Below are positions 1 to 64,000 of a stretch of DNA of 64,000 nt, in pieces. Source of the DNA: Bacteroidaceae bacterium (lineage in GTDB: Bacteria > Bacteroidota > Bacteroidia > Bacteroidales > Bacteroidaceae); the NCBI GenBank assembly GCA_017524545.1, contig JAFXVN010000014.1:52300-116299 (forward strand), written 5' to 3'. Numbering within the stretch: position 1 is the first letter of the stretch; every line of letters starts with the position of its first letter. A program made the translations under genes and the position numbers. Below the pieces are notes generated by a model, which saw only the letters and a program-made list of their open reading frames with translations, had not been told where the DNA came from and did no database searches.

Positions 1-93
1 TTTGACGATTTGCGATTTACTATTTATTTTTCGTTATGACGTTATGACGATATTCCGTTATAACGATTTCAACTCTCAACTTTCAACTTTCAC
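1..93. repeat. AT-rich short tandem repeats downstream of the IMP cyclohydrolase gene
   Basis: The first 30 bases repeat a TTTACGATTTACTATTT-like theme, followed by CGTTATGACGTTATGACG. Bases 66-92 are copies of AACTTTC (seen as AACTCTCAACTTTCAACTTTC). The last copy runs up to the stop codon of the minus-strand gene ending at 90. The same classes recur at many other gene boundaries in this window. Confidence 0.85.
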
Positions 94-683
94 TTGCTAA
101 ACCAGCTGTGTATTGCTGTGTCGTAGTGGCTGCTAACACCGAAGGCTTGTGTGGCGAACCATTTGCGGTCGGCTATTTCGCTCTGTGCGCCCTGCTTCTT
201 CAGCAGGTCGAGAAGAGGCTTGTACTCTGCCTTGGAGGGGACAATGATGACATCGCGGAAGTTCTTGGCAGCTGCACGGATTAGGCTAATGCCACCGATG
301 TCTATCTTCTCGATGATGTCGGCTTCGCTTGCACCTGCTGCCACCGTGTCTTCAAAGGGATAGAGGTCCACGATGACAAGGTCGATGGCGGGGATGTCGT
401 ATTGCTGCATCTGTTGTTGGTCGCCTTCGTTCTCGCGACGCCCGAGGATGCCTCCGAACACTTTCGGGTGCAGCGTCTTGACTCTGCCACCCAGAATGCT
501 GGGATAGGTCGTCACATCCTCCACCTTCTTACAGGGAATGCCGAGACTCTCAATGAATGACTGGGTGCCGCCGGTGGAAAGCAGTTCTACGCCTTCTGCA
601 TGAAGGGTACGCAGGATTTCCTCCAGTCCGTCCTTGTGGAACACGGACACCAAAGCACGCTTTATTTTCCTTGTTTCTGCCAT
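90..683 (-). CDS. Stand-alone IMP cyclohydrolase (N-terminal domain of PurH only)
   Basis: The 197-residue protein matches the IMP cyclohydrolase (MGS-like) half of bifunctional PurH, which closes the inosine ring from FAICAR in the last step of IMP synthesis. The start SVFHKDGLEEI, the STGGT loop, KTLHPKVFGGIL, the DLVIVDLYPFE segment and DIGGISLIRAAAKN are all present, so the known catalytic Lys, Tyr and Asp positions appear kept. The usual PurH is about 507-530 residues, but here a stop follows HSWFSK at the natural domain boundary. The AICAR formyltransferase half is absent from this window, so it must be encoded elsewhere or supplied by another enzyme. Split enzymes of this kind are known in some bacteria. 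Repeats begin directly after the stop. The gene has its own -7 box upstream. Confidence 0.9.
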   Translation of the reverse strand: MAETRKIKRALVSVFHKDGLEEILRTLHAEGVELLSTGGTQSFIESLGIPCKKVEDVTTYPSILGGRVKTLHPKVFGGILGRRENEGDQQQMQQYDIPAIDLVIVDLYPFEDTVAAGASEADIIEKIDIGGISLIRAAAKNFRDVIIVPSKAEYKPLLDLLKKQGAQSEIADRKWFATQAFGVSSHYDTAIHSWFSK

Positions 684-713
684 AGCTTTATGCGTTTATA
701 CTTTTTGCGCGTG

Positions 714-721
714 CAAAGTTA
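714..721 (-). promoter_or_regulatory. Bacteroidetes -7 promoter box for the IMP cyclohydrolase gene
   Basis: On the minus strand this reads TAACTTTG, matching the TAnnTTTG consensus, about 30 bases upstream of the ATG at 683. Confidence 0.7.
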
Positions 722-724
722 CAA

Positions 725-756
725 AGAATTTAAGAATTAAGAGTTAAGAAATAGGA
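725..756. repeat. TTAAGA-class short tandem repeats
   Basis: Repeats of the GAATTAAGAGTTAAGAA class lie between the IMP cyclohydrolase promoter and the ilvC terminator. The same class is seen near 17.5, 42.4, 46.6 and 63.9 kb. Confidence 0.7.
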
Positions 757-805
757 TTTATTTTGAGTGTACCATGTTTTTTCTTTTCTTTTCAGACAAA
801 TACGG

Positions 806-843
806 AATGCCCCCGAAGCCTTTCTTTGAGCTTCGGGGGCATT
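806..843 (-). terminator. Hairpin terminator downstream of ilvC
   Basis: A perfect 14-bp stem (AATGCCCCCGAAGC with its complement) has a 10-base loop and lies 33 bases past the ilvC stop. T residues flank the stem on the plus strand. On the minus strand the T-run is weak, so the hairpin is the main support. Confidence 0.75.
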
Positions 844-876
844 TTGCTATCCCACGTTGGGGAGTTAGGGTGTCGT

Positions 877-1920
877 TTAGTTGTTCTCAGGACGGAGTTT
901 GCGGACAGTCTCTGCTGTGCGCCACATTTCGCTGTCGTGCATAGCTTGAAGTTCCTTCTCCAGACCTACGCGGTAGTCGGGCTTGGAGTTGGAGTCGATG
1001 CTGATTTGAGCCTCGTGGCCACATTTTACAGAAGCATAGAGCTGCTGCATAACAGGCTTGATGGCGTCGTGGAAACGGGGGAACCAGTCCAGAGCACCAC
1101 GCTGTGCGGTTGTAGAGCAGTTGGCATACATCCAGTCCATGCCATTCTTTGCGAAGAGAGGCATGAGGCTCTGTGTGAGCTCTTCAACGGTCTCGTTGAA
1201 AGCTTCAGAGGGCGTGTGGCCGTTCTCGCGGAGCACTTCGTACTGAGCCAGAAGCAGTCCCTGGATGGCACCCATCAGTGAGCCGCGCTCGCCTGTGAGG
1301 TCAGAAGTTGCCTCGCGCTGGAAGGTGGTCTCGAAGAGATAGCCGGAACCGATGCCGATGCCGAGAGCCAGCGTGCGGTCGAGAGCCTTGCCTGTTGCGT
1401 CGTTATAGACAGCATACGAGCTGTTCAAGCCACGGCCTTCGAGGAACATGGTGCGGAGGCTGGTGCCGCTGCCCTTTGGAGCAACCATGATGACGTCGAT
1501 GTCCTTTGAGGGAACACAACCTGTGCGGTCGTTCCAAGTGATGGCGAAGCCATGAGAGAAATAAAGCGCCTTACCGGGAGTGAGGTGCTTCTGGAGGGTG
1601 GGCCATACGCTCATCACAGCTGCATCGGAGAGCAGACACATCACGATGGTACCCTTCTCGGCAGCCTCCTCGATGGAGAACAGTGTCTCACCGGGAACCC
1701 AACCGTCGCCGATTGCCTTCTCGAATGTCTTGCCTTGGCGCTGACCGACGATGACGTTGAAGCCGTTGTCGCGCAGGTTGCAAGCCTGACCAGGACCCTG
1801 TACGCCGTAGCCGATGACGGCAATGGTCTCGTCCTTCAGAATCTCACGTGCTTTCTCAAGAGGGAACTCCTCGCGTGTCACCACTTCCTCGATGACACCG
1901 CCAAAATTCATTTTTGCCAT
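877..1920 (-). CDS. ilvC: Ketol-acid reductoisomerase
   Basis: This 347-residue protein converts acetolactate or acetohydroxybutyrate to dihydroxy-isovalerate or -methylvalerate with NAD(P)H, the second common step of valine and isoleucine synthesis. The Rossmann region carries VIGYGVQGPGQACNLRDNG, followed by the KARI helical domain with ALGIGIGSGYLFETTFQREATSDLTGERG, which holds the metal-binding acidic residues. The length equals that usual for Bacteroidales IlvC. It is the last gene of the ilv cluster on the minus strand, but it has its own TACCTTTG box at 1992-1999 and its own terminator, so it can be made independently of ilvH and ilvB. No repeat insertion is seen inside it. Confidence 0.96.
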   Translation of the reverse strand: MAKMNFGGVIEEVVTREEFPLEKAREILKDETIAVIGYGVQGPGQACNLRDNGFNVIVGQRQGKTFEKAIGDGWVPGETLFSIEEAAEKGTIVMCLLSDAAVMSVWPTLQKHLTPGKALYFSHGFAITWNDRTGCVPSKDIDVIMVAPKGSGTSLRTMFLEGRGLNSSYAVYNDATGKALDRTLALGIGIGSGYLFETTFQREATSDLTGERGSLMGAIQGLLLAQYEVLRENGHTPSEAFNETVEELTQSLMPLFAKNGMDWMYANCSTTAQRGALDWFPRFHDAIKPVMQQLYASVKCGHEAQISIDSNSKPDYRVGLEKELQAMHDSEMWRTAETVRKLRPENN

Positions 1921-2040
1921 TTTTATAGTTTATTGGTTATTGGTTATAGGTTATTGTTTCGTGTTATCCTGTCCTGTTTGTTTTGCGGGTGCAAAGGTAC
2001 GACAAATAATTGAAAGTTGAAAGTTGAAAGTTGAAAAATA
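1921..2040. repeat. Two classes of short tandem repeats in the ilvC leader
   Basis: Bases 1921-1965 repeat GGTTATTGGTTAT (period about 8-9). Bases 2011-2037 repeat GAAAGTTGAAAGTT (period 7). The ilvC promoter box lies between them. The GGTTATT class returns at 15955-15975 in the leader of the sialate lyase gene. Confidence 0.8.
1992..1999 (-). promoter_or_regulatory. -7 promoter box for ilvC
   Basis: The minus-strand sequence is TACCTTTG, 72 bases upstream of the ilvC ATG. Confidence 0.75.
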
Positions 2041-2046
2041 GATGAA

Positions 2047-2844
2047 TTATTTGAAGTAAACTTTAGCATGACATACCACCTCGCCCTCGTTTTTCCTCAC
2101 TTCAATGTCTGTCTCGTCGTCGCTGACAGGTTGCTCGTAGAAACTGAGGCGGTCGCCAAGGTAGGATTCTGCCTTGTATGCAATCTCAAAGCGGCGGACG
2201 CTTTGTTTCTCGAAACGCTCGCGGGGGAAGAGGTCGAGGATGTGCTCTATGTACTTGATGCTGTTGATGTGGCCGTTGATGTCAACATCGCTGTAGTAGG
2301 TGTCGATGGTGCGGACAAGCTTCGGGTCTTGGAATCGGAAGCGTCCGTGCCCTTCGATAGGGCAGATGTTCTCCTCTTCGGGGACTACATAGTTAAGGAT
2401 GTCGCCGTCGTAGAGGGAGAGCAGGTCGCAAGGCTTGCGGGTCTCGAGGTCAATCATTGCCCAGACGCTGCGGGCATAGCCAAGCGGTGTGCCGTCGGCA
2501 CGATGGATGGAGAAGTTACGGTTGGTGAAGTACCGCATCACGCTCTTCACCCATGTCCTTACCTCGCAATGCTCATATTGTCGCGGCATCTCCATCATCT
2601 CTATGCAGAGGCGAGAGATTACCCATGTGTGCTTGGTTTCGTTCAGCGCGCTGATGCCCCAGCCACGCTTCTGCGAGTGGTTGCCAGCTGCGTTGAGCAT
2701 GTGGTTGCCCAGCACACCGAGGAAGATGCGCCCTGTGAAATCTACATGGAATGGCTCGACGTAGAAAGGGTAGCTATCAATTAATTCATAATTCATAATT
2801 AACAATTCATAATACTCTTTTATTTCACTATTCATATCCTTCAA
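2047..2844 (-). CDS. Acyl-ACP thioesterase (FatA/FatB-like)
   Basis: The product resembles acyl-ACP thioesterases, hotdog-fold enzymes that release fatty acids from acyl carrier protein. Visible hallmarks are the tandem hotdog organisation, the segment VDINGHINSIKYIEHILD (the second-hotdog Asn/His region) and RRFEIAYKAES. Family members of about 245 residues sit beside ilvH and ilvC in Bacteroidales, so membership of the ilv cluster is typical even though its role there is unclear. The first 20 or so residues (up to ELLIMNYELIDSYPFY) are translated AATTATGAATT-class repeat, so the true start is uncertain. An ATG further in, at MNYELID, is a good alternative. Confidence 0.85.
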   Translation of the reverse strand: MKDMNSEIKEYYELLIMNYELIDSYPFYVEPFHVDFTGRIFLGVLGNHMLNAAGNHSQKRGWGISALNETKHTWVISRLCIEMMEMPRQYEHCEVRTWVKSVMRYFTNRNFSIHRADGTPLGYARSVWAMIDLETRKPCDLLSLYDGDILNYVVPEEENICPIEGHGRFRFQDPKLVRTIDTYYSDVDINGHINSIKYIEHILDLFPRERFEKQSVRRFEIAYKAESYLGDRLSFYEQPVSDDETDIEVRKNEGEVVCHAKVYFK

Positions 2845-2917
2845 TTCATAATTATTCCATCAGCCAAATTCAAGGGTGTAGCCTAATTATGAATTATGAA
2901 TTGTGAATTATGAATTA
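2785..2917. repeat. Composite AATTATGAATT spacer between ilvH and the thioesterase gene
   Basis: Repeats of AATTATGA (period 8) lie on both sides of a GC-richer core, AAGGGTGTAGCCTAATTATG, at about 2871-2890. The element overlaps the 5' end of the thioesterase gene and the 3' end of ilvH. A second copy with the same internal order lies at 3721-3858, so both flanks of ilvH carry the same spacer. Confidence 0.85.
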
Positions 2918-3735
2918 CTTTGGTGTTCTTCTTCGCGTTTGGCGATGTAGGCGTCGAGTCGTTCGATGCACGACTTCGTTACGGCAATACGGCCTGTACG
3001 GACGAACTGAAGCACGCAGCCGAGCGCGTCGAGTTGTGTGAAGAGTTCAATCACATCTTGTGTGATACCAGTATTTTCTACGATGGTATAGGTGGGGTTC
3101 ACTTCCACAATGCGGGCATCGTAGCGGCGCACAATGCACGAGATGTCTTTGTCGGCAAGCACCATCGGCGTGGAGAGTTTCAGCAGGGAAGTCTCAAGGA
3201 TGAAAATCTCGTCGTCGATGAAGCAGTTGGCCTGCAGGACATCGACCTTTTTCTCTATTTGCTTGGTCAGCATCTCGGCCATTTCCTGCTTGCAGTAGCA
3301 GGTGATGGTGTATTTGTGTACGCCAGGCGTCGAGGAAGCACAGACGTTGAGGCTCTCGATGTTGACCTGCCGGCGAGTGAAGACAGCCGTTATCTGGTTG
3401 AGGATACCTGCGAAGTTCTCCGAATAGACGATGAGCGTATAGAGTGTCAGACCGTCGTGACTGAGCAAAGCTCCCTCGCGGGCAGGCATAGCGGGTCGCG
3501 CCACGGCATTACGCTTGAATGTTTCCATCTGGGTGCCTTTAGCAGTATCTTGAGCAAGAGTGGCCCGGCGCTGGCGTGCGAGGTTCTTCTCGAAGCTGTC
3601 GCGCTCGATGGCTGCAGCCGCATAAACGGCTTCGTTGAAATTCTCAAGTTCGGTAGCCTGCTCCAACTCGTCGCACTTCCCGCAAGTATTGCAGTCGCCA
3701 CACTCAGCGGCACCTTGTTTTAAATCATAATTCAT
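2908..3735 (-). CDS. ilvH: Acetolactate synthase small (regulatory) subunit, with an unusual N-terminal extension
   Basis: The C-terminal 180 residues are a typical IlvH/IlvN: an ACT domain begins at about residue 97 (LYTLIVYSENFAGILNQITAVFTRRQVNIESL) and is followed by the small-subunit C-terminal domain. The subunit would bind valine and control IlvB, encoded just upstream. The reading frame continues about 90 residues further upstream than the usual protein. This extension contains Cys12, Cys15, Cys18 and Cys21 in a regular CxxCxxCxxC array (AAECGDCNTCGKCDE), then an Ala/Glu-rich stretch. The first codons (MNYDL) come from the AATTATGA repeat. Translation might instead start at METFKRNAV or MPAREGALL, giving a normal-sized protein. 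Confidence 0.9.
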   Translation of the reverse strand: MNYDLKQGAAECGDCNTCGKCDELEQATELENFNEAVYAAAAIERDSFEKNLARQRRATLAQDTAKGTQMETFKRNAVARPAMPAREGALLSHDGLTLYTLIVYSENFAGILNQITAVFTRRQVNIESLNVCASSTPGVHKYTITCYCKQEMAEMLTKQIEKKVDVLQANCFIDDEIFILETSLLKLSTPMVLADKDISCIVRRYDARIVEVNPTYTIVENTGITQDVIELFTQLDALGCVLQFVRTGRIAVTKSCIERLDAYIAKREEEHQSNS

Positions 3736-3860
3736 AATTCACAATTCATAATAGTTCTATGATTCATAACTCTTAATTCATAATCCATAATCTTTTCTCG
3801 CAGAATGTCAGGGCGTAGCCTTAATTATGAATTATGAATTGCTAATTATGAATTAATTTC
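3721..3860. repeat. Composite AATTATGAATT spacer between ilvB and ilvH
   Basis: This copy has the same arrangement as the 2785-2917 spacer: AATTCATAATT repeats, a core CAGGGCGTAGCCTTAATTATG at about 3809-3829, then more AATTATGA copies. It includes the ilvH start codon and touches the ilvB stop. Confidence 0.85.
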
Positions 3861-5600
3861 TAAAAGCATCTCATCCACATTGGCACCGGGAGGTGTCATG
3901 GGGAGCACATTGTCTTCTTCCTTCACGGCGCACTGCAGGAGGTAAGGACCATCGGTTTCGAGCATCTCGCGGATGGCTGCGTCGAGGTCTTTCCTGTCGA
4001 TGACCGTCCGGCAGGGGATGTTGTAGCCCGCAGCAATCTTTTCATAGTCGGGGTTGAGCATCGGCGTGAAGGAGTAGCGCTTGTTGAAGAACATGTACTG
4101 CCACTGGCGCACGTTGCCAAGGAAGTTGTTGTTCAAGAGAATCATCTTCACGGGAATCTGGTTCTCCATGATGGTGCCCAGCTCCTGAATGGTCATTTGG
4201 AAGCCGCCGTCGCCGCAGAACATGCAGACCGTCCTTTCTGGAGCACCGTAGCAGGCTCCCATAGCGGCAGGGATGCCGAAGCCCATCGTGCCGCAACCGC
4301 CGCTGGTGACTACCGAACGGGGCTGCGTGAACTTGAAGTAGCGGCAGCCGAACATCTGGTTTTGCCCCACGTCGGTCACGAGAATGGCTTTGTTGTTCGC
4401 CGCTTCGCTCACCTTGCGCACCACTTCGCCCATCAGCAGAGGGCCTTCCGTGGGATGCAGGGCTGCATCAATGACCTTCGTGTATTCCTTTTCCTCGTAA
4501 GGTTTGAAGCCCTCAATCCAAGCCTTGTGGGTAGTCTTTTCCACAAGCTTCGTCACCTCGGGCAATGTCTGCTTGCAGTTGCCAAGGATGGAGAGTGTGG
4601 GTTTCACGTTCTTGCCAAGTTCCGAGGGGTCAATCTCGAAGTGTATAATCTTTGCTTGCTTGGCGTAGGTCTTGAGGTTGCCCGTCACGCGGTCGTCGAA
4701 ACGCATACCCACAGCAATGAGCAGGTCACACTGGTTGGTCATCACGTTGGGGGCGAGATTGCCGTGCATACCAAGCATTCCCATGTAGAGCGGGTGGTCG
4801 GAAGGAGCGGCAGAAAGGCCGAGGAGGGTTGCTGCGAAGGGTATCTGTGCCTTTTCGACGAAGTCGAGCAGTTCCTTGTTGGCTTCTGCAAGCTCTACGC
4901 CTTGGCCGACGAGCATAAATGGCTTCACGCTCTCGTTTATCATGCGAGCCGCTTTCTCGATGGCACCTTCTTCGGGCTGGGGATAAGGGTTGTAGCTGCG
5001 GATGAAATTCACCTTCTGCGGCGCATACTCTATCATGGCCGTCTGTGCATTCTTTGCGAAGTCGAGCACTACAGGGCCTGGCCGTCCGCTTTTGGCGATA
5101 TAGAAGGCACGCGCCACTGCCCAAGGGATGTCTTCGGCGCGACGTATCTGGTAGTTCCACTTCGTGATGGGTTGCGTCACGCCCACGACATCCACTTCCT
5201 GGAATGCGTCTGTGCCAAGCATGGCTGCGCCGACCTGACCGCAGATGACCACCATCGGCGTGGAGTCAATCATGGCATCGGCAACGCCAGTGATGGTGTT
5301 CATCGCACCTGGGCCGCTTGTCACGATGGCACAGCCCACCTTGCCGCTCACGCGGGCATAGCCCTGGGCGGCATGTACTGCCGCCTGTTCGTGACGGACA
5401 AGGATGTGATGCAAGGTATTCTTGTGGTCGTAGAGGGCATCGTAGGTAGGCATGATGGCACCGCCCGGGTAGCCGAAGAGCACATCCACACCCTCATGTT
5501 CGAGGCTCCGCATCAAAGCCTCAGCACCGGAAATCAAACCCGCCTGACCCCCTTCTGAACCTCTCCGAGGGGAGGCATTTATATTGCTTGTTGCTTTCAT
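3846..5600 (-). CDS. ilvB: Acetolactate synthase large (catalytic) subunit
   Basis: This ThDP-dependent enzyme condenses pyruvate with pyruvate or 2-oxobutyrate. The N-terminal domain carries VLFGYPGGAIMPTYDAL and the catalytic Glu in LVRHEQAAVHAAQGYAR. The C-terminal ThDP motif reads CGDGGFQMTIQELGTIMENQIPVK and ends in NNNFLGN. I place the start at the ATG at 5600 (MKATSNINAS); the open frame reaches a TTG three codons earlier. Between that start and the conserved SGAEALMRSLEHEGV lies a GC-rich palindromic insertion (SPRRGSEGGQAG, 5545-5576). A TACCTTTG box 31 bases upstream shows ilvB is transcribed separately from ilvD. ilvH and the thioesterase gene follow. Confidence 0.95.
   Translation of the reverse strand: MKATSNINASPRRGSEGGQAGLISGAEALMRSLEHEGVDVLFGYPGGAIMPTYDALYDHKNTLHHILVRHEQAAVHAAQGYARVSGKVGCAIVTSGPGAMNTITGVADAMIDSTPMVVICGQVGAAMLGTDAFQEVDVVGVTQPITKWNYQIRRAEDIPWAVARAFYIAKSGRPGPVVLDFAKNAQTAMIEYAPQKVNFIRSYNPYPQPEEGAIEKAARMINESVKPFMLVGQGVELAEANKELLDFVEKAQIPFAATLLGLSAAPSDHPLYMGMLGMHGNLAPNVMTNQCDLLIAVGMRFDDRVTGNLKTYAKQAKIIHFEIDPSELGKNVKPTLSILGNCKQTLPEVTKLVEKTTHKAWIEGFKPYEEKEYTKVIDAALHPTEGPLLMGEVVRKVSEAANNKAILVTDVGQNQMFGCRYFKFTQPRSVVTSGGCGTMGFGIPAAMGACYGAPERTVCMFCGDGGFQMTIQELGTIMENQIPVKMILLNNNFLGNVRQWQYMFFNKRYSFTPMLNPDYEKIAAGYNIPCRTVIDRKDLDAAIREMLETDGPYLLQCAVKEEDNVLPMTPPGANVDEMLLEINS
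5545..5576. repeat. GC-rich palindromic element inside ilvB (single)
   Basis: On the plus strand a TGACCCCC arm is followed by the near-palindrome CCTCTCCGAGGGGAGG. It is in frame near the N-terminus of IlvB and belongs to the element family found in 13 genes of this window. Confidence 0.8.
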
Positions 5601-5630
5601 AGCATACAAAAATAGTTATAAAACGCGGCG

Positions 5631-5638
5631 CAAAGGTA
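5631..5638 (-). promoter_or_regulatory. -7 promoter box for ilvB
   Basis: The minus-strand sequence is TACCTTTG, about 31 bases upstream of the chosen ATG at 5600. Confidence 0.75.
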
Positions 5639-5640
5639 CG

Positions 5641-5685
5641 AAAAAAAGGTGAAAGGTGAAAAAGGTGAAAGGTGAAAAAGAGCTA
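5641..5685. repeat. GGTGAAA-class short tandem repeats
   Basis: Runs of AAAGGTGAAAAAGGTGAAAG lie just upstream of the ilvB promoter. The class recurs at 16.03, 24.57 and, inside genes, 14.2 and 61.7 kb. Confidence 0.75.
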
Positions 5686-5744
5686 ATAATGAAGAATTTT
5701 GGATTATTTAGGCCTCGCGATGAAGAAAGCGAAGCAAAATTCTT

Positions 5745-6854
5745 CTATCTTCTTCCCTTCTTAGGCAGAATCTTCTTTATCTTCTTCAAATAGGCATCGG
5801 CATATTGGCGCATTCCGAGGTCGTTGGTGTGAAGGCCTTCCACCATAGAATCCTGCGTGAAGCCAAGCTCATCGTGGCTCAGATAATATAGATGCTTAAT
5901 GCCCTGTTCCTTCATCGTCTTGTAGGCACGCTGCTGCTCGCGGTTTGAACCCGTGTACCAGTCGATGTTCTGCTGCGAGCTGGCACCGTTGGCATAGTCG
6001 TGTTCCACCAAAAGGATGGGTGCCTGACTCTTTTCGCGAAGGATGGCGACACCCTTCAGCAGGCGGTCGTATATCAGTTCCGTCCGCTCCGTTGACATAT
6101 TGGGCAGACAGTCGATAATGAAAAGCCTTGCATCGATTTCGGCAAGGAAGCGGAACGTCTCTTCGTCCAGTTGACCGTTGCCGGAGAACCCAAGATTGAT
6201 GACGGGGTAGCCCGAGTCGCGATGCACGATGTTGGTCCACGCCATCCCCGTGCGCGAGGCACAGGCACCCTGGGCAATGGATGTGCCATAGACCACAATG
6301 GGCTGCTCCGAGGAACAGGGGATGAAGCGCAGCTCACGGTCTTCCGGCACGCCAATCTCCATCCATGTCACCTCGTTGTAGAGCGGCAGGAACAGCTCGA
6401 AGTCGTAACCGCGCTCTTCGCCTGTGAAATAAGTCAAGTCCTTGAACTCGTAGTTGATGGTGTCCTTGAACGAGAGGTTGAACTTGCTGGCACACCAGCG
6501 CTGCTTGCCGTTGGCATCTGTGGCGTAAAGGTCAACGCCCGACACGCCTGTCGTGGGCATGTGGAACATGTTCAGGCCGCCTGTCACCTTGTATCGCACC
6601 TTCACGCTCGGAGCGTTTGTGTGGAAGCATACAGACAGCCCCGCAGATTGCTTGGAGAGCCTCCATACAGCACTTCGCACTTTGCTCTCGGCGCGTGGCG
6701 TAAGGCGGTGGTAGCCATCCTTCAACTCATTGTTCCACCAGCGGCCATGCACCATGTTGTCGCCCTGTTCCAATGGGTTCATCCACTTCGTTTGAGCCGA
6801 TGCTAAATGTACATATATTGCAGCCAAAAGGCAGCCAAAAAGAACCTTCTTCAT
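5745..6854 (-). CDS. Secreted SGNH/GDSL-family hydrolase, probably a carbohydrate esterase
   Basis: A signal peptide (MKKVLFGCLLAAIYVHLASAQ) leads into an N-terminal beta-sandwich of about 150 residues, then an SGNH hydrolase domain. The nucleophile is Ser192 in VYGTSIAQGACASR. The oxyanion Gly and Asn fit NLGFSGNGQ and EHDYANG, and His342 lies in EGLHTNDLGM near the C-terminus. This two-domain layout is common in Bacteroidetes acetyl esterases acting on plant polysaccharides, but the substrate cannot be read from sequence. It lies with the divergent CE15 gene between ilvB and ilvD, where the ilv cluster would normally be continuous. It has its own promoter box at 6921-6928. Confidence 0.85.
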   Translation of the reverse strand: MKKVLFGCLLAAIYVHLASAQTKWMNPLEQGDNMVHGRWWNNELKDGYHRLTPRAESKVRSAVWRLSKQSAGLSVCFHTNAPSVKVRYKVTGGLNMFHMPTTGVSGVDLYATDANGKQRWCASKFNLSFKDTINYEFKDLTYFTGEERGYDFELFLPLYNEVTWMEIGVPEDRELRFIPCSSEQPIVVYGTSIAQGACASRTGMAWTNIVHRDSGYPVINLGFSGNGQLDEETFRFLAEIDARLFIIDCLPNMSTERTELIYDRLLKGVAILREKSQAPILLVEHDYANGASSQQNIDWYTGSNREQQRAYKTMKEQGIKHLYYLSHDELGFTQDSMVEGLHTNDLGMRQYADAYLKKIKKILPKKGRR

Positions 6855-6920
6855 CTTTTATTATCGTTAGTAGGTTAGAAAAGATAAGTGCTTGGTTACA
6901 TTATATATTATGTGATTTTG

Positions 6921-6928
6921 CAAATGTA
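6921..6928 (-). promoter_or_regulatory. -7 promoter box for the SGNH hydrolase gene
   Basis: The minus-strand sequence is TACATTTG, 67 bases upstream of the ATG at 6854. Confidence 0.65.
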
Positions 6929-7023
6929 CGAATTATATTTGAGATTCAACGCTAAACACGACACTTTTTTGCGCTTTGGCTAAAAATATGTCGAATAGAG
7001 GCGAAAGGCTGGAGAATATTTTG

Positions 7024-7031
7024 TATCTTCG
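7024..7031 (+). promoter_or_regulatory. -7 promoter box for the CE15 esterase gene
   Basis: TATCTTCG, one mismatch to TAnnTTTG, preceded by ATATTTTG, 36 bases upstream of the ATG at 7067. It is divergent from the promoter at 6921-6928. Confidence 0.5.
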
Positions 7032-7066
7032 CACCAATCAATACACAAATCCTTTCAAAACAAGCC

Positions 7067-8299
7067 ATGAAGTACATCCCAATATTCCTTCTTTCGGCAT
7101 TTCTTTCCCTGACAGGCGTTATTGCCTATGCCCAAGAAGCTAACTACGATGAATCCAAGGTAGGCAGCTATACTCTGCCCGATGCTTTGACAACACTCGA
7201 CGGACGGAAGGTCGCGAGCAAGAAGATGTGGGAGAAAGTGCGCCGCCCCGAAATACTTAAGCTCTTCGAGGACAATGTATATGGCATCATGCCTCGCGCA
7301 AAAATTAAGACATGCTATCGCATCCTGGAGGAAGGCGAAGCGTTTGGAGGCAAGGCTCTCCGTCGGCAAGTGGAGATTACCTTCAGCAGCAAAGTTCAAA
7401 CCCGCAAGATGCTCGTCCTGCTCTATATGCCAAAGGGAGTGAGGAAAAGCCCGGTATTCGTTTCGCCTAATTTCCAGGGGAATGCCACCACAACGGACGA
7501 CCCGTCTGTCATTGCCTCACAGTTCAGTACATTTGAACGCGCTCATCAGACAAGCCGCTGGCCCTATGAGTGCATCATCGACTCGGGATTTGCCGTAGCC
7601 ACATTCCACTACTTCGACATTTATTTTGACAAAGACGACAAGCTCAGCGAGACCGTCTATCCCCTCTTTGGCATTAACGACAATAGCGAGCTGAAGGACA
7701 ATACAGGCAAAGCCATTGCAGCATGGGCATGGGGATGTTCCCGCGTGCTGGATTACCTGTTGACGCAGAAGAACATTGACAAGCGGCGCACCATCGTCAT
7801 GGGACATTCGCGCTTGGGCAAGACGGCACTCTGGTGCGGCGCACAGGACAAACGTTTCGCAATGGTGGTCTCCAACAATTCTGGTTGCTCGGGAGCCGCA
7901 CTTTCCCGACGCAATTATGGCGAGACGGTTTCAAGAATCAACAAGTCATTCCCCTGGTGGTTCTGCAACAGATACCAGTCATATAATGCGGACGTTTCCG
8001 CTCTTCCTGTTGACCAACATGAGCTGATTGCTCTCATAGCTCCGCGCCCCGTCTATGTTGCGAGTGCCCAGGAAGACCGTTGGGCCGACCCTTATGGTGA
8101 GTTTCTTTCCTTGCGAGAAGCCGGCAAAGTCTATGCGCTCTATGGCTTAGAAACCCTTCAAGGCAACGCGTTTTCTTCCATAGGCGAACATCTTTGGAAA
8201 GGCAATTGTGGCTATCACATACGAACCGGCGTCCATGATGTAACAGACTTCGATTGGCAGTCGTACATCGAATTTGCTAACCGGCATTTGAAGCAATAG
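7067..8299 (+). CDS. Glucuronoyl esterase, CE15 family, secreted
   Basis: The 410-residue protein begins with a signal peptide ending near YAQEAN. The alpha/beta-hydrolase nucleophile is Ser248 in VMGHSRLGKTALWCGAQD, the signature of CE15 4-O-methyl-glucuronoyl methylesterases. The catalytic His is His390 in GVHDVTDFDW. IAWAWGCSRVLDYL-type and SNNSGCSGAALSRR segments also fit. CE15 enzymes cut the ester between glucuronoxylan and lignin, releasing glucuronic acid that the hexuronate operon at 45-50 kb could use. The gene is divergent from the SGNH hydrolase and probably works with it on decorated xylan. I see no repeat insertion. Confidence 0.88.
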   Translation: MKYIPIFLLSAFLSLTGVIAYAQEANYDESKVGSYTLPDALTTLDGRKVASKKMWEKVRRPEILKLFEDNVYGIMPRAKIKTCYRILEEGEAFGGKALRRQVEITFSSKVQTRKMLVLLYMPKGVRKSPVFVSPNFQGNATTTDDPSVIASQFSTFERAHQTSRWPYECIIDSGFAVATFHYFDIYFDKDDKLSETVYPLFGINDNSELKDNTGKAIAAWAWGCSRVLDYLLTQKNIDKRRTIVMGHSRLGKTALWCGAQDKRFAMVVSNNSGCSGAALSRRNYGETVSRINKSFPWWFCNRYQSYNADVSALPVDQHELIALIAPRPVYVASAQEDRWADPYGEFLSLREAGKVYALYGLETLQGNAFSSIGEHLWKGNCGYHIRTGVHDVTDFDWQSYIEFANRHLKQ

Positions 8300-8403
8300 C
8301 CGGAAAACCGACGCAAGTTGCCCTGTGCACGGCCAAAACACCGATTTTCTTACGGGAAAAGTACAAAAACTGTCAACCTAAAACAGGAAAAGACACCGCT
8401 TCG

Positions 8404-8661
8404 TGACAGATGACAGATGACAGTTTCAATATAGGCACCCTCTCTCCTGTCTGCACAAAGAGAATGACATATTAGTTTATTACTTAATTTATTTATATAT
8501 AATTAATTATATATATAATAATAAATATATAGTGTAATAATATAAATATAATATATTAATATATATACTTATAATATAATTAAGTAATAATTAAAAGAAT
8601 AGATATCGTACTCTTTCCGCGCCTACCCCCTCATATAGAAACTGTCATCTGTCATCTGTCA
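8404..8661. mobile_element. MITE-like element: 24-bp inverted repeats around an extremely AT-rich core
   Basis: The ends 8404-8427 and 8638-8661 are perfect inverted repeats of 24 bp made of TGACAGA/TCTGTCA units. They enclose 210 bp, of which about 8465-8600 is nearly pure A/T. Inside that, ATTACTTAATT and its complement AATTAAGTAAT form a second, nested inverted pair. No open frame and no clear target duplication is seen. It lies in a convergent intergenic region between the CE15 gene and ilvD. It may be a non-autonomous mobile element or a cruciform-forming site. Confidence 0.55.
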
Positions 8662-8778
8662 TCCGAGGGGGCAAATTACCACGCATATTAACATAATTTA
8701 AGGATGAATGTGTGTATATGTTGAAAACAGCAGAGGACAGGGTACAGTGGACACCCTGCCTCTCGCCCTCCTGCAACG

Positions 8779-8866
8779 AGGCACACCTAAAAGCACAAAT
8801 AGGCGTGCTTCATGGACCTATTAGGCGTGCCTATTGAGGCAATTAGGCTGGGTCTGTCGGAAGCCG
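8779..8866. repeat. 22-bp-period palindromic tandem array, copy 1
   Basis: AGGC starts occur at 8779, 8801, 8823 and 8845, exactly 22 bases apart. Each unit starts with an AGGCRNGCCT-like palindromic core (AGGCACACCT, AGGCGTGCTT, AGGCGTGCCT), followed by an A/T-richer half ending near CAATT. The array lies between the convergent ends of the CE15 gene and ilvD. Related arrays lie at 45136 and 58764. Confidence 0.85.
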
Positions 8867-8925
8867 ACACAACAAAAACAGAAGCCCCCGCAATTAAGCG
8901 GAGGCTACGTTGTTGTTATAGAGCT

Positions 8926-9003
8926 TATGGGCTTAATGGGTTTTATAGGCTTAATGGGCGCTATAAAGCATTTCACCTTTTCATTCTTTTATTCTTTCAT
9001 TTT
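8926..9003. repeat. GGCTTAATGGG and CATTCTT short repeats next to the ilvD stop
   Basis: GGGCTTAATGGGTTTTATAG is repeated twice, followed by TTCATTCTTTTATTCTTTC-type runs up to the ilvD stop codon. Confidence 0.7.
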
Positions 9004-9004
9004 T

Positions 9005-10831
9005 TCATTCTTGAATGAGTCTTACGCCGCCTTTGTCGGCACTGGCAACGGACTGGGCGTAGGCTCTGAGGGCTTTGCTCACGGGGCGATTGCGGCGGAG
9101 GGGCTGCTGGGGGCGGGCGGCCAGCTCTTCGTCGCTAAGACGGACGTTGATGCTGCGGGTAGGGATGTCGATGACGATGATGTCGCCGTCCTTTATCTTG
9201 CCTATGTTGCCGCCACTGGCTGCCTCGGGCGAGATGTGACCGATGCTGAGACCGCTTGTGCCGCCAGAGAAGCGACCGTCGGTGATGAGGGCACATTCCT
9301 TGCCCATGTGCATCGACTTGATGTAGGAAGTGGGGTAGAGCATTTCCTGCATACCCGGACCTCCCTTGGGACCTTCGTGCGTGATAACTACGCAGTCGCC
9401 CTTCTTCACCTTGCCGCCAAGGATGCCTTCGCAAGCATCCTCCTGAGAGTCGAAGACAACAGCAGGGCCTTCAAAATGCCAGAGCTCGGGAGCCACGCCA
9501 GCCGTCTTGACTACGCAGCCGTCCTGGGCGATGTTGCCGAAGAGGACTGCCATGCCGCCATCCTTCATGTAGGCGTGTTTGATGTCGCGGATGCAGCCGT
9601 TCTCGCGGTCGGTGTCAAGCTCGTCCCAATATGTTTCCTGCGACCCCATTACGTTTGAGAACTTGCCGCCAGGAGCGCAACCGTATATCTCCCACGGAGA
9701 CAGCCCGCCGTCATTTTTAATTGTTAATTTTTCATTGTTAATTATCGAGTATCGCTTGATGTCTTCACCTAAGGTGGCTCCGTTCACGCGCTTGCATGTG
9801 AGGTCGAGCAGGTTGCCCTTTGCCAGTTCGCCGAGGATGCCGAGGATGCCGCCGGCGCGGTTCTCCTCCTGAATGCTGTACTTCTGCCAGTTCGGAGAGA
9901 GCTTGCAGAGGAAGGGCACCTTGCGGCTCAGTGCGTCGATGTCCTGCATCTTGAAATCGACTCCGCCCTCCTGTGCCACGGCCAGCAGGTGGAGCACCGT
10001 GTTGGTGCTTGCACCCATCGCGATGTCGAGGGTCATGGCGTTGAGGAAGGCAGCGCGGGTGGCGATATTCCTCGGGAGAACCGAGGAATCGCCGTCCTCA
10101 TAGTAGGCGAGGGCGTTCTTGACAATCTGTCGAGCTGCCTGCTTGAAGAGCTGTATGCGGTTCTTGTGTGTAGCGAGGATGCTGCCGTTTCCGGGGAGAG
10201 AGAGGCCGATGGCTTCGGTCAGAGAGTTCATGGAATTGGCTGTGAACATACCAGAGCAGGCTCCGCAGCCAGGGCAGGCCATCTGCTCCACCTGCGCCAG
10301 TTCCTCGTCGCTGACGGTCGGGTCGCCACCCTTCACCATAGCCGTGATGAGGTCGGCATTCTCGCCATTCAGCTTGTGGGACTCCATCGGGCCGCCGCTC
10401 ACGAAGACGGCAGGGATGTTCAGTCGCATGGCAGCCATGAGCATACCGGGTGTCACCTTGTCGCAATTGGATATGCACACCATTGCATCGGCCTTGTGCG
10501 CGTTGACCATGTATTCCACCGAGTCGGCGATGATGTCGCGCGAGGGTAGGGAGTAGAGCATACCGTCGTGACCCATGGCGATGCCGTCGTCGATGGCGAT
10601 GGTGTTGAACTCGGCGGCATAGCAGCCAAGCTTCTCTATCTCTTGCTTCACGATTTGTCCTATCTCGTGGAGGTGTGTGTGACCCGGCACGAACTGTGTG
10701 AATGAATTGACGACTGCGATAATCGGTTTGCCAAATTGCTCCCGTTTCATGCCGTTAGCTACCCAAAGAGCGCGTGCTCCAGCCATACGTCTGCCTTCTG
10801 TGCAGACCGCGCTACGAAGTTGATGTTTCAT
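9005..10831 (-). CDS. ilvD: Dihydroxy-acid dehydratase
   Basis: This iron-sulfur enzyme dehydrates dihydroxy-isovalerate or -methylvalerate to the keto acids. The 608 residues contain [14 protein letters not shown] and [19 protein letters not shown], holding cluster-binding cysteines, and the C-terminal [20 protein letters not shown] motif. At residues 360-372 a short stretch ([14 protein letters not shown]) is translated TTAATTGTTAATTTTTCATTG-class repeat (9714-9752) that replaces or extends a normally conserved loop. In other Bacteroidales ilvD leads directly into ilvB. Here about 3.4 kb with two esterase genes separates them, and both ilvD and ilvB have their own -7 boxes. Confidence 0.95.
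9714..9752. repeat. AT-rich short repeat inserted in frame in ilvD
   Basis: TTTTTAATTGTTAATTTTTC and a following copy encode [10 protein letters not shown] on the minus strand. The class is otherwise intergenic in this window. Confidence 0.75.
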
Positions 10832-10862
10832 AGTTGATGAATTATCCTAATGAATTGAGTTG

Positions 10863-10870
10863 CAAAGATA
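10863..10870 (-). promoter_or_regulatory. -7 promoter box for ilvD
   Basis: The minus-strand sequence is TATCTTTG, 32 bases upstream of the ATG at 10831. Confidence 0.75.
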
Positions 10871-10974
10871 AGACAATCCTTTCTTTTAGCCAACAAAACC
10901 TTACATTATTATATTTTATATGCACAAAAAGATATTTCTGTGGCTCTATGTGTCCTTCAATGCAAGTTTTTTTG

Positions 10975-10982
10975 TACCTTTG
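10975..10982 (+). promoter_or_regulatory. -7 promoter box for the MscS-family gene
   Basis: TACCTTTG, 21 bases upstream of the ATG at 11003. It places the transcript start after the in-frame codons upstream of that ATG, so 11003 is the best start. Confidence 0.75.
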
Positions 10983-11002
10983 TGTCGAAAATGTCACACA
11001 CT

Positions 11003-12796
11003 ATGAATAAACTCTTACGATACAGCTTCCTGACTCTCCTTCTTTGGATTCCTTCGGTGAGCATTATGGCACAAGTTCCCGCCGACACTGCCGACAAGGT
11101 GCGCGACTCTCTCATCAGCGACCTCAGCGCACAGCTGCAGGTGCTCAACAGCCAGCTGCAGGACATGAACATGCAGAACATCATGCTCCAAGAGGAGCTG
11201 CAGCGCACAGGACGCAAGGTGTTGATGGACTCCATTTCCCAGGCCAACCGTATGCGCATCATCGACTCGCTCCGCGCCCTCACGCCCGGCGCACCCCTTG
11301 TGGTGGACGGCGACACCCTGCTGCGGCTCTATGCCCATCGCGGCGGCGTCACTCCCGAATCGCGTGTGGAGACGGCCGGGGAGCTGATAAAGGATTTGGG
11401 CCATCGTCTGACATTGCAGGCCGATTCGCTCTATGTCTTCGAGGGCGACTTCTCGTCCGACATCATGGCAGCGGGCGAGGTCATTCTTAGCATCACCGAC
11501 ATAGACGGGCTTTGGGCGGGCAAGCCGCGTGCCGAACTTGCTGCCGACTACACGCAGGTGATTCAGGCTAAGGTGAATGAGATTCACGATGAATATGGTT
11601 TGCACCGCAAGCTTTGGGGATTGGCACTGGCAATCGTCATCATCGCAGTTCAGATTTTCCTCCTCATCCTCACCAACCGCCTCTTCCTTCGATGGAAGAC
11701 GCGCGTCATGCGCCGTGTGGTGCGCCGCCTGAACCCCATCGTCCTCAAGGACTACGAGTTCCTCAACGTCCATAGGCAGAGTATCATCATTATGACGCTC
11801 TACAAGGTGATGCGCTACCTCCTCATCCTGCTTCAGCTGTTTGTCTCCATACCCTTGCTGTTCTCCATTTTCCCCGAGACAGAGACGGTGACGTTCACAG
11901 TCCTTGGCTACATCTGGAACCCCTTCAGGGACATCCTGCTTTCCGTTGTCAACTATATTCCCAAGCTCTGCCAGATTATCGTCATTTGGCTTTGCTTCCA
12001 CTATTTACAGCGGCTCCTCCTCTACTTCGCCGGTGAGATAGAGTCGGAGCGTCTGAAGATAAACGGCTTCTACCCCGATTGGGCGAAACCCTCCTACTAT
12101 ATCCTGCGCGTTCTGCTCACTTCGCTGATGGTCGTAATGATATGGCCTCTGCTGCCCAGCAGCGATTCGCAGGTGTTCCAAGGGGTCTCGGTCTTCATCG
12201 GCATTGTCGTGTCGCTCGGTTCCACTTCCATCATCGGCAACCTCATGGCAGGTCTGGTGATGACATACATGCGCCCCTTCCGTATCGGCGACTACATCAA
12301 GGTGGGCGACACCGTGGGCGAGGTCATAGAAAAGACGGTGCTCGTCACCCGCATCCGCACGCGCAAGAATGAGGTTGTCACCATCCAGAACTCCAGCCTG
12401 ATGGGTTCGCAGACCAGCAACTTCACCGTGGCGGCTCACAACTACGGCATCATCGTCCACACGAAAGTCACCATTGGCTACGATGAGCCTTGGCAGAAGA
12501 TAAAGGACATCATGGAGAGTGCCGCCCTTGCCACTCCGGGCATCAAGCACAAGCCGCATCCTTTCATGATGATTACCTCCCTCGACGATTTCTATGTGGA
12601 GTATGAAATCAATGCCTACACCGATGATGCCGTGAAGCTCCCCGCCATATATTCCGCCCTTCACGCCAACCTGCTCAAGCGTTTCTTCGAGGAGGGCGTC
12701 GAAATCATGTCGCCGCACATCTATGCCCGTCGCGACGGCATAGACCTCCAGATGCCGGAGAACTTCAAGTCAGCGCCCCATGCGGCGAATCCGTGA
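11003..12796 (+). CDS. MscS-family mechanosensitive ion channel
   Basis: The chosen start (MNKLLRYSF) follows the promoter box directly; the frame is open 63 bases further up. A signal peptide ending at IMAQVPAD is followed by a periplasmic coiled-coil stretch rich in Gln and Leu (QLQVLNSQLQDMNMQN), then several membrane helices. The conserved pore and beta domain reads GSTSIIGNLMAGLVMTYMRP, then FRIGDYIKVGDTVGEV and VTIQNSSLMGSQTSNFT. At about 597 residues it is larger than E. coli MscS (286), with the extra length in the N-terminal periplasmic and membrane parts. It should open under membrane tension to release solutes. Its 3' end meets the esterase gene convergently with an 11-base gap. 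Confidence 0.9.
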   Translation: MNKLLRYSFLTLLLWIPSVSIMAQVPADTADKVRDSLISDLSAQLQVLNSQLQDMNMQNIMLQEELQRTGRKVLMDSISQANRMRIIDSLRALTPGAPLVVDGDTLLRLYAHRGGVTPESRVETAGELIKDLGHRLTLQADSLYVFEGDFSSDIMAAGEVILSITDIDGLWAGKPRAELAADYTQVIQAKVNEIHDEYGLHRKLWGLALAIVIIAVQIFLLILTNRLFLRWKTRVMRRVVRRLNPIVLKDYEFLNVHRQSIIIMTLYKVMRYLLILLQLFVSIPLLFSIFPETETVTFTVLGYIWNPFRDILLSVVNYIPKLCQIIVIWLCFHYLQRLLLYFAGEIESERLKINGFYPDWAKPSYYILRVLLTSLMVVMIWPLLPSSDSQVFQGVSVFIGIVVSLGSTSIIGNLMAGLVMTYMRPFRIGDYIKVGDTVGEVIEKTVLVTRIRTRKNEVVTIQNSSLMGSQTSNFTVAAHNYGIIVHTKVTIGYDEPWQKIKDIMESAALATPGIKHKPHPFMMITSLDDFYVEYEINAYTDDAVKLPAIYSALHANLLKRFFEEGVEIMSPHIYARRDGIDLQMPENFKSAPHAANP

Positions 12797-12807
12797 GGCA
12801 GCTGTCG

Positions 12808-15024
12808 CTATTTTATCGGAGTATAGAAGGTTGATGCCGGCAGTCCGTAGGCATTGACGAGGTTGGCATGGGTGAATGGCTGCCAGCCGTAACGGACGGC
12901 TGTGGGGCGTTTGACCTGCTTGGAAGACACATAAACATTGGTACCTTTGACCTTTGCCTCGGCGGGGTGGAAGATGCCGAACTCGTCGGCAAGCTCAAAG
13001 GTGCGAAGCGGTTTGCCGTCGCTGGAGGTAAGCCCCCGGGCAGAGGTGTATTCGAAATGCAGCATTACTCTATGTCCATCGCTTTTCGCCTCCATTAGGA
13101 CAGGGCTTTGCGCTGCCGAGGGATGCTTCGTGAAATAGGGATAGGCATAGACATCTTTCAAGGCCAGGCGAGCCAGACGTTCGCCGACGGGCTGCTTGCG
13201 GCGGGGATGCACGTCGAGCGAGTCGCCCACATCCGTAGTGACTGCCATTCCTGTATAGGGTATCTGCTGGGAGAGCAGGCGTTGGCTGTCGCGGAACCAT
13301 GGCCATGAGGGGCGGTCCAGCGAGCTTAGTTGGACGAAGAGGAAGGGCATGTCGGGGCGTTTCCAATTGCTGCGCCAGCTATCCACCAGCAGGGGGAAGA
13401 GCTTGGCATGAGCGTCCTTGTTGTGCGCATTGGACTCTCCCTGATACCATATCACGCCCCGAATGGGGAACCTCGCAAGCGGCTCAATGCCAGCCTCGTA
13501 CATGTAGCAAGGCTGGTAGGGATGGCGTTGCAGGCTCTCGCCGTTTGAAGCAAAGGGGAAACCCGATTCTTTCTTCAAGGCCAGGGCGATGTTCTTCGCC
13601 CCGCGACCTCTGCACCAGTCCTGGATGAAGTCGTTGTGCAGCCAGTTGTTGAGGATGTTGAGGAATTCAAACTCAAGGGTGCGACGGTCTATCCAGCTCT
13701 CCGTGTTTGTGCCGCCCACAGCGTTGCAGATAAGTCCGATGGGGACTTGCAGGCTGTCCTGCAACATGCGTCCGAAGAAATAGGCGACGGCGGAGAAGTC
13801 GGCAGCTGTCTCCTCTGTGCAGTCCGTCCACTTCGCTGGCTTCAGGTACTTCAGCTCGTTGACTTGTGCCAACGTAAGGCTGTCCCACTCCACATCGCTT
13901 GTGTGGCAAATTGGTGTCATATTGAATAAACGAAGCCCTCCAGCTTTATCGGAAGATAAGTCGCGGCGGTTCTCCCCTCCTTTGGAGGGGCTGGGGGAGG
14001 CTGCCCGAAGCTTGAACTCCATGTTGGACTGTCCCGAGCAGAGCCACACTTCGCCCACCATAACGTCTTGGAAAGTCAGAGTGCGCTGCTTCGTTGAGAC
14101 CGTCAGAGTGTAGGGGCCTCCGGCTTTCAGAGGTTTCAGTTCCACCTCCCAGCGTCCGTCCATGCCAGCAACGGCCTTCACTTTTTCATCTTTTTCCCCT
14201 TTTAACCTTTTTACCTTTTCCCCTTTTAACCTTTCTATAGCTACCGTCACTTCCTCGCTGGCATCGGCTATGCCATGAATGTTCAGCGGCATGTCGCGCT
14301 GAAGCACCATACCGTCGGAATAGACCTGCGGCATTTGCAATCCACCGTAATTGCCCGTAATGAACTGAAAGACAGCCTTTGCCATGATGGCCGCCCCGTC
14401 TTTGTTGGGATGCAAGCCGTCGGGAAAAAGGTCTGGGCGGTTGTAGAGCGGCGTGTGGAAGTCGATAAGCTCAGTGCCGCGAGCCTTTGCCACGAGCGGA
14501 ATCACCTGCTGAATCTCGTCGTGCCAGTCGCGAGTGCCTGACTGGAAGCGGCTGTGGCGGTTCGAGATAGGCGACAGACGTGCAATGATGATGCGAGCCT
14601 TCGGGTTGCGGCCACGCAGAGAATCAATGAGGGCGCAATAGTCCGTGATGAACTCGTCCCTGTAGTTCGGCCAGTTGCGCGGATCGGTGTCGTTGATGCC
14701 AAGGTGTATCACCACGATGTCGCCTGCAAAGTCCAGCGCCGCACGGTACTCCGGCTGCTGGGTGTAAGGCCGGTGCCCATGATTGAGCAACGTGGCACCC
14801 GGGCGTCCGAAGTTGCCCACCTCGAAGCCCTCGCCCAGCATCTTTTGCAACTGCGCCGGATAGCTATCCGCTTCGCGATTCTCTATACCGGTGCCATAGG
14901 TGATGCTGTTGCCCACGCATGCCACTCTCACCTGCCCCGCTATTTGCAGGGACAGGAGAGATAAGCATACGGCAATCAGCGTTTTACATTTGATAATGTC
15001 TTTCATTTCTTTAGATGTTTTCAT
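12808..15024 (-). CDS. Two-domain secreted esterase: SGNH/GDSL domain plus sialate O-acetylesterase domain
   Basis: After a signal peptide, residues 30-220 form an SGNH hydrolase with the nucleophile in CVGNSITYGTGI, the GIND block and the DGLHPNKDGA His block. Residues 230-738 are a sialate O-acetylesterase-type domain with the Ser block CSGQSNMEF and WYQGESNAHNKDAH. It should remove O-acetyl groups from sialic acid or related sugars so that the lyase encoded immediately upstream (stop and start abut at 15024/15025) can act. Two repeats sit inside it in frame. One is a GC-rich element (13971-14003, SPSPSKGGEN). The other is an AAAAGGTTAAAAGG-class stretch (14169-14237) encoding LKGEKVKRLKGEKDEKVK between the domains. 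Confidence 0.88.
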   Translation of the reverse strand: MKTSKEMKDIIKCKTLIAVCLSLLSLQIAGQVRVACVGNSITYGTGIENREADSYPAQLQKMLGEGFEVGNFGRPGATLLNHGHRPYTQQPEYRAALDFAGDIVVIHLGINDTDPRNWPNYRDEFITDYCALIDSLRGRNPKARIIIARLSPISNRHSRFQSGTRDWHDEIQQVIPLVAKARGTELIDFHTPLYNRPDLFPDGLHPNKDGAAIMAKAVFQFITGNYGGLQMPQVYSDGMVLQRDMPLNIHGIADASEEVTVAIERLKGEKVKRLKGEKDEKVKAVAGMDGRWEVELKPLKAGGPYTLTVSTKQRTLTFQDVMVGEVWLCSGQSNMEFKLRAASPSPSKGGENRRDLSSDKAGGLRLFNMTPICHTSDVEWDSLTLAQVNELKYLKPAKWTDCTEETAADFSAVAYFFGRMLQDSLQVPIGLICNAVGGTNTESWIDRRTLEFEFLNILNNWLHNDFIQDWCRGRGAKNIALALKKESGFPFASNGESLQRHPYQPCYMYEAGIEPLARFPIRGVIWYQGESNAHNKDAHAKLFPLLVDSWRSNWKRPDMPFLFVQLSSLDRPSWPWFRDSQRLLSQQIPYTGMAVTTDVGDSLDVHPRRKQPVGERLARLALKDVYAYPYFTKHPSAAQSPVLMEAKSDGHRVMLHFEYTSARGLTSSDGKPLRTFELADEFGIFHPAEAKVKGTNVYVSSKQVKRPTAVRYGWQPFTHANLVNAYGLPASTFYTPIK
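13971..14003. repeat. GC-rich palindromic element inside the esterase gene (single)
   Basis: The palindrome CCCCTCCTTTGGAGGGG is followed by a CTGGGGGAGGCT arm. It is in frame (SPSPSKGGEN on the minus strand). Confidence 0.9.
14169..14237. repeat. AT-rich short tandem repeat in frame in the esterase gene
   Basis: Copies of CCCCTTTTAACCTTTTTACC encode a Lys/Glu-rich linker (LKGEKVKRLKGEKDEKVK) in the esterase. The class resembles the intergenic GGTGAAA/GGTAAAA repeats. Confidence 0.8.
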
Positions 15025-15942
15025 TTAGAACTCGTTGCAGTGCTGGAAGAAGCTAATCTCTTCGAGTTCCTTCTTGAGTTGCTGCTCTTCTTCGGCAGTG
15101 ATGTTCTGGAAGGGTGTGCGGTTGGGACCGAGGTCGAGGCCGATGAGCTTCATGATACGCTTGCCGCCCACGATGTTGCCACGGAAATGGCAGATGATGT
15201 TGATGACCTCCTGCGAATAGTTCTGCAAAGCACGTGCAGCCTCTATGTCGCCTCTGTTCCAAGCGTCGATGATGCCGACGAGGTTCTTGCCATTGTAGTT
15301 GGTCGTACCGCCGATGCCACCGCGTGCGCCGCCCATAGCAAGGCATGGGAGGATGGTCTCGTCCTGTCCGTGCAGCATGTCGAACTTGCCTCCGCCGTAG
15401 AGCCGGCACTGGTTGTATTCGTAGAGGCTCTCGAAGGTATATTTGATGCCTGCGAAGTTAGGGATGCGGCCGTCAACTGCCTCGAGGAGCTTCACCATAG
15501 GCAGGAAAGCGCCGTTGAAGGCTGGGATGTGGTAGAAGTAGAAGGGCAGCTTCGGTGCACCTGCTGCAATCTCCTCGCAGTACTTCACCAGTTCTTCTAT
15601 GCGACCAATCTTGGGGAATGGCGGAGCCATAGCGCCGATGCCCCAGGCACCAATCTCCTGAGCGTGCTCGGCAAGCTTTCTGCTCTCTCTGACGCAGCAG
15701 CTTCCCACATGAACAATGACCTTGAAGTCCTCGGGAGCCGCTTTTATCCAGGCTTCGGCCAGCTGCATTCGCTCTTCCGGCGTGAGCATATAGCCCTCGC
15801 CACTGCTTCCGTTGATAAACACGCCCTTCAGCCCGTTCTTCTTCAACATGGCTGCGTATGCGGGGATGGGTGCCAAGTTTACGTCACCGTTCTCGTGGAA
15901 TGGGGTGAACGGAGCGTCGATAAGTCCGATGATTTTCTCCAT
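15025..15942 (-). CDS. nanA: N-acetylneuraminate lyase
   Basis: This class I aldolase splits sialic acid into N-acetylmannosamine and pyruvate. The DapA/NanA TIM-barrel signature GVFINGSSGEGYMLTPEER is present. The catalytic Tyr lies in FYFYHIPAFNG and the Schiff-base Lys in FAGIKYTFESL. The length (305) fits. The FxYHIPAF motif and the esterase neighbour favour sialate lyase over dihydrodipicolinate synthase. It is the first gene of a two-gene minus-strand unit with the sialate esterase, read from the box at 15995-16002. No NanE or NanT homologue is in the window. Confidence 0.88.
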   Translation of the reverse strand: MEKIIGLIDAPFTPFHENGDVNLAPIPAYAAMLKKNGLKGVFINGSSGEGYMLTPEERMQLAEAWIKAAPEDFKVIVHVGSCCVRESRKLAEHAQEIGAWGIGAMAPPFPKIGRIEELVKYCEEIAAGAPKLPFYFYHIPAFNGAFLPMVKLLEAVDGRIPNFAGIKYTFESLYEYNQCRLYGGGKFDMLHGQDETILPCLAMGGARGGIGGTTNYNGKNLVGIIDAWNRGDIEAARALQNYSQEVINIICHFRGNIVGGKRIMKLIGLDLGPNRTPFQNITAEEEQQLKKELEEISFFQHCNEF

Positions 15943-15954
15943 AAATGATGATTG

Positions 15955-15976
15955 TTTATAGGTTATTGGTTATTGT
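15955..15976. repeat. GGTTATT short repeats in the nanA leader
   Basis: TTATAGGTTATTGGTTATTG, the same class as in the ilvC leader (1921-1965). Confidence 0.7.
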
Positions 15977-15994
15977 GTTGTTAGTTTTTGTGAA

Positions 15995-16002
15995 CAAAGG
16001 TA
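15995..16002 (-). promoter_or_regulatory. -7 promoter box for nanA and the sialate esterase
   Basis: The minus-strand sequence is TACCTTTG, 53 bases upstream of the nanA ATG. Confidence 0.7.
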
Positions 16003-16029
16003 GCGAATTATTTTCAATTATATGCATCG

Positions 16030-16072
16030 AAGGATATTTTTTCACTTATCACTTTTCACTTTTCACTTTTTT
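16030..16072. repeat. TTTTCAC-class short tandem repeats upstream of purB
   Basis: CACTTATCACTTTTCACTTT repeats end directly at the purB promoter box. Confidence 0.75.
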
Positions 16073-16075
16073 TCG

Positions 16076-16083
16076 TACCTTTG
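16076..16083 (+). promoter_or_regulatory. -7 promoter box for purB
   Basis: TACCTTTG, 37 bases upstream of the ATG at 16120. It excludes the more upstream in-frame ATG at 16081. Confidence 0.75.
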
Positions 16084-16119
16084 CACCCGCTTTTACTACC
16101 TATATACATTATATATTAT

Positions 16120-17529
16120 ATGGAACTTGACATGCTGACTGCCGTTTCGCCCATCGACGGACGATACAGGGGCAAGACAGAGGCACTGGCTGCATACTTC
16201 TCGGAGTACGCCCTCATCCGCTATCGTGTCCGCGTCGAAGTGGAGTATTTCATCGCTCTCATCCATCTGCCTCTGCCGCAGCTGAAGGACTTCCCCCTCA
16301 GCGACGAGCAGTTGCGCGACATCTACCTGGGCTTCACGGAGCAGGATGCCCAGCGCGTCAAGGACATTGAGGCAGTCACCAATCATGATGTCAAGGCAGT
16401 GGAGTATTTCATTAAGGAGAAATTTGAGACCCTCTCTAACTCTCCCTTAAAGGGAGAGGATTCTGGGAATGAAGCCTCCCCTTTAAGGGAAGGTTTGGTA
16501 GGGTCTTTGGAGCTTTACAAGGAGTTCATCCACTTCGGTCTCACCAGTCAGGACATCAACAATACCAGCGTACCTCTGAGCATCAAGGAGGCACTGGAGC
16601 AGGTCTATTATCCTCTTGTGGAGGAACTCATCGCCCAATTGCAGCAGTATGCCGAGGAATGGAAGGAGGTGCCGATGCTCGCCAAGACGCACGGACAGCC
16701 TGCCAGCCCGACTCGTTTGGGCAAGGAGGTGATGGTCTTCGCCTATCGCCTGCAGCGGCAGCTCGACATGCTGCGGGCATGTCCGCTTACGGCTAAGTTC
16801 GGCGGCGCGACGGGCAACTTCAATGCCCACCATGTGGCCTTCCCTCAGTACGACTGGCGGGAGTTCGGGCGTAAGTTCGTCAAAGAGAGCCTTGGCCTCG
16901 AGCGCGAGGAATATACGACGCAAATCAGCAATTACGACTGCCTCGGAGCCGTGTTCGATGCCATGAAGCGCATCAACACCATCATCATCGACCTCGACCG
17001 CGACTTCTGGCAGTACGTCTCGATGGAGTACTTCCGCCAGAAGATTAAGGCTGGCGAGGTGGGTTCGAGTGCTATGCCGCACAAGGTCAACCCCATCGAC
17101 TTCGAGAACTCCGAGGGCAACCTGGGCATTGCCAATGCCATCCTCGCGCACCTCAGCCAGAAGCTGCCCATCAGCCGCTTGCAGCGTGACCTCACGGACA
17201 GCACCGTGCTTCGCAATGTCGGCGTTCCGATGGGACACATGCTCATCAGCATACAGAGCACCTTGAAAGGCTTGCGCAAGCTTGTCCTCAACGAGGAAGC
17301 CATTCGCCGCGACCTCGAAGGCTGCTGGGCTGTCTGTGCCGAAGCCATCCAAACCATCCTCCGCCGCGAAGCCTATCCGCATCCATACGAGGCGCTCAAG
17401 GCACTCACACGCACTGGCAAAGGCATCGACGAGGCAACAATCAAGAATTTTATAGAAGAACTGAATGTCGGCGAATCCGTGAAGGAAGAGCTGCGCCAGA
17501 TAACACCATACACATATACAGGAATATAA
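16120..17529 (+). CDS. purB: Adenylosuccinate lyase
   Basis: This fumarase-superfamily enzyme acts twice in purine synthesis, on SAICAR and on adenylosuccinate. The N-terminal TAVSPIDGRYRGKTEALAAYFSEYALIRYRV is typical. The signature loop reads GSSAMPHKVNPIDFENSEGN, and KTHGQPASPTRLGKE carries a catalytic His. Between EKFETL and ELYKEFIHFGLTSQDINN the protein has about 25 extra residues (SNSPLKGEDSG through SPLREGLVGS), encoded by an inverted pair of GC-rich elements at 16428-16505. This lies just before the active-site TSQD segment, yet the frame is intact. purB, rluB and asnS follow one another on the plus strand. Confidence 0.95.
   Translation: MELDMLTAVSPIDGRYRGKTEALAAYFSEYALIRYRVRVEVEYFIALIHLPLPQLKDFPLSDEQLRDIYLGFTEQDAQRVKDIEAVTNHDVKAVEYFIKEKFETLSNSPLKGEDSGNEASPLREGLVGSLELYKEFIHFGLTSQDINNTSVPLSIKEALEQVYYPLVEELIAQLQQYAEEWKEVPMLAKTHGQPASPTRLGKEVMVFAYRLQRQLDMLRACPLTAKFGGATGNFNAHHVAFPQYDWREFGRKFVKESLGLEREEYTTQISNYDCLGAVFDAMKRINTIIIDLDRDFWQYVSMEYFRQKIKAGEVGSSAMPHKVNPIDFENSEGNLGIANAILAHLSQKLPISRLQRDLTDSTVLRNVGVPMGHMLISIQSTLKGLRKLVLNEEAIRRDLEGCWAVCAEAIQTILRREAYPHPYEALKALTRTGKGIDEATIKNFIEELNVGESVKEELRQITPYTYTGI
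16428..16505. repeat. GC-rich palindromic elements inside purB (inverted pair)
   Basis: The left unit is GACCCTCTCTAACT plus CTCCCTTAAAGGGAG. The right unit is its reverse complement in kind (CCCCTTTAAGGG plus GGTAGGGTC). About 15 bases separate them. In frame. Confidence 0.92.
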
Positions 17530-17655
17530 TTAAGAGTTAAGAATTAAAAATTAAGAAGATTAAAAGTTAAACAATTAAAGAGTTAGGAAAACACTATTTG
17601 CCCTGGCAGCAGGAAAACAAATGGTAAATGGTAAATCATTAAAAGGTAAATAAGC
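17529..17655. repeat. TTAAGA- and GGTAAA-class short repeats between purB and rluB
   Basis: AATTAAGAGTTAAGAATTAA runs lie at 17527-17585. AAATGGTAAATGGTAAATC lies at about 17620-17650, directly before the rluB start. Confidence 0.75.
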
Positions 17656-17814
17656 AGATGATGAACGAAGGAAACTGGAGAGACAAGTTCTCTGAATCGG
17701 AGGGTGGCGGTCGCCGCGAGGGCTACCGTCCTCAGGGTAATAACTATGAAAGACAAGGCGGCTATGGACGTCCCATGCGTCCGCGTGTCAGCCGCCCGTA
17801 CAATAACAATCAAG

Positions 17815-18035
17815 GGCAGGAAGGCTATCAGCCTCGCGAAGGCGGATACCAGCCTCGCCCGCGATATAACCGCGAAGGCGGCTATCAGCCTCGCGAAGGT
17901 GGATACCAACAGCGCGAAGGCGGCTACCAGCAGCGTGATGGTGGCTACCAGCCTCGTCCGCGTTACAACCGCGAAGGCAGCTACCAGCAGCCCCGCGAAG
18001 GTGGCTATCAGCCTCGTCCGCGCTACAATGGCGAA
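17815..18035. repeat. Tandem coding repeats in the N-terminal tail of rluB
   Basis: Units of about 24-27 bases around GAAGGCGGCTACCAGCCTCG encode GGYQPRE or GGYQPRPRYNRE copies, at least seven in a row. The product is a low-complexity, basic, probably RNA-binding tail. Confidence 0.85.
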
Positions 18036-18036
18036 G

Positions 18037-18063
18037 GGTACTCTCCCAGAGGGGGAGCTAAGG
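18037..18063. repeat. Degenerate GC-rich element inside rluB
   Basis: GGGTACTCTCCCAGAGGGGG and a following AGCTAAGG resemble one arm and core of the intragenic element family. It encodes GYSPRGGAKG at the end of the repeat tail. It is the weakest member of the set. Confidence 0.5.
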
Positions 18064-18875
18064 GCGGCTTTCGTCCTCGCACCGCCGGCTATAATCCTCA
18101 TGCCAAGTACAGCATGAAGAAGCAGATTGAGTACAAGGAGACACATGTCGATCCAGACGAACCCATCCGCCTGAACAAATACCTCGCCAATGCCGGCGTA
18201 TGCAGCCGTCGCGAGGCCGACGAGTTCATCGAGGCAGGCGTGGTGAAGGTCAATGGTGTGGTTGTCACAGAGCTTGGCACAAAGGTGAAGCGCTCCGACG
18301 AGGTTCACTTCCACGACCAGTTGGTCAGCATCGAGAAGAAGGTCTATGTCCTGCTCAACAAGCCGAAGGACACCGTCACCACAAGCGACGACCCGCAGAA
18401 CCGCAAGACGGTGATGGACCTCGTGAAGGGTGCTTGCCGCGAACGCATCTATCCCGTTGGCCGCCTCGACCGCAACACTACAGGTGTGCTCCTGCTCACC
18501 AACGACGGCGAGCTGGCCACCAAGCTCACACATCCCCAGTTCCTCAAGAAGAAGATTTATCATGTCTTCCTCGACAAGAACGTCACAGCTGCCGACATGA
18601 AGCAGATAGCAGACGGCATCGAACTGGAGGACGGCGAGATACATGCAGATGCTATTGAGTATGCCAACGAGACAGACCGCAAGCAGGTGGGCATCTAAAT
18701 CCATAGCGGCCGTAACCGCATCGTGCGCCGCATCTTCGAGCACCTCGGCTACAGGGTCATCAAGCTCGACCGCGTCTATTTCGCCGGTCTGACCAAGAAG
18801 AACGTCCGCCGAGGCGACTGGCGCTTCCTTACAGAGAAGGAAGTCAGCATGTTGAGGATGGGAGCCTTTGAATAA

Positions 18876-19014
18876 TTTACGATTTGACGATTTACTATTT
18901 ACGATTTATTTGTTGATTTAGTTATTTGGCTATATGTGGCGTGGATTGTAAATAGTAAAATAGTTCAATAGTAAATAAATAGTAAATCGTAAATAGTAAA
19001 ATAGTAAATATCAA
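18876..19014. repeat. TTTACGATTTACTATTT-class repeats between rluB and asnS
   Basis: Bases 18877-18910 and 18946-19012 consist almost wholly of TTTACGATTTACTATTT or its complement AAATAGTAAATCGTAAATAG. About 35 bases of other sequence lie between them. Confidence 0.85.
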
Positions 19015-19015
19015 G

Positions 19016-20467
19016 ATGAAACGTACAAAAGTAATAGATGCACTGAAGTGTACAGCATACGGGAGTGAGATATGTGTGAAAGGTTGGGTGCGCTCGAAGC
19101 GTGGCTCGAAGGGCATCTTCTTCATCGCCCTCAACGATGGAAGCACGATAAAGAACGTACAGATTGTGGGCGACGAGGCTAACTTCGAGGAAGAGACCTT
19201 GAAGCGCATCACAACGGGTGCCTGTCTGAGCGTCGAAGGCAAGCTCGTGGAGAGTCCTGCCGCTGGTCAGGCAAGCGAAATTCAAGCCACATCCATCGAG
19301 ATTCTCGGCGATTGCGACAACACCTACCCCTTGCAGAAGAAGGGTGCTTCGTGGGAGTTCCTGCGCACCGTGGCTCACCTGCGTCCGCGCACCAACACCT
19401 TCGGTGCCATCCTGCGCATTCGCCACAACATGGCAATGGCCATCCACACCTACTTCCACGAGCACGGCTACTTCTACTTCCACACGCCGCTCATCACGGC
19501 AAGTGACTGCGAGGGTGCCGGCAACATGTTCCAGGTGACAACAAAGAACCTCTACGACCTGAAGAAGGACGAGCAGGGGAAGATTATCTACGACGACGAC
19601 TTCTTCGGCGAGCAGACATCCCTGACCGTCAGCGGTCAGCTCGAAGGCGAGCTTGGCGCAACGGCACTGGGTGCCATCTACACCTTCGGCCCGACATTCC
19701 GCGCCGAGAACTCCAACACGCCCCGCCATCTTGCCGAGTTCTGGATGATTGAACCCGAGGTGGCTTTCCTCGACCAGGAGGAGCTGATGGACCTCGAAGA
19801 GGACTTCATCAAGTACTGCGTGAAGTGGGCACTCGACAACTGCAAGGACGACCTTGAATTCCTCAACAAGATGATAGACAAGACGCTTATCGAGCGTCTC
19901 GAAGGTGTCCTGAAGGAGACCTTTGTCCGTCTGCCCTATACCGAGGGCATCAACATCTTGCAGGAAGCAATTAAGAACGGCAAGAAGTTCGAGTTCCCTT
20001 GCAACTGGGGCGACGACCTTGCCAGCGAGCACGAGCGTTACCTCGTGGAGGAGCACTTCAAGAAGCCAGTCATCATGACTGACTACCCGCGTGCCTTCAA
20101 GTCGTTCTACATGAAGCAGAACCAGCCCGTGTCCGTCGATTCACCCGACGGAGCTTCTATCGGCTACAAAGGAGCCGTTGCTCCCGGTCCCACCATGCAG
20201 GGTACCGATGTACTTTTCCCATCAATCGGTGAAATTATCGGCGGCAGCGTCCGCGAGGAGAGCTACGACAAGCTGATGGCTGAGGTGAAGCGCCGCGACA
20301 TGGACATGACACACCTTTGGTGGTACCTCGACACCCGCAAGTACGGCAGCTGCCCACATGCAGGCTTTGGTCTCGGCTTCGAGCGTCTCATCCTCTTTGT
20401 CACAGGAATGCAGAACATTCGCGACGTCATTCCCTTCCCCCGCACTCCGAAAAACGCAGAGTTCTAA
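19016..20467 (+). CDS. asnS: Asparaginyl-tRNA synthetase
   Basis: This class IIb aminoacyl-tRNA synthetase charges tRNA-Asn. It starts with an OB-fold anticodon-binding domain ([26 protein letters not shown]). The class II motif 2 region is [25 protein letters not shown], and motif 3 is [34 protein letters not shown]. The length (483) is slightly above the E. coli enzyme (466). The start at 19016 comes directly after AT-rich repeats. No separate -7 box is evident, so it may be read with rluB. No intragenic element was found here. A strong terminator follows. Confidence 0.97.
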
Positions 20468-20499
20468 GCTGGAAGCAAAGACACAGCGCCAATAAATCA

Positions 20500-20560
20500 A
20501 CGGATTAAAAGGATTTCAGGAGCGTTATCTCCTATGATGAACCCTTTTAATCCGTTTTTT
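20500..20560 (+). terminator. Rho-independent terminator of asnS
   Basis: The stem ACGGATTAAAAGG pairs with CCTTTTAATCCGT, with an inner AGGAG/CTCCT hairpin, followed by TTTTTT at 20555-20560, about 30 bases past the stop. Confidence 0.85.
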
Positions 20561-20627
20561 GTATGACGATATAAACCTCCCCATAACACGGTATAAAAGT
20601 CTTTTAGGCTTGTTATATAATTATTTT

Positions 20628-20711
20628 CAAGGCGTGAAAATATATTTCCAAGCCTTGAAAATATATTATCAAGCCTTGAAAATAGATTTTCAAAGCTTGA
20701 AAATAGTTTTA
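20628..20711. repeat. 21-bp-period palindromic tandem array
   Basis: Four units start at 20628, 20649, 20670 and 20691, exactly 21 bases apart. Each has a TCAAGSCTTGA-like palindrome (CAAGGCGTG, CAAGCCTTG, CAAGCCTTG, CAAAGCTTG) followed by AAAATA and A/T spacer. It lies between the convergent ends of asnS and the secreted-protein gene. The layout matches the 22-bp arrays but the core differs. Confidence 0.85.
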
Positions 20712-20931
20712 TAACACGCTTTGTGAGGTTTTGTGACGCGCTCTGTGATGTTTTGTATGACGGATTGAGGCTTAATGTTTGCTGTCTTTTCTGTCAGCAT
20801 GAGTGCTTCTGCTGACCAACGCCTCAATTTCTCTTCGTAGTCTATGCTTCTCTATGTGACGGATTATCCTTCTTACTTTCCATTTGCTGGCTCTTTGGGT
20901 AAAAGCATATTGCAAACATGTGTGAATAAAA
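20712..20931. other. Intergenic stretch without a recognised gene
   Basis: About 220 bases between the 21-bp array and the next terminator. A GTGATG/GTGACG-like motif recurs near 20725-20760. A 62-codon minus-strand frame here has no recognisable features, and I do not call it a gene. Confidence 0.5.
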
Positions 20932-20965
20932 TGAGGGTGTGCCAATTCATTTTGACACACCCTCG
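20932..20965 (-). terminator. Hairpin terminator of the 1103-residue secreted protein gene
   Basis: GAGGGTGTG pairs with CACACCCTC across a 14-base loop. On the minus strand ATTTTATT follows. It is about 50 bases past the stop at 21016. Confidence 0.75.
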
Positions 20966-21015
20966 TCGTATTTTAGCAAGCTAAGCTTAAGCTTTTCTTA
21001 GCTGTGCCTGAGCGA

Positions 21016-24000
21016 TTAGCGAAGAACCTTCTTGCCGTTCACGATGAAGATACCCTTCTGAGTCTTCTGCACGCGCTGGCCAGCGAGGTTGTAGATGACT
21101 TCATCCTTGCCGTTCTCCTGGATAGACTCGATGCCTGTGCTAGTCTCAGTCCAAATGACGTCTGACTTGTGGCACTCGCCAGCACCGTAGTAGATGCTCT
21201 GGATACCAATCTTGCTCCAAGTAGCGGGTTCGTCGGTCGGGTTGAAGTAGAAGGTTTCGCCACCCCTATAGATGTCGTAGCTGTCATCGTAGTCATAAGG
21301 AATCTCAACCATGTCCTCTGTTACATTTTTATATTCGTTAGCGGAAACTGTATAAACAGACTGTACGCCATCCTTCTCAATCCATACGGTGTAGAAGAGC
21401 TTCGATGTCAGCAGAGCGTTGCCTTCCACATCCTCAGCAGGAATGTTGAAGTTTGCCTTGGGATAGTTGGTGCCTTCAATCTTAATTCCTTCAATCCAAG
21501 GATTAGCAGGTGTTGCTGCAAACTCTTCCATCTTTGTGATGGTTACGTTAGCGAATATCTGATAGGGGTTGAATGTCTTGCTGCCTTCGTTGAGAGCCAT
21601 GATCTGGTTGGTGCTGAAGGTGTTGGTCTCAGCATCGTAGTTCAGCACGAGGTCAACCATGTTGCCTTCTTCGTCAAGTGCTGTGATGTTGTACTTGAAG
21701 GTGGACCAAAGGATGGCGAGTTCGCCCATATACTGGCAAGCAGGTATGGTGACGGTCTTGCCGTCCTCGCTCAGTGTACCCTTTGCCCACAGGTCAACAG
21801 TGTTCTCGGAGAAGCCCTTGAAATAAACATCGTTGCCGTCGAAGCCTACCTGAGTCTGGAAGCTGTAATCCTGCCAATATGAATTGGTGTTAATTACATT
21901 TCCCTCGTCGTCGTATTCGTTCTCGGTAACATATTCTTGAGCCTTGAAGAGATAGGTGTCGGTTGCAAGGTCTTCGGGAGCTACGACAGGATCAATCACG
22001 ATGGGCTCGCCAGCGTAGATGACCATATCGTACCAGTAACCCCAAGGACTCCACTCGTCGCGGGTGTCGGCGTTCTCAAGGATGTAGTCGGTAATCTGCG
22101 TGAGAGTCTGGGCTTCTGCGTCGAAAGCAAATTCAATGTCGCAGATTTCTTCAGTCTCGGCGTTGAAGCCTACCATGTATTCTTTGCCATAGCTGTCCTC
22201 GCCGACGAACTGTCCGGTAGCGAAGGTGACGATGTTGGACTCTGTGTCGAGAGTACCCTTCATCCAAGAATCCTCGAAGTAGAAGGGGATGCCCTTTACA
22301 TAAACGTCTGTACCGTCGAATGCCACTTCCGTGCGACGCTGGATTTCATTTGCGCTTTCGCTGTCTTCGAAGATGCCTTCGATTGTCCAAACCTCTGTCT
22401 CCAGACCTTCGGGCAGTTCAAGGAGTGATTCTACAGCAGGTTCTGAAGTTACAACGATGCTGTTAATCTGAGTGTTGGCAGCGATGGTGACAACAACTGT
22501 CTGTGCGTTGCCAGTCCAAGTGGTGCCTTCAAATTCGCCGCTGTCGGCTGCATTGTCGTCGGACCACTTTGCTGTGTTGAACACAATCTGAGTGATGGCA
22601 TAGCCTGCGGGAACACTGAATGTCAGCGTGCCGCTATATACGCGCAGCTGCGGACCAGCACTGGTGCCCCAGAAACGGTTCTCGGTGGTCTTGCCCTCTT
22701 CCTTCGGAGAAATGGCCAGCGTTACGTTCCCTTCGGTCAACTCGACTGTCTCGGTGATGTCGCCATCGTGGGTGACGTTGCTTGATGTAGCCACTTCCAT
22801 TGCGTTGAAGTCGAAGGTAGCCTCAACAACAACGGGTTCGGGCTTCTCAATCTCTACCCATGCGATTTCGCTCTCGTTGGTCTCGCCGCCGCCTGTGTAG
22901 ATGCTCTTCACGCCGATGCGGTCGTACATGGTGTTGAAGTCATAGTTCAAGTACACCACTTTGTAGCCGTTATGTGAATCGAAGTCATAGCCGTCGGTGA
23001 AAGTGTATGGGATGACGCTCATGTCCTCTGTCAGCTTCACATAAAGGTCAGTTGTGAAGGTGATGGGCTGGATTTCGCCAGCGATGTCGGAGAAGAACTG
23101 GTAGTAGAGCTTGTCTTCCAACAGGTCGTTGCCTTCTACGTCAACGGCAGGAACGTCCACGAGGACATAGCCGTAGCCATTAGAGCTGTCGTAGTTACCA
23201 ACACCAGCAAATTCCGGGTTAGCAGGTACAGCTGGAACTTCCACGATAACGGGATACACGAACTGTGTGCCGTCGGTATATGCGATAGTGGCAGCATCCA
23301 GCAGACCGTACCAATATCCTGTCGAAGGAGCATAGAATGTCCAGCCACCATCGAAGGTGAGGGCACTTTCTGTGCCAGTACCAGTGATTGTGGAAGAAAC
23401 GCTGCTGCCATCAGTTGCGTATGTGTAGAACTGGCCGTATGTGGTACCGGCATCAAACATGAACTGGCTTTCAATGGCAAACTTGTTGTCGGGCTTCATG
23501 GTTACGACAACAGCCGTCTCTTCACCACCGAAGTTATAGACAGTAGCATACTTGGGGCTTTCAGGATCCTGCTCAATGAGCACGAAAACCTCGTTGTCAG
23601 CTCCGCTCTTTGCCCATGTCATCGTGCCATTCGCGGGCTGGGCAAAAGTGGAGTAATAGTAGCCAGACCACATGTAGCCGGCATAGTCTCCGTCAGCAAG
23701 AATGTCCATCCAAACGGCGTCAAACAAAACATAGCCATCTGCGAAGACGTAAGCCGCGATGGGGGTGCCTTCCTCAGCAGAAACATTCCGGAGGATAACT
23801 GTACCGTAAGTTTCGTTCACTTGCAGTGTCTGCCCGTCGGGAATGCTTAATTCGGCAATGACGCCTGCTTCCAGGAGTTTCTCGTCGGTCGTCAAGGTAA
23901 ACGTACCCTGAATGGCCTCTGTGGCATCGCTGGTGAAATTACTGATGGCGATGGTCTGCTCGTCAACCATTGTGAAGGAAGCAGCATGGCCACCGGCTGC

Positions 24001-24327
24001 GGGAGTAGCGGCTACCAAACTACCTGCCTCGCTATCGTACTCATAGTACTCAGAGCAGATCATCCAATTCTGGGCCAGCAGATCCTCTAAGCCAACCTTC
24101 TTTTGGGCTTTCTTGGCACCGGCCTTGGCCTTCTGTGCCACCTTGTTGAACTTGTCAGCCACAGGAGCTTGCACCTTGACGGCCTTGGCCATAGGTGTCA
24201 CTTGCTTGGCTGAGCTGGTCAGTACAGCATTCGCCTTCAGCGCCTGCATACCGCGCTTCTCAGGTCCTGCTGCCATTGCAGCGACAGCGATAAACGCTGC
24301 CAAAAGCATAAACGTAAACTTTTTCAT
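21016..24327 (-). CDS. Large secreted protein with sorting-type C-terminus, function unknown
   Basis: The 1103-residue protein has a signal peptide (MKKFTFMLLAAFIAVAAMAAG) and a Lys/Ala-rich region to about residue 75 (KVAQKAKAGAKKAQKKVG). About 1000 residues rich in Asp, Glu, Thr and aromatic residues follow, in beta-sandwich-like repeats. The theme LLEDKLYYQFFSD recurs as LLTSKLFYTVWIE, and AEDVEGNALL as AVDVEGNDLL, so the sequence contains at least two copies of a module. The end (IYNLAGQRVQKTQKGIFIV, then NGKKVLR) is the C-terminal module shared with other proteins in this window and resembles type IX secretion sorting domains. A surface or secreted protein is likely. No enzymatic motif was recognised. 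Confidence 0.8.
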   Translation of the reverse strand: MKKFTFMLLAAFIAVAAMAAGPEKRGMQALKANAVLTSSAKQVTPMAKAVKVQAPVADKFNKVAQKAKAGAKKAQKKVGLEDLLAQNWMICSEYYEYDSEAGSLVAATPAAGGHAASFTMVDEQTIAISNFTSDATEAIQGTFTLTTDEKLLEAGVIAELSIPDGQTLQVNETYGTVILRNVSAEEGTPIAAYVFADGYVLFDAVWMDILADGDYAGYMWSGYYYSTFAQPANGTMTWAKSGADNEVFVLIEQDPESPKYATVYNFGGEETAVVVTMKPDNKFAIESQFMFDAGTTYGQFYTYATDGSSVSSTITGTGTESALTFDGGWTFYAPSTGYWYGLLDAATIAYTDGTQFVYPVIVEVPAVPANPEFAGVGNYDSSNGYGYVLVDVPAVDVEGNDLLEDKLYYQFFSDIAGEIQPITFTTDLYVKLTEDMSVIPYTFTDGYDFDSHNGYKVVYLNYDFNTMYDRIGVKSIYTGGGETNESEIAWVEIEKPEPVVVEATFDFNAMEVATSSNVTHDGDITETVELTEGNVTLAISPKEEGKTTENRFWGTSAGPQLRVYSGTLTFSVPAGYAITQIVFNTAKWSDDNAADSGEFEGTTWTGNAQTVVVTIAANTQINSIVVTSEPAVESLLELPEGLETEVWTIEGIFEDSESANEIQRRTEVAFDGTDVYVKGIPFYFEDSWMKGTLDTESNIVTFATGQFVGEDSYGKEYMVGFNAETEEICDIEFAFDAEAQTLTQITDYILENADTRDEWSPWGYWYDMVIYAGEPIVIDPVVAPEDLATDTYLFKAQEYVTENEYDDEGNVINTNSYWQDYSFQTQVGFDGNDVYFKGFSENTVDLWAKGTLSEDGKTVTIPACQYMGELAILWSTFKYNITALDEEGNMVDLVLNYDAETNTFSTNQIMALNEGSKTFNPYQIFANVTITKMEEFAATPANPWIEGIKIEGTNYPKANFNIPAEDVEGNALLTSKLFYTVWIEKDGVQSVYTVSANEYKNVTEDMVEIPYDYDDSYDIYRGGETFYFNPTDEPATWSKIGIQSIYYGAGECHKSDVIWTETSTGIESIQENGKDEVIYNLAGQRVQKTQKGIFIVNGKKVLR

Positions 24328-24392
24328 ACGCTAATGTTTTTAATGTTAATACTAAAGTTAATTTGTTAATTTGCTTATTTGCTAATTAGTCG

Positions 24393-24400
24393 CAAAGGTA
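24393..24400 (-). promoter_or_regulatory. -7 promoter box for the 1103-residue protein gene
   Basis: The minus-strand sequence is TACCTTTG, 66 bases upstream of the ATG at 24327. AATTTGCTTATTTGCTAATT repeats lie between. Confidence 0.7.
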
Positions 24401-24564
24401 TAAAATAATGTTTAATTAAGGAAGTGTTATGCGGAATTATTTTACTTAATTTGTTGAAAAGCGATAATAGTGCCGCCATTTTGTCCTTCTTTGTGTCATT
24501 TTGTCGGGCATTGAGCTGTTATTGGGTGTTGAAGATGGAAGATTAAGGATTTGCACGCGGTTTG

Positions 24565-24602
24565 TATTGTAAAAGGTAAAAAAGTGAAAAGGTTAAAAAT
24601 TT
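24565..24602. repeat. GGTAAAA-class short repeats upstream of clpB
   Basis: AAAAGGTAAAAAAGTGAAAAGG and a following GTTAAAAA lie directly before the clpB start. This is the same class as at 5.65 and 16.03 kb. Confidence 0.7.
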
Positions 24603-24610
24603 AAGGAGCT

Positions 24611-26734
<2,124 letters not shown>

Positions 26735-26741
26735 ACAAGTT

Positions 26742-29700
26742 CTAATAAGTGCTCTTCATCATCTTGCGTGTCGTTCCATCGCTCATGCGGATGATGTTGA
26801 TGCCACGCTGGGGACGATTGAGTTTTATGCCGTCGATGGTGTAATACTCTCGTCCCTTGCTTTTTGCCCCTTGCTCCTCATCTGGAGCCATGATGTTGTC
26901 GAGGAAGGTCTCTTCGTCGAAGTTTTCATCGATGCCACAAAGCCATTCGCTGTAGGAAGTGAGGGTGTTTGTGGCATTGATGGATGGGCGCGTCATGCGA
27001 TAGGTGCGCTTTCCACCGTCGGGATAGCGTCCCACACTCTCATCGCCACCATGTGCCTGATAGGTGAGGCAGTCGCTCCAGGAGTGGTCGGCAGCAGTTA
27101 ACGTGACGCTTTGCTCGTTGTTGTTGGCAAGCTTGAAACTTGCATGAAGCTGCCTCAAGGGGTCGAGCTTGTCCGCCCATACGATGTAGTAGCCGTGGGC
27201 GGGGATTATGACAGCCTCCCCCGTCCCCTCCAAAGGAGGGGTGATTTGGTACTTCTCCGGCTCGCTCGGGTCGTCGGTGAGGAACATGCCTTCGAGGTCG
27301 ATGTCATGGTCTGTGGTGTTGTAGAGCTCAATCCAGTCATTGCGCTTGCCATATTCGTTGGCGGCAACCGTGTTGCCTGCGCTCACCTCGTTGACAACGA
27401 CAGGGGGGGCTCCTGCTTCCACGAGACAGTCGGGATGCAGGGGTGTGAAGATGGCCCGGATTTCTGTGTCCGCATCGGTGTCGAGGCGGAGCGTGCGGTC
27501 GCGGCTCACGATGGCTGTTTCAGAGGTGACGTTGTAGCTTATCTCTGCATCCCAGTAGATGTCGGTCGAGCCAGGCACGTTGTTGTGCACCTCAACAGCG
27601 ATGATGTTTTCCCCCTTGCGAAGGAGGCTGACGGGCAGGTCGATGGTGCCTGAGTCTGGATTGTCGGGAGCGTAGGTGGTGGCGTAGGTTTCGTATGTAA
27701 TCACGCCATCGGGCAACAGGTAGCGGCAAGCTTCCGTGCCGTTGATATAAACCACAAAGCCGTCGTCGGCAGTGAAGTTGAGCGTCAATGACGAAATGTC
27801 GGAAGGTTCGTTGTCGATGACAAAGTTCTTGCGGAAGTAGTAGGTGGGGTATTTCTGGCTGCTGTTGCCGCCGTAGCTGATGGTTGTGGCGATGGTGTTC
27901 TTGCCGTAGCCAAGCGGTGTGATGCCCTCTGCCCAATGGGAGACGGAGCCGGTCTTCCAGTCGGTGCCGTCGAGTGAACCCTTGTCCCAATAGCTCCAGC
28001 TGTCGCCCTTGTTGATGGCCTTGACGGTGGCGTTGCCGCTCTTGCTCCAACCTGTGAAATTATAGCCAGCGGGGGCAGACACTTCGAGTGTGACGGGAGC
28101 GAAGAGTGTGCCGTCGAAGTCTGCGCCCGGAACAGGCTGCCCGTTTATCAGGAACGCTGCGCCAGACACGTTTGCGTTGAACTTCACAGCCATGCCGTTC
28201 CCCAATCCGTATGCAGACTTCAGGGAGTTCATGCGGGCATTTCTTGATGTCAGCCCAGCCATGCGTGACTTTTGTTCGTTGTTGGATGTCCAGGGTTCTT
28301 TTCCTTCCCATGAGAGTGCTGGCTCCACAAGGCGGCAGATGCTGTCGGAGATGCTGAGGCAACGGTCTTTGGTGAAGACGCTGCCATGCAGGATGCAGTA
28401 TGCATCGACGAAGCGGCGGCGGAAGTCCGAACTGCCCCGTTTCATATTATTATATATAGCAAGCAGCTCGTTGCTGTAGTTGCCATCAAGCAGCTGTACG
28501 CCGTTGGTATTGCTCCAGCCCCAGTCCTGGTCGTGGAGCGTCAGGTGGAACTTGCCGTCGGGAAGGGAACGATAGCCCTTGACGTTGTTGCTGTTGCAAA
28601 TCCAGTCGCTACAGCCAATGTAGCTGATGGCGGCGAAGAAGTTCGTCACCTCGTCGATGTCGATAAGCTTCTTGAGTTGTTCGTATGTGTTCGGTGAGGA
28701 GCATCCCTGTGCAAGGTCTTTCCATCGGTTGAAGGCATCTTTTGTGCCTGCCATCTGGAAATATCCGTTGGAGTACTCGAAGGCATCCATGTTGTCGTCG
28801 TCATAACCATAATAGGTATAGCCGTGATAGCGGTTGTTTGGGTCGCGCAGATTGAGCTGGGCGAGATAGCGTCCGTTGAAGAAGACATGGACTGGCTGAT
28901 ATTCTTGACAATCGCAGTAGAAGCCGCTGGAGAGGAGAATCTGCTGCGTGATGGCATCGCGCACCCGGCCATGAGCCTGCGAGTTGTTGTCGTTGCCGCC
29001 GTTGCGAACCATTATTTGTCGGAACTTATGGTAGGGATTGTAGCGGAAGAAGGGACAATAGTCGATGGCCTTCTTGCCCTCGTAGCGGTTGGTGCCCTTA
29101 ATCTTGAAAGACGAGGGAGCATAGTGGCGGCTCCATCCGCCGGAAATGACAAACTCAGCCTCTTGGTTGACAGCCATCTCTCCGTCAGGCGTGATGTACT
29201 CAAAGTTGACGGGCCGTTCCCAGTCCATATTGATGTTGGATGCACCGTGATTGCGTCCGCTCACACCATTTGTGCCGTCCGTATAGACACCAATTTTGCC
29301 GTCGTAGAGATTGGCGGGATTGGTGGCGATAGAGACGACGGGCAGGTAGTAGTCGTGGTTGCGATAGATATAGCTGCGGGTGATGACGGGGCTTGGAAGC
29401 ATACCTTGCTGGAAGAGGCCGAAACGGAAGACGGTGGTTTCGCTGATGCTGAAGATGCCGTCTTCGCTTGTCGTGCCGTTGTCGGCAGTCGGTGCCGTGC
29501 CGTCTGTGGTGAAGCGCAAGGTGGTGCCTTCGGGGATGTTGACCTGAATGGTGAAGGGGTCTGTGAAAAGGCGTGAGTCGGTATCGATATATGGTGCTTC
29601 AAGGCGGAAGTCGGCAAAGTCGCTGTCATTGTTCGAGGCTGCCGGCGAAGCATCGCCTGTCCATGCCCATTCGCTGCCGCCATCCCGCTTGCGGGCCCAT

Positions 29701-31793
29701 GAGCAGCGTGTGATGCATTCGGGATAGTCGGCAGAAGCCAGTTGTGTGCCGTCTGAGTCGAAGAGGTAGATGGTGCCTCCACCGTTTTTCAGCTTGAAGC
29801 GGACCTGCTTATAGGCCGTGTCGCCGAAAGTGCCGTCGGCAGAATTGTGGTCGAAGTAGATGACCTTATAGCCACCAGCCTTCACCACACCGGTGCCAGA
29901 GGGAAGCTGGAACTTCTTTGGTTCCCCGGCATCGTCTGAGACATAGAGACCATCCAATTGTATGTTCTCTGTCGTGGGATTGTAGAACTCCACCCAGGCG
30001 CCGTAGTTATAGGAGAAGTCTATGTATTGGTCGATGTTTCCCACCTGTATCTCATTGATGAGAAGTTGGGAGAGGTCGGCATCGGGGTCGTAGTCCTCAT
30101 AGAAATCTTCCTCTTCGGTCAGTCCGCAATCATAGAGCTTCCCGCCCCAGTTCTGCTGCACGTATGCAGCGATGACGTTCCTGCCTTCGTTCAGCAGGGA
30201 GGCCGGTATCTCCAGCTTCACAGCATTGGTGCTGGTAGTCCAGCCCTCAGCTTCGTCCAGCAAGGTGCCGTTCACCCAGACACGATAGTTGTCATCGTGG
30301 AGAACATGAAGCATGTATCGGGAGTTAGGATGAACTTCGTCGAGGTTGAAGTTGCGGCGGAACCAGAAGTTTGTGTTGTCACCGCCCGGCCACTCCGTTT
30401 GAACAGCATTATTAGGAAGCGCCCCCCAGTCACCGATAGGCATCACGGCTTCTGCCCACGCGGAGTCGTCGTAGTCGGCCTCTGTCCAGCTGAGTGTCTC
30501 TGTCCGTCCGTCGATTTGCATGTCTTGGATGCGTTGTCCCCAGCTGTTGGCATAATAGCACCAATTGTAGTAGGACGTGCCTGTCCAAAGCTCTTGCCCT
30601 TCCGTCAGGTCGTAGATGCTGATGTCGGAAAGGGTGATGACGGTGTTGTCTTCTGTCGTCGGAATTTCCAAGGCAATCTTAGCGTCCTCGATATCTGTGC
30701 CGTCGATGCTGTCTTGCAAGATGGTCGTTTTGCTGTTTGCTGCAAGGTTAAAGGTCTCAGTGGTCAGACAGATGTCGTCGTTCTCGTTCTCGCTCAGTGC
30801 AAAGTTTATGTCTTCCAGGCTCTTGTTTGCAACAAAAGACATGGAGACGCGGTAGCTGTGGTCGGCATGTAGCGTGATGGGCGTCTTGAATTGCAAACGG
30901 CCATAGTATGCCTCATTATTAGCTGTGGGCATGGTGATGGTATAGACATCTCCTTCCTGGGCTTCGTAAAGCTGTTCCCAGATGTGATTGCCGCCTGTAT
31001 TGTAGCCGCCTTCGCTGTTGAAGAGCAGTTTGCCTCTCCAGGGACTAATGTAACCCATATCGAGGCCGTCACCGATGTTCTCTCCTCCGCCCATGTCTTT
31101 GGTGTAAAGTCCAACGTCTGCAAGCGCACCGCCCCAGTTCTGATGAACATGGACTGCAATCACATTCTCTTCGCCGTTAATCTTGATGAGTGCTTTCTGC
31201 TCGTCGGTCAGCTCGATGAATCTGCCTCTGTCTTCCCATCCGTCAGTGGTTGAGTAAACGAGTGCGCCGTTGATGTAGTATTCGCAGGGAGAGTCATCGT
31301 GGGTGCAGGCCAGATAGACAGGGCCAGTGAGCTGTTGTGAAACGTCGAGCGTGAATGTGCGGCGGAAATAAATGTCTGCAATGATTTCGTTGGTTGTCCA
31401 CTGATAAGACGGGAGTCCATTGAATGTTGCAGAGGAACTGAATGGCGCGTCGTGCTCTTCCCAGACAATAGGAAACGGATTGTCGGGGTCCATGATGCTG
31501 TTGATGTCGTCTTCTTTGGGGGTCATGTCATAGTCCGGCTCGAACCATTCCCGTTCTTCTGCGTCGGGTGCCGGTGTGCCTAAAACCCAGTTGTAGTTGG
31601 GGTTCGATTCGTTAGCATAACCAAAATTCTGTCCGGAGTTATAAACCCAGGTCCATGCCTTCCACCCGATGTCTCCATCATAGAAAGAGGAAGGAAGAAT
31701 GGCGATATTGGCATTGACTGCAACAATGCCATCTCCTGCGCTGGCTATCAAAGAGAATAGCACTGCTGCACAAAAAAGACTTATCTTTTGCAT
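26742..31793 (-). CDS. Very large secreted CotH-like protein with lamin-tail and beta-sandwich modules
   Basis: The 1683-residue protein has a signal peptide and then repeated sugar-binding-like beta-sandwich modules at about 110-235, 430-550 and 1295-1430 (DDSAW, FWFRRNF, HDD, VNGT, QNWGG). Lamin-tail-like domains lie at about 576 (LLINEIQVGN) and 1466 (VVNEVSAGNTV). A chitobiase-C-like segment is near 758 (LRFTTDGTAPT), and a CotH kinase-like domain spans about 830-1180 (LAQLNLRDPNNRY, LTLHDQDWGW). CotH proteins are atypical secreted kinases in spore formers; their role in Bacteroidetes is unclear. The end (YYTIDGIKLNRPQRGINIIR) is a divergent sorting-type terminus. A GC-rich element lies in the second lamin-tail domain (TPPLEGTGEA). 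It starts 4 bases after the GH18-like gene, so the two form an operon. Confidence 0.82.
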   Translation of the reverse strand: MQKISLFCAAVLFSLIASAGDGIVAVNANIAILPSSFYDGDIGWKAWTWVYNSGQNFGYANESNPNYNWVLGTPAPDAEEREWFEPDYDMTPKEDDINSIMDPDNPFPIVWEEHDAPFSSSATFNGLPSYQWTTNEIIADIYFRRTFTLDVSQQLTGPVYLACTHDDSPCEYYINGALVYSTTDGWEDRGRFIELTDEQKALIKINGEENVIAVHVHQNWGGALADVGLYTKDMGGGENIGDGLDMGYISPWRGKLLFNSEGGYNTGGNHIWEQLYEAQEGDVYTITMPTANNEAYYGRLQFKTPITLHADHSYRVSMSFVANKSLEDINFALSENENDDICLTTETFNLAANSKTTILQDSIDGTDIEDAKIALEIPTTEDNTVITLSDISIYDLTEGQELWTGTSYYNWCYYANSWGQRIQDMQIDGRTETLSWTEADYDDSAWAEAVMPIGDWGALPNNAVQTEWPGGDNTNFWFRRNFNLDEVHPNSRYMLHVLHDDNYRVWVNGTLLDEAEGWTTSTNAVKLEIPASLLNEGRNVIAAYVQQNWGGKLYDCGLTEEEDFYEDYDPDADLSQLLINEIQVGNIDQYIDFSYNYGAWVEFYNPTTENIQLDGLYVSDDAGEPKKFQLPSGTGVVKAGGYKVIYFDHNSADGTFGDTAYKQVRFKLKNGGGTIYLFDSDGTQLASADYPECITRCSWARKRDGGSEWAWTGDASPAASNNDSDFADFRLEAPYIDTDSRLFTDPFTIQVNIPEGTTLRFTTDGTAPTADNGTTSEDGIFSISETTVFRFGLFQQGMLPSPVITRSYIYRNHDYYLPVVSIATNPANLYDGKIGVYTDGTNGVSGRNHGASNINMDWERPVNFEYITPDGEMAVNQEAEFVISGGWSRHYAPSSFKIKGTNRYEGKKAIDYCPFFRYNPYHKFRQIMVRNGGNDNNSQAHGRVRDAITQQILLSSGFYCDCQEYQPVHVFFNGRYLAQLNLRDPNNRYHGYTYYGYDDDNMDAFEYSNGYFQMAGTKDAFNRWKDLAQGCSSPNTYEQLKKLIDIDEVTNFFAAISYIGCSDWICNSNNVKGYRSLPDGKFHLTLHDQDWGWSNTNGVQLLDGNYSNELLAIYNNMKRGSSDFRRRFVDAYCILHGSVFTKDRCLSISDSICRLVEPALSWEGKEPWTSNNEQKSRMAGLTSRNARMNSLKSAYGLGNGMAVKFNANVSGAAFLINGQPVPGADFDGTLFAPVTLEVSAPAGYNFTGWSKSGNATVKAINKGDSWSYWDKGSLDGTDWKTGSVSHWAEGITPLGYGKNTIATTISYGGNSSQKYPTYYFRKNFVIDNEPSDISSLTLNFTADDGFVVYINGTEACRYLLPDGVITYETYATTYAPDNPDSGTIDLPVSLLRKGENIIAVEVHNNVPGSTDIYWDAEISYNVTSETAIVSRDRTLRLDTDADTEIRAIFTPLHPDCLVEAGAPPVVVNEVSAGNTVAANEYGKRNDWIELYNTTDHDIDLEGMFLTDDPSEPEKYQITPPLEGTGEAVIIPAHGYYIVWADKLDPLRQLHASFKLANNNEQSVTLTAADHSWSDCLTYQAHGGDESVGRYPDGGKRTYRMTRPSINATNTLTSYSEWLCGIDENFDEETFLDNIMAPDEEQGAKSKGREYYTIDGIKLNRPQRGINIIRMSDGTTRKMMKSTY
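27212..27243. repeat. GC-rich palindromic element inside the CotH-like gene (single)
   Basis: A CAGCCTCCCCCGT arm plus the palindrome CCCCTCCAAAGGAGGGG. Unlike most single copies it is antisense to its gene. In frame (PPLEGTGEAV). Confidence 0.9.
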
Positions 31794-31797
31794 CTTA

Positions 31798-33090
31798 TTA
31801 TCTTAATATCTTTTTCCCATCAACGATATTGATGCCTCTCTGCATCTTTTTCAGACGTTGTCCTGCGAGATTGTAGATTGTCTCGGAGGTCTCGGAGGCT
31901 TCAGATGCCTCAGAGAGTCCTGTCGGATTGGGTTCTATCAGAATGGAGCAGACTTGATTGTCGATTGAGAGCGTTTTGGCAGAGGCTCGGCGCAATGTAT
32001 ATGAGCCTGTGCAGTTCACACTTTTATAGAGCTTGACTTGGTAGAAGTTGTCAACCAACTCTATCGAGGAAAGGTCTTGGGCTTTCAGACCATACACGGC
32101 AAGGTCGGGTTGTGTGAATTTGCCTTCGGGCAGTGCCACGCAGTAGCCGTTATAGTTCTTCTCGCTGTAGCAGCGCACGGCCACCTGTTCTTCCGGGACG
32201 GTAACGGCTCCAAAGATGCGGTTCAGCCCCGAGGCCCATCCGTTCATGTCCCAGTTCTCGTCGTAGCCATCGTTGAAGAGCCAGACGAAGCCGCCTGTAG
32301 CCACTCCCTCGTCCTTCCACGCCTGGAACTGTGCCAAATTGCGCTCCACACTCCAGTCGTTCGAATAATCCAGCAGACCTGGATGGCGTTCCTTGACACC
32401 TGTGAAGTTCCAACTGCCCACGTTGTTCAAGTTGCCTGCTCCGCCGTCGTAGCACTGAATCATGGCGCGGTCAACGGCCTTTGGCCTCGACTTGCGAATC
32501 TGGTCGTTAAGCCCTGTCCAGTAGCTCATGTTGGTATAGGGCGCAAAAGTGGTCTTGTAGCCCAGATTGTACATCATAATATGGAACTTGGCAGCCGTTG
32601 TGATGTCATAGTCCTGTTCCGTGTCGTTGTTGACGGCATCTATCTCCGGCACGGCTTGCTTGAGGGCCTTGAAGTTTTTGTAGAGGATGGAGGTGGCGCC
32701 AGTCCCCTGCGAGTTGACGAGGCTGCGGATGTTGCCGTAAGAGCCGTTGCCCCAGCCGCCGATGCAGATTTCTATGCGCGTGATACTGGTGGGTTCCGTC
32801 TTGAGGTCCTTGATGTCTTCCTGATAGTAGGGCTGTGTCTGGTTGAAGACATACTCGCCGTCCTTGCAGATGGTCTCGCCGTCGGTCGTGAGCGTGCCGT
32901 CGGCTTCCACGTTGACGTTGAAGAGGATGAGGTAGGTGAAGCCAGACTGACGCAGCTTGGTGATGGTGCCCGGACGTCCGCGACGGATGTGGCCGCCTGC
33001 GTAGATGCCAGAAACTTCTCTGTACTCTTGAGCAAAAGTGTCGGCGAAAAGCAAGATTGATGCAAAGATTAGAAGAGTAAACTTTTTCAT
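31798..33090 (-). CDS. Secreted GH18-like TIM-barrel protein with a crystallin-like domain
   Basis: I take the ATG at 33090 (MKKFTLLIFASILLFADTFAQ), which gives a clean signal peptide; the frame is open 57 bases further up. Residues 22-310 resemble a GH18 chitinase-type barrel: IEICIGGWGNGSYGNIRSLV fits the SxGG strand, and IDAVNNDTEQDYD fits the DxxDxDxE active-site strand. The last Asp and the Glu are kept but the middle Asp is replaced by Asn. Residues 312-395 resemble a beta/gamma-crystallin repeat (YSEKNYNGYCVALPEGKF, then LSSIELVDNF). The terminus is IYNLAGQRLKKMQRGINIV plus DGKKILR. A repeat-coded linker (SEASEASETSE) precedes it. Whether it cleaves or only binds glycans is open. Confidence 0.7.
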   Translation of the reverse strand: MKKFTLLIFASILLFADTFAQEYREVSGIYAGGHIRRGRPGTITKLRQSGFTYLILFNVNVEADGTLTTDGETICKDGEYVFNQTQPYYQEDIKDLKTEPTSITRIEICIGGWGNGSYGNIRSLVNSQGTGATSILYKNFKALKQAVPEIDAVNNDTEQDYDITTAAKFHIMMYNLGYKTTFAPYTNMSYWTGLNDQIRKSRPKAVDRAMIQCYDGGAGNLNNVGSWNFTGVKERHPGLLDYSNDWSVERNLAQFQAWKDEGVATGGFVWLFNDGYDENWDMNGWASGLNRIFGAVTVPEEQVAVRCYSEKNYNGYCVALPEGKFTQPDLAVYGLKAQDLSSIELVDNFYQVKLYKSVNCTGSYTLRRASAKTLSIDNQVCSILIEPNPTGLSEASEASETSETIYNLAGQRLKKMQRGINIVDGKKILR

Positions 33091-33144
33091 AATGTATGGA
33101 GGATGTTTGTTTTTGTCTATAAATGAAGTAAACAAGCATTTTTG

Positions 33145-33152
33145 CAAAAGTA
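33145..33152 (-). promoter_or_regulatory. -7 promoter box for the GH18-like/CotH-like operon
   Basis: The minus-strand sequence is TACTTTTG, about 55 bases upstream of the ATG at 33090. Confidence 0.6.
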
Positions 33153-33307
33153 TAACTTATTTTCCTTCTTGGCAAGAAATGACGATGAAATTTTTGCAAA
33201 AGCTTTGCCTTTTTAAGAATGTAATGTGATTTTGTGCACAAAGAAACAATTGTTTTCGCGTGCGACAAAAGAAAAAATGTACGATTCCTTATTGGACACT
33301 AATACAT

Positions 33308-33351
33308 CAACAGCAGCGACACATTTCTAACTGAAACCGTCGCTGCTGTTG
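33308..33351 (-). terminator. Hairpin downstream of the GLUG/FISUMP-like protein gene
   Basis: A perfect 13-bp stem (CAACAGCAGCGAC with GTCGCTGCTGTTG) has an 18-base loop and lies about 70 bases past the stop at 33423. No T-run follows on the minus strand, so the role as terminator is inferred from position. Confidence 0.6.
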
Positions 33352-33422
33352 CAAATATGTGCTGGTATCACTACCAGACTTACGATTCTCCTGTCTCGAT
33401 TATTTCATGAAAATCCTTATTT

Positions 33423-35744
33423 TTATTTTATCTCTATTTTGGCCGCTTTTTGGCCGACTTGCACAATATACGTTCCAATAGGCACACTGAAGATTCCTAT
33501 TTTGTTACTGTCTTGCGGAATTATAGTCTTGATGAGTACACCACCTGTAGTATAGAGACGCACTTCCTTTCCAAATGCTCCATCAATGCAAAGCTGACCG
33601 TCTATAACATATACTTTCACGTTTTCGCCCTGAATAGTAGCAATGCCTGTTTCATAATCTTCTGTGTAGAGATTGTCAGCATTGGCCCAACAGAAGGTGA
33701 CTTTTACTTCTGTGTCAGCCTCAACATTGACTATCAATTTACCATCCGTAAGATTGCTTAATTTATCTGTTTTGTTCACAGTCAGTGTCTCAACGATCCA
33801 ATTCTCCTCTGTGTTGATACTAAGCGTTGTATTTCCTTTCTTTACTGTCATCTGTAAAGTACTCTGTTCACCCGCGTTATATGTTAATGTGGCGTAATTA
33901 TCGTTGCCCTCGTTATCAGAATTGTGATCGTTGACACGAACCGGGCGAATTGAACGGCCTGTCCAACGGCGGGAATCCCACGGGTCTGGACAGCGTGCCA
34001 AAATTCCTTCATGTGTAGTTACCAGACATATTGCATCGCCTTCGATTTCATTGCTTAGAGCTGTTGTCCAATAATTTCCAGCTCTTTCTTTCCATAAATT
34101 ATTAGTCTGAGCCACTGACGAATACCATGCATAGCATCCTGCAGAAGGTAAGAAAAGAGATTGTCCATTTATTTTGCTGGTAACAAGAAGGCCCACTCTT
34201 CCATTAGGATAGTATTCTTGCAATATGGTATATTCTGGATTGATAAGTTCTTCCATTTGCTCCAGGGTTGGCATCTTCCAGTCGCTACCCCATTTAACAG
34301 TTGCAGCATCATGTAGGACATCGATTCTGTTTCCTGTGAAGGAATAGTTTTCTGGCGTAAACGTGTTCTTTGTTGTTGTTTCGCCCCAGGCATAGAAATC
34401 GCCATAGTCCTCAGGAGAACTACCACCCACATTACATGTCGCCCATAGTGTTCCACTTGGAAGTCCTAAATTAACATATCCATGTATGCTTTGCTTGCTT
34501 GCGTATAAATTATTGAGCGCATTTGCAAGTTCGGAAACACTTTTAATACTATCAAGTGCATTTATCATTGCAATGTAGTCAGCAATTTGAGATGGCGTAG
34601 CTGTGCATTCTATTAGATAGCGATTCTCATAATCTTGAATGGCTTTTATTACATATGCTAGATCTTCTTCGCTTGCAACAGAAAAGAATTGCCCTGCTGC
34701 AAATATAACGACACCATGAGAAGGGCTGGTATATGGGTATTTGTCCACGCCTATATTCTGAAACCAATGTGGCGAACGATATTGTTCTCCATTGAGCATC
34801 CATGTTAGAACACCTGAATTAACATCTTCATCACTCAGCTGATATACTTGCGTTCCATATTTAGAATAACAATTGGAAAAAGTGACTTTGCCTCCATTCT
34901 CTTCTCCTATATGGCGGGCAAAGTACTGGTTCGTGCTTTCGATTCCAGTTACTTCTCCAATTGAGAAACAGTTTCTAACCTCTGCATATCCACCAAGCCA
35001 GCCAGAAATAGAGCCGTTCTCTTTTGAACCATATACATTGCCTGTCATGCCACAGTTTTCAATAGACACATGGCAGAAAGGTCCATAAGGCCAGGAAGCA
35101 CATTTTGCGCATCCTAATATACCTGCAGCATTTGCTCCTCCGTTTGCTGTAACATTTCCATTCATCATAATATTTGATAAGCAGACATGGCCACTCCAAC
35201 AATCAGTCATGCCGACCACACCAACATAGCCGTAACCAGAGAAAGAACAAGTTGTGTCAATAATTATGTTTTTGACAAAAACACCATCTGCATCATTGGC
35301 ATCATTGTCACTAACAAAAGTCCCATCGGCCATTTGGTTGGCAGAAGGGAGGCTATTCATAACTGCAATCAGACCAACACATCGGGTTTCTGCTTTGTTG
35401 ATGACAAGATTGCTGATTGTGTGAAACTGACCGTCGAAGTTGCCATAAAATGGTGCTCCTTCTGTACCTATTGTGGCATAACGGTTACTATATCCCTCCA
35501 TATCAATATCGTTCATCAAACGGGCGTTTGTCCCGAGGTGAATTGCAGCGTAATGACTCCACCAAGTGAGTTCCGCTGCATTGTGGATTTCATACCAGTC
35601 GTCAATTGGAGACAGGTAATCATCTTGTATTTCACCACATTCAGAGCAAAAACCTTCATAATAGCTATGGGTGGTTTCTGCTTCAACTCTCATGATTGAC
35701 ATGCATACGAATAATACGATGAACAAACAATAAAACTTTTTCAT
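33423..35744 (-). CDS. Secreted multi-domain protein with GLUG-like and FISUMP-like regions and a sorting-type C-terminus
   Basis: The 773-residue protein has a signal peptide (MKKFYCLFIVLFVCMSIMRVEA). Residues 50-300 resemble the right-handed-helix region that carries GLUG motifs (ARLMNDIDMEGY, GNFDGQFHTISNLVI, VGVVGMTDCWSG). Residues 420-610 resemble the FISUMP-type module of Bacteroidetes surface proteins (YVNLGLPSGTLWATCNVGG, YAWGETTTKN, WRMPT-like WKMPTLEQMEELI). The end (VRLYTTGGVLIKT and GTYIVQVGQKAAKIEIK) is a classical type A sorting terminus, different from the YNLAGQR type of its neighbours. The gene is clearly more AT-rich than its neighbours, as are the two genes near 36 kb, which suggests separate acquisition. 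No catalytic motif was recognised. Confidence 0.75.
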   Translation of the reverse strand: MKKFYCLFIVLFVCMSIMRVEAETTHSYYEGFCSECGEIQDDYLSPIDDWYEIHNAAELTWWSHYAAIHLGTNARLMNDIDMEGYSNRYATIGTEGAPFYGNFDGQFHTISNLVINKAETRCVGLIAVMNSLPSANQMADGTFVSDNDANDADGVFVKNIIIDTTCSFSGYGYVGVVGMTDCWSGHVCLSNIMMNGNVTANGGANAAGILGCAKCASWPYGPFCHVSIENCGMTGNVYGSKENGSISGWLGGYAEVRNCFSIGEVTGIESTNQYFARHIGEENGGKVTFSNCYSKYGTQVYQLSDEDVNSGVLTWMLNGEQYRSPHWFQNIGVDKYPYTSPSHGVVIFAAGQFFSVASEEDLAYVIKAIQDYENRYLIECTATPSQIADYIAMINALDSIKSVSELANALNNLYASKQSIHGYVNLGLPSGTLWATCNVGGSSPEDYGDFYAWGETTTKNTFTPENYSFTGNRIDVLHDAATVKWGSDWKMPTLEQMEELINPEYTILQEYYPNGRVGLLVTSKINGQSLFLPSAGCYAWYSSVAQTNNLWKERAGNYWTTALSNEIEGDAICLVTTHEGILARCPDPWDSRRWTGRSIRPVRVNDHNSDNEGNDNYATLTYNAGEQSTLQMTVKKGNTTLSINTEENWIVETLTVNKTDKLSNLTDGKLIVNVEADTEVKVTFCWANADNLYTEDYETGIATIQGENVKVYVIDGQLCIDGAFGKEVRLYTTGGVLIKTIIPQDSNKIGIFSVPIGTYIVQVGQKAAKIEIK

Positions 35745-36100
35745 TTGCTTTATATTTTATGTTAATAAATGTGCTAATACTCGTTTACCTTCATTGCAAT
35801 GGGCAAGAAGCAACAATCACTTCGTACAGAGAAAGCACAAACTTGCACCATATCTCTGTCAGGCTCACCACAAGCCCCAAACGTACTATGAGGAAGTTTA
35901 CGCTTTATGCACAAACACCTTGTATGTTTGGTTTAGGTTAGCTGTCATTCAACAACCTTCTCTATTTGCTCGTTATCTTCTTTCGAGGTGGCAATTTGGC
36001 AGAGATTTGAGCAAATGGAATTTCGTGTCCCACTATGGGTAGCACGGATTATGTCTGGTTTTTATGTCATAGGTCTTTGTAATGGATTTGTTGTCGTTTC
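35745..36100. other. 356-bp AT-rich intergenic region with no recognised content
   Basis: Between the 773-residue protein and the retropepsin gene I see no convincing gene, hairpin terminator or repeat array. Short frames (60-82 codons, plus strand) lack start context and similarity that I recognise. It is unusually free of the short tandem repeats found at other boundaries. A remnant of a lost gene or a non-coding RNA cannot be excluded. Confidence 0.4.
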
Positions 36101-36556
36101 TTATTGAATCTTCTCGAAGTCAATATCAAGGGTGCTTGGTATTTGGAAAGAAAACTTAGTCACTGCCCCAGAATCGGTAATGGCAAAGTCGCAAAGGGCA
36201 ATAATATCCATTCCTATTAGCATGTCTGTGTCTGTTAGTTTTCCATCATTCACCATGAGCATTTTAACTTCTATTCTGTTTGGCAAGAGTAGATTGACCA
36301 AATAATAGTTACACAGGCTTTCTCCATCAGCATGACATACGCGTGTCTGTCCAAGTGGAATCAGATTTAACTTTTCTGCAATTTGTGTAGAAATGGTTGA
36401 CCGCATAGCCCCAGTGTCCCATATTGCATTCAGTTCATGGAAAATAGGGTGTGCTTCTGAATCTAATGCTGGGTCGTAAGGCTCACTTATTTTGCATATC
36501 GTGGATATACATAGAGCAGGCTTGGGGTATGTCTGTGTGTAAGGAACTGGTTTCAT
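36101..36556 (-). CDS. Retropepsin-like aspartic protease
   Basis: The 151-residue protein carries the aspartic protease motif at Asp47-Thr48-Gly49 (NAIWDTGAMRSTIS) and a second family feature, the hydrophobic-hydrophobic-Gly segment MLIGMDIIALCDFAIT. This is the single-lobe retropepsin fold, so activity would require a homodimer. There is no signal peptide, so it should act in the cytoplasm. Its start overlaps the stop of the upstream gene by 4 bases (ATGA), which means translational coupling. I believe the same two-gene unit is widespread in bacteria, but I know of no assigned function. It could be a protease with a dedicated substrate or inhibitor. Confidence 0.8.
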   Translation of the reverse strand: MKPVPYTQTYPKPALCISTICKISEPYDPALDSEAHPIFHELNAIWDTGAMRSTISTQIAEKLNLIPLGQTRVCHADGESLCNYYLVNLLLPNRIEVKMLMVNDGKLTDTDMLIGMDIIALCDFAITDSGAVTKFSFQIPSTLDIDFEKIQ

Positions 36557-36906
36557 TGGTAACGTGTATGATAAGTTATAGTGTATGCGCTGTCACCCGG
36601 TGTGCAAAGTTGTACTAGGAAATTCCCAAGCCCGTACTCCCGCTTTCCTTTATAATAAGCTTCGCCTATGGTGTCGCATGCACCAACGACTTTGTTTCCA
36701 ACAATCATAACATACTTCCCATTGTAAGATGGCAGAAGTTCCTCTTGGTGGTCGAGATAATACTTAAATTCCTGATCTAACATATTATTTCTGTTGTTCA
36801 TTTTGTAATATGGTTTCATCCTTCTTCTCTTTCCGATTGTTCCTTCTATTGGGGTAACTAATTCAAGTGGCGCCCAGAGTAAATGAAAGGTTTTATGCCC
36901 ACGCAT
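36553..36906 (-). CDS. Small conserved protein translationally coupled to the retropepsin gene
   Basis: The 117-residue frame contains a conserved-looking core: FKYYLDHQEELLPSYNGKYV, VGNKVVGACDT, YGLGNFLVQLCTPGDSAYT and a final ITYHTRYQ. Similar short proteins (DUF5678-like) typically precede retropepsin genes. The core starts near residue 42 (MLDQEFKYY), so the first 35-41 residues may be untranslated. Candidate starts are Met1, Met30 (preceded by a purine-rich AGAAGAAGG), Met36 and Met42. No catalytic residues stand out. The gene overlaps the protease start by 4 bases and has its own -7 box at 36924-36931. A substrate, adaptor or inhibitor role for the protease is a guess from linkage. Confidence 0.75.
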   Translation of the reverse strand: MRGHKTFHLLWAPLELVTPIEGTIGKRRRMKPYYKMNNRNNMLDQEFKYYLDHQEELLPSYNGKYVMIVGNKVVGACDTIGEAYYKGKREYGLGNFLVQLCTPGDSAYTITYHTRYQ

Positions 36907-36923
36907 TTAAGGAAAACATGGTG

Positions 36924-36931
36924 CAAAGTTA
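36924..36931 (-). promoter_or_regulatory. -7 promoter box for the small protein/retropepsin unit
   Basis: The minus-strand sequence is TAACTTTG, 18 bases upstream of the first ATG. The short distance favours a start downstream of that ATG. Confidence 0.65.
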
Positions 36932-37017
36932 GTAATTTCTCTGATACGAACAAAGAAAATGGCAAAAAAATAGGGATTAGGAATTAGGGGTATTTCTTTT
37001 ATGTTGCATCACCATAA

Positions 37018-37052
37018 TAAATTTCAACTTTCAACTTTCAATTTTCAACTAA
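37018..37052. repeat. AACTTTC-class short tandem repeats upstream of the M16 peptidase gene
   Basis: AATTTCAACTTTCAACTTTC and a following AATTTTCAACT end directly before the promoter box. This is the class seen at 66-92 and 2011-2037. Confidence 0.8.
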
Positions 37053-37058
37053 TTGTCG

Positions 37059-37066
37059 TATCTTTG
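37059..37066 (+). promoter_or_regulatory. -7 promoter box for the M16 peptidase gene
   Basis: TATCTTTG, 28 bases upstream of the ATG at 37094. Confidence 0.75.
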
Positions 37067-37093
37067 CGGTGTGAAACTTAAAAACAAAGAGAT

Positions 37094-40054
37094 ATGAACC
37101 TGAAAAAACTTAAATCCTACTGTTTGCTGACAGCTGTTTGCAGTCTGACGGCATTTTCACTGAGTCTGTCGTCCTGCTCTGGCAGCCACGACTATGAAAG
37201 CGTGGAGGGCGACCCCATGCAGACACGCATTTATACCCTCGATAACGGGCTGAAAGTCTATCTGACGGTCAATCACGACGAACCGCGCATCCAGACTTAT
37301 ATTGCTGTGCGCACCGGCTCGAGGAACGACCCTGCCGAGAGTACCGGCCTGGCACACTATCTGGAGCACCTCATGTTCAAGGGAACTGACAGCTTCGGCA
37401 CCATCGACTATGCCCAGGAACGTCCTCTGCTCGACAGCATCGAGGCACAGTATGAAATCTACGGAAAGACGAAGGACGAGGCCCAGCGCCGCGCCATCTA
37501 CCACCGCATAGACAGCTTCAGCTACGAGGCCAGCAAGTTCGCCATCGCCAACGAATACGACAAGCTGATGGCAGGCATAGGCAGCACAGGCTCGAACGCT
37601 TTTACCAGTGAAGATGTGACCTGCTACACCGAGAATATCCCGGCAGGTGCCGTAGAACAATGGGCTAAGGTGCAGGCCGACCGCTTCCGCAATATGGTGA
37701 TTCGTGGCTTCCATACCGAGCTTGAGGCCGTCTATGAGGAGTACAACATCTACCTTACGAACGACGGCGACAAGGTAAGCCAGGCCATCAACGGCATCCT
37801 TTTCCCGCACCATCCCTACGGCACGCAGACCACCATCGGCACGCAGGAGCATCTGAAGAATCCGTCGCTCATCAATGTCAAGAACTACTATCACGACTGG
37901 TACGTTCCTAACAACATTGCCATCTGCATGAGCGGCGACCTCGACCCAGAGGAAACGATGAGTACCATCCGTCGCTATTTCGGCGATTGGCAGAAGAGCG
38001 ACAGCCTGCCGCAGCTCAGTTTCCAGAAGGAAGAGCCATTGACGCAGCCCGTATGCAAAGAAGTCATCGGCCGCGAGGCAGAACAGGTTTATATGGCTTG
38101 GCTTTTTGCCGGTAAAGAGGGGCAAGGAGCCTCTAATTCTTCCGACCTTCTCGAAGTCATGGGCGAAGTGCTCAGCAACGGCATGGCAGGTCTCATGGAT
38201 CTCGACCTGAACAAGGCGCAGAAGGTGTTGGAGAGCGGTGCCTTCGCTATGGAGAACAATGACTATAGTGCGCTTTGGCTCTATGGCACTCCCAAGGAGG
38301 GTCAGACGCTCGAAGAGGTGCGCCAGCTCATGCTCGCCGAAGTGGAGAAGCTCAAGAAGGGAGAATGGGACGAGTCGCTGCTTTCTGCTGTCGTGAACAA
38401 CATGAAGCGCAAACGTCTCGAAAGCTTGCAGGACAATCAAAGCCGTGCCATGATGTTCGTCGAGTCTTTCATCTATAGTCTTGACTGGGCGGATGTTGTT
38501 GGACAGAACGACCGCATCGGTAAGCTTACGAAGCAGGACATCGTTGACTTTGCCAATGCCACCCTCACCGACGGCTATGCCTGTGTCTTCAAGCGTCAGG
38601 GCTTCGACCCCAACGAGAAGAAGATTGAGAAGCCAGAAATCTCGCCCATCGAGACCAATCGCGACAAGACCAGCGACTTCGTCACAGAAGTGCTCTCCAT
38701 GCCAGCAAAGGAGATAGCGCCTCAATTCCTCGACTTCGAGAAGGACTTGAAGACCCTCTCTGAAGAGGACTCTGGGCAGGAACTTATTTCCCGCATCGAC
38801 CCCAATGCCCAACTCTTCTCCGTCTCCTTCATCTTCGACCGTGGCACGAAGGCCGACAAAGTGCTCTCCATTGCTCCGCAGTATCTTGACTACATGGGTA
38901 CCGACAGCCTCAGTGCCGAGCAGTATCGGATGGAACTCTACAAGATTGCTTGTGATGTGGACATGTGGGCGCAGGAAGACAGAACGTATGTCATCGTCAA
39001 GGGACTTGCAGAGAACATGGAGAAGGCTCTCCAGCTTTGCCAAGACTGGCTTTCGGGTTCTGTTGAGAACCAGGATGTCTATGATGCAGTGGTTGCAGAC
39101 GTGTTGAAGGCGCGTGCTGACAACAAGCTTGACCAGCGTACCTGTTCGCGTGCTCTCTTCAACTATGGTTTCTTCGGTCCCGACAATGCCTTCACTCACA
39201 TCCTCAGCGCCGGGGAGCTGCAGGCACTCAAGCCGGCTGATCTCTTGCTGCATATCCATGGCCTTGCTTCCGTTCCACAGCATGTGTTGTACTATGGGCC
39301 GGAAGCCCCCTCCCTGCTCCCCCTTTGGGGGAGTGCTAGTGACCGGCGAGGCAGTGAGAATGAGGTACTCCCCCAAGGGGGGAGCGGGGAAGGGGCTTAC
39401 TTCCATCACCTTCCCGTCCTCGAACCTGAAGTCATCATTGCGCCCTTCGATGCCAAGAATATCTACATGCGCAATGTGTCCAATCGCGGCGACCTCTTCG
39501 ACGCTTCACTGCTGCCCGACATTCAGGTCTTCAACGAATACTTTGGCGGTGGCATGAACACCATCGTCTTTCAGGAGTTGCGTGAGGCGCGCGGCCTGGC
39601 TTACTCGGCAGGTGCTCTCTATGCAAAGCCGGATAAAGCCGACGACAGCAATGTGTTCTTCACTAACATCATTACGCAGAATGACAAGATGACCGAGTGC
39701 CTCAATGTCTTTGATGACATCGTAGAGAACATGCCGCAGAGCGAAAAAGCATTCCAACTGGCTAAGGATGCTGTCCTCAAACGTCTGGCTTCCGAACGCA
39801 TCCTTCGCGAAGACATCCTCTACTACTACATGCGGATGCGCGACCTCGGCATCGACCACGATGCCAATCGCGATATTTATGAGAAGGTGAAGGATATGAC
39901 GATGGGCGACCTTGCCGACTTCCACGAGAAGCAAATCAAGGGGCGCACCTATCGCTACATGATACTTGGCGACGAGAAAGAACTCGACATGCAGAAGCTT
40001 CAGCAGCTCGGTCCCATCCGCCGCGTCACGTTGGAAGATATCTTTGGATATTAA
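37094..40054 (+). CDS. M16-family zinc metallopeptidase, lipoprotein
   Basis: The 986-residue protein starts with a lipoprotein signal (lipobox LSLSSC, Cys28) and so is anchored in the outer or inner membrane facing the periplasm. The inverted zinc motif HxxEH is His88-Tyr-Leu-Glu91-His92 (GLAHYLEHLMFKGT), with the distal Glu in the ELEAVYEEYN helix. Two M16 halves are present; the second carries ELREARGLAYSAGALY, the usual R/Y pair. It is a pitrilysin/insulinase-type peptidase that would degrade peptides in a closed chamber. An inverted pair of GC-rich elements (39304-39398) adds about 32 residues at 737-768 (PSLLPLWGSAS through LPQGGSGEGA), in the linker region of the second half. Confidence 0.92.
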   Translation: MNLKKLKSYCLLTAVCSLTAFSLSLSSCSGSHDYESVEGDPMQTRIYTLDNGLKVYLTVNHDEPRIQTYIAVRTGSRNDPAESTGLAHYLEHLMFKGTDSFGTIDYAQERPLLDSIEAQYEIYGKTKDEAQRRAIYHRIDSFSYEASKFAIANEYDKLMAGIGSTGSNAFTSEDVTCYTENIPAGAVEQWAKVQADRFRNMVIRGFHTELEAVYEEYNIYLTNDGDKVSQAINGILFPHHPYGTQTTIGTQEHLKNPSLINVKNYYHDWYVPNNIAICMSGDLDPEETMSTIRRYFGDWQKSDSLPQLSFQKEEPLTQPVCKEVIGREAEQVYMAWLFAGKEGQGASNSSDLLEVMGEVLSNGMAGLMDLDLNKAQKVLESGAFAMENNDYSALWLYGTPKEGQTLEEVRQLMLAEVEKLKKGEWDESLLSAVVNNMKRKRLESLQDNQSRAMMFVESFIYSLDWADVVGQNDRIGKLTKQDIVDFANATLTDGYACVFKRQGFDPNEKKIEKPEISPIETNRDKTSDFVTEVLSMPAKEIAPQFLDFEKDLKTLSEEDSGQELISRIDPNAQLFSVSFIFDRGTKADKVLSIAPQYLDYMGTDSLSAEQYRMELYKIACDVDMWAQEDRTYVIVKGLAENMEKALQLCQDWLSGSVENQDVYDAVVADVLKARADNKLDQRTCSRALFNYGFFGPDNAFTHILSAGELQALKPADLLLHIHGLASVPQHVLYYGPEAPSLLPLWGSASDRRGSENEVLPQGGSGEGAYFHHLPVLEPEVIIAPFDAKNIYMRNVSNRGDLFDASLLPDIQVFNEYFGGGMNTIVFQELREARGLAYSAGALYAKPDKADDSNVFFTNIITQNDKMTECLNVFDDIVENMPQSEKAFQLAKDAVLKRLASERILREDILYYYMRMRDLGIDHDANRDIYEKVKDMTMGDLADFHEKQIKGRTYRYMILGDEKELDMQKLQQLGPIRRVTLEDIFGY
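39304..39398. repeat. GC-rich palindromic elements inside the M16 gene (inverted pair)
   Basis: The left unit is GCCCCCTCCCTG plus CTCCCCCTTTGGGGGAG. The right unit, ACTCCCCCAAGGGGGGAG plus CGGGGAAGGGGCT, is its inverse. About 34 bases separate them. In frame. Confidence 0.93.
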
Positions 40055-40065
40055 GACTATGCTTG

Positions 40066-40099
40066 AGGTCGCTGTCGTTTACTTGACAGCGACCTTTTT
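40066..40099 (+). terminator. Rho-independent terminator of the M16 gene, overlapping the convergent gene
   Basis: AGGTCGCTGTC pairs with GACAGCGACCT across an 8-base loop, followed by TTTTTC. The stop codon of the convergent EEP gene (40079-40081) lies in the loop and its last codons form the right arm. Confidence 0.85.
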
Positions 40100-40981
40100 C
40101 TTTCCCTTTATGTAGATGCCTTTTTGCAGAGGGGTGAACACTCTTTTGCCTGTAAGGTCATACATCGCTTCTTCCTGTAGCGTGCTGTCTGTAGAGGGGG
40201 AAGTGATGCCGGTAGTGTATCTTTCCATCTTAACTTCCACAAGGACAGGTCGGTGGTCGGAGGCTTCCGGCTCGTTGATGACCTTCCTGCTCCTTATGGA
40301 TTTGATGACACGCCCATAGCTGGCTATGTAGTCTATTATCTTGGTTGGATTGCGGGCAGGGAAGGTATAGTTGGCACTGCTGCTTGTGGTATTGTTCAGG
40401 ATGTTGAAATCTTTCCTCACCTTGGTGATGAACGTGGAGCCGGGCTGGTCGTTCCAGTCGCCACAGATGAAGAATGGTTTGTCCCAGCTGGCGGCTTCCT
40501 CGATGATGATGGGCAGCGAGGCAATTCTGCATTCCTCATCGAGGTCAAGGTGGGTGGTGGCGAACACATACTCCTCAAATTCACATACCAGCAGGGTTCT
40601 GGCTTCGTTTCCCGGCAAGGGCAGGTGATGAACGGACATAGGGGCTTCCTTACTGAGGATTGCCACACCATATTTCCCTCTCGTCAGGGGAATGGCACCG
40701 CCGAATGTGGCATACATCCCAAGGGATTGGCCCAGATAGGCTGCCTGGTCGATGTAGCTGGAGCGTTTCACCACGCTATCCACTTCCTGCAGTCCGACTA
40801 CATCTGGTGTGGCACCCTGAATAACTGCCGCCTGCCTGTCCAGGTCTATCACGTCGTCCATGCCCGCGCCGTGGCGGATGTTGTAAGTCATTAACCGAAG
40901 CAACATGGTGGTGTCGTCCTGCGGATAAGCTGTCAGGCAGGAAAGCAACAAGCAAGCAATAAAAACGATTCTGCTATTCAT
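40079..40981 (-). CDS. Secreted endonuclease/exonuclease/phosphatase-family hydrolase with sorting-type C-terminus
   Basis: After a signal peptide (MNSRIVFIACLLLSCLTAYPQ) the EEP fold is clear: LMTYNIRHGAG, VGLQEVDSV with the metal-binding Glu, ATTHLDL, FICGDWNDQPGS, KIIDYI and the final SDHRPVLVEV. The family includes nucleases and phospholipid or inositol-phosphate phosphatases, so the substrate is open. The C-terminus (MYDLTGKRVFTPLQKGIYIK, then KKKVAVK) is the shared module, so this small enzyme is probably a surface or secreted cargo. The last residues are encoded by the arm of the M16 terminator. It follows pmbA on the minus strand after a 63-base gap. Confidence 0.87.
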   Translation of the reverse strand: MNSRIVFIACLLLSCLTAYPQDDTTMLLRLMTYNIRHGAGMDDVIDLDRQAAVIQGATPDVVGLQEVDSVVKRSSYIDQAAYLGQSLGMYATFGGAIPLTRGKYGVAILSKEAPMSVHHLPLPGNEARTLLVCEFEEYVFATTHLDLDEECRIASLPIIIEEAASWDKPFFICGDWNDQPGSTFITKVRKDFNILNNTTSSSANYTFPARNPTKIIDYIASYGRVIKSIRSRKVINEPEASDHRPVLVEVKMERYTTGITSPSTDSTLQEEAMYDLTGKRVFTPLQKGIYIKGKKKVAVK

Positions 40982-41044
40982 GGTACAATGTTTATTTGAA
41001 GATTGAGGATTGAAGATTATGGACTATGAACTATGGACTGACGG

Positions 41045-42361
41045 TCAGATTCCGTCGAAGGCAACATCCTCGAAAGCGAGGGTGGGGATGAGTTCTGTCT
41101 CCCAAGGGTCGGCATCATCGCCTACATAGCTCAAGCGTTGCCAGACATCAAGTATGTTGCCAGTGATGTTCATGCCGCTAACAGGCTGTACAATAGCGCC
41201 GTTCTCGATGAGGAAGCCTTCGATGCCGTAGGAGAAGTTGCCTGTCACAGGGTCGCAGTTCCCGCCGTTGTAGTCGGTGACGAGGATAAAAGGGCCAGCA
41301 CTCCCCCAAAGGGGGAGCGGGGAGGGGGCTGGCTTCGGGCTTCCCATTATCAGCCGATGTATGCCTTGTGTTGTTGGCTTCATTCCAAGTTTCTTTCCCA
41401 TTGGGGTGTCGATGAAATAGGTCTGTAAGCGTCCTTCTGTGAAGAGCTCCCGCCGCTGGGTGGCAACACCATCGTAGTCGAAGAGGGACGCGCCTCGTGT
41501 GCCGGGCTGTAGCGGGTCATCGACAATGTTCACGAGGGGCGATACAACCTGTTGGCCGAGTTTGCCCCTGAGGAATGATGTCCTTTGCTGCAAGGCTTGT
41601 CCGTTCATCGCGTTCAGAATAGGTTGCAGGAAGTTGCCGGCACATGGCGACTCCAGTATCATGCGGTAGCGTCCGCTTGGCGCAGGCCGTTGTCCTATTT
41701 TCTGGAGTGTCCGCTTGAGGGCTGTCGGTGCGATGCCCTGATGTGGCATTTGCTTGAAGAAGAGGCGCGACTCGCCCCAGCCGTCCATCGGGTGCTGGCC
41801 GCCTTCGCCTTCAACTGTGATAATGCTCGTCAAGGTGCAGTAGCTGCTCTGCTCGTGACCGTCGAAGCCGTTGCTGATGAGATAGTGTGCCTCGTGCTGG
41901 CGGTCGTTATAGCGCGTCTGCATACTGATGATGCGCTTGTCCGTTCCCTCAACTTCCCTTGCGGTGTCTTGAAGGAGTCTTATCTTCTCCTTCGGGTCAA
42001 TCTCAGAGAGTGAAGCATCGAAGTTTTGCAAGTCGGGTCCACCGCCTTTGTAATAGCGACTGGGGTCAGCAAGTGTCCGCGTCTCGTCGGGTTCCAGTAG
42101 CTTTGTCGTTTCAAATGCTTGTCTGATGAACGCGCTGACAGAGTCCGGGCGCAGGTCGTTCGTGTAGAAGAAGCCGTCGCGTCCGTCGAGATAGAGGTTG
42201 ATGGCAAGCGAGAGGGAGGTGGCACGCAGCATCTTCTCCACCTTGCCGTCGCGCAGCACGATGTTGTCCTCATGGTTCTCCAATAAAACCAGCTTGTAGT
42301 CAAGCTTCGCAGGAAGCTTCAAGATGGCTTCGGAGGCGAAATATATCAGGTCTTTGTTCAT
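41045..42361 (-). CDS. pmbA: TldE/PmbA-type subunit of the TldD-TldE protease
   Basis: The 438-residue protein matches the PmbA (TldE) family: LVLLENHEDNIVLRDGKVEKMLRATSLSLAINLYLDGRDGFFYTND at the start and FSYGIEGFLIENGAIVQPVSGMNITGNILDV at the end. TldE lacks the zinc site and pairs with TldD, encoded just upstream, to form a protease that cleaves unfolded peptides and matures some modified peptides. A single GC-rich element (41297-41330) adds about 11 residues at 344-355 (APSPLPLWGSA) just before the conserved ILVTDYNGGN strand. Confidence 0.92.
   Translation of the reverse strand: MNKDLIYFASEAILKLPAKLDYKLVLLENHEDNIVLRDGKVEKMLRATSLSLAINLYLDGRDGFFYTNDLRPDSVSAFIRQAFETTKLLEPDETRTLADPSRYYKGGGPDLQNFDASLSEIDPKEKIRLLQDTAREVEGTDKRIISMQTRYNDRQHEAHYLISNGFDGHEQSSYCTLTSIITVEGEGGQHPMDGWGESRLFFKQMPHQGIAPTALKRTLQKIGQRPAPSGRYRMILESPCAGNFLQPILNAMNGQALQQRTSFLRGKLGQQVVSPLVNIVDDPLQPGTRGASLFDYDGVATQRRELFTEGRLQTYFIDTPMGKKLGMKPTTQGIHRLIMGSPKPAPSPLPLWGSAGPFILVTDYNGGNCDPVTGNFSYGIEGFLIENGAIVQPVSGMNITGNILDVWQRLSYVGDDADPWETELIPTLAFEDVAFDGI
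41297..41330. repeat. GC-rich palindromic element inside pmbA (single)
   Basis: ACTCCCCCAAAGGGGGAG plus a CGGGGAGGGGGCT arm, sense relative to the gene. In frame (PSPLPLWGSA). Confidence 0.93.
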
Positions 42362-42364
42362 TGT

Positions 42365-42466
42365 TTTCTTAATTAAGAATTAAGAGTTAAGAAAGACAGT
42401 TTGGGCAGCATGGATTTGTTGTGTTAGGTATTTTTCTTAACTCTTAATTCTTAACTCTTAACTTTC
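42365..42466. repeat. TTAAGA-class short repeats between tldD and pmbA
   Basis: TTAAGAATTAAGAGTTAAG at 42371-42391 and its complement TTAACTCTTAATTCTTAAC at 42437-42465 lie at both edges of the gap, in inverted orientation, with about 45 bases between. Confidence 0.8.
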
Positions 42467-42468
42467 AT

Positions 42469-43941
42469 CTATCCCACGATTAACTTGTCTATCAGCACCG
42501 TTGGCAAGCCTTGGCTGACGGTCACTTTCTGTCCCTCCTTGCCGCACATGCTGGCACTGTGGTCGATGCGGAGATTGTCGCCCACCATGCTGATGCGGCG
42601 AAGTGCCTCTGGACCGTTGCCAATGATGTTGAGGTCGCGCAGGGGGCGTGTCAGCTTGCCGTCTTCGATGAGGTAGCCAGTCTTCATAAAGAAGGTGAAG
42701 TCGCCCGCGCCAATCTGCACCTGGCCGTTGGTGAAGGACTGCGCATAGATGCCCCGCTTCACACTTCGTATGATGTCTTCCTCCTTCGCTTCGCCCGGCA
42801 GCATGTAGGTGGAGCGCATTCGTGGGATGGGCATACAGCGGAAGCTCTCTCGCCGGCCGTTGCCCGTGGGTTTTACGCCGAAGTGCTTGGCACTGATGCG
42901 GTCGTAAAGGTAGCTGTTGAGCCTTCCGTTCTCAACGAGCACCGTCTTTTGCCCTGGGATGCCCTCGTCGTCGAAGCGAAGCATTCCTGCATCGTTTGGC
43001 AGAGTGCCATCATCGACGATGCTGATGCTCGGGTGGCATATCTCTTTGCCGAGTTGTCCTGTGAAGATGCTGTCACCAGTGCGGATGAAGTCGGCCTCGA
43101 AAGCATGGCCGATGGCTTCGTGCAGGAGGATGCCGCTGCTGCCCGCAGCCATCACCACTGGCATCTCGCCTCCCTCTATCTGCGAGGCGGAGAAGAGGAA
43201 GTCGGTGCGCTGGATGGCCTCGCTGACCACTTCTTCTATCAGTTTGTCTGTGAAGAAGTCCGCTCCCATCTGCATCATCCGCGATGCAAAGCCCATCTGT
43301 GTCTGTCCGCCTCGCTCCATGACGATGTTCACGGAGAGCGACGTGCGTGGGCGAAAGTCGTGGAAGGCCGTGCCGTCGCTTGCAGCGAACTGCACCTCCT
43401 GCATCCGCTGCGAGATATAGGCTTTTACCTTGATGACGGAGGCATCGAGAGCGTAGGCTTTCTCCTCAATTCCAAGCAGTAGTTTGCGAGTTTGTGGAGG
43501 CGGAAGTGAATGCGCAGGCTTTCCTGTTTCCTCAAATGTAGTGGTAAACGGCTGTGGCTTGACTCCCTCTCCTTTGGAGAGGGTAGGGGTGAGGCTTTTC
43601 GCAGCTTTCATCAATGCCTCATCACTCAAGTCCATTGTGTAGGCATAGCCTGTCTCTGTGCCTCGTACCGCACGGATGCCTGCACCATAGAGACACACCT
43701 GCTGTGCCTGGCTCACCTTGCCATCTTGCAGCACCATGCTGCTGATGTTGGTATCCTCGATGAAGATGTCGGCATAGTCAGCACCGCCGGAGAGGGCAGC
43801 AGAGAGAAGCCTCCCCCGTCCCCTCCCAAGGAGGGGTGAACGGCGAAGATGCTCCCTCCCTTTAAGGGAGGGTCGGGGTGGGTCTGTGGGGCAATTACTT
43901 GTCAAGGTATTCTGCCAGTGTTTTGCCGAGTTCTTCGCCAC
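42469..43941 (-). CDS. tldD: TldD metalloprotease subunit
   Basis: This is the zinc-bearing partner of TldE. The HExxxH motif is His274-Glu275-His279 (LLHEAIGHAFEADF). IEGGEMPVVMAAGSSGI and the C-terminal MVGDNLRIDHSASMCGKEGQ also fit. The conserved part begins at about residue 46 (LLSAALSGGADYADIFIED). Everything upstream is unusual: residues 19-45 are an inverted pair of GC-rich elements, and residues 1-16 overlap the 3' end of the upstream TlpA-like gene in another frame. The real start is therefore uncertain and may lie in or just before the element. A second, single element (43561-43595) encodes SLTPTLSKGEGVK at 115-127. Confidence 0.9.
   Translation of the reverse strand: MAKNSAKHWQNTLTSNCPTDPPRPSLKGREHLRRSPLLGRGRGRLLSAALSGGADYADIFIEDTNISSMVLQDGKVSQAQQVCLYGAGIRAVRGTETGYAYTMDLSDEALMKAAKSLTPTLSKGEGVKPQPFTTTFEETGKPAHSLPPPQTRKLLLGIEEKAYALDASVIKVKAYISQRMQEVQFAASDGTAFHDFRPRTSLSVNIVMERGGQTQMGFASRMMQMGADFFTDKLIEEVVSEAIQRTDFLFSASQIEGGEMPVVMAAGSSGILLHEAIGHAFEADFIRTGDSIFTGQLGKEICHPSISIVDDGTLPNDAGMLRFDDEGIPGQKTVLVENGRLNSYLYDRISAKHFGVKPTGNGRRESFRCMPIPRMRSTYMLPGEAKEEDIIRSVKRGIYAQSFTNGQVQIGAGDFTFFMKTGYLIEDGKLTRPLRDLNIIGNGPEALRRISMVGDNLRIDHSASMCGKEGQKVTVSQGLPTVLIDKLIVG
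43561..43595. repeat. GC-rich palindromic element inside tldD (single)
   Basis: GACTCCCTCTCCTTTGGAGAGG plus a GTAGGGGTGAGGC arm, sense relative to the gene. In frame (LTPTLSKGEG). Confidence 0.92.
43807..43885. repeat. GC-rich palindromic elements at the 5' end of tldD (inverted pair)
   Basis: AGCCTCCCCCGTCCCCTCC plus AAGGAGGGG, about 13 bases, then GCTCCCTCCCTTTAAGGGAG plus GGTCGGGGTGGGTC. It lies between the stop of the TlpA-like gene and the conserved part of TldD. Confidence 0.93.
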
Positions 43942-45010
43942 GAAGGTTGGCCTTGATGACCTTACCGTCGGGGCCGTAGAGAATGGTTGCAGGAATGCTC
44001 TTGACGTTGAAGATGTCGCTTGCAGCGCACTCCCAGCCCTTCAGGTCGCTAATCTGAGGCCATGTGATGCCAAGATCCTTGACTCCCTTTTCCCATGCCT
44101 CCTGGCTGTTGTCGAAGGAAATGCCGACAACCTCGAAGCCCTTGTCCTTGTACTTCTCATAGTTTGCCTTCACATTAGGCATCTCGCCACGGCATGGGCC
44201 GCACCAGCTTGCCCAGAAGTCAACGAGGACATACTTGCCTTTGCCTACATAGTCGGTCAGGTGGCACTCCTTGCCGTTGAGGTCTTTGCCCACGAAATCT
44301 GCCACGGGAGCACCGGGTTGCTTGTTGCGTTCGCCGCCGAGGGAAGCCACAATGGGTTTAAGTGCCTTGTTGTCCTTGTACTTGTAGTCCTTCAGGAAGC
44401 CTTCCACGAAATCTGCTCCGAGGTCGTCCACGCCAGTGCTGCAAAGGAAGTAGATAGGTATCATGTTGTCGGTGTTCTCCGTGATAATCTGCTTCATCGT
44501 GGCAAAGAGGTCCTTCTGGATGGCGTCGTATCGCGTTTCAATGTCCGCCATTACTTCTGCGGGAATAGCTCCGTTGTATTTCTCTTGTGCTTCCCGGTAG
44601 TCCTTCATAACTTGCTCCATGGGGGCGCTTGCAACATTCAGCCGTTCGTTGGCATCGGCAAGCAGCATGTTCTGGTCAGAACCCTTTGTTATCTCGGCCT
44701 TATCATCCTTGATGGTCACTTCGATGGGCTTGCCGTCGATGATGACCGCGCAGATGGACTGACGTCCGTCGGCACTGCGGCCAATCATGGCAATGACAGG
44801 CTCCACCGTATCGACGACAAAGGTCACGACACCGTCGGCCACCTGTCCCTCGGCAATGGACTGGCGGTTTTGGAAGTTGTAGAGGAACGTGGGCAGAGGG
44901 TCGCCGAGGTCGCCAACAACCTTGATTTCAGTCTTTGTCTGTGTCTCTGCGCAAGCTACCAGGCAGAAGGCAGCAAGCATGGTCAGTAAGAAATTCTTTT
45001 TCATAGTCAT
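43895..45010 (-). CDS. TlpA-like thioredoxin-fold lipoprotein (DUF4369-type N-terminus)
   Basis: The 371-residue protein begins with a lipoprotein signal (MKKNFLLTMLAAFCLVAC); the ATG at 45004 is an equally good start. Residues 30-130 resemble the DUF4369 beta domain, and a helical region follows. From about residue 235 there is an AhpC/TlpA-type thioredoxin domain with the redox pair in WASWCGPCRGEMPNV and the cis-Pro in SIPATILYGPDG. It is probably a periplasmic thiol-disulfide oxidoreductase. It has its own promoter box (45037-45044) and is read into tldD, whose frame overlaps its 3' end. Confidence 0.9.
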   Translation of the reverse strand: MTMKKNFLLTMLAAFCLVACAETQTKTEIKVVGDLGDPLPTFLYNFQNRQSIAEGQVADGVVTFVVDTVEPVIAMIGRSADGRQSICAVIIDGKPIEVTIKDDKAEITKGSDQNMLLADANERLNVASAPMEQVMKDYREAQEKYNGAIPAEVMADIETRYDAIQKDLFATMKQIITENTDNMIPIYFLCSTGVDDLGADFVEGFLKDYKYKDNKALKPIVASLGGERNKQPGAPVADFVGKDLNGKECHLTDYVGKGKYVLVDFWASWCGPCRGEMPNVKANYEKYKDKGFEVVGISFDNSQEAWEKGVKDLGITWPQISDLKGWECAASDIFNVKSIPATILYGPDGKVIKANLRGEELGKTLAEYLDK

Positions 45011-45036
45011 ATTGATGGGTTTGTATGTTTCTTGTG

Positions 45037-45044
45037 CAAAGGTA
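45037..45044 (-). promoter_or_regulatory. -7 promoter box for the TlpA-like/tldD/pmbA unit
   Basis: The minus-strand sequence is TACCTTTG, 27 bases upstream of the first ATG. Confidence 0.75.
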
Positions 45045-45130
45045 CAACAAAAAGTGAGAAATGAAAAACGAAAAGAGAAAAATTATTTGAGCCTACATGT
45101 AGAAAGGCAGAAAGGCGTGTTGCGTTGACA

Positions 45131-45179
45131 AATTAGACACGCCTAATTGGGCAATCAGGCGTGTCTAATTTGGTTTTTA
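45131..45179 (-). terminator. Hairpin and 22-bp-period repeat downstream of uxaC (array copy 2)
   Basis: AAATTAGACACGCCTAATTG pairs with CAATCAGGCGTGTCTAATTT-like sequence across a short GGC loop. The two halves are also two units of the 22-bp family (AGAC at 45136, AGGC at 45158). It lies 12 bases past the uxaC stop, so it probably ends the hexuronate transcript. Confidence 0.75.
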
Positions 45180-45190
45180 GGTTGCATGTG

Positions 45191-46603
45191 TTAGAAGCGG
45201 AAGTATCGCTTGGCGTTGTAGTAGGAGACGTCTTCTACCATCTGAGCGATGAATGGCATCTCTTCAGCGGGCAGCTTGCCGTCCTCCACGTCCTGGCCGA
45301 TGAGGTTGCACAGGCAGCGGCGGAAGTATTCGTGTCGGGGGTAGGAGAGGAAGGAGCGGCTGTCGGTCAGCATCCCCACGAAGCGGCTCAGCAGGCCGAG
45401 CACAGAGAGGCAGTTCATCTGACGTTCCATGCCGTCGAGCTGGTCGTTGAACCACCATCCGCTGCCGAACTGTATCTTGCCTGGCGTGGGGCCTTCTTGG
45501 AAGTTGCCTATCATGGTGGCAAGCATCTCGTTGTCCGAGGGGTTGATGCAGTAGAGGATGGTCTGTGCCAGGCTGCCTTCGTTGTCCAGTCGGTCAAGGA
45601 AGCGCGAGAGGCTCTCGCTGGTGTTCCATGTGCCGATGCTGTCATACCCTGTATCGGGGCCAAGCTTGTGGTACATGCGCGTGTTGTTGTTGCGCATTGG
45701 GCCATAGTGGAACTGCTGCGTCCAGCCGGAACGGGCATCCATGCGCCCGCCTTCGAGCATCAGGGCAGAGCGGAACTTGCTGACCTCCTCGGCCGTAGGC
45801 TGCTTACCGTCCATCACTTTCAGGAAGATGGCGCTCACTTCGGCTTCTGTGTAGTTGTCGGCATAGAACTCATTCACGCCGTGGTCCGAGAGGCGGCAAC
45901 CCACGCTGGAAAAGAAGTCGTGGCGTTTCTGCAGTGCATCGAGCAGGTCGGTGTAGGTGCGGATGCTTTGCATCGCTGTGGCTTCCAACTGCTCGATATA
46001 GGCACGATAGGCGATTGGATTGTCAATTGCCATTGCCTTGTCGGGTCGCCATGTGGGCAGCATCTTGGTGCATTTGCCATTTGCCGTTTGATAGTGCATG
46101 GCGATGTGATGCTCCAGCGTGTCGGCAGGGTCGTCGGTGGTGCAGACGACTTCCACGTTGTAGCGGCGCATCAGACCTTGTGCGGAGAACTCCGGCAGGC
46201 GAAGCTTCTCGTTGCACTCGTCGTATATCTCGCGGGCAGTCGAGGCGTTGAGGAGCTTGTTGATGCCGAAGGCCGTGCGAAGCTCAAGGTGTGTCCAGTG
46301 GTAAAGCGGGTTGCGCATACAGTAGGGCATCGTCTCTGCCCACTTCTGGAATTTCTCCCAGTCGCTGGCATCGCCCGTGATGTACTTCTCCTCCACGCCG
46401 TTGCTGCGCATCGCACGCCATTTGTAATGGTCGCCCCCAAGCCATAGCTCGGTGATGCTCGAAAAACGATGGTCCTCGGCCACCTCCTTCGGATTGAGGT
46501 GACAATGGTAGTCGATGATGGGCAGGCTTGCCGCGTGGTTATGATATAGCTCCTGTGCCGTCGCCGACTGCAACAGGAAGTTCGCGTCCATGAAGACTTT
46601 CAT
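45191..46603 (-). CDS. uxaC: Uronate (glucuronate) isomerase
   Basis: This enzyme isomerises D-glucuronate to D-fructuronate, or galacturonate to tagaturonate. The 470 residues show the UxaC hallmarks: the metal-binding IIDYHCHLNPKEVAED, WKAMR-like KWRAMRSNGVEEKYITGD, and GCRLSDHGVN. It is the last gene of a minus-strand operon with the transporter, the SDR reductase and mannonate dehydratase, which together carry glucuronate to 2-keto-3-deoxygluconate. No KDG kinase or aldolase is in the window. No GC-rich element is seen inside it. Confidence 0.96.
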   Translation of the reverse strand: MKVFMDANFLLQSATAQELYHNHAASLPIIDYHCHLNPKEVAEDHRFSSITELWLGGDHYKWRAMRSNGVEEKYITGDASDWEKFQKWAETMPYCMRNPLYHWTHLELRTAFGINKLLNASTAREIYDECNEKLRLPEFSAQGLMRRYNVEVVCTTDDPADTLEHHIAMHYQTANGKCTKMLPTWRPDKAMAIDNPIAYRAYIEQLEATAMQSIRTYTDLLDALQKRHDFFSSVGCRLSDHGVNEFYADNYTEAEVSAIFLKVMDGKQPTAEEVSKFRSALMLEGGRMDARSGWTQQFHYGPMRNNNTRMYHKLGPDTGYDSIGTWNTSESLSRFLDRLDNEGSLAQTILYCINPSDNEMLATMIGNFQEGPTPGKIQFGSGWWFNDQLDGMERQMNCLSVLGLLSRFVGMLTDSRSFLSYPRHEYFRRCLCNLIGQDVEDGKLPAEEMPFIAQMVEDVSYYNAKRYFRF

Positions 46604-46609
46604 CTCGTC

Positions 46610-46686
46610 TTTTACTATTTTTCTTAACTCTTAATTCTTAACTCTTAATTCTTAACTCTTAACTCTTAATTCTTAACTCTTAACTC
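46610..46686. repeat. TTAACTCTTAATTC repeats between uxuA and uxaC
   Basis: About nine copies of TTAACTC/TTAATTC with period about 8. The uxuA stop codon is formed inside the last copy. Confidence 0.88.
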
Positions 46687-47849
46687 ATGCTTTTGGCAAT
46701 TCCCATCTCCAGACCGCGCAGTTCGGCCAGACCTCTGAGGCGGCCTATGCAGCTGTAGCCGGGATTGGTCTTCTTCTTCAGGTCATCGCACATCTGGTGT
46801 CCGTGGTCAGGACGCATCACGATGCTCTTCTGCCTCTTCTGCTGAATCTCGAGGAAGGCCTTCATCACCTCGTACATCGGCACGTCGCCTTCGAGGTGGT
46901 TCGCCTCGTGGAAGTTGCCTTCTGCGTCGCGCTGGGTGCTGCGCAGGTGCACGAAGTCGATGCGGTCCCAGAAGCGGCGCATCATAGCGGGAAGGTCGTT
47001 CTGGGCACTTACGCCGAACGAGCCGGTGCAGAGGCAGAGGCCGTTGGCTGGGCTTGGCACGGCATCAATGAGTGCCTGGAAGTCCTCGGCAGTGCTGAGG
47101 ATGCGCGGCAGGCCAAGGATAGACATGGGCGGGTCGTCGGGATGAATGACGAGCCGCACGCCAGCCTGCTCTGCTGCGGGACATACCTCGCGCAGGAAAT
47201 AGATAAGGTTCGCGCGTAGCTTCTCCGGCGTGATGTCCTTGTAGCGGTCAAGCTCCTTCTGGAACTGCTCTAAGGTGAAGCTCTCCTCCGAGCCTGGCAG
47301 ACCGGCAATCATGTTGCGGGTGATGAGCTCTATTTCAGCCTCGTCCATCTGCTCGTAGCGAGCCTTTGCCTTTGCCTTCTCCTCGTCCGAGTACTCCTTT
47401 TCTGCTCCGGGACGGCGCAGGATGAAGAGGTCGAAGGCAACGAAGGCTGCACGCTCGAAGCGAAGGGCGCGGCTGCCATCGGGCATTTCGTAGGCAAGGT
47501 TTGTGCGCGTCCAGTCGAGAACGGGCATGAAGTTATAGGTGACAACGTCCACGCTGCACTCGCCGAGGTTCAGGAGGCTTTGCTTGTAGTTGTCGATGTA
47601 GCGCTGGAAGTCGCCTGTCTGTGTCTTGATGTGTTCGTGCACAGGCACGCTTTCCACAGCTGCCCAGCGCATACCGGCGTCTTCGATAATCTTTTTACGT
47701 TTGAGGATTTCCTCTTTCGTCCACACCTCGCCATTGGGGATGTGGTGCAGAGCGGTGACGATGCCTGTGGCTCCAGCCTGACGGATGTCTTGCAGGCTGA
47801 CAGGGTCGTTCGGTCCATACCAACGGAAACTTTGTTCGCAGAGAATCAT
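46680..47849 (-). CDS. uxuA: Mannonate dehydratase
   Basis: This enzyme dehydrates D-mannonate to 2-keto-3-deoxygluconate. The 389-residue protein begins [36 protein letters not shown] and has the metal-binding HPDDPP block, FVHLRST and MRPDHGHQM, all typical of UxuA. It lies between the SDR gene and uxaC, with a repeat-filled gap on each side. No GC-rich element is seen inside it. Confidence 0.97.
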
Positions 47850-47861
47850 GGGATTTATGGT

Positions 47862-47902
47862 TTATTGGAGTTTAATAGGGAGTTAAATAGGGAGTTAAAC
47901 TT
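47862..47902. repeat. ATAGGGAGTTAA short repeats between the SDR gene and uxuA
   Basis: TTTAATAGGGAGTTAAATAGG and a following GAGTTAAAC, period about 13. Confidence 0.7.
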
Positions 47903-47922
47903 CCATTTTAACTTCGCGTTAA

Positions 47923-48732
47923 TTAAATCGAGAATGCATCAAACCCGCCGTCAACAACAGACAGCACACCTGTCACGAAGCTGCTGGCATCACTAATTAA
48001 ATAATGTATAGTGCCGAAGAGCTCTTCCGGCTCTGCAAAGCGGCCTGCGGGCGTATGGGCGATGATGGTCTTTGCGCGGTCGGTCAGCGAACCGTCTTCG
48101 TTGGTGAGCAAAGCACGGTTCTGGTTGGTCAGGAGGAAGCCTGGCACAATGGCGTTGACGCGCAGGCCTGGGCTGAACTTCGAGGCCAGCTCCGTAGCCA
48201 TGTACTTCGTGTAGTTGCCGATGGCTGCCTTTGCAGCGCCATAGCCCACGACACGGGTCAACGGACGCAAAGCACTCTCGGAGCAGAAGTTCACGATAGC
48301 CCCCTTCTCGTTCTTTGCCATGACAGGCACAAAGACCTGTGTGGGGATGACGGTGCCGAAAAGGTTCAGCTCCACCACCTTCTTGAAGGCGTCGAGGTCG
48401 AGGTCGAGGAACGTCTTGTCGGGAGCAATCGTTGCCCCAGCCATGTTGCCGCCTGCAGCGTTGAGCAGGACATCGATGGTGCCGAAGCGGGCCACGATGT
48501 CGTCGCGGTTCTGTTCCAATACCTCACGACGAAGCACGTCGGTCATGAGGAACAGCGCTTCGCCTTTCTTGTTCAGCTCGGCCTCCAGTTCCTTGCCTTG
48601 TTCTTCCACACGGTCGAGCACGACAACCTTTGCGCCTTGCTCCACCAGATAATGGGCGATGTTCTTGCCCAGGATGCCGCAGCCGCCAGTCAGCACGACA
48701 ACCTTTCCTTGAATGTCAAATAAGTTTTTCAT
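47923..48732 (-). CDS. SDR-family fructuronate/mannonate oxidoreductase
   Basis: The 269-residue protein is a short-chain dehydrogenase: the NAD-binding motif is TGGCGILGKNIA, followed by NAAGGN, the catalytic Ser in NFCSESA and the Tyr-x-x-x-Lys in YGAAKAAI. Its place between the transporter and uxuA indicates that it reduces fructuronate to mannonate, the step done by the unrelated long-chain UxuB in E. coli. This SDR replacement is usual in Bacteroidetes hexuronate operons. The substrate assignment rests on context. Confidence 0.88.
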   Translation of the reverse strand: MKNLFDIQGKVVVLTGGCGILGKNIAHYLVEQGAKVVVLDRVEEQGKELEAELNKKGEALFLMTDVLRREVLEQNRDDIVARFGTIDVLLNAAGGNMAGATIAPDKTFLDLDLDAFKKVVELNLFGTVIPTQVFVPVMAKNEKGAIVNFCSESALRPLTRVVGYGAAKAAIGNYTKYMATELASKFSPGLRVNAIVPGFLLTNQNRALLTNEDGSLTDRAKTIIAHTPAGRFAEPEELFGTIHYLISDASSFVTGVLSVVDGGFDAFSI

Positions 48733-48781
48733 TTCTGATTATTCTGATTGTTCTGATTATTCTATTACTCTGATTATTCTG
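48733..48781. repeat. TTCTGATTA short repeats between the transporter and SDR genes
   Basis: Five copies of TTCTGATTA/TTCTGATTG with period 9. The transporter stop codon lies inside them. Confidence 0.85.
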
Positions 48782-50258
48782 AAACAGCCTTGTACTTAGG
48801 CACAAATGCCTTGAGCAGGAGCCAGCCGAGCAGGTAGGCCAAGGCGCAGTAGATGAAGATGATGAAGTAGCCTGCGGGCTTGCCTGTGAAGCCGAGGAAC
48901 TGCATCTGTGTCTTGTCGGCATAATCAAAGAGGTCGCCGCTAATCCAGTTGATGAGGAAAGAGCTGATGCCGCCTGCCATGCCGTTGATGCCCGTCATGG
49001 TGCCGACGGCTTTCTTCGGGAATAGGTCGCTGCCTACCGAGAAGAGGTTGGCCGACCAGCTCTGGTGTGCCGCACCCGCCAGGCCAATCAGGATGACGGG
49101 GAACCAGTAGCTATAGGCTCCGAGAGGCTGTGCAAAGAGCGTCAGCAGGGGGAACAGCGTGAAGATGAACATGGCCTTGAGGCGTGCATCGTAGGGATGC
49201 AGACCTGTTCGGTTGACGATAATCGTAGGCAGTTTGCCGCCATAGATGGAAAGCATGGTGATGGCATAGAGCACGAAGATGAGCAGCATGGCTGTCGGGT
49301 TGTCACTCTTCAAGCCATAGACATCGCTGATGTAGGCTGGTGTCCAGAAGAGGAAGAACCACCACACGCCATCGGTGATGAGCTTTGCCAGGAAGATGCC
49401 CCACGTCTGCGGGAAGGTAAGGAACTTGATGAAGGGAAGCCCCCCTCCATCCTCCCCCCGAGGAGGGAGGCTTTCTTCGCTAAGTTGGCTGCTTCCCTTC
49501 TCCCCTCCTCCTCGGGGGAGGGGTTGGGGGAGGGGGCTGTCCTGCTGTATATACGCCAGCTCTGCTTCGTTCACCTGCTTGCACTCTTCGGGCTTCTTAT
49601 AAATGAACACCCAGAGTCCCAACCACAAGAAGCCGAGCGCACCGATGATGAGGAACGCCATTTCCCAGCCATAGAACTTGGCAATCAGTGGAATGCAGAC
49701 AGGCGCGATGAGTGCGCCGATGGTGCAGCCGCTATTGAAGATGCTGGTGGGGAAGGCGCGGTCTTTCTTCGGGAAGAACTCTGCCGTTACCTTGATGGCA
49801 CAGGGGAAGTTGCCGCTCTCGCCCAAGCCGAGCACGATGCGGCAGACGATGAAGAACCAGGCACTGACCGAAGCAATGACGGCTGTCGAGGTGCCGACGG
49901 CGTTAATGAGGTCTTCCTTGCCCTCCAATCCGAGCCATGCAGCGGTGGCAACGCCACAGAAGGCGTGCATACAGGCACCCAACGACCAGATGCCGATGGC
50001 CCATAGGTAACCCTTCTTTGTACCTATCCAGTCCATGAAGCGGCCGCTGAAGAGGTTGCCGATGGCATAGACGATGGAGAAGATGGCGGCAATGCGACCA
50101 TAGTCGGCATCCGTCCAGTGGAACTCGGGCGCGATGAAGTCTTTCCATGTCAGGGATAGCACCTGACGATCCATGTAGTTGATGGTTGTGGCAAGGAACA
50201 ACATGCCACAGATGACCCAACGGTAGTTGGTCATCTTACTTGATGGGCTGTTTTGCAT
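48774..50258 (-). CDS. MFS hexuronate transporter (ExuT-like)
   Basis: I take the ATG at 50258 (MQNSPSSKMTNYRWVICGM); the open frame extends 45 bases further up but past the promoter box. The protein of about 494 residues has 12 hydrophobic helices and MFS hallmarks such as NYMDRQVLSL in helix 1 and the GRFMDWIGTKKGYLW loop. It resembles the ACS family of hexuronate/galactonate symporters, and its operon confirms uronate uptake. An inverted pair of GC-rich elements (49437-49542) adds about 35 residues (SPLPQPLPRGGGE through LPPRGEDGGG) in the central cytoplasmic loop between helices 6 and 7, a place that tolerates insertions. Confidence 0.9.
   Translation of the reverse strand: MQNSPSSKMTNYRWVICGMLFLATTINYMDRQVLSLTWKDFIAPEFHWTDADYGRIAAIFSIVYAIGNLFSGRFMDWIGTKKGYLWAIGIWSLGACMHAFCGVATAAWLGLEGKEDLINAVGTSTAVIASVSAWFFIVCRIVLGLGESGNFPCAIKVTAEFFPKKDRAFPTSIFNSGCTIGALIAPVCIPLIAKFYGWEMAFLIIGALGFLWLGLWVFIYKKPEECKQVNEAELAYIQQDSPLPQPLPRGGGEKGSSQLSEESLPPRGEDGGGLPFIKFLTFPQTWGIFLAKLITDGVWWFFLFWTPAYISDVYGLKSDNPTAMLLIFVLYAITMLSIYGGKLPTIIVNRTGLHPYDARLKAMFIFTLFPLLTLFAQPLGAYSYWFPVILIGLAGAAHQSWSANLFSVGSDLFPKKAVGTMTGINGMAGGISSFLINWISGDLFDYADKTQMQFLGFTGKPAGYFIIFIYCALAYLLGWLLLKAFVPKYKAVSE
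49437..49542. repeat. GC-rich palindromic elements inside the transporter gene (inverted pair)
   Basis: AAGCCCCCCTCCAT plus CCTCCCCCCGAGGAGGGAGG, about 30 bases, then CTCCCCTCCTCCTCGGGGGA plus GGGGTTGGGGGAGGGGGCT. In frame. Confidence 0.93.
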
Positions 50259-50291
50259 GGTTAATGTCTTTGTTTTATATATTTCTTTGTG

Positions 50292-50299
50292 CAAAGATA
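50292..50299 (-). promoter_or_regulatory. -7 promoter box for the hexuronate operon
   Basis: The minus-strand sequence is TATCTTTG, 34 bases upstream of the ATG at 50258. No operator for an ExuR/UxuR-type regulator was recognised. Confidence 0.7.
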
Positions 50300-50426
50300 G
50301 CATGTTTTATTGTAAAATGCAATATCTTTGCTGAAAAGTTGTTGACATTTATATTATCTTTGCTTGCTTGCGTGCCAATATAGCAAATAAAGGTTCATTA
50401 TTCACGTCATATTCTTCATTTCTTTG

Positions 50427-50434
50427 TATCTTTG
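50427..50434 (+). promoter_or_regulatory. -7 promoter box for the metallophosphoesterase gene
   Basis: TATCTTTG, 34 bases upstream of the ATG at 50468. Confidence 0.75.
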
Positions 50435-50467
50435 TGGTGCAATCAATAGAAATCAAATGACAATACT

Positions 50468-51829
50468 ATGAAAAGACGTGAGTTTTTGCGAAATGCGGCT
50501 ATAGTTGCAGCGACACAAACCCTCTATAGCTCTCCCTTGAAGGGAGAGGAGCTTAAAGCTTCCCTTATGAAGGGAGAGCAAGAAAACCTTCCTCCTCGGG
50601 GGCCTGTCGGGGAACTTCTCATCGACAGCGAGCCTGTCCTGCAGAACTATGCAGAGACAAGCATGGGCATCGCTTTCAGCGTGACGGACTGGGCAAACGG
50701 CTATGTCATCTATGGCGAGAAGCCCGACCTGAGCGACGGACGGAAGGTGTGGTGCGGCGGCTACCGTATGACGGCAATGGACAACGAGGTCATACAGGTT
50801 CGGCTGACAGGCTTGAAGCCCTATACATTATATTATTATAAGATAGGTGCCGACCGCATCGAGTACAAGGACGGCTACCACATCCGCATCACGGGCAACG
50901 AGGAACGGGAGCAGGTCTATTCTTTCCGCACCGCCGGCAAGGAGGCAAAGTCGCACTTCTGCGTCATCAACGACACGCACGCCAAATGGGCGGCATTCGG
51001 CCCAGCAATCGACAAGGTGATGCAGCTGCAGCCAAGCTGTGTCATTTGGAACGGCGATGCCTGCAATACCGAAGAGACTATTGCGGCACAGAAGCGCATC
51101 TTCCTCAAGCCGGAGATAGAGCGGAAGGACTTCGCTGCCAACATTCCCTACCTCTTCTGCCCTGGCAACCACGACAACCGTGGCTTGGCAAACCGACATC
51201 TTGAACGCATCTGGATGTACCGCCAGCCCGAGGAACGTCAGCCTCGCGACTGGGACTTGGGGCGCAACTTCGCTGTCCGCATGGGCGACATTGCTTTCAT
51301 TGGTCTCGATACAGGCGAGGACAAGCTGGATGGCAACCCCAAGTTCTGCAACCTCTTCGTCAGCGAACCCTACCGCGTCGCGCAGCAGGCTTGGCTTCGC
51401 GATGCGCTCCGGCAGCCTGAAATAAAGAAAGCCCCCTATCTTGTCGCCCTTTGCCACATCCCTCTCTACGACCCGCGCCCGGACGCAAATCCCGGCGACA
51501 TCTATCCCGCCGATGTGGACGACAAGCACAAGAACAACTTCGCCGCATGGCAGCGCACATGCTCGAAGCTCTGGGGACCGTTGCTCGAGAAGGCTGGCTG
51601 CCAGCTCCTCCTCGCCGCTCACCAGCATGTTTATCGGCTCCACAAACCGAACGATGAGCACAAGTGGATGCAGATAATAGGCGGCGGCCCCGACATGTCG
51701 GGCGAGAACAAAAAGCATTTCCCCACCGTGATAGAGGGCGAGGTCAGGGACGGCCAGCTCGTCATCACCGTCCACAACATCTACACCGGCACCGTGCAGG
51801 AGACCATAACAATCAGCAAGAGAAGATAA
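50468..51829 (+). CDS. Secreted metallophosphoesterase with FN3-like N-terminal domain
   Basis: The N-terminus MKRREFLRNAAIVAATQTL has a twin-Arg-like motif, but the signal region is interrupted at residues 17-48 by GC-rich element sequence (SSPLKGEELK, SLMKGEQENLPPRG). Residues 50-155 resemble the purple acid phosphatase FN3-like domain (QVRLTGLKPYTLYYYKIG). The metallophosphatase blocks are VINDTHA, WNGDACN, CPGNHDNRG, CHIPLYD and AAHQHVYR, giving a complete two-metal site. It should hydrolyse phosphate esters outside the cytoplasm. Whether the altered signal still exports it is unclear. It is a single-gene unit, divergent from the hexuronate operon. Confidence 0.88.
   Translation: MKRREFLRNAAIVAATQTLYSSPLKGEELKASLMKGEQENLPPRGPVGELLIDSEPVLQNYAETSMGIAFSVTDWANGYVIYGEKPDLSDGRKVWCGGYRMTAMDNEVIQVRLTGLKPYTLYYYKIGADRIEYKDGYHIRITGNEEREQVYSFRTAGKEAKSHFCVINDTHAKWAAFGPAIDKVMQLQPSCVIWNGDACNTEETIAAQKRIFLKPEIERKDFAANIPYLFCPGNHDNRGLANRHLERIWMYRQPEERQPRDWDLGRNFAVRMGDIAFIGLDTGEDKLDGNPKFCNLFVSEPYRVAQQAWLRDALRQPEIKKAPYLVALCHIPLYDPRPDANPGDIYPADVDDKHKNNFAAWQRTCSKLWGPLLEKAGCQLLLAAHQHVYRLHKPNDEHKWMQIIGGGPDMSGENKKHFPTVIEGEVRDGQLVITVHNIYTGTVQETITISKRR
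50519..50612. repeat. GC-rich palindromic elements in the signal region of the phosphoesterase gene (degenerate pair)
   Basis: ACCCTCTATAG plus CTCTCCCTTGAAGGGAGAGG, then TTCCCTTATGAAGGGAGAGC, then a CTTCCTCCTCGGGGG block with a GTCGGGG arm. In frame, more degenerate than the other pairs. Confidence 0.8.
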
Positions 51830-51936
51830 ATCTACGCTGCCCAGCGGAAGCAGTTTAACCGTTGCTCTGAATGCTGAAATCCGCTTAATCCATTCAATCT
51901 GTGGCTGAAAAATTTGCATGTGAGAATAAAAACATT

Positions 51937-51944
51937 TATCTTTG
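51937..51944 (+). promoter_or_regulatory. -7 promoter box for the MNT/HEPN pair
   Basis: TATCTTTG, with a second TATCTTTG at 51948-51955. The first gives a 22-base distance to the ATG at 51966 and is the likelier one. Confidence 0.65.
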
Positions 51945-51965
51945 CAGTATCTTTGCAAAAAATAT

Positions 51966-52280
51966 ATGGACAGAGCACAAATTATAGATAGTATCAAACA
52001 GTTAGCCAAATCGTCATTGCCACCACGAAGTTCGCTGCTGCTCTACGGGTCGCGTGCACGCGGTGATGAGCACCAGAGAAGCGATTGGGATTTGTTAATA
52101 CTGCTTGACAAGCCGGAGTTGACGTATCAGGACTATGGCTTGTGCTATCCATTCCGTTGCCTTGGGTGGGATAATAATGAAGAAATCAATCCGCAAATAT
52201 ATTCTAAGAAAGAATGGAGCGATTATTCATACACTCCATTTTACAAGAATGTTGAACAAGACAAGATAGTACTGCTATGA
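51966..52280 (+). CDS. MNT-type nucleotidyltransferase (antitoxin of a HEPN/MNT pair)
   Basis: The 104-residue protein carries the minimal nucleotidyltransferase motif GSx10DxD at Gly28-Ser29 and Asp40/Asp42 (YGSRARGDEHQRSDWDLLI). In type VII systems such enzymes adenylylate the HEPN toxin and so silence it. The ATG at 51966 fits the promoter; the frame is open 24 bases further up. The stop overlaps the start of the HEPN gene by 4 bases (ATGA). The gene is AT-richer than its neighbours, which is common for mobile toxin-antitoxin modules. Confidence 0.88.
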   Translation: MDRAQIIDSIKQLAKSSLPPRSSLLLYGSRARGDEHQRSDWDLLILLDKPELTYQDYGLCYPFRCLGWDNNEEINPQIYSKKEWSDYSYTPFYKNVEQDKIVLL

Positions 52281-52681
52281 GCTTAAATGAGAACGAACGT
52301 CGTATAATGGTTGCTCACGAATGCCAAAAGGCCCGACAAACATTTGCACAGACAGAATCCCTTCGTCGCGATGGGTTTTGGGACGGCGTGGCCAATCGAC
52401 TCTATTATGCCTCTTATCATGCTATCAATGCCCTGCTCATACGCGATGGTTACAGCGTACGCACTCATCACGGCACAAGTGTCACATTTCGCCAACTTTA
52501 CATCAAGACTGGTATCCTTCCTGTCTGTGTGTCCGAACATTACTCTGTCTTACAGACAATGCGTGAAAAGGCTGACTATAATTGTTCTTTCGATGCGACG
52601 CAGAAGCTCATTGAACCACTCATTGAACCGACAAAACAACTTATAGATACCATATTGGATTTCATCGAGAACCAAAAGTGA
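52277..52681 (+). CDS. HEPN-domain protein (probable RNase toxin)
   Basis: The 134-residue all-helical protein contains the HEPN RNase motif Rx4-6H as Arg41 and His48 in ANRLYYASYHAINALL, with aromatic residues between them. The layout resembles the UPF0332-like HEPN subgroup. It is translationally coupled to the nucleotidyltransferase gene. The pair is expected to act as a type VII toxin-antitoxin or phage-defence module, although some HEPN/MNT pairs have other roles. Confidence 0.87.
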   Translation: MSLNENERRIMVAHECQKARQTFAQTESLRRDGFWDGVANRLYYASYHAINALLIRDGYSVRTHHGTSVTFRQLYIKTGILPVCVSEHYSVLQTMREKADYNCSFDATQKLIEPLIEPTKQLIDTILDFIENQK

Positions 52682-52750
52682 AGATAGAGCTGTGTCATAA
52701 CACATAATTATGACATTCCTCCCCCCTGTTCGGAAGGAATTATACACAAA

Positions 52751-52786
52751 AAATCCCCGAGGTGCATTGCTGCTCCTCGGGGATTT
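52751..52786. terminator. Bidirectional hairpin terminator
   Basis: AAATCCCCGAGG pairs with CCTCGGGGATTT across a 12-base loop. A-runs before and T-residues after suit both strands. It closes the HEPN gene and the convergent peptide/secreted-protein unit. Confidence 0.82.
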
Positions 52787-52803
52787 CCTTAATATGAGAC
52801 TGT

Positions 52804-52971
52804 TTATTCTCCGTCGTTAGCTCCCCAGATGTCCCATGCAAAGTCTTCCTTTGTCAGGGCATCGTCGCCGCTAACGGTTTTGGTCGTATTGATGGCAAGG
52901 CTTTCTGCCATCATCTGTGCAGCCTGAGCTTCTTCAACCTGCATTGCAGGCATCAAATATGTACGTTTCAT
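52804..52971 (-). CDS. 55-residue peptide of a recurrent Bacteroidales type, function unknown
   Basis: Translation gives a peptide starting MKRTYLMPAMQVEEAQAAQ, then MMAESLAINTTKTVSGDDAL and a C-terminal TKEDFAWDIWGANDGE. The pattern of a basic Tyr/Pro start, a VEEAQA/MMAESL middle and an acidic Trp-containing end (WDIWG) is one I recognise from many unnamed short proteins in Bacteroidales. They tend to sit beside secreted-protein genes. It begins 48 bases after the stop of the 1442-residue secreted protein on the same strand and ends just before a terminator, so the two are probably co-transcribed. There is no signal peptide and no known domain. It could be a peptide precursor, a chaperone or a regulator. 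Confidence 0.75.
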   Translation of the reverse strand: MKRTYLMPAMQVEEAQAAQMMAESLAINTTKTVSGDDALTKEDFAWDIWGANDGE

Positions 52972-53018
52972 AGTTATCTTTTATTTAACAATTAACGATT
53001 TATTTAATTAAGCAGTTC

Positions 53019-56000
53019 TTACTTCAGCACCTTCTTGCTGCCTACGATGTTGATGCCCTTCTGCATCTTGTTGAGACGCTGGCCGGCAACATTGTAGATG
53101 AAGTCGGACTCGTTGGACTTGTTGGACATGTCGGACAAACCAGTTGCATCGTCATCACCGAAGGGATAGAATGCCTTGATGGGAGCAGCGGGAACGAGAT
53201 AGCCCTTACCTGCTGCAATGGTGCTTTCTGCCTCTGCACGGGCAAAGCCTACGACATCATTCTTCTTAGCCAAGATGTACTGAGAACCGTCGGCAACAAC
53301 GCCATCGGAAGCCAGAAGCTCGTTAGCTGTACCAAGAACTGCATCAGTGGTCTTGGGAACTGTATATGTGCCTTCCTCAGCCTTAACAATAATTGCTGTG
53401 CCTGCAGGAACGGTGGTGACGGGAGCGAGCTTGACGTATTTGCCGTCGCATGTGGCTGCGTTAGCTGTTGCTGCACTGCCATTGAAGTCAACGTCGCAGG
53501 GAGCAACGAAGGTTGCATAGCCGGCATCGCTAACCTCGATTGTAGCACCACATGTAGCGAAGAGACCGAAGTCGCAGTATGCACCGCCCCAGTTCTGCTC
53601 GATGTACATAGCAAGTACGTTGTTGCCTGCAACAAGGTCAGCAGAAGATAACTCAACTGTTATAAAGTCGTCTTCGCCACCAGTCCAGTAAAATTCACTC
53701 CATACCTTCTTGCCATTGAGGAATACAGTGCAGTCGTCATCGTGAGTAACCTTGAGTGTCAGCTTAGTGAACTCAGCAGGATTCTCTACATAGAAGTTGC
53801 GACGGAACCAGAAGGTGTTGTACTCGCCGAACCAGCGTGTGTGGTAAGGACCAAATGAGCCAAGAGGCATCATCAGCTCGTCCCATGCAGAGTCGTCGAA
53901 GTCAGCATTTGTCCAACCTTCTTCAATGTCAACATATTCTTCATCAACGACTGCATTTGCATGACGGAATTTAGCATAGTAAGGTGTGTTGTCGTTTCCA
54001 CGGGTCGGCAGGAGGACAACCTCAGAAGCCTTTGCAGAGCAAACTGTGCAGACACCATTTGCATAGGCGTGTTCTGTAGGATAAATGGGCTTAACGTACA
54101 GAGCGTGGCAGTCGTCACATTCATAAACCACCTTGCCCTCTGCTGTGCAGGTTGCTTCAACACGTAATTCACTGTTTTCAGCATAATTGTGTGCCTGAGG
54201 ATTGATCCAGAACTCGCCCATCTGGAAGCCGTCAGCAAGCTGAGTAGCAGAGAACTTGAAGAACTTGTAAGTTTCTGTGCCGTTAACGGGGAACTCAAAC
54301 TCTTCCTTGCTCTTAGCCTGAAGCTGATAAGTCTGTACTTTCTCGTCGATGAGTGTCCAAGTCTCGTTGTCGTTAGAACCTTCGAGCTTCCAGCTTACGG
54401 GATTGCGGCTGGGATAGTTGTAGGTGTCGGCACCGGTTACGAAGGAGTACTGCTGAACTGCAACAGGCTCGCTGGCAATGATGATGGCCCAAGCGTTCTC
54501 TGTGTTAGAAGTGCCGAACTTGGTTGTTGCGTCATTGTCGATGAGGGCAGAGAGGGGAGAGTCGCCCCAGCCGTTGCCGCCGGTAATGATGGCATAGCCA
54601 ACGCCGTTCACGTCGCGGCGCACATAGTTAGGTTCGGAAACGGTCAGCTCATAGCTTGCTGTCCAGCCTTCGTCGGCATCGGTGGTAGCAGTAATTGTCA
54701 CCTTACCTGCTGCAACACCTGTCACAGTACCATCTGCTGCAACAGTGGCTTTGGTCTCATCGGAGGATGTCCAAGTGAAGGTAGCACCGTCGAGGTTCTG
54801 TACGTCGGGCAGGAATTGAGCGGTAGAGCCTACGATGACAATACGTGTCTCGTTGGTGTAGGTGACGTATGCCTGGTCGTCAAGCTTTGCGAAGCCATAG
54901 CCGGTGTAGTGACCCTTTGCGGGCTGAACGAAGGTAGCCGTCTTGCGGTCGTAGTAGCCGAAGACACCATCGTGGCGCATTACAGGCTGGAAGTCATAGA
55001 CGGTTTTGCCGTCCTCCTTGATAGTCATGTAATAGATGCGTCCGCGGATTGGGTTGTCCCATTCGGGGTTGGCGAACATGGAGATGCCACGGGTTGAAGA
55101 TGAGAAGGATGTCTGGTTTGTATTGACCTTCTCGCCGCCATTGACTACCAAGCCGCTGAGCGAAGCCTCGACGGTGATGTCCTGATTGAAGCCGGGGAAA
55201 TCTGCAAAGTTATCGTTACGATAGCCGCCAACAAAGTAGCCGAACTTGTCTGCACCGCCATTCTTGTAGAGTGATATGCCGTTGCCTGCATCGCCGCCGT
55301 TTCGTCCGCAGAAGACAGCAGCCCATCCATTGTTGGAGTAGAGGTTGAACTTGATGTCAACCTCGGTACTTGCCTTTGCAATGTAGGTTGTGGTGAAAGC
55401 GTTTTCGCGAGCTGCGCCTGTACTCTCAATGTAGGCCAGCGGTGTGTACTTGTTGTCGTCCTGTACAACGAAGTCTATTGGCTCGTATGCAAGAGGATAG
55501 ATGTACTTGCTCACCTTGAGGTTGGCGAACTTGAACCAGAATTCCTTACCATCGTTAGCGTCGCCGAACTGTACGACGAGTGTCTCATTGTTCTGCTTAG
55601 CTGTGAAGTCGATGGAGTAGGGTTTGTTCTCAACACCTGCGAAGGGGAATGCCTCTGCTATACCAATGACATTGCTATTGTAGCTGGCGCCCGTTTCTGT
55701 TGTACCAAGATTATAGTCATTTGCAACATACGCATGGAACTCTGTGCTATGCCATGAGTCATAGGCACTGCCGCTGTAGATGAAGGACCAGTTGTAGTCC
55801 TGACCTGCAATGGTAGGAATCTGGAACATGTAGGGTTCGTGGCCGCCTGTGCCGACATAGGGATTGATTTCGTTTGTCGTGCCGTCATAGGTGAAGCCTG
55901 CAAAGATGGACATGTGACCGTCGTTGGTCTTCCAGTTGCGCATATCCTTGTAGGACGGGTCGGTGTCAGTGATTTCCTCGAGAGCCATTGCACCGCAGTC

Positions 56001-57347
56001 AAGCCACTCACCATTCTGGTACTTGTACTCGTGGTTGTTGGTGGTAAGCTTCACGCGCTTGCCTTCGTAAACAGGAATGCCTGCTTCGCCTGCAATTGCT
56101 TGGCCATCTGCGCTCAACTCAAATTCTGAACTGTTGGCTGAGCCATAGAAGGTGCCAGTGAGTTTGTCCTTCAGACCGCCCTTGCCTTCGCCATTAACTG
56201 CGGGTACGAGATCCATAACGAGAACATCGCCTTCGTAGAGTTTGAGACCGTAGAGTGTTGTGAGCATGTTGTAGCAGTCAGTCTGTTTGCCGCCGCCTGG
56301 AACGTCCTTGTTTTGTGCAAAGACATAGAGCGGAGTCTTGCAGTCTGCTGTCTTGGGAGAGTCGGTAATTGTGCCGATGAGTGTTGTACCGTCTTCTTCG
56401 AAGATATCCATCTTGCCTGCCACAGCATCAAGAACGGTGACAATCTTCTCACCATAACGCATAGCTTCTCTGTTGCCAGTTTCACCACCGAGGTTGATGG
56501 TAGCATTGGTTGTGAAGAAGCAGAAGCGGTCCTTCCATCCGTTATCGAAGTAGCCGCAGCCGTAGATGGCCTTCCAATCACCACCTGTCTCTGCATTTAT
56601 TGTGCAGATAGCCTTTGAGTTAGCCTTGGGGATGTAGTTCAGGTTGATGTAGGCATTGTTGGTGCTCTTGATAGATTCAATCTCTGTAACGCCGCCGCCG
56701 GCAACCTTCAAGGTGCTGACCTCTGAGAAGATGCCATACTCCTCATATTCGCCGAGGTTGTTCAGGGCGTAGTAGGTCATGTTGGCCTTGCTGTAAACAT
56801 AAGGCTCGCTACCCGTGTAGGTGTTGATGTTGTCGATGGCAGTGGCCTCGATGGGGTCTCCCATAGTGGCTTCTGCGGGTACATCGGGCGTGTAGCCGCT
56901 GTCGGGAGTGTAGTCCACTGCAATCTGTGTCAGGCGGAAGTTGCCTGTTGCGGTGAAGGTAACGGAAGACGTTGCACCTTCGGGTGTCCATGTGCCGCTG
57001 GCAAATGTGCCGGTGCTGGCTGTGGCGTTTGCGTTCTGGGAGGCGGGGTTCGTGGTGAACTTAATGCTGTTCAGCGTACCTGCACCTGCTACAGAAACAG
57101 TCACCTTGTAGTTGGCATTGAGCGCAATAACTGTGCTGACACCAAGTGTGGCGCTCGTACCATCGGTTTTTTCGATGGTTGCTGTTACATGGTAGGGGGA
57201 AGTCTTCCATGCATACGGCGTTTCGATGTTTGTGTTGGAAGCTGGCAGCGATGCCTTCAGGTCACTTACAGAGAAAGTGACTTCATCAGCAAATAGCTGA
57301 CCTAAGCCAAGCACAAGCGAAGCGAGAAATAGAAAATGTTTCTTCAT
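53019..57347 (-). CDS. Very large secreted protein with Big_2, discoidin-like and beta-sandwich modules
   Basis: The 1442-residue protein has a signal peptide (MKKHFLFLASLVLGLGQLFAD). Two related regions (about 260-430 and 660-840) carry the phrase FCGRNGGDAGNGISLY or YGCGYFDNGWKDRFC and end with a DYG/FYG-type loop, resembling repeated concanavalin-like sandwiches. A bacterial Ig-like (Big_2) domain lies near 842-910 (TVAADGTVTGVAAGKVTITATT) and a discoidin-like region near 930-1015 (KLEGSNDNETWTLIDEK). A CxxC-containing stretch follows near 1075-1120 (YECDDCHALY, CTVCSAK). The DDSAW-to-QNWGG module lies at about 1140-1262. The end (FIYNVAGQRLNKMQKGINIV, then GSKKVLK) is the sorting-type terminus. 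It is probably a surface adhesin or glycan-binding protein. Confidence 0.8.
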   Translation of the reverse strand: MKKHFLFLASLVLGLGQLFADEVTFSVSDLKASLPASNTNIETPYAWKTSPYHVTATIEKTDGTSATLGVSTVIALNANYKVTVSVAGAGTLNSIKFTTNPASQNANATASTGTFASGTWTPEGATSSVTFTATGNFRLTQIAVDYTPDSGYTPDVPAEATMGDPIEATAIDNINTYTGSEPYVYSKANMTYYALNNLGEYEEYGIFSEVSTLKVAGGGVTEIESIKSTNNAYINLNYIPKANSKAICTINAETGGDWKAIYGCGYFDNGWKDRFCFFTTNATINLGGETGNREAMRYGEKIVTVLDAVAGKMDIFEEDGTTLIGTITDSPKTADCKTPLYVFAQNKDVPGGGKQTDCYNMLTTLYGLKLYEGDVLVMDLVPAVNGEGKGGLKDKLTGTFYGSANSSEFELSADGQAIAGEAGIPVYEGKRVKLTTNNHEYKYQNGEWLDCGAMALEEITDTDPSYKDMRNWKTNDGHMSIFAGFTYDGTTNEINPYVGTGGHEPYMFQIPTIAGQDYNWSFIYSGSAYDSWHSTEFHAYVANDYNLGTTETGASYNSNVIGIAEAFPFAGVENKPYSIDFTAKQNNETLVVQFGDANDGKEFWFKFANLKVSKYIYPLAYEPIDFVVQDDNKYTPLAYIESTGAARENAFTTTYIAKASTEVDIKFNLYSNNGWAAVFCGRNGGDAGNGISLYKNGGADKFGYFVGGYRNDNFADFPGFNQDITVEASLSGLVVNGGEKVNTNQTSFSSSTRGISMFANPEWDNPIRGRIYYMTIKEDGKTVYDFQPVMRHDGVFGYYDRKTATFVQPAKGHYTGYGFAKLDDQAYVTYTNETRIVIVGSTAQFLPDVQNLDGATFTWTSSDETKATVAADGTVTGVAAGKVTITATTDADEGWTASYELTVSEPNYVRRDVNGVGYAIITGGNGWGDSPLSALIDNDATTKFGTSNTENAWAIIIASEPVAVQQYSFVTGADTYNYPSRNPVSWKLEGSNDNETWTLIDEKVQTYQLQAKSKEEFEFPVNGTETYKFFKFSATQLADGFQMGEFWINPQAHNYAENSELRVEATCTAEGKVVYECDDCHALYVKPIYPTEHAYANGVCTVCSAKASEVVLLPTRGNDNTPYYAKFRHANAVVDEEYVDIEEGWTNADFDDSAWDELMMPLGSFGPYHTRWFGEYNTFWFRRNFYVENPAEFTKLTLKVTHDDDCTVFLNGKKVWSEFYWTGGEDDFITVELSSADLVAGNNVLAMYIEQNWGGAYCDFGLFATCGATIEVSDAGYATFVAPCDVDFNGSAATANAATCDGKYVKLAPVTTVPAGTAIIVKAEEGTYTVPKTTDAVLGTANELLASDGVVADGSQYILAKKNDVVGFARAEAESTIAAGKGYLVPAAPIKAFYPFGDDDATGLSDMSNKSNESDFIYNVAGQRLNKMQKGINIVGSKKVLK

Positions 57348-57397
57348 AACTTGTAGAATTTAGTTAATAAATGAGGTTAATTATACATATTTTGCCA

Positions 57398-57405
57398 CAA
57401 AGTTA
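57398..57405 (-). promoter_or_regulatory. -7 promoter box for the 1442-residue protein/peptide unit
   Basis: The minus-strand sequence is TAACTTTG, 51 bases upstream of the ATG at 57347. Confidence 0.7.
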
Positions 57406-57484
57406 CACATTGTTTTATTATTATGCAAGGATGCGGTCAATTATTTTAACGCTCAAAGCTAAAACAGTGTCAAGAAACATGAAA

Positions 57485-57525
57485 AAGCCCCTTTACGTTG
57501 TCCGAAATGACACGTAAAGGGGCTT
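57485..57525 (-). terminator. Rho-independent terminator of asd
   Basis: A perfect 14-bp stem (AAGCCCCTTTACGT and complement) with a 13-base loop. On the minus strand it is followed by TTTTTC. It is 20 bases past the asd stop. Confidence 0.87.
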
Positions 57526-57544
57526 AATGTTTGGTAATATACCT

Positions 57545-58621
57545 TTATTTGATGTTGCCTACGCTGATGAGGTACTCTGCAATCTGCACGGCATTGAGTG
57601 CGGCACCCTTCTTTATCTGGTCGCTGACGAGCCAGAACGTGATGCCATTTGGGTTGGCGAGGTCCTTGCGGACACGTCCCACAAAGACATCGTCGCAGTT
57701 CTCGTGGAAGAGGGGCATCGGGTAGGGGAAGACCCCCTCTAGCTCCCCCTTAAAGGGGGAGGACGATGCTCCCCTCCCTTTAAGGGAGGGGTTGGGGGTG
57801 GGTCTGTTGTCTTCCAACTGCAAGCCCTTTCCTTCGCGGACGGCCTGCTGGAACTCTTCGACGCTGACGGGACGCTCTGTCTCGGCCCAGACGCTCTCGC
57901 TGTGGCAGCGGAGGCTGGGGACGCGGACGCACATGGCACTCACTTCGCAGTCGGTGTGCATGATTTTCTTCGTCTCGTTGTACATCTTCATCTCCTCCTT
58001 CGTGTAGCCGTTGTCGCAGAAGACATCAATCTGGGGAATCACGTTGAAGGCCAGCTGATAGGCGAACTTCTCGACTGTCGGTTTCTCGCCGGCAAGCACC
58101 TGGCGGTACTGCTCGTAGAGCTCTGCCATAGCTGCTGCGCCTGCGCCGCTGGCGGCCTGATAGCTGGCGACGTGTACGCGCTTGATGTGCGACAGGTTCT
58201 CCAAGGCTTGCAGGGCAACGACCATCATAATGGTGGTGCAGTTGGGGTTGGCGATGATGCCTCGGGGACGGTTCAGAGCATCCTCGGCGTTGCATTCGGG
58301 AACGACCAGAGGCACGTCCTCGTCCATGCGGAAAGCGGAGGAATTGTCTATCATCACGGCTCCGTATTTAGTGATGGTCTCGGCAAACTCCTTGCTCGTG
58401 CCGCCTCCGGCACTGGTGAAGGCAATATCGACGCCCCGGAAGTCGTCGTTATGCTGCAGGAGCTTCACTTCTATCTCCTTGCCCCGGAATGTGTATTTAC
58501 GCCCCGCGCTGCGCTGGCTGCCGAAGAGCAGCAGTTCGTCGATGGGGAAATTTCTCTCGTCCAGCACGCGCAGGAACTCTTGTCCTACGGCACCGCTTGC
58601 GCCTACAATTGCAACACGCAT
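57545..58621 (-). CDS. asd: Aspartate-semialdehyde dehydrogenase
   Basis: This enzyme reduces aspartyl phosphate to aspartate semialdehyde for lysine, threonine, methionine and diaminopimelate synthesis. The NADP motif is [16 protein letters not shown], the catalytic Cys lies in [12 protein letters not shown], and the His lies in [13 protein letters not shown]. An inverted pair of GC-rich elements (57731-57805) adds about 25 residues at 272-297 ([11 protein letters not shown] through [10 protein letters not shown]) between LQLEDN and [17 protein letters not shown], next to a normally conserved YPMP segment. An essential household enzyme thus carries the insertion without a frame change. Confidence 0.95.
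57731..57805. repeat. GC-rich palindromic elements inside asd (inverted pair)
   Basis: GACCCCCTCTAG plus CTCCCCCTTAAAGGGGGAG, a short gap, then CTCCCCTCCCTTTAAGGGAG plus GGGTTGGGGGTGGGTC. In frame. Confidence 0.94.
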
Positions 58622-58662
58622 TTTTTAATTTACAATTTTACAATTTACAATTTACAATTTAT
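58622..58662. repeat. TTTACAA short tandem repeats upstream of asd
   Basis: AATTTACAATTTTACAATTT and a further ACAATTTACAATTT, period 8-9, between the asd start and its promoter. Confidence 0.85.
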
Positions 58663-58670
58663 TTGCGGTG

Positions 58671-58678
58671 CAAAGGTA
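58671..58678 (-). promoter_or_regulatory. -7 promoter box for asd
   Basis: The minus-strand sequence is TACCTTTG, 50 bases upstream of the ATG. Confidence 0.75.
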
Positions 58679-58763
58679 CGACAAGCAATTCAAAATTCAA
58701 AATTCAAAATTATTGTTCGGGGCGTGTGTTTTTTGACAAAGGTCAAAGGGATAACCGAAAGAC

Positions 58764-58873
58764 AGACTGGCCTAAATTCACTATTAGACAGGCCTAAAAG
58801 CACAATTAGGCAGGCCTAAATTCAGTATTAGGCAAGCCTAAAATCACAATTAGGCTGTGCTTTTTTTTTGAGA
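58764..58873. repeat. 22-bp-period palindromic tandem array, copy 3
   Basis: AGAC/AGGC starts lie at 58764, 58786, 58808, 58830 and 58852, all exactly 22 bases apart. The unit is AGGCANGCCTAA followed by about 10 bases ending in CAATT or TATT. The array lies between the divergent promoters of asd and the antiporter-protease gene and ends in a T-run. Confidence 0.9.
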
Positions 58874-58897
58874 GAAGAGGCCATGTTTGCCATATAA

Positions 58898-58940
58898 ACA
58901 AAGAATTATGAGTTAGGAATTGCGAATTATGAATTAAAAG
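58898..58940. repeat. AATTATGA-class repeats upstream of the antiporter gene
   Basis: GAATTATGAGTTAGGAATTG and a following CGAATTATGAATTAAAAG. A further GAATTATGAAT at 58957-58967 contains the start codon. Confidence 0.8.
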
Positions 58941-58943
58941 TTG

Positions 58944-58951
58944 TACCTTTG
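58944..58951 (+). promoter_or_regulatory. -7 promoter box for the antiporter-protease gene
   Basis: TACCTTTG, 11 bases upstream of the ATG at 58962. The leader is very short. Confidence 0.7.
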
Positions 58952-58961
58952 TACCCGAATT

Positions 58962-61900
58962 ATGAATACCTCAGCCCTTATAACCGACCCCACTTGGATA
59001 TTCTCTGTGGTGTTGGGCATTATCCTGTTGGTGCCTCTGCTGTTCCGGCGGCTCAGGATACCGCCTGTCATCGGGCTTATCCTGGCGGGCATCCTGGTGG
59101 GGCCGTACGGTTTCAATGTGTTGGCTCACGACAGCTCATTCTCGCTCTTCGGACAGGTGGGCATCTACTATATCATGTTCCTGGCCGGTCTGGAGCTTGA
59201 GATGGGCAGCGTGGAGCATTTCGGGCATAGCGGACTCCGTTTCGGTGTCCTTACGTTTTCCATTCCCTTTGTGCTCGGCATCGTGTCGAGCGTGATGCTG
59301 GGCTACGGCTTGTCAACAAGCCTTCTGCTGGCCTGTATCTATGCCAGCCATACCCTCGTCTCATACCCCATAGTGGGACGCTACGGCCTGAACCGCCATC
59401 CTGTGGTGGTGGTCTGCGTGGTTGCCACGGCGTTTGCGCTCTTTGCAGCCCTGCTCGTGCTTGCTGTTGTGGTGGGCAGACAGGACCCCAATACCACATG
59501 GCTTACATGGCTGCTCTTTGGTCTGCGATGTGCGCTCTATGTCGGCGCCGTCGTCTTTTTCTTCCCACGCATGGGTCGTTGGTTCCTGCGTCACGTCGAG
59601 GACAGCGTCATGCAGTTCATCTTCATTCTGACACTCGTATTCCTCAGCGCTTCGCTGGCCAAGATGGTGGGGCTTGAGGGCTTGCTTGGCGCATTCCTGG
59701 GCGGTTTGGTTGTCAACCGCCTTATCCCCAAGACCAGCCCCCTGATGTCGCGCCTCGAGTTCGTGGGCAATGCCCTTTTCATCCCATACTTCCTCATCGG
59801 CGTAGGCATGATTATCGACCTCGGCATCCTTGTGCGGCATCCGGAGACGCATGTGTCGGTTGCTGTGATGGTGCTGGTCGGAACCTTTTCCAAGTGGCTG
59901 GCCTCTGCCGTCATGGCATGGACGATGGGCGAGAACCGGCATGGCATGTGGCTCATGTTCGGCCTGACCAACGCCCATGCAGCCGGCGCACTTGCCATCG
60001 TCACCATAGGCACCGCACCGGGCGTGCAGCTTATGAGCGACGAGATGTTGAGCGGCACCGTCATGCTCATCCTCGTCAGCTGCATCATCAGCAGCATTGC
60101 CACCAGCCGAGGCGCCAAACAGATTGCCTTGAGCGACACGTCCCTCGATGACAACCGAGGTTCCTATCACGGCAAGTGCCTCATTACCTACAGCCAGGAG
60201 GACAATGTCGATGTGATGACACAGCTTGCCATCCTCATCCGCAACCCTTTCATACCAGACAGCCTGATGGGACTGCATGTCTCGTTGGAAGACCCACCCC
60301 AACCTTCCCTCAAAGGGAGGGAGCAGGAACTCTCCATTAAGGGGAAGCAAGGAAGGGTTCTGCTCGAGAAGGCACAGCTGATAGCCGCTTCCGCCGATGT
60401 GCCTATGGCAACGCTCTACCGCATGAGTACCAGCATCGCAGGCGGCATCCTGCACACAATGACCGAGTACGACTGCGGCGAGGTGGTCGTCTGCTTGAAC
60501 GACCGCACGACAGGCACGGCAAAGTCCTCCCTTGGCCCTATTATAGACAATGTGATAAGTGGCAGCCACCGTGAGGTGATTGCGGTGCGCAGCATCGTGC
60601 CTCCCGGCACCATCAGGCGTGTGATTGTCGCCGTCCCCCAGAAGGCGGAGTACGAGGTGGGCTTCTACAAATGGTTAGAGCATATCTGCCGTATCGGCGA
60701 GGAACTGGACTGCCATCTGGAATACCACGCACATGCCGACACCTTGCCATATATAAAAGGATATATGGCTAAGAAGCACAGCCACGTCCGCACTCAGTAT
60801 GCCGAGATGAACCGCTGGATGCAGTTCCTCAACCTCCGGGACGACATGAATCTGGGTTGTATGTTAGTCGCCGTCACGGCCAGACCGGGCTTTATCTCCT
60901 ATCAGAACCAGTTCGAGGAGTTGCCGATGCTCATCCACCGATACTACAGCCATGTGAGTGTGATGATTCTCTATCCCGACCAGTGGGGCGAACCGCAAGA
61001 GAGCCTTTCCGTCTTCACGCCTAACGGCACCGCCGTACAGCGTCAGCCGCGTTCCATCGGGGACTTGCTTCGCCGCTGGCTCTTCACCGTCCGTCGCTCT
61101 ACAGCAGTCGTATTGGCTTTGTTCCTTACACAACTTTCAATTTTCAACTTGCAACTTTCAACTGCCTCAGCCCAGCGTCCGCGCTTCGACAAGATGTCGC
61201 CGATGGTGCGATTAAAGGCATACAGCCCCCTTCCCGCTCCCCCTTTGGGGGAGGGCTTGAAACAGCGAAGTGGCACTCCCCCAAAGGGGGAGCGGGGAGG
61301 GGGCTTTCTTGCTCTTGTTCAAGCATCGGACGAAGATGTCCTTCTTCAGCACGGTTGCCGCACATACGCCCATTGGGGAGACATCTATGCAGCGGCAGTC
61401 CCCAAGTCGGTACTTGCCGCGCTTTCGCTTCGGCCGGAGGTGACGCGCATCGAATGCGGCAGGGTATGCGATGCCTTGACCGACACGTCTGCCGTCATCA
61501 CCCATTCCGACATCCTTCGCACTCCAACCTCTTACCGCCCGGCATATACAGGCAAAGGCGTTGTGGTGGGCGTGATGGACATAGGCTTCGACCTGACCAA
61601 TCCGACATTCTACAGCCGTGACCTCAGCACCTATCGCATCCGCTCATTCTGGGACATGCTGGACTATGATGAAGTGAAAAGTGAAAAGTTAAAAGTGAAA
61701 AATGATGCCTACGGCATGGAGTTGCCGGTGGGCAAAGCCTATCGGTCAAGCGCGGACATCCTCGACAAAGCCTGTTCTTCGGACAGCCGCCTGCAGTATC
61801 ATGGCTCTCACACCGCAAGCACAGCGGCTGGCAGCGGCTACGACTCGCCCTATATCGGCATGGCTCCCGATGCCGACATCTGCCTTGTCTCCAATTGCGT

Positions 61901-63239
61901 TTCCAGCGACAAGGAACTGGTGCCGGACTCGCTATGGGACTTCTACGGGCCAGTAGCCGACTTGCTGGGCTTCGAGTACATCTTCCGCTATGCCGACAGT
62001 GTCGAAAAGCCTTGCGTCATCAACTTCAGCGAGGGTTCGCACGAAGACCTTTGGGGCGAGGCGCAGCTCTACAGCACTGTCCTCGACAGCCTGGTGAGAC
62101 CAGGGCGAATCATCTGTGCATCGGCCGGCAACCAAAGCGTCTATGGCACCTATATGCATAAGCCGTTCGGACAGGAACGTGCCGCGTCGATTATCGGGCC
62201 GTCAGGCAACACATCTTATTATATGCTTCGCAGTCAGGGCGACTTCTGCATCACGTTCGAGGTCATGGAGTCCCCGTCGCAGAAACTTCTTAGCTACGAG
62301 ATGCCGCTTGCCGACATCCTTGCCACAGAGGACAGCCTGCTCGTCGATACCGTCACGGCTGGCAACTTCACGTTCCAACTCACTTTTGGCTGCTACCCCT
62401 GCTGCTACGACCCCAATCAGTTGGTGACAGACTTCGTCATCACCAAGATGGGTAAGGGACACCTCACTTCCATAAGGATGGGCCTCGGGGTCAACGGCGA
62501 GGAATCGGAGGTCGAGGTCTATCAGCAGATTGGCTGGCTTTTGGACCTGCCCGAATACCCCGACTACCAAGATGCAGAAGCTACACACAACATCCACTTC
62601 CCCGGCTCTGCGCCAAGCGTCATCTGTGTGGGTTCGACATCCTACAGGACTGGCTTCTACAACTGCGACGGCATTTGGATGGACGAGAACTATGGCAGTG
62701 GCGGCGAGGTGGCTACTTATAGCAGTCGTGGCCCCACGCTGTCGGGCATCATCAAGCCCGATGTGCTGGCTCCAGGCACCAATGTCGTGGCGGCCTTTAA
62801 CAGCTTCTTCCGGGAGGAGAGCACCTATTTGTCGGAATATGACATCGGCCGATACACATTTGGCGGTCGCAACTACTCATGGAGCGTGCAAGGAGGCACA
62901 AGCATGGCGTGCCCCGTCGTCGTAGGCATCATAGCCCAATGGATGGAGGCTTTCCCGACGCTGACACGCGAGCAGATTATCGAAACCTTTGAAGCCACTT
63001 GCCGACACCACGACCCTTTACTCCCATACCCGAACAACGACTATGGCTATGGCGAAATAGATGCCGAGGCAGGACTAAACTATCTGATGGGGCACTATAG
63101 CCTCACCCCAACCCTCTCCAAGAGAGAGGGAGAAAAGAATGTCTATGACCTTAGCGGCAGGAGAGTGGAACGCCCATCAAGAGGCATATATATCGTATCA
63201 GATGAGGAAGGCAACCGAAAGAAGGTGCTTTTTAGGTAA
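58962..63239 (+). CDS. Cation:proton antiporter joined in frame to a subtilisin-like protease
   Basis: The ATG at 58962 fits the promoter. Residues 1-400 are a CPA2/Kef-type antiporter with many membrane helices (RRLRIPPVIGLILAGILVGP, FLAGLELEM). Residues 415-690 are a cytoplasmic UspA-like region. No stop follows. Instead residues 703-736 resemble a signal peptide (LLRRWLFTVRRSTAVVLALF, ending ASAQ), and a subtilase follows with Asp873 (GVMDIGFD), His947 (HGSHTAST) and Ser1314 (GGTSMACPVV), ending in the shared terminus (VYDLSGRRVERPSRGIYIV). A real fusion would be membrane-anchored with the protease outside; reinitiation at a TTG at 61065 is an alternative. Five repeats lie inside: GC-rich pairs at 60291 and 61223, a single at 63099, and AT-rich repeats at 61130 and 61673. 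Confidence 0.87.
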   Translation: MNTSALITDPTWIFSVVLGIILLVPLLFRRLRIPPVIGLILAGILVGPYGFNVLAHDSSFSLFGQVGIYYIMFLAGLELEMGSVEHFGHSGLRFGVLTFSIPFVLGIVSSVMLGYGLSTSLLLACIYASHTLVSYPIVGRYGLNRHPVVVVCVVATAFALFAALLVLAVVVGRQDPNTTWLTWLLFGLRCALYVGAVVFFFPRMGRWFLRHVEDSVMQFIFILTLVFLSASLAKMVGLEGLLGAFLGGLVVNRLIPKTSPLMSRLEFVGNALFIPYFLIGVGMIIDLGILVRHPETHVSVAVMVLVGTFSKWLASAVMAWTMGENRHGMWLMFGLTNAHAAGALAIVTIGTAPGVQLMSDEMLSGTVMLILVSCIISSIATSRGAKQIALSDTSLDDNRGSYHGKCLITYSQEDNVDVMTQLAILIRNPFIPDSLMGLHVSLEDPPQPSLKGREQELSIKGKQGRVLLEKAQLIAASADVPMATLYRMSTSIAGGILHTMTEYDCGEVVVCLNDRTTGTAKSSLGPIIDNVISGSHREVIAVRSIVPPGTIRRVIVAVPQKAEYEVGFYKWLEHICRIGEELDCHLEYHAHADTLPYIKGYMAKKHSHVRTQYAEMNRWMQFLNLRDDMNLGCMLVAVTARPGFISYQNQFEELPMLIHRYYSHVSVMILYPDQWGEPQESLSVFTPNGTAVQRQPRSIGDLLRRWLFTVRRSTAVVLALFLTQLSIFNLQLSTASAQRPRFDKMSPMVRLKAYSPLPAPPLGEGLKQRSGTPPKGERGGGFLALVQASDEDVLLQHGCRTYAHWGDIYAAAVPKSVLAALSLRPEVTRIECGRVCDALTDTSAVITHSDILRTPTSYRPAYTGKGVVVGVMDIGFDLTNPTFYSRDLSTYRIRSFWDMLDYDEVKSEKLKVKNDAYGMELPVGKAYRSSADILDKACSSDSRLQYHGSHTASTAAGSGYDSPYIGMAPDADICLVSNCVSSDKELVPDSLWDFYGPVADLLGFEYIFRYADSVEKPCVINFSEGSHEDLWGEAQLYSTVLDSLVRPGRIICASAGNQSVYGTYMHKPFGQERAASIIGPSGNTSYYMLRSQGDFCITFEVMESPSQKLLSYEMPLADILATEDSLLVDTVTAGNFTFQLTFGCYPCCYDPNQLVTDFVITKMGKGHLTSIRMGLGVNGEESEVEVYQQIGWLLDLPEYPDYQDAEATHNIHFPGSAPSVICVGSTSYRTGFYNCDGIWMDENYGSGGEVATYSSRGPTLSGIIKPDVLAPGTNVVAAFNSFFREESTYLSEYDIGRYTFGGRNYSWSVQGGTSMACPVVVGIIAQWMEAFPTLTREQIIETFEATCRHHDPLLPYPNNDYGYGEIDAEAGLNYLMGHYSLTPTLSKREGEKNVYDLSGRRVERPSRGIYIVSDEEGNRKKVLFR
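60291..60363. repeat. GC-rich palindromic elements inside the antiporter part (inverted pair)
   Basis: GACCCACCCCAACC plus TTCCCTCAAAGGGAGGGAG, then a degenerate inverse unit (CTCCATTAAGGGGAAG plus CAAGGAAGGGTTC). In frame in the UspA-like region (PPQPSLKGREQ). Confidence 0.88.
61130..61162. repeat. AACTTTC-class repeat at the antiporter-protease junction
   Basis: CAACTTTCAATTTTCAACTT and GCAACTTTCAACTG encode QLSIFNLQLSTA inside the signal-peptide-like segment. The class is otherwise intergenic. Confidence 0.85.
61223..61305. repeat. GC-rich palindromic elements after the protease signal-like segment (inverted pair)
   Basis: AGCCCCCTTCCCG plus CTCCCCCTTTGGGGGAG, about 22 bases, then ACTCCCCCAAAGGGGGAG plus CGGGGAGGGGGCT. 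In frame. Confidence 0.94.
61673..61702. repeat. GTGAAAA-class repeat in frame in the protease part
   Basis: GAAGTGAAAAGTGAAAAGTT and AAAAGTGAAAAATG encode EVKSEKLKVKN. The class is otherwise intergenic. Confidence 0.85.
63099..63132. repeat. GC-rich palindromic element before the C-terminal module (single)
   Basis: An AGCCTCACCCCAA arm plus CCCTCTCCAAGAGAGAGGG. It encodes SLTPTLSKREG in frame, in the linker before VYDLSGRRV. Confidence 0.9.
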
Positions 63240-63272
63240 ATCGTAAATTGTAAATTGTCAAATAGTAAATTT
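63238..63272. repeat. TAAATTG/TAGTAAAT short repeats upstream of the LolD-like gene
   Basis: AAATCGTAAATTGTAAATTG and a following TCAAATAGTAAATTTC fill the whole gap between the two genes. Confidence 0.85.
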
Positions 63273-63277
63273 CAAAG

Positions 63278-63934
63278 GTGATAAAGATACGCAACATAAA
63301 AAAGAGCTTCGGCAGTCTCGAAGTGCTTAAAGGCATAGACCTCGACATTGAGCAGGGCAAGGTGGTGAGCATTGTTGGTGCAAGCGGTGCAGGTAAGACG
63401 ACGCTCCTGCAGATTATGGGCACGCTCGACAGGGCCGACAGCGGCAGCGTCATTATCGACGGTGTTGACGTGATGAAGCTCAGTGATGCCAAACGCTCTG
63501 CCTTTCGCAACAAGCACATGGGCTTCGTCTTCCAGTTCCATCAGCTTCTGCCCGAGTTCACAGCTTTGGAGAATGTGATGATGCCTGCCCTCATTGGCGG
63601 CACATCAAGACGCGAGGCGCGGCAACGTGCCGAAGAACTGCTTGCATTCATGGGGCTTTCCGACCGTGCCTCACACAAACCCAATGAACTCTCTGGCGGC
63701 GAGAAGCAGCGCGTGGCAGTGGCCCGTGCGCTTGTCAACAATCCCGATGTGGTCTTTGCCGATGAACCCAGCGGCTCCCTCGATACCCAGAACAAGCAGG
63801 AGCTGCACCGCCTCTTCTTCGACCTCCGCGACAAAATGGGGCAGACCTTCGTCATTGTCACCCACGACGAACAGCTTGCCGACCTTGCCGACCAGAAGAT
63901 TTGTATGCAGGACGGGGTAATAGTTAAGAATTAA
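63278..63934 (+). CDS. LolD-like ABC transporter ATP-binding protein
   Basis: The 218-residue ATPase starts at a GTG at 63278. Walker A is [15 protein letters not shown], the Q-loop region is [12 protein letters not shown], the signature is [15 protein letters not shown], and Walker B is [14 protein letters not shown]. The [19 protein letters not shown] segment is typical of the LolD/MacB group, whose members energise lipoprotein release or efflux with a separate permease. No permease gene is visible before the window ends. It follows the antiporter-protease gene by 38 bases and has no clear promoter of its own. Confidence 0.92.
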
Positions 63935-64000
63935 GAGTTAAGAGTTAAGAATTAAGAGTTAAGAGTTAAGAATTAAGAGTTAAGAATTAAGAATTAAGAA
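63929..64000. repeat. TTAAGAATTAAGAG repeats at the window end
   Basis: Nine or more copies of TTAAGAA/TTAAGAG with period about 8 run from the lolD stop to the end of the window and probably continue. Confidence 0.9.

What the first reader, a model, noticed from the sequence alone, without database searches (positions are those of the whole stretch)
5545..63132. A family of GC-rich palindromic elements that lives inside genes, in frame
I count about 17 loci in 13 genes (ilvB, sialate esterase, purB, rluB, clpB twice, CotH-like, M16, pmbA, tldD twice, hexuronate transporter, phosphoesterase, asd, antiporter-protease three times). The unit is about 33 bp: an arm such as GACCCCCTCTGA or AGCCTCCCCCGA, then a palindrome such as CCCCTCCAAAGGAGGGG or CTCCCTTAAAGGGAG. 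All copies I found lie inside open frames and none between genes, although gene boundaries are full of other repeats. The peptides (SPLKGED, PSPSKGGE, PSLKGRE, LPLWGSA) look alike across unrelated proteins. This is the reverse of REP elements, which are extragenic, and recalls the in-frame palindromic elements of Rickettsia. I do not know a description of it for Bacteroidales.
Basis: partly seen in the sequence, partly recalled or inferred. Interest (0 to 1): 0.92.

Follow-up and report, generated by a model that had tools for sequence, protein, structure and literature searches.

The report
In-frame palindromic repeats in gut Bacteroidales
In a genus of gut-type bacteria, short GC-rich mirror-image DNA repeats sit inside many genes without breaking the reading frame, and some protein loops are filled by different repeats in related species, so these repeats are a natural record of how proteins tolerate inserted sequence.

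Summary
The window holds 21 related units at 15 sites, all in open frames. Such palindromes are at 19 places against 0.6 in shuffles.

Three details change. (1) The unit is an inverted pair, arms outward (42 of 42 pairs; 33 of 42 measure 70-100 bp). (2) Intergenic copies exist: 18 of 95 sites in 862 kb, at twice the genic density, and 16 of the 18 lie within 9 bp of a stop codon or overlap it. So the family is not the reverse of REPs. It resembles REP dimers that also live in genes, like Rickettsia palindromic elements and the intragenic REPs of PMC3733652. (3) Clean insertions of a multiple of three were not seen: at PurB, Asd and LigA native loop bases are missing, and at ClpB site 2 there is no length change.

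The striking extra result: the same loop is filled by different repeats in different species (Asd, LigA, PurB).

Verdict: a new variant of a known kind. The mobilising enzyme was not identified; a Y1/RAYT-like gene does not track the copies. The searches named gave no description for Bacteroidales, but one listed Porphyromonas repeat paper was not opened.

The parts
13972..14003 (-). single unit, type III, in sialate esterase-like gene (12808-15024 -)
16427..16506 (+). complete inverted pair (80 bp AGACCC...GGGTCT) in purB; stands where congeners have a native 14-bp loop
25472..25507 (+). single unit, type I, in clpB (between the two ATPase domains); site filled by another class in some congeners
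26346..26377 (+). single unit, type III, in the second ATPase half of clpB; same length as in 16 of 29 congeners (replacement, no insertion)
27212..27243 (+). single unit, type III, in CotH/LTD-domain gene (26742-31793 -)
39303..39398 (+). inverted pair, type IV, in M16 peptidase gene
41298..41331 (-). single unit, type IV, in PmbA/TldE-like gene
43562..43597 (-). single unit, type II, in TldD-like gene
43807..43886 (+). inverted pair at the N terminus of the TldD-like frame, upstream of its first Pfam domain
49437..49536 (+). inverted pair in the middle of an MFS transporter gene
50516..50551 (+). single unit, type I, near the N terminus of a phosphoesterase
57730..57803 (-). inverted pair in asd; stands where congeners have a native 8-bp loop core
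60289..60324 (+). single unit, type I', behind the exchanger domain of the exchanger-subtilase frame
61223..61306 (+). inverted pair, type IV, between the exchanger and subtilase domains
63098..63133 (+). single unit, type II, behind the subtilase domain
5546..5576 (-). possible degenerate unit at the ilvB N terminus (SPRRGSEGG); under the model threshold
   Evidence: read; not found
18037..18067 (-). possible degenerate unit in rluB-like gene; under the model threshold
   Evidence: repeat family D5, read; not found

Best explanation
A non-autonomous, REP-dimer-like (REPIN-like) repeat family spreads by copying through the genomes of this Bacteroidales genus. The copying unit is an inverted pair of arm-plus-palindrome modules tagged AGAC or AGCC, mostly 70-100 bp, that can fold into a long or branched hairpin. 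It lands in genes and between genes. Because it is GC-rich and poor in stop codons, copies in protein loops, linkers and termini are tolerated when the net change keeps the frame; others are purged. Copies outside genes persist mainly just behind stop codons. Shown: family, pairing, in-frame residence, patchy spread, absence from orthologues, loss of native loop bases at the sites aligned. Inferred: copying as one unit by an unidentified enzyme, and selection as the filter.
For: 42 of 42 neighbouring pairs are arms-outward (43 printed, one is a single palindrome read twice). The whole 80-bp purB unit matches dozens of other places in congeners, the best at 93%, many at equal length; the LigA unit reaches 96% in G081, whose ligA is 83% identical. 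77 of 95 sites are in genes. Element-free orthologues: PurB 30 of 30 aligned; 26 of 29 congeners with the native 14-bp purB loop and 24 of 29 with the native 8-bp asd core; PDB relatives. Hairpins of -44 to -77 kcal/mol, z -3.2 to -9.8, for the 4 units folded. 3.25 of 6 frames are open per unit against 2.41 after base shuffling, 32 units. AT-rich period-7 repeats of the same genome are 25 times denser outside genes (0.72 against 0.028 per kb, 35 straddling ones left out), the GC-rich units only 2.1 times.
Against: No transposase is tied to the family: G005 and G020 are rich in copies (66 and 94) but have no Y1_Tnp match and no relative of the RAYT-like protein, while copy-poor G015, G016 and G018 have relatives of it. 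ClpB site 2 is a same-length replacement, which simple insertion does not explain. No strain-level fresh insertion was seen; the nearest of the genomes searched differ by about 8-18% in these genes.
Confidence: 0.68

Rival explanations
1. Loop replacement by templated conversion: replication or repair switches onto a dispersed repeat copy and back, so that a native loop is swapped for a repeat, with or without length change. Several unrelated repeat families serve as templates.
For: Native loop bases are missing at PurB (14 bp), Asd (8 bp) and LigA site 1 (most of about 37 bp) although the units there have both tagged ends. ClpB site 2 carries the unit without length change, and the nearest congener is 21 of 32 identical to it (16-21 of 32 over the 16 same-length congeners). 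AT-rich repeats stand in the same loops.
Against: Insertion followed by in-frame deletion of surplus loop gives the same end state; no intermediate was seen. Tagged ends of whole units point to a defined mobile unit.
Confidence: 0.25
2. A RAYT/TnpA-REP-like Y1 transposase of the genus mobilises the units.
For: Four Y1_Tnp reading frames of 335-408 aa in the own genome, three over the family cut-off; close relatives (78-85% identity over the matched parts) of one of them in five copy-rich congeners G086, G013, G130, G069, G081.
Against: Absent from copy-rich G005 (89% complete) and G020 (62% complete); relatives in copy-poor G015, G016, G018. In 16 loci around such genes units lie within 2 kb in 5, and none abuts the gene; the nearest are about 300 bp (L261) and 440 bp (L003) away. 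Tags are AGAC/AGCC, not GTAG/CGTC.
Confidence: 0.2
3. The inserts are kept because they help: as mRNA hairpins or as useful peptide linkers.
For: Stable hairpins; 16 of 18 non-coding sites sit at stop codons, where REPs are thought to act on mRNA (PMC3733652, passages).
Against: Unrelated host proteins, several reading frames, orthologues without the insert in most congeners.
Confidence: 0.06
4. Chance palindromes or composition effect.
For: None found.
Against: 19 places against 0.6 in shuffles; 1 marginal hit in 344 kb of other genomes.
Confidence: 0.01

Closest known systems
Rickettsia palindromic elements (RPE); the original papers are recalled or cited in lists only, described in passages of PMC10969869 and PMC2229807
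   Same: Palindromic, about 100 bp, inverted-repeat ends, in frame inside conserved genes and also between genes.
   Different: Unrelated host phylum; here modular AGAC/AGCC-tagged pairs; several frames used; 77 of 95 sampled sites in genes; loops filled by different repeats in relatives. No sequence comparison with RPEs was made.
Intragenic GTAG/CGTC REPs (PMC3733652: passages, section 15 read)
   Same: Dimers of opposite orientation, 20-30 aa encoded, copies close behind stop codons and supplying stop letters, different REPs at about the same site of recB in two Xanthomonas species.
   Different: Tag is AGAC/AGCC; most sites are genic here whereas that paper finds most REPs intergenic; no transposase link found.
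REPINs (PMC3116915, search listing and start of abstract only)
   Same: Two inverted REP modules as the replicating unit (recalled).
   Different: REPINs are recalled as extragenic and RAYT-dependent.

Membership tests
Rickettsia palindromic elements | in-frame residence in unrelated protein genes | tested here: met
   77 of 95 sites in genes; orthologues lack it
Rickettsia palindromic elements | inverted-repeat element of 105-146 bp (size as given in PMC2229807) | tested here: inconclusive
   inverted pairs with recognised tags 68-144 bp, 28 of 32 under 105
Rickettsia palindromic elements | Rickettsia host | tested here: not met
   closest purB relatives listed are Bacteroidaceae and Prevotellaceae
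Rickettsia palindromic elements | sequence homology to an RPE family | not tested
   no RPE sequence was compared
REP (GTAG/CGTC) | short palindrome with GTAG or CGTC tag | tested here: not met
   tag is AGAC or AGCC
REP (GTAG/CGTC) | extragenic location | tested here: not met
   only 18 of 95 sites outside genes
REP (GTAG/CGTC) | dimers in opposite orientation | tested here: met
   42 of 42 neighbouring pairs
REP (GTAG/CGTC) | extragenic copies close behind stop codons | tested here: met
REP / REPIN | linked RAYT (Y1) transposase | tested here: inconclusive
   present in some copy-rich genomes, absent in G005 and G020; no unit abuts the genes
MITE | terminal inverted repeats | tested here: met
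   AGACC...GGTCT or AGCC...GGCT ends recognised in 32 of 42 pairs
MITE | target-site duplication | tested here: inconclusive
   none apparent at PurB and Asd, where native bases are lost; not tested systematically

The most novel reading that the evidence does not exclude
This genus has a general process that swaps surface loops of ordinary enzymes for dispersed repeats: at the same loop, related species carry GC-rich hairpin pairs, unrelated AT-rich repeats (some inverted), or the native loop, with native bases removed and the frame kept, and sometimes with no length change. That would be template-driven loop replacement, not transposition followed by tolerance.
Probability: 0.28. Interest if true: 0.86.

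Novelty: new variant of a known kind. Interest (0 to 1): 0.63.

Why it matters
In-frame palindromes are best known (recalled) from intracellular Rickettsia and Wolbachia, plus intragenic REPs in some other species. Here is a genus of gut-type Bacteroidales with an estimated 360 sites in one genome (80 sites in the 798 kb outside the window, scaled to 3.6 Mb; probably somewhat high), and with matches in 91 of 120 congeners at very different numbers. Many species share the same genes with and without inserts, so insertion tolerance of ordinary enzymes, the fate of inserts and the exchange of loop content can be measured from natural data. The inserts also warn annotators: odd peptides such as SNSPLKGED or DPPQPSLKGRE in conserved proteins are repeats, not domains.

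Tried and rejected
Rejected: chance; a known RNA family (no Rfam match at the gathering threshold in the window); the 33-bp module as the whole unit; 'never intergenic'; a fixed length rule: in-gene pair lengths leave, modulo 3, for the AGAC type 2 in 8 and 1 in 3 of 11, for the AGCC type 0, 1 and 2 in 6, 6 and 3 of 15 (11 other pairs of the 43 had an end tag that my pattern did not recognise).

Led nowhere: two DNA patterns in viral contigs gave no exact match, so no phage carrier was seen. Paper searches listed no paper whose title or abstract start describes such repeats in genes of Bacteroidales; PMC5771137 (repeats of Porphyromonas gingivalis) was listed but not opened, and the library lacks most subscription journals. 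The flank logo shows only a weak preference for A or C before the tag. PyrC alignments were too ragged to use, and that output was cut, so ClpB site 1 was seen there only in part.

Dropped rows and weak points: of 154 rows I kept 117 (E <= 0.045); one row over an already listed palindrome (L066 5203) was left out too, and one kept row (L038 10453) is a palindrome already listed on the other strand. The 40 stretches were chosen at round coordinates but on contigs that one search had shown to hold copies, so the genome estimate may be high. Genes were called by my own hexamer script; I corrected three calls by hand (TldD, phosphoesterase start, L042 start). The labels 'GC-rich' or 'AT-rich' filler in congeners, and 'non-coding' for G026, are by eye. 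Genomes of the genus were drawn from a larger group, so nearer relatives may exist.

Full report
What is there. A scan of the window for GC-rich palindromes and a covariance model built from eight copies give 21 full-length units at 15 sites in 11 genes. Hosts were named by Pfam for ten frames (two of them are the ilvB and rluB frames, whose copies stay under the threshold) and by PDB relatives for PurB, Asd and ClpB. A model-free count finds 19 places with pyrimidine-armed palindromes; 40 dinucleotide shuffles average 0.575 with a maximum of 3. The second model, built from 19 window copies, finds one marginal match in 344 kb around purB in 80 other records but 150 in the own genome, where 150 of 1630 candidates were scored.

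Architecture. Each module is an arm (AGACC... or AGCC...) plus a palindrome of about 17-22 bp. In 862 kb (window plus 40 stretches) I used 138 rows at 95 sites. One search prints 43 neighbouring pairs within 130 bp, all arms-outward; one of them is a single palindrome read on both strands, so 42 of 42. 33 of the 42 measure 70-100 bp, the longest 146. The pair behaves as the unit: the 80 bp of the purB copy match dozens of places in congeners, the best at 93%, many at equal length and others with gaps. By a crude classification 41 of 42 pairs combine halves of one tag class. Four pairs folded as RNA give a long hairpin (three) or a branched one (asd), -44 to -77 kcal/mol, z -3.2 to -9.8.

Where it sits. 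77 of 95 sites are inside genes and 18 outside; per kb that is 0.099 against 0.209. In the window it is 15 of 15, in the 40 other stretches 62 of 80. So the family is not exclusively genic, but 81% of sites are genic because 90% of the DNA is. Of 76 in-gene sites placed, 7 are within 40 codons of the start, 14 within 60 codons of the end, and 55 are internal. Units are stop-poor: 3.25 of 6 frames open against 2.41 after base shuffling, over 32 pairs; most of these are in genes, so the comparison is not free of selection.

Comparison with orthologues. In PurB, none of the 30 orthologues aligned (of 80 fetched) has the insert; five native residues stand where the window's protein has 27, and 8 of the 30 have a loop 1-8 residues longer. 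Between the matched parts the best PDB relative of PurB has 2 residues where the query has 25, and that of Asd 5 where the query has 27. At DNA level 26 of 29 congeners keep a 14-bp loop in purB and 24 of 29 an 8-bp loop core in asd; the window copies have 80 and 74 bp there, net +66 in both. Native bases are therefore missing, not just pushed apart. LigA site 1 has 37 bp between anchors in four of 22 congeners and 76 bp here. At ClpB site 2 the unit has exactly the length of the native stretch in 16 of 29 congeners, which are 16-21 of 32 identical to it. Pair lengths are a multiple of three in only 6 of 26 tagged in-gene pairs, so the frame is kept by the net change, not by the unit.

The same loops are refilled. 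In asd, G130 has a GC-rich pair of another subtype at the same place, and G086, G020 and G081 have unrelated AT-rich repeats, two of them inverted (by eye). In purB, G089 has an AT-rich repeat there. In ligA site 1, at least three of 22 congeners show GC-rich pairs of other types and at least five AT-rich repeats (by eye). In two of eleven sites comparable with G043, that genome has AT-rich repeats where the window's species has the GC-rich pair, and in one it has the same pair. These are probably loops that tolerate insertion; they could also mark a process that swaps loops.

Spread. 91 of 120 congeners have a match at E <= 1e-4 and 29 none. Related modules occur in one of 16 genomes of other families of the order, G026 (16 matches); the 4 of these 16 places that I fetched look non-coding by eye, one right at a stop codon and one just before a start. 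The LigA unit is 96% identical to a copy in G081, whose ligA is 83% identical.

How it may move. The own genome has four Y1_Tnp frames. Close relatives of one of them occur in five copy-rich congeners, but none was found in copy-rich G005 or G020, and copy-poor G015, G016 and G018 have relatives too. In 16 loci around such genes, units lie within 2 kb in five and none abuts the gene; the nearest are about 300 bp (L261) and 440 bp (L003) away. The mover is not identified.

Comparison with the literature. PMC3733652 (section 15 read whole, passages) reports intragenic REPs, many as dimers encoding 20-30 residues, REPs close behind stop codons and supplying stop letters, and different REPs at about the same place in recB of two Xanthomonas species. 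PMC10969869 and PMC2229807 (passages) describe RPEs in frame in Rickettsia genes. The present family works like these. It is not a member of the GTAG/CGTC REPs by tag, and membership in RPEs was not tested by sequence. Not in what I read: the phylum, the tag, the majority residence in genes, and the turnover of loop fillers across a genus. My searches listed no description for genes of Bacteroidales; one listed paper on Porphyromonas repeats (PMC5771137) was not opened.

Verdict. Real, well supported, a new variant of a known kind. The most novel reading, loop replacement by template, is not excluded and can be tested with strain-level genomes.

Noticed in passing
window 58941-63239: One open frame joins a sodium/hydrogen exchanger and a subtilase domain; an AT-rich repeat coding LSIFNLQLSTASAQ (61122-61163) and a GC-rich pair lie between them, so the fusion may be repeat-made or a read-through of two genes.
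   Followed up: no
window 61671-61701, 2782-2807, 14183-14237: AT-rich short-period repeats of the intergenic kind also occur inside genes (e.g. VKSEKLKVKND).
   Followed up: partly
window 42469-43941 and 43895-45010: The TldD-like frame begins with the GC-rich pair and overlaps the next frame, which looks thioredoxin-like by eye; its true start codon is unclear.
   Followed up: no
window 58764-58851: Tandem 22-bp repeats between asd and the exchanger gene.
   Followed up: no
window 20622-20705: Four tandem 21-bp AT-rich repeats behind a gene that looks like asparaginyl-tRNA synthetase by eye.
   Followed up: no
window 17823-18017: Gly/Tyr-rich repeats (GGYQPR) at the N terminus of the RluB-like protein.
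   Followed up: no
L001-L004: Four long Y1-transposase-like frames (335-408 aa) in the own genome, a RAYT-like family with many divergent copies in the genus.
   Followed up: partly
L143 (G013 ligA), L125 and L133: Further dispersed-looking repeats fill the same LigA loop (GCCCCTTGCTCCATGCCCC type; CAATGTTCAAT type).
   Followed up: no
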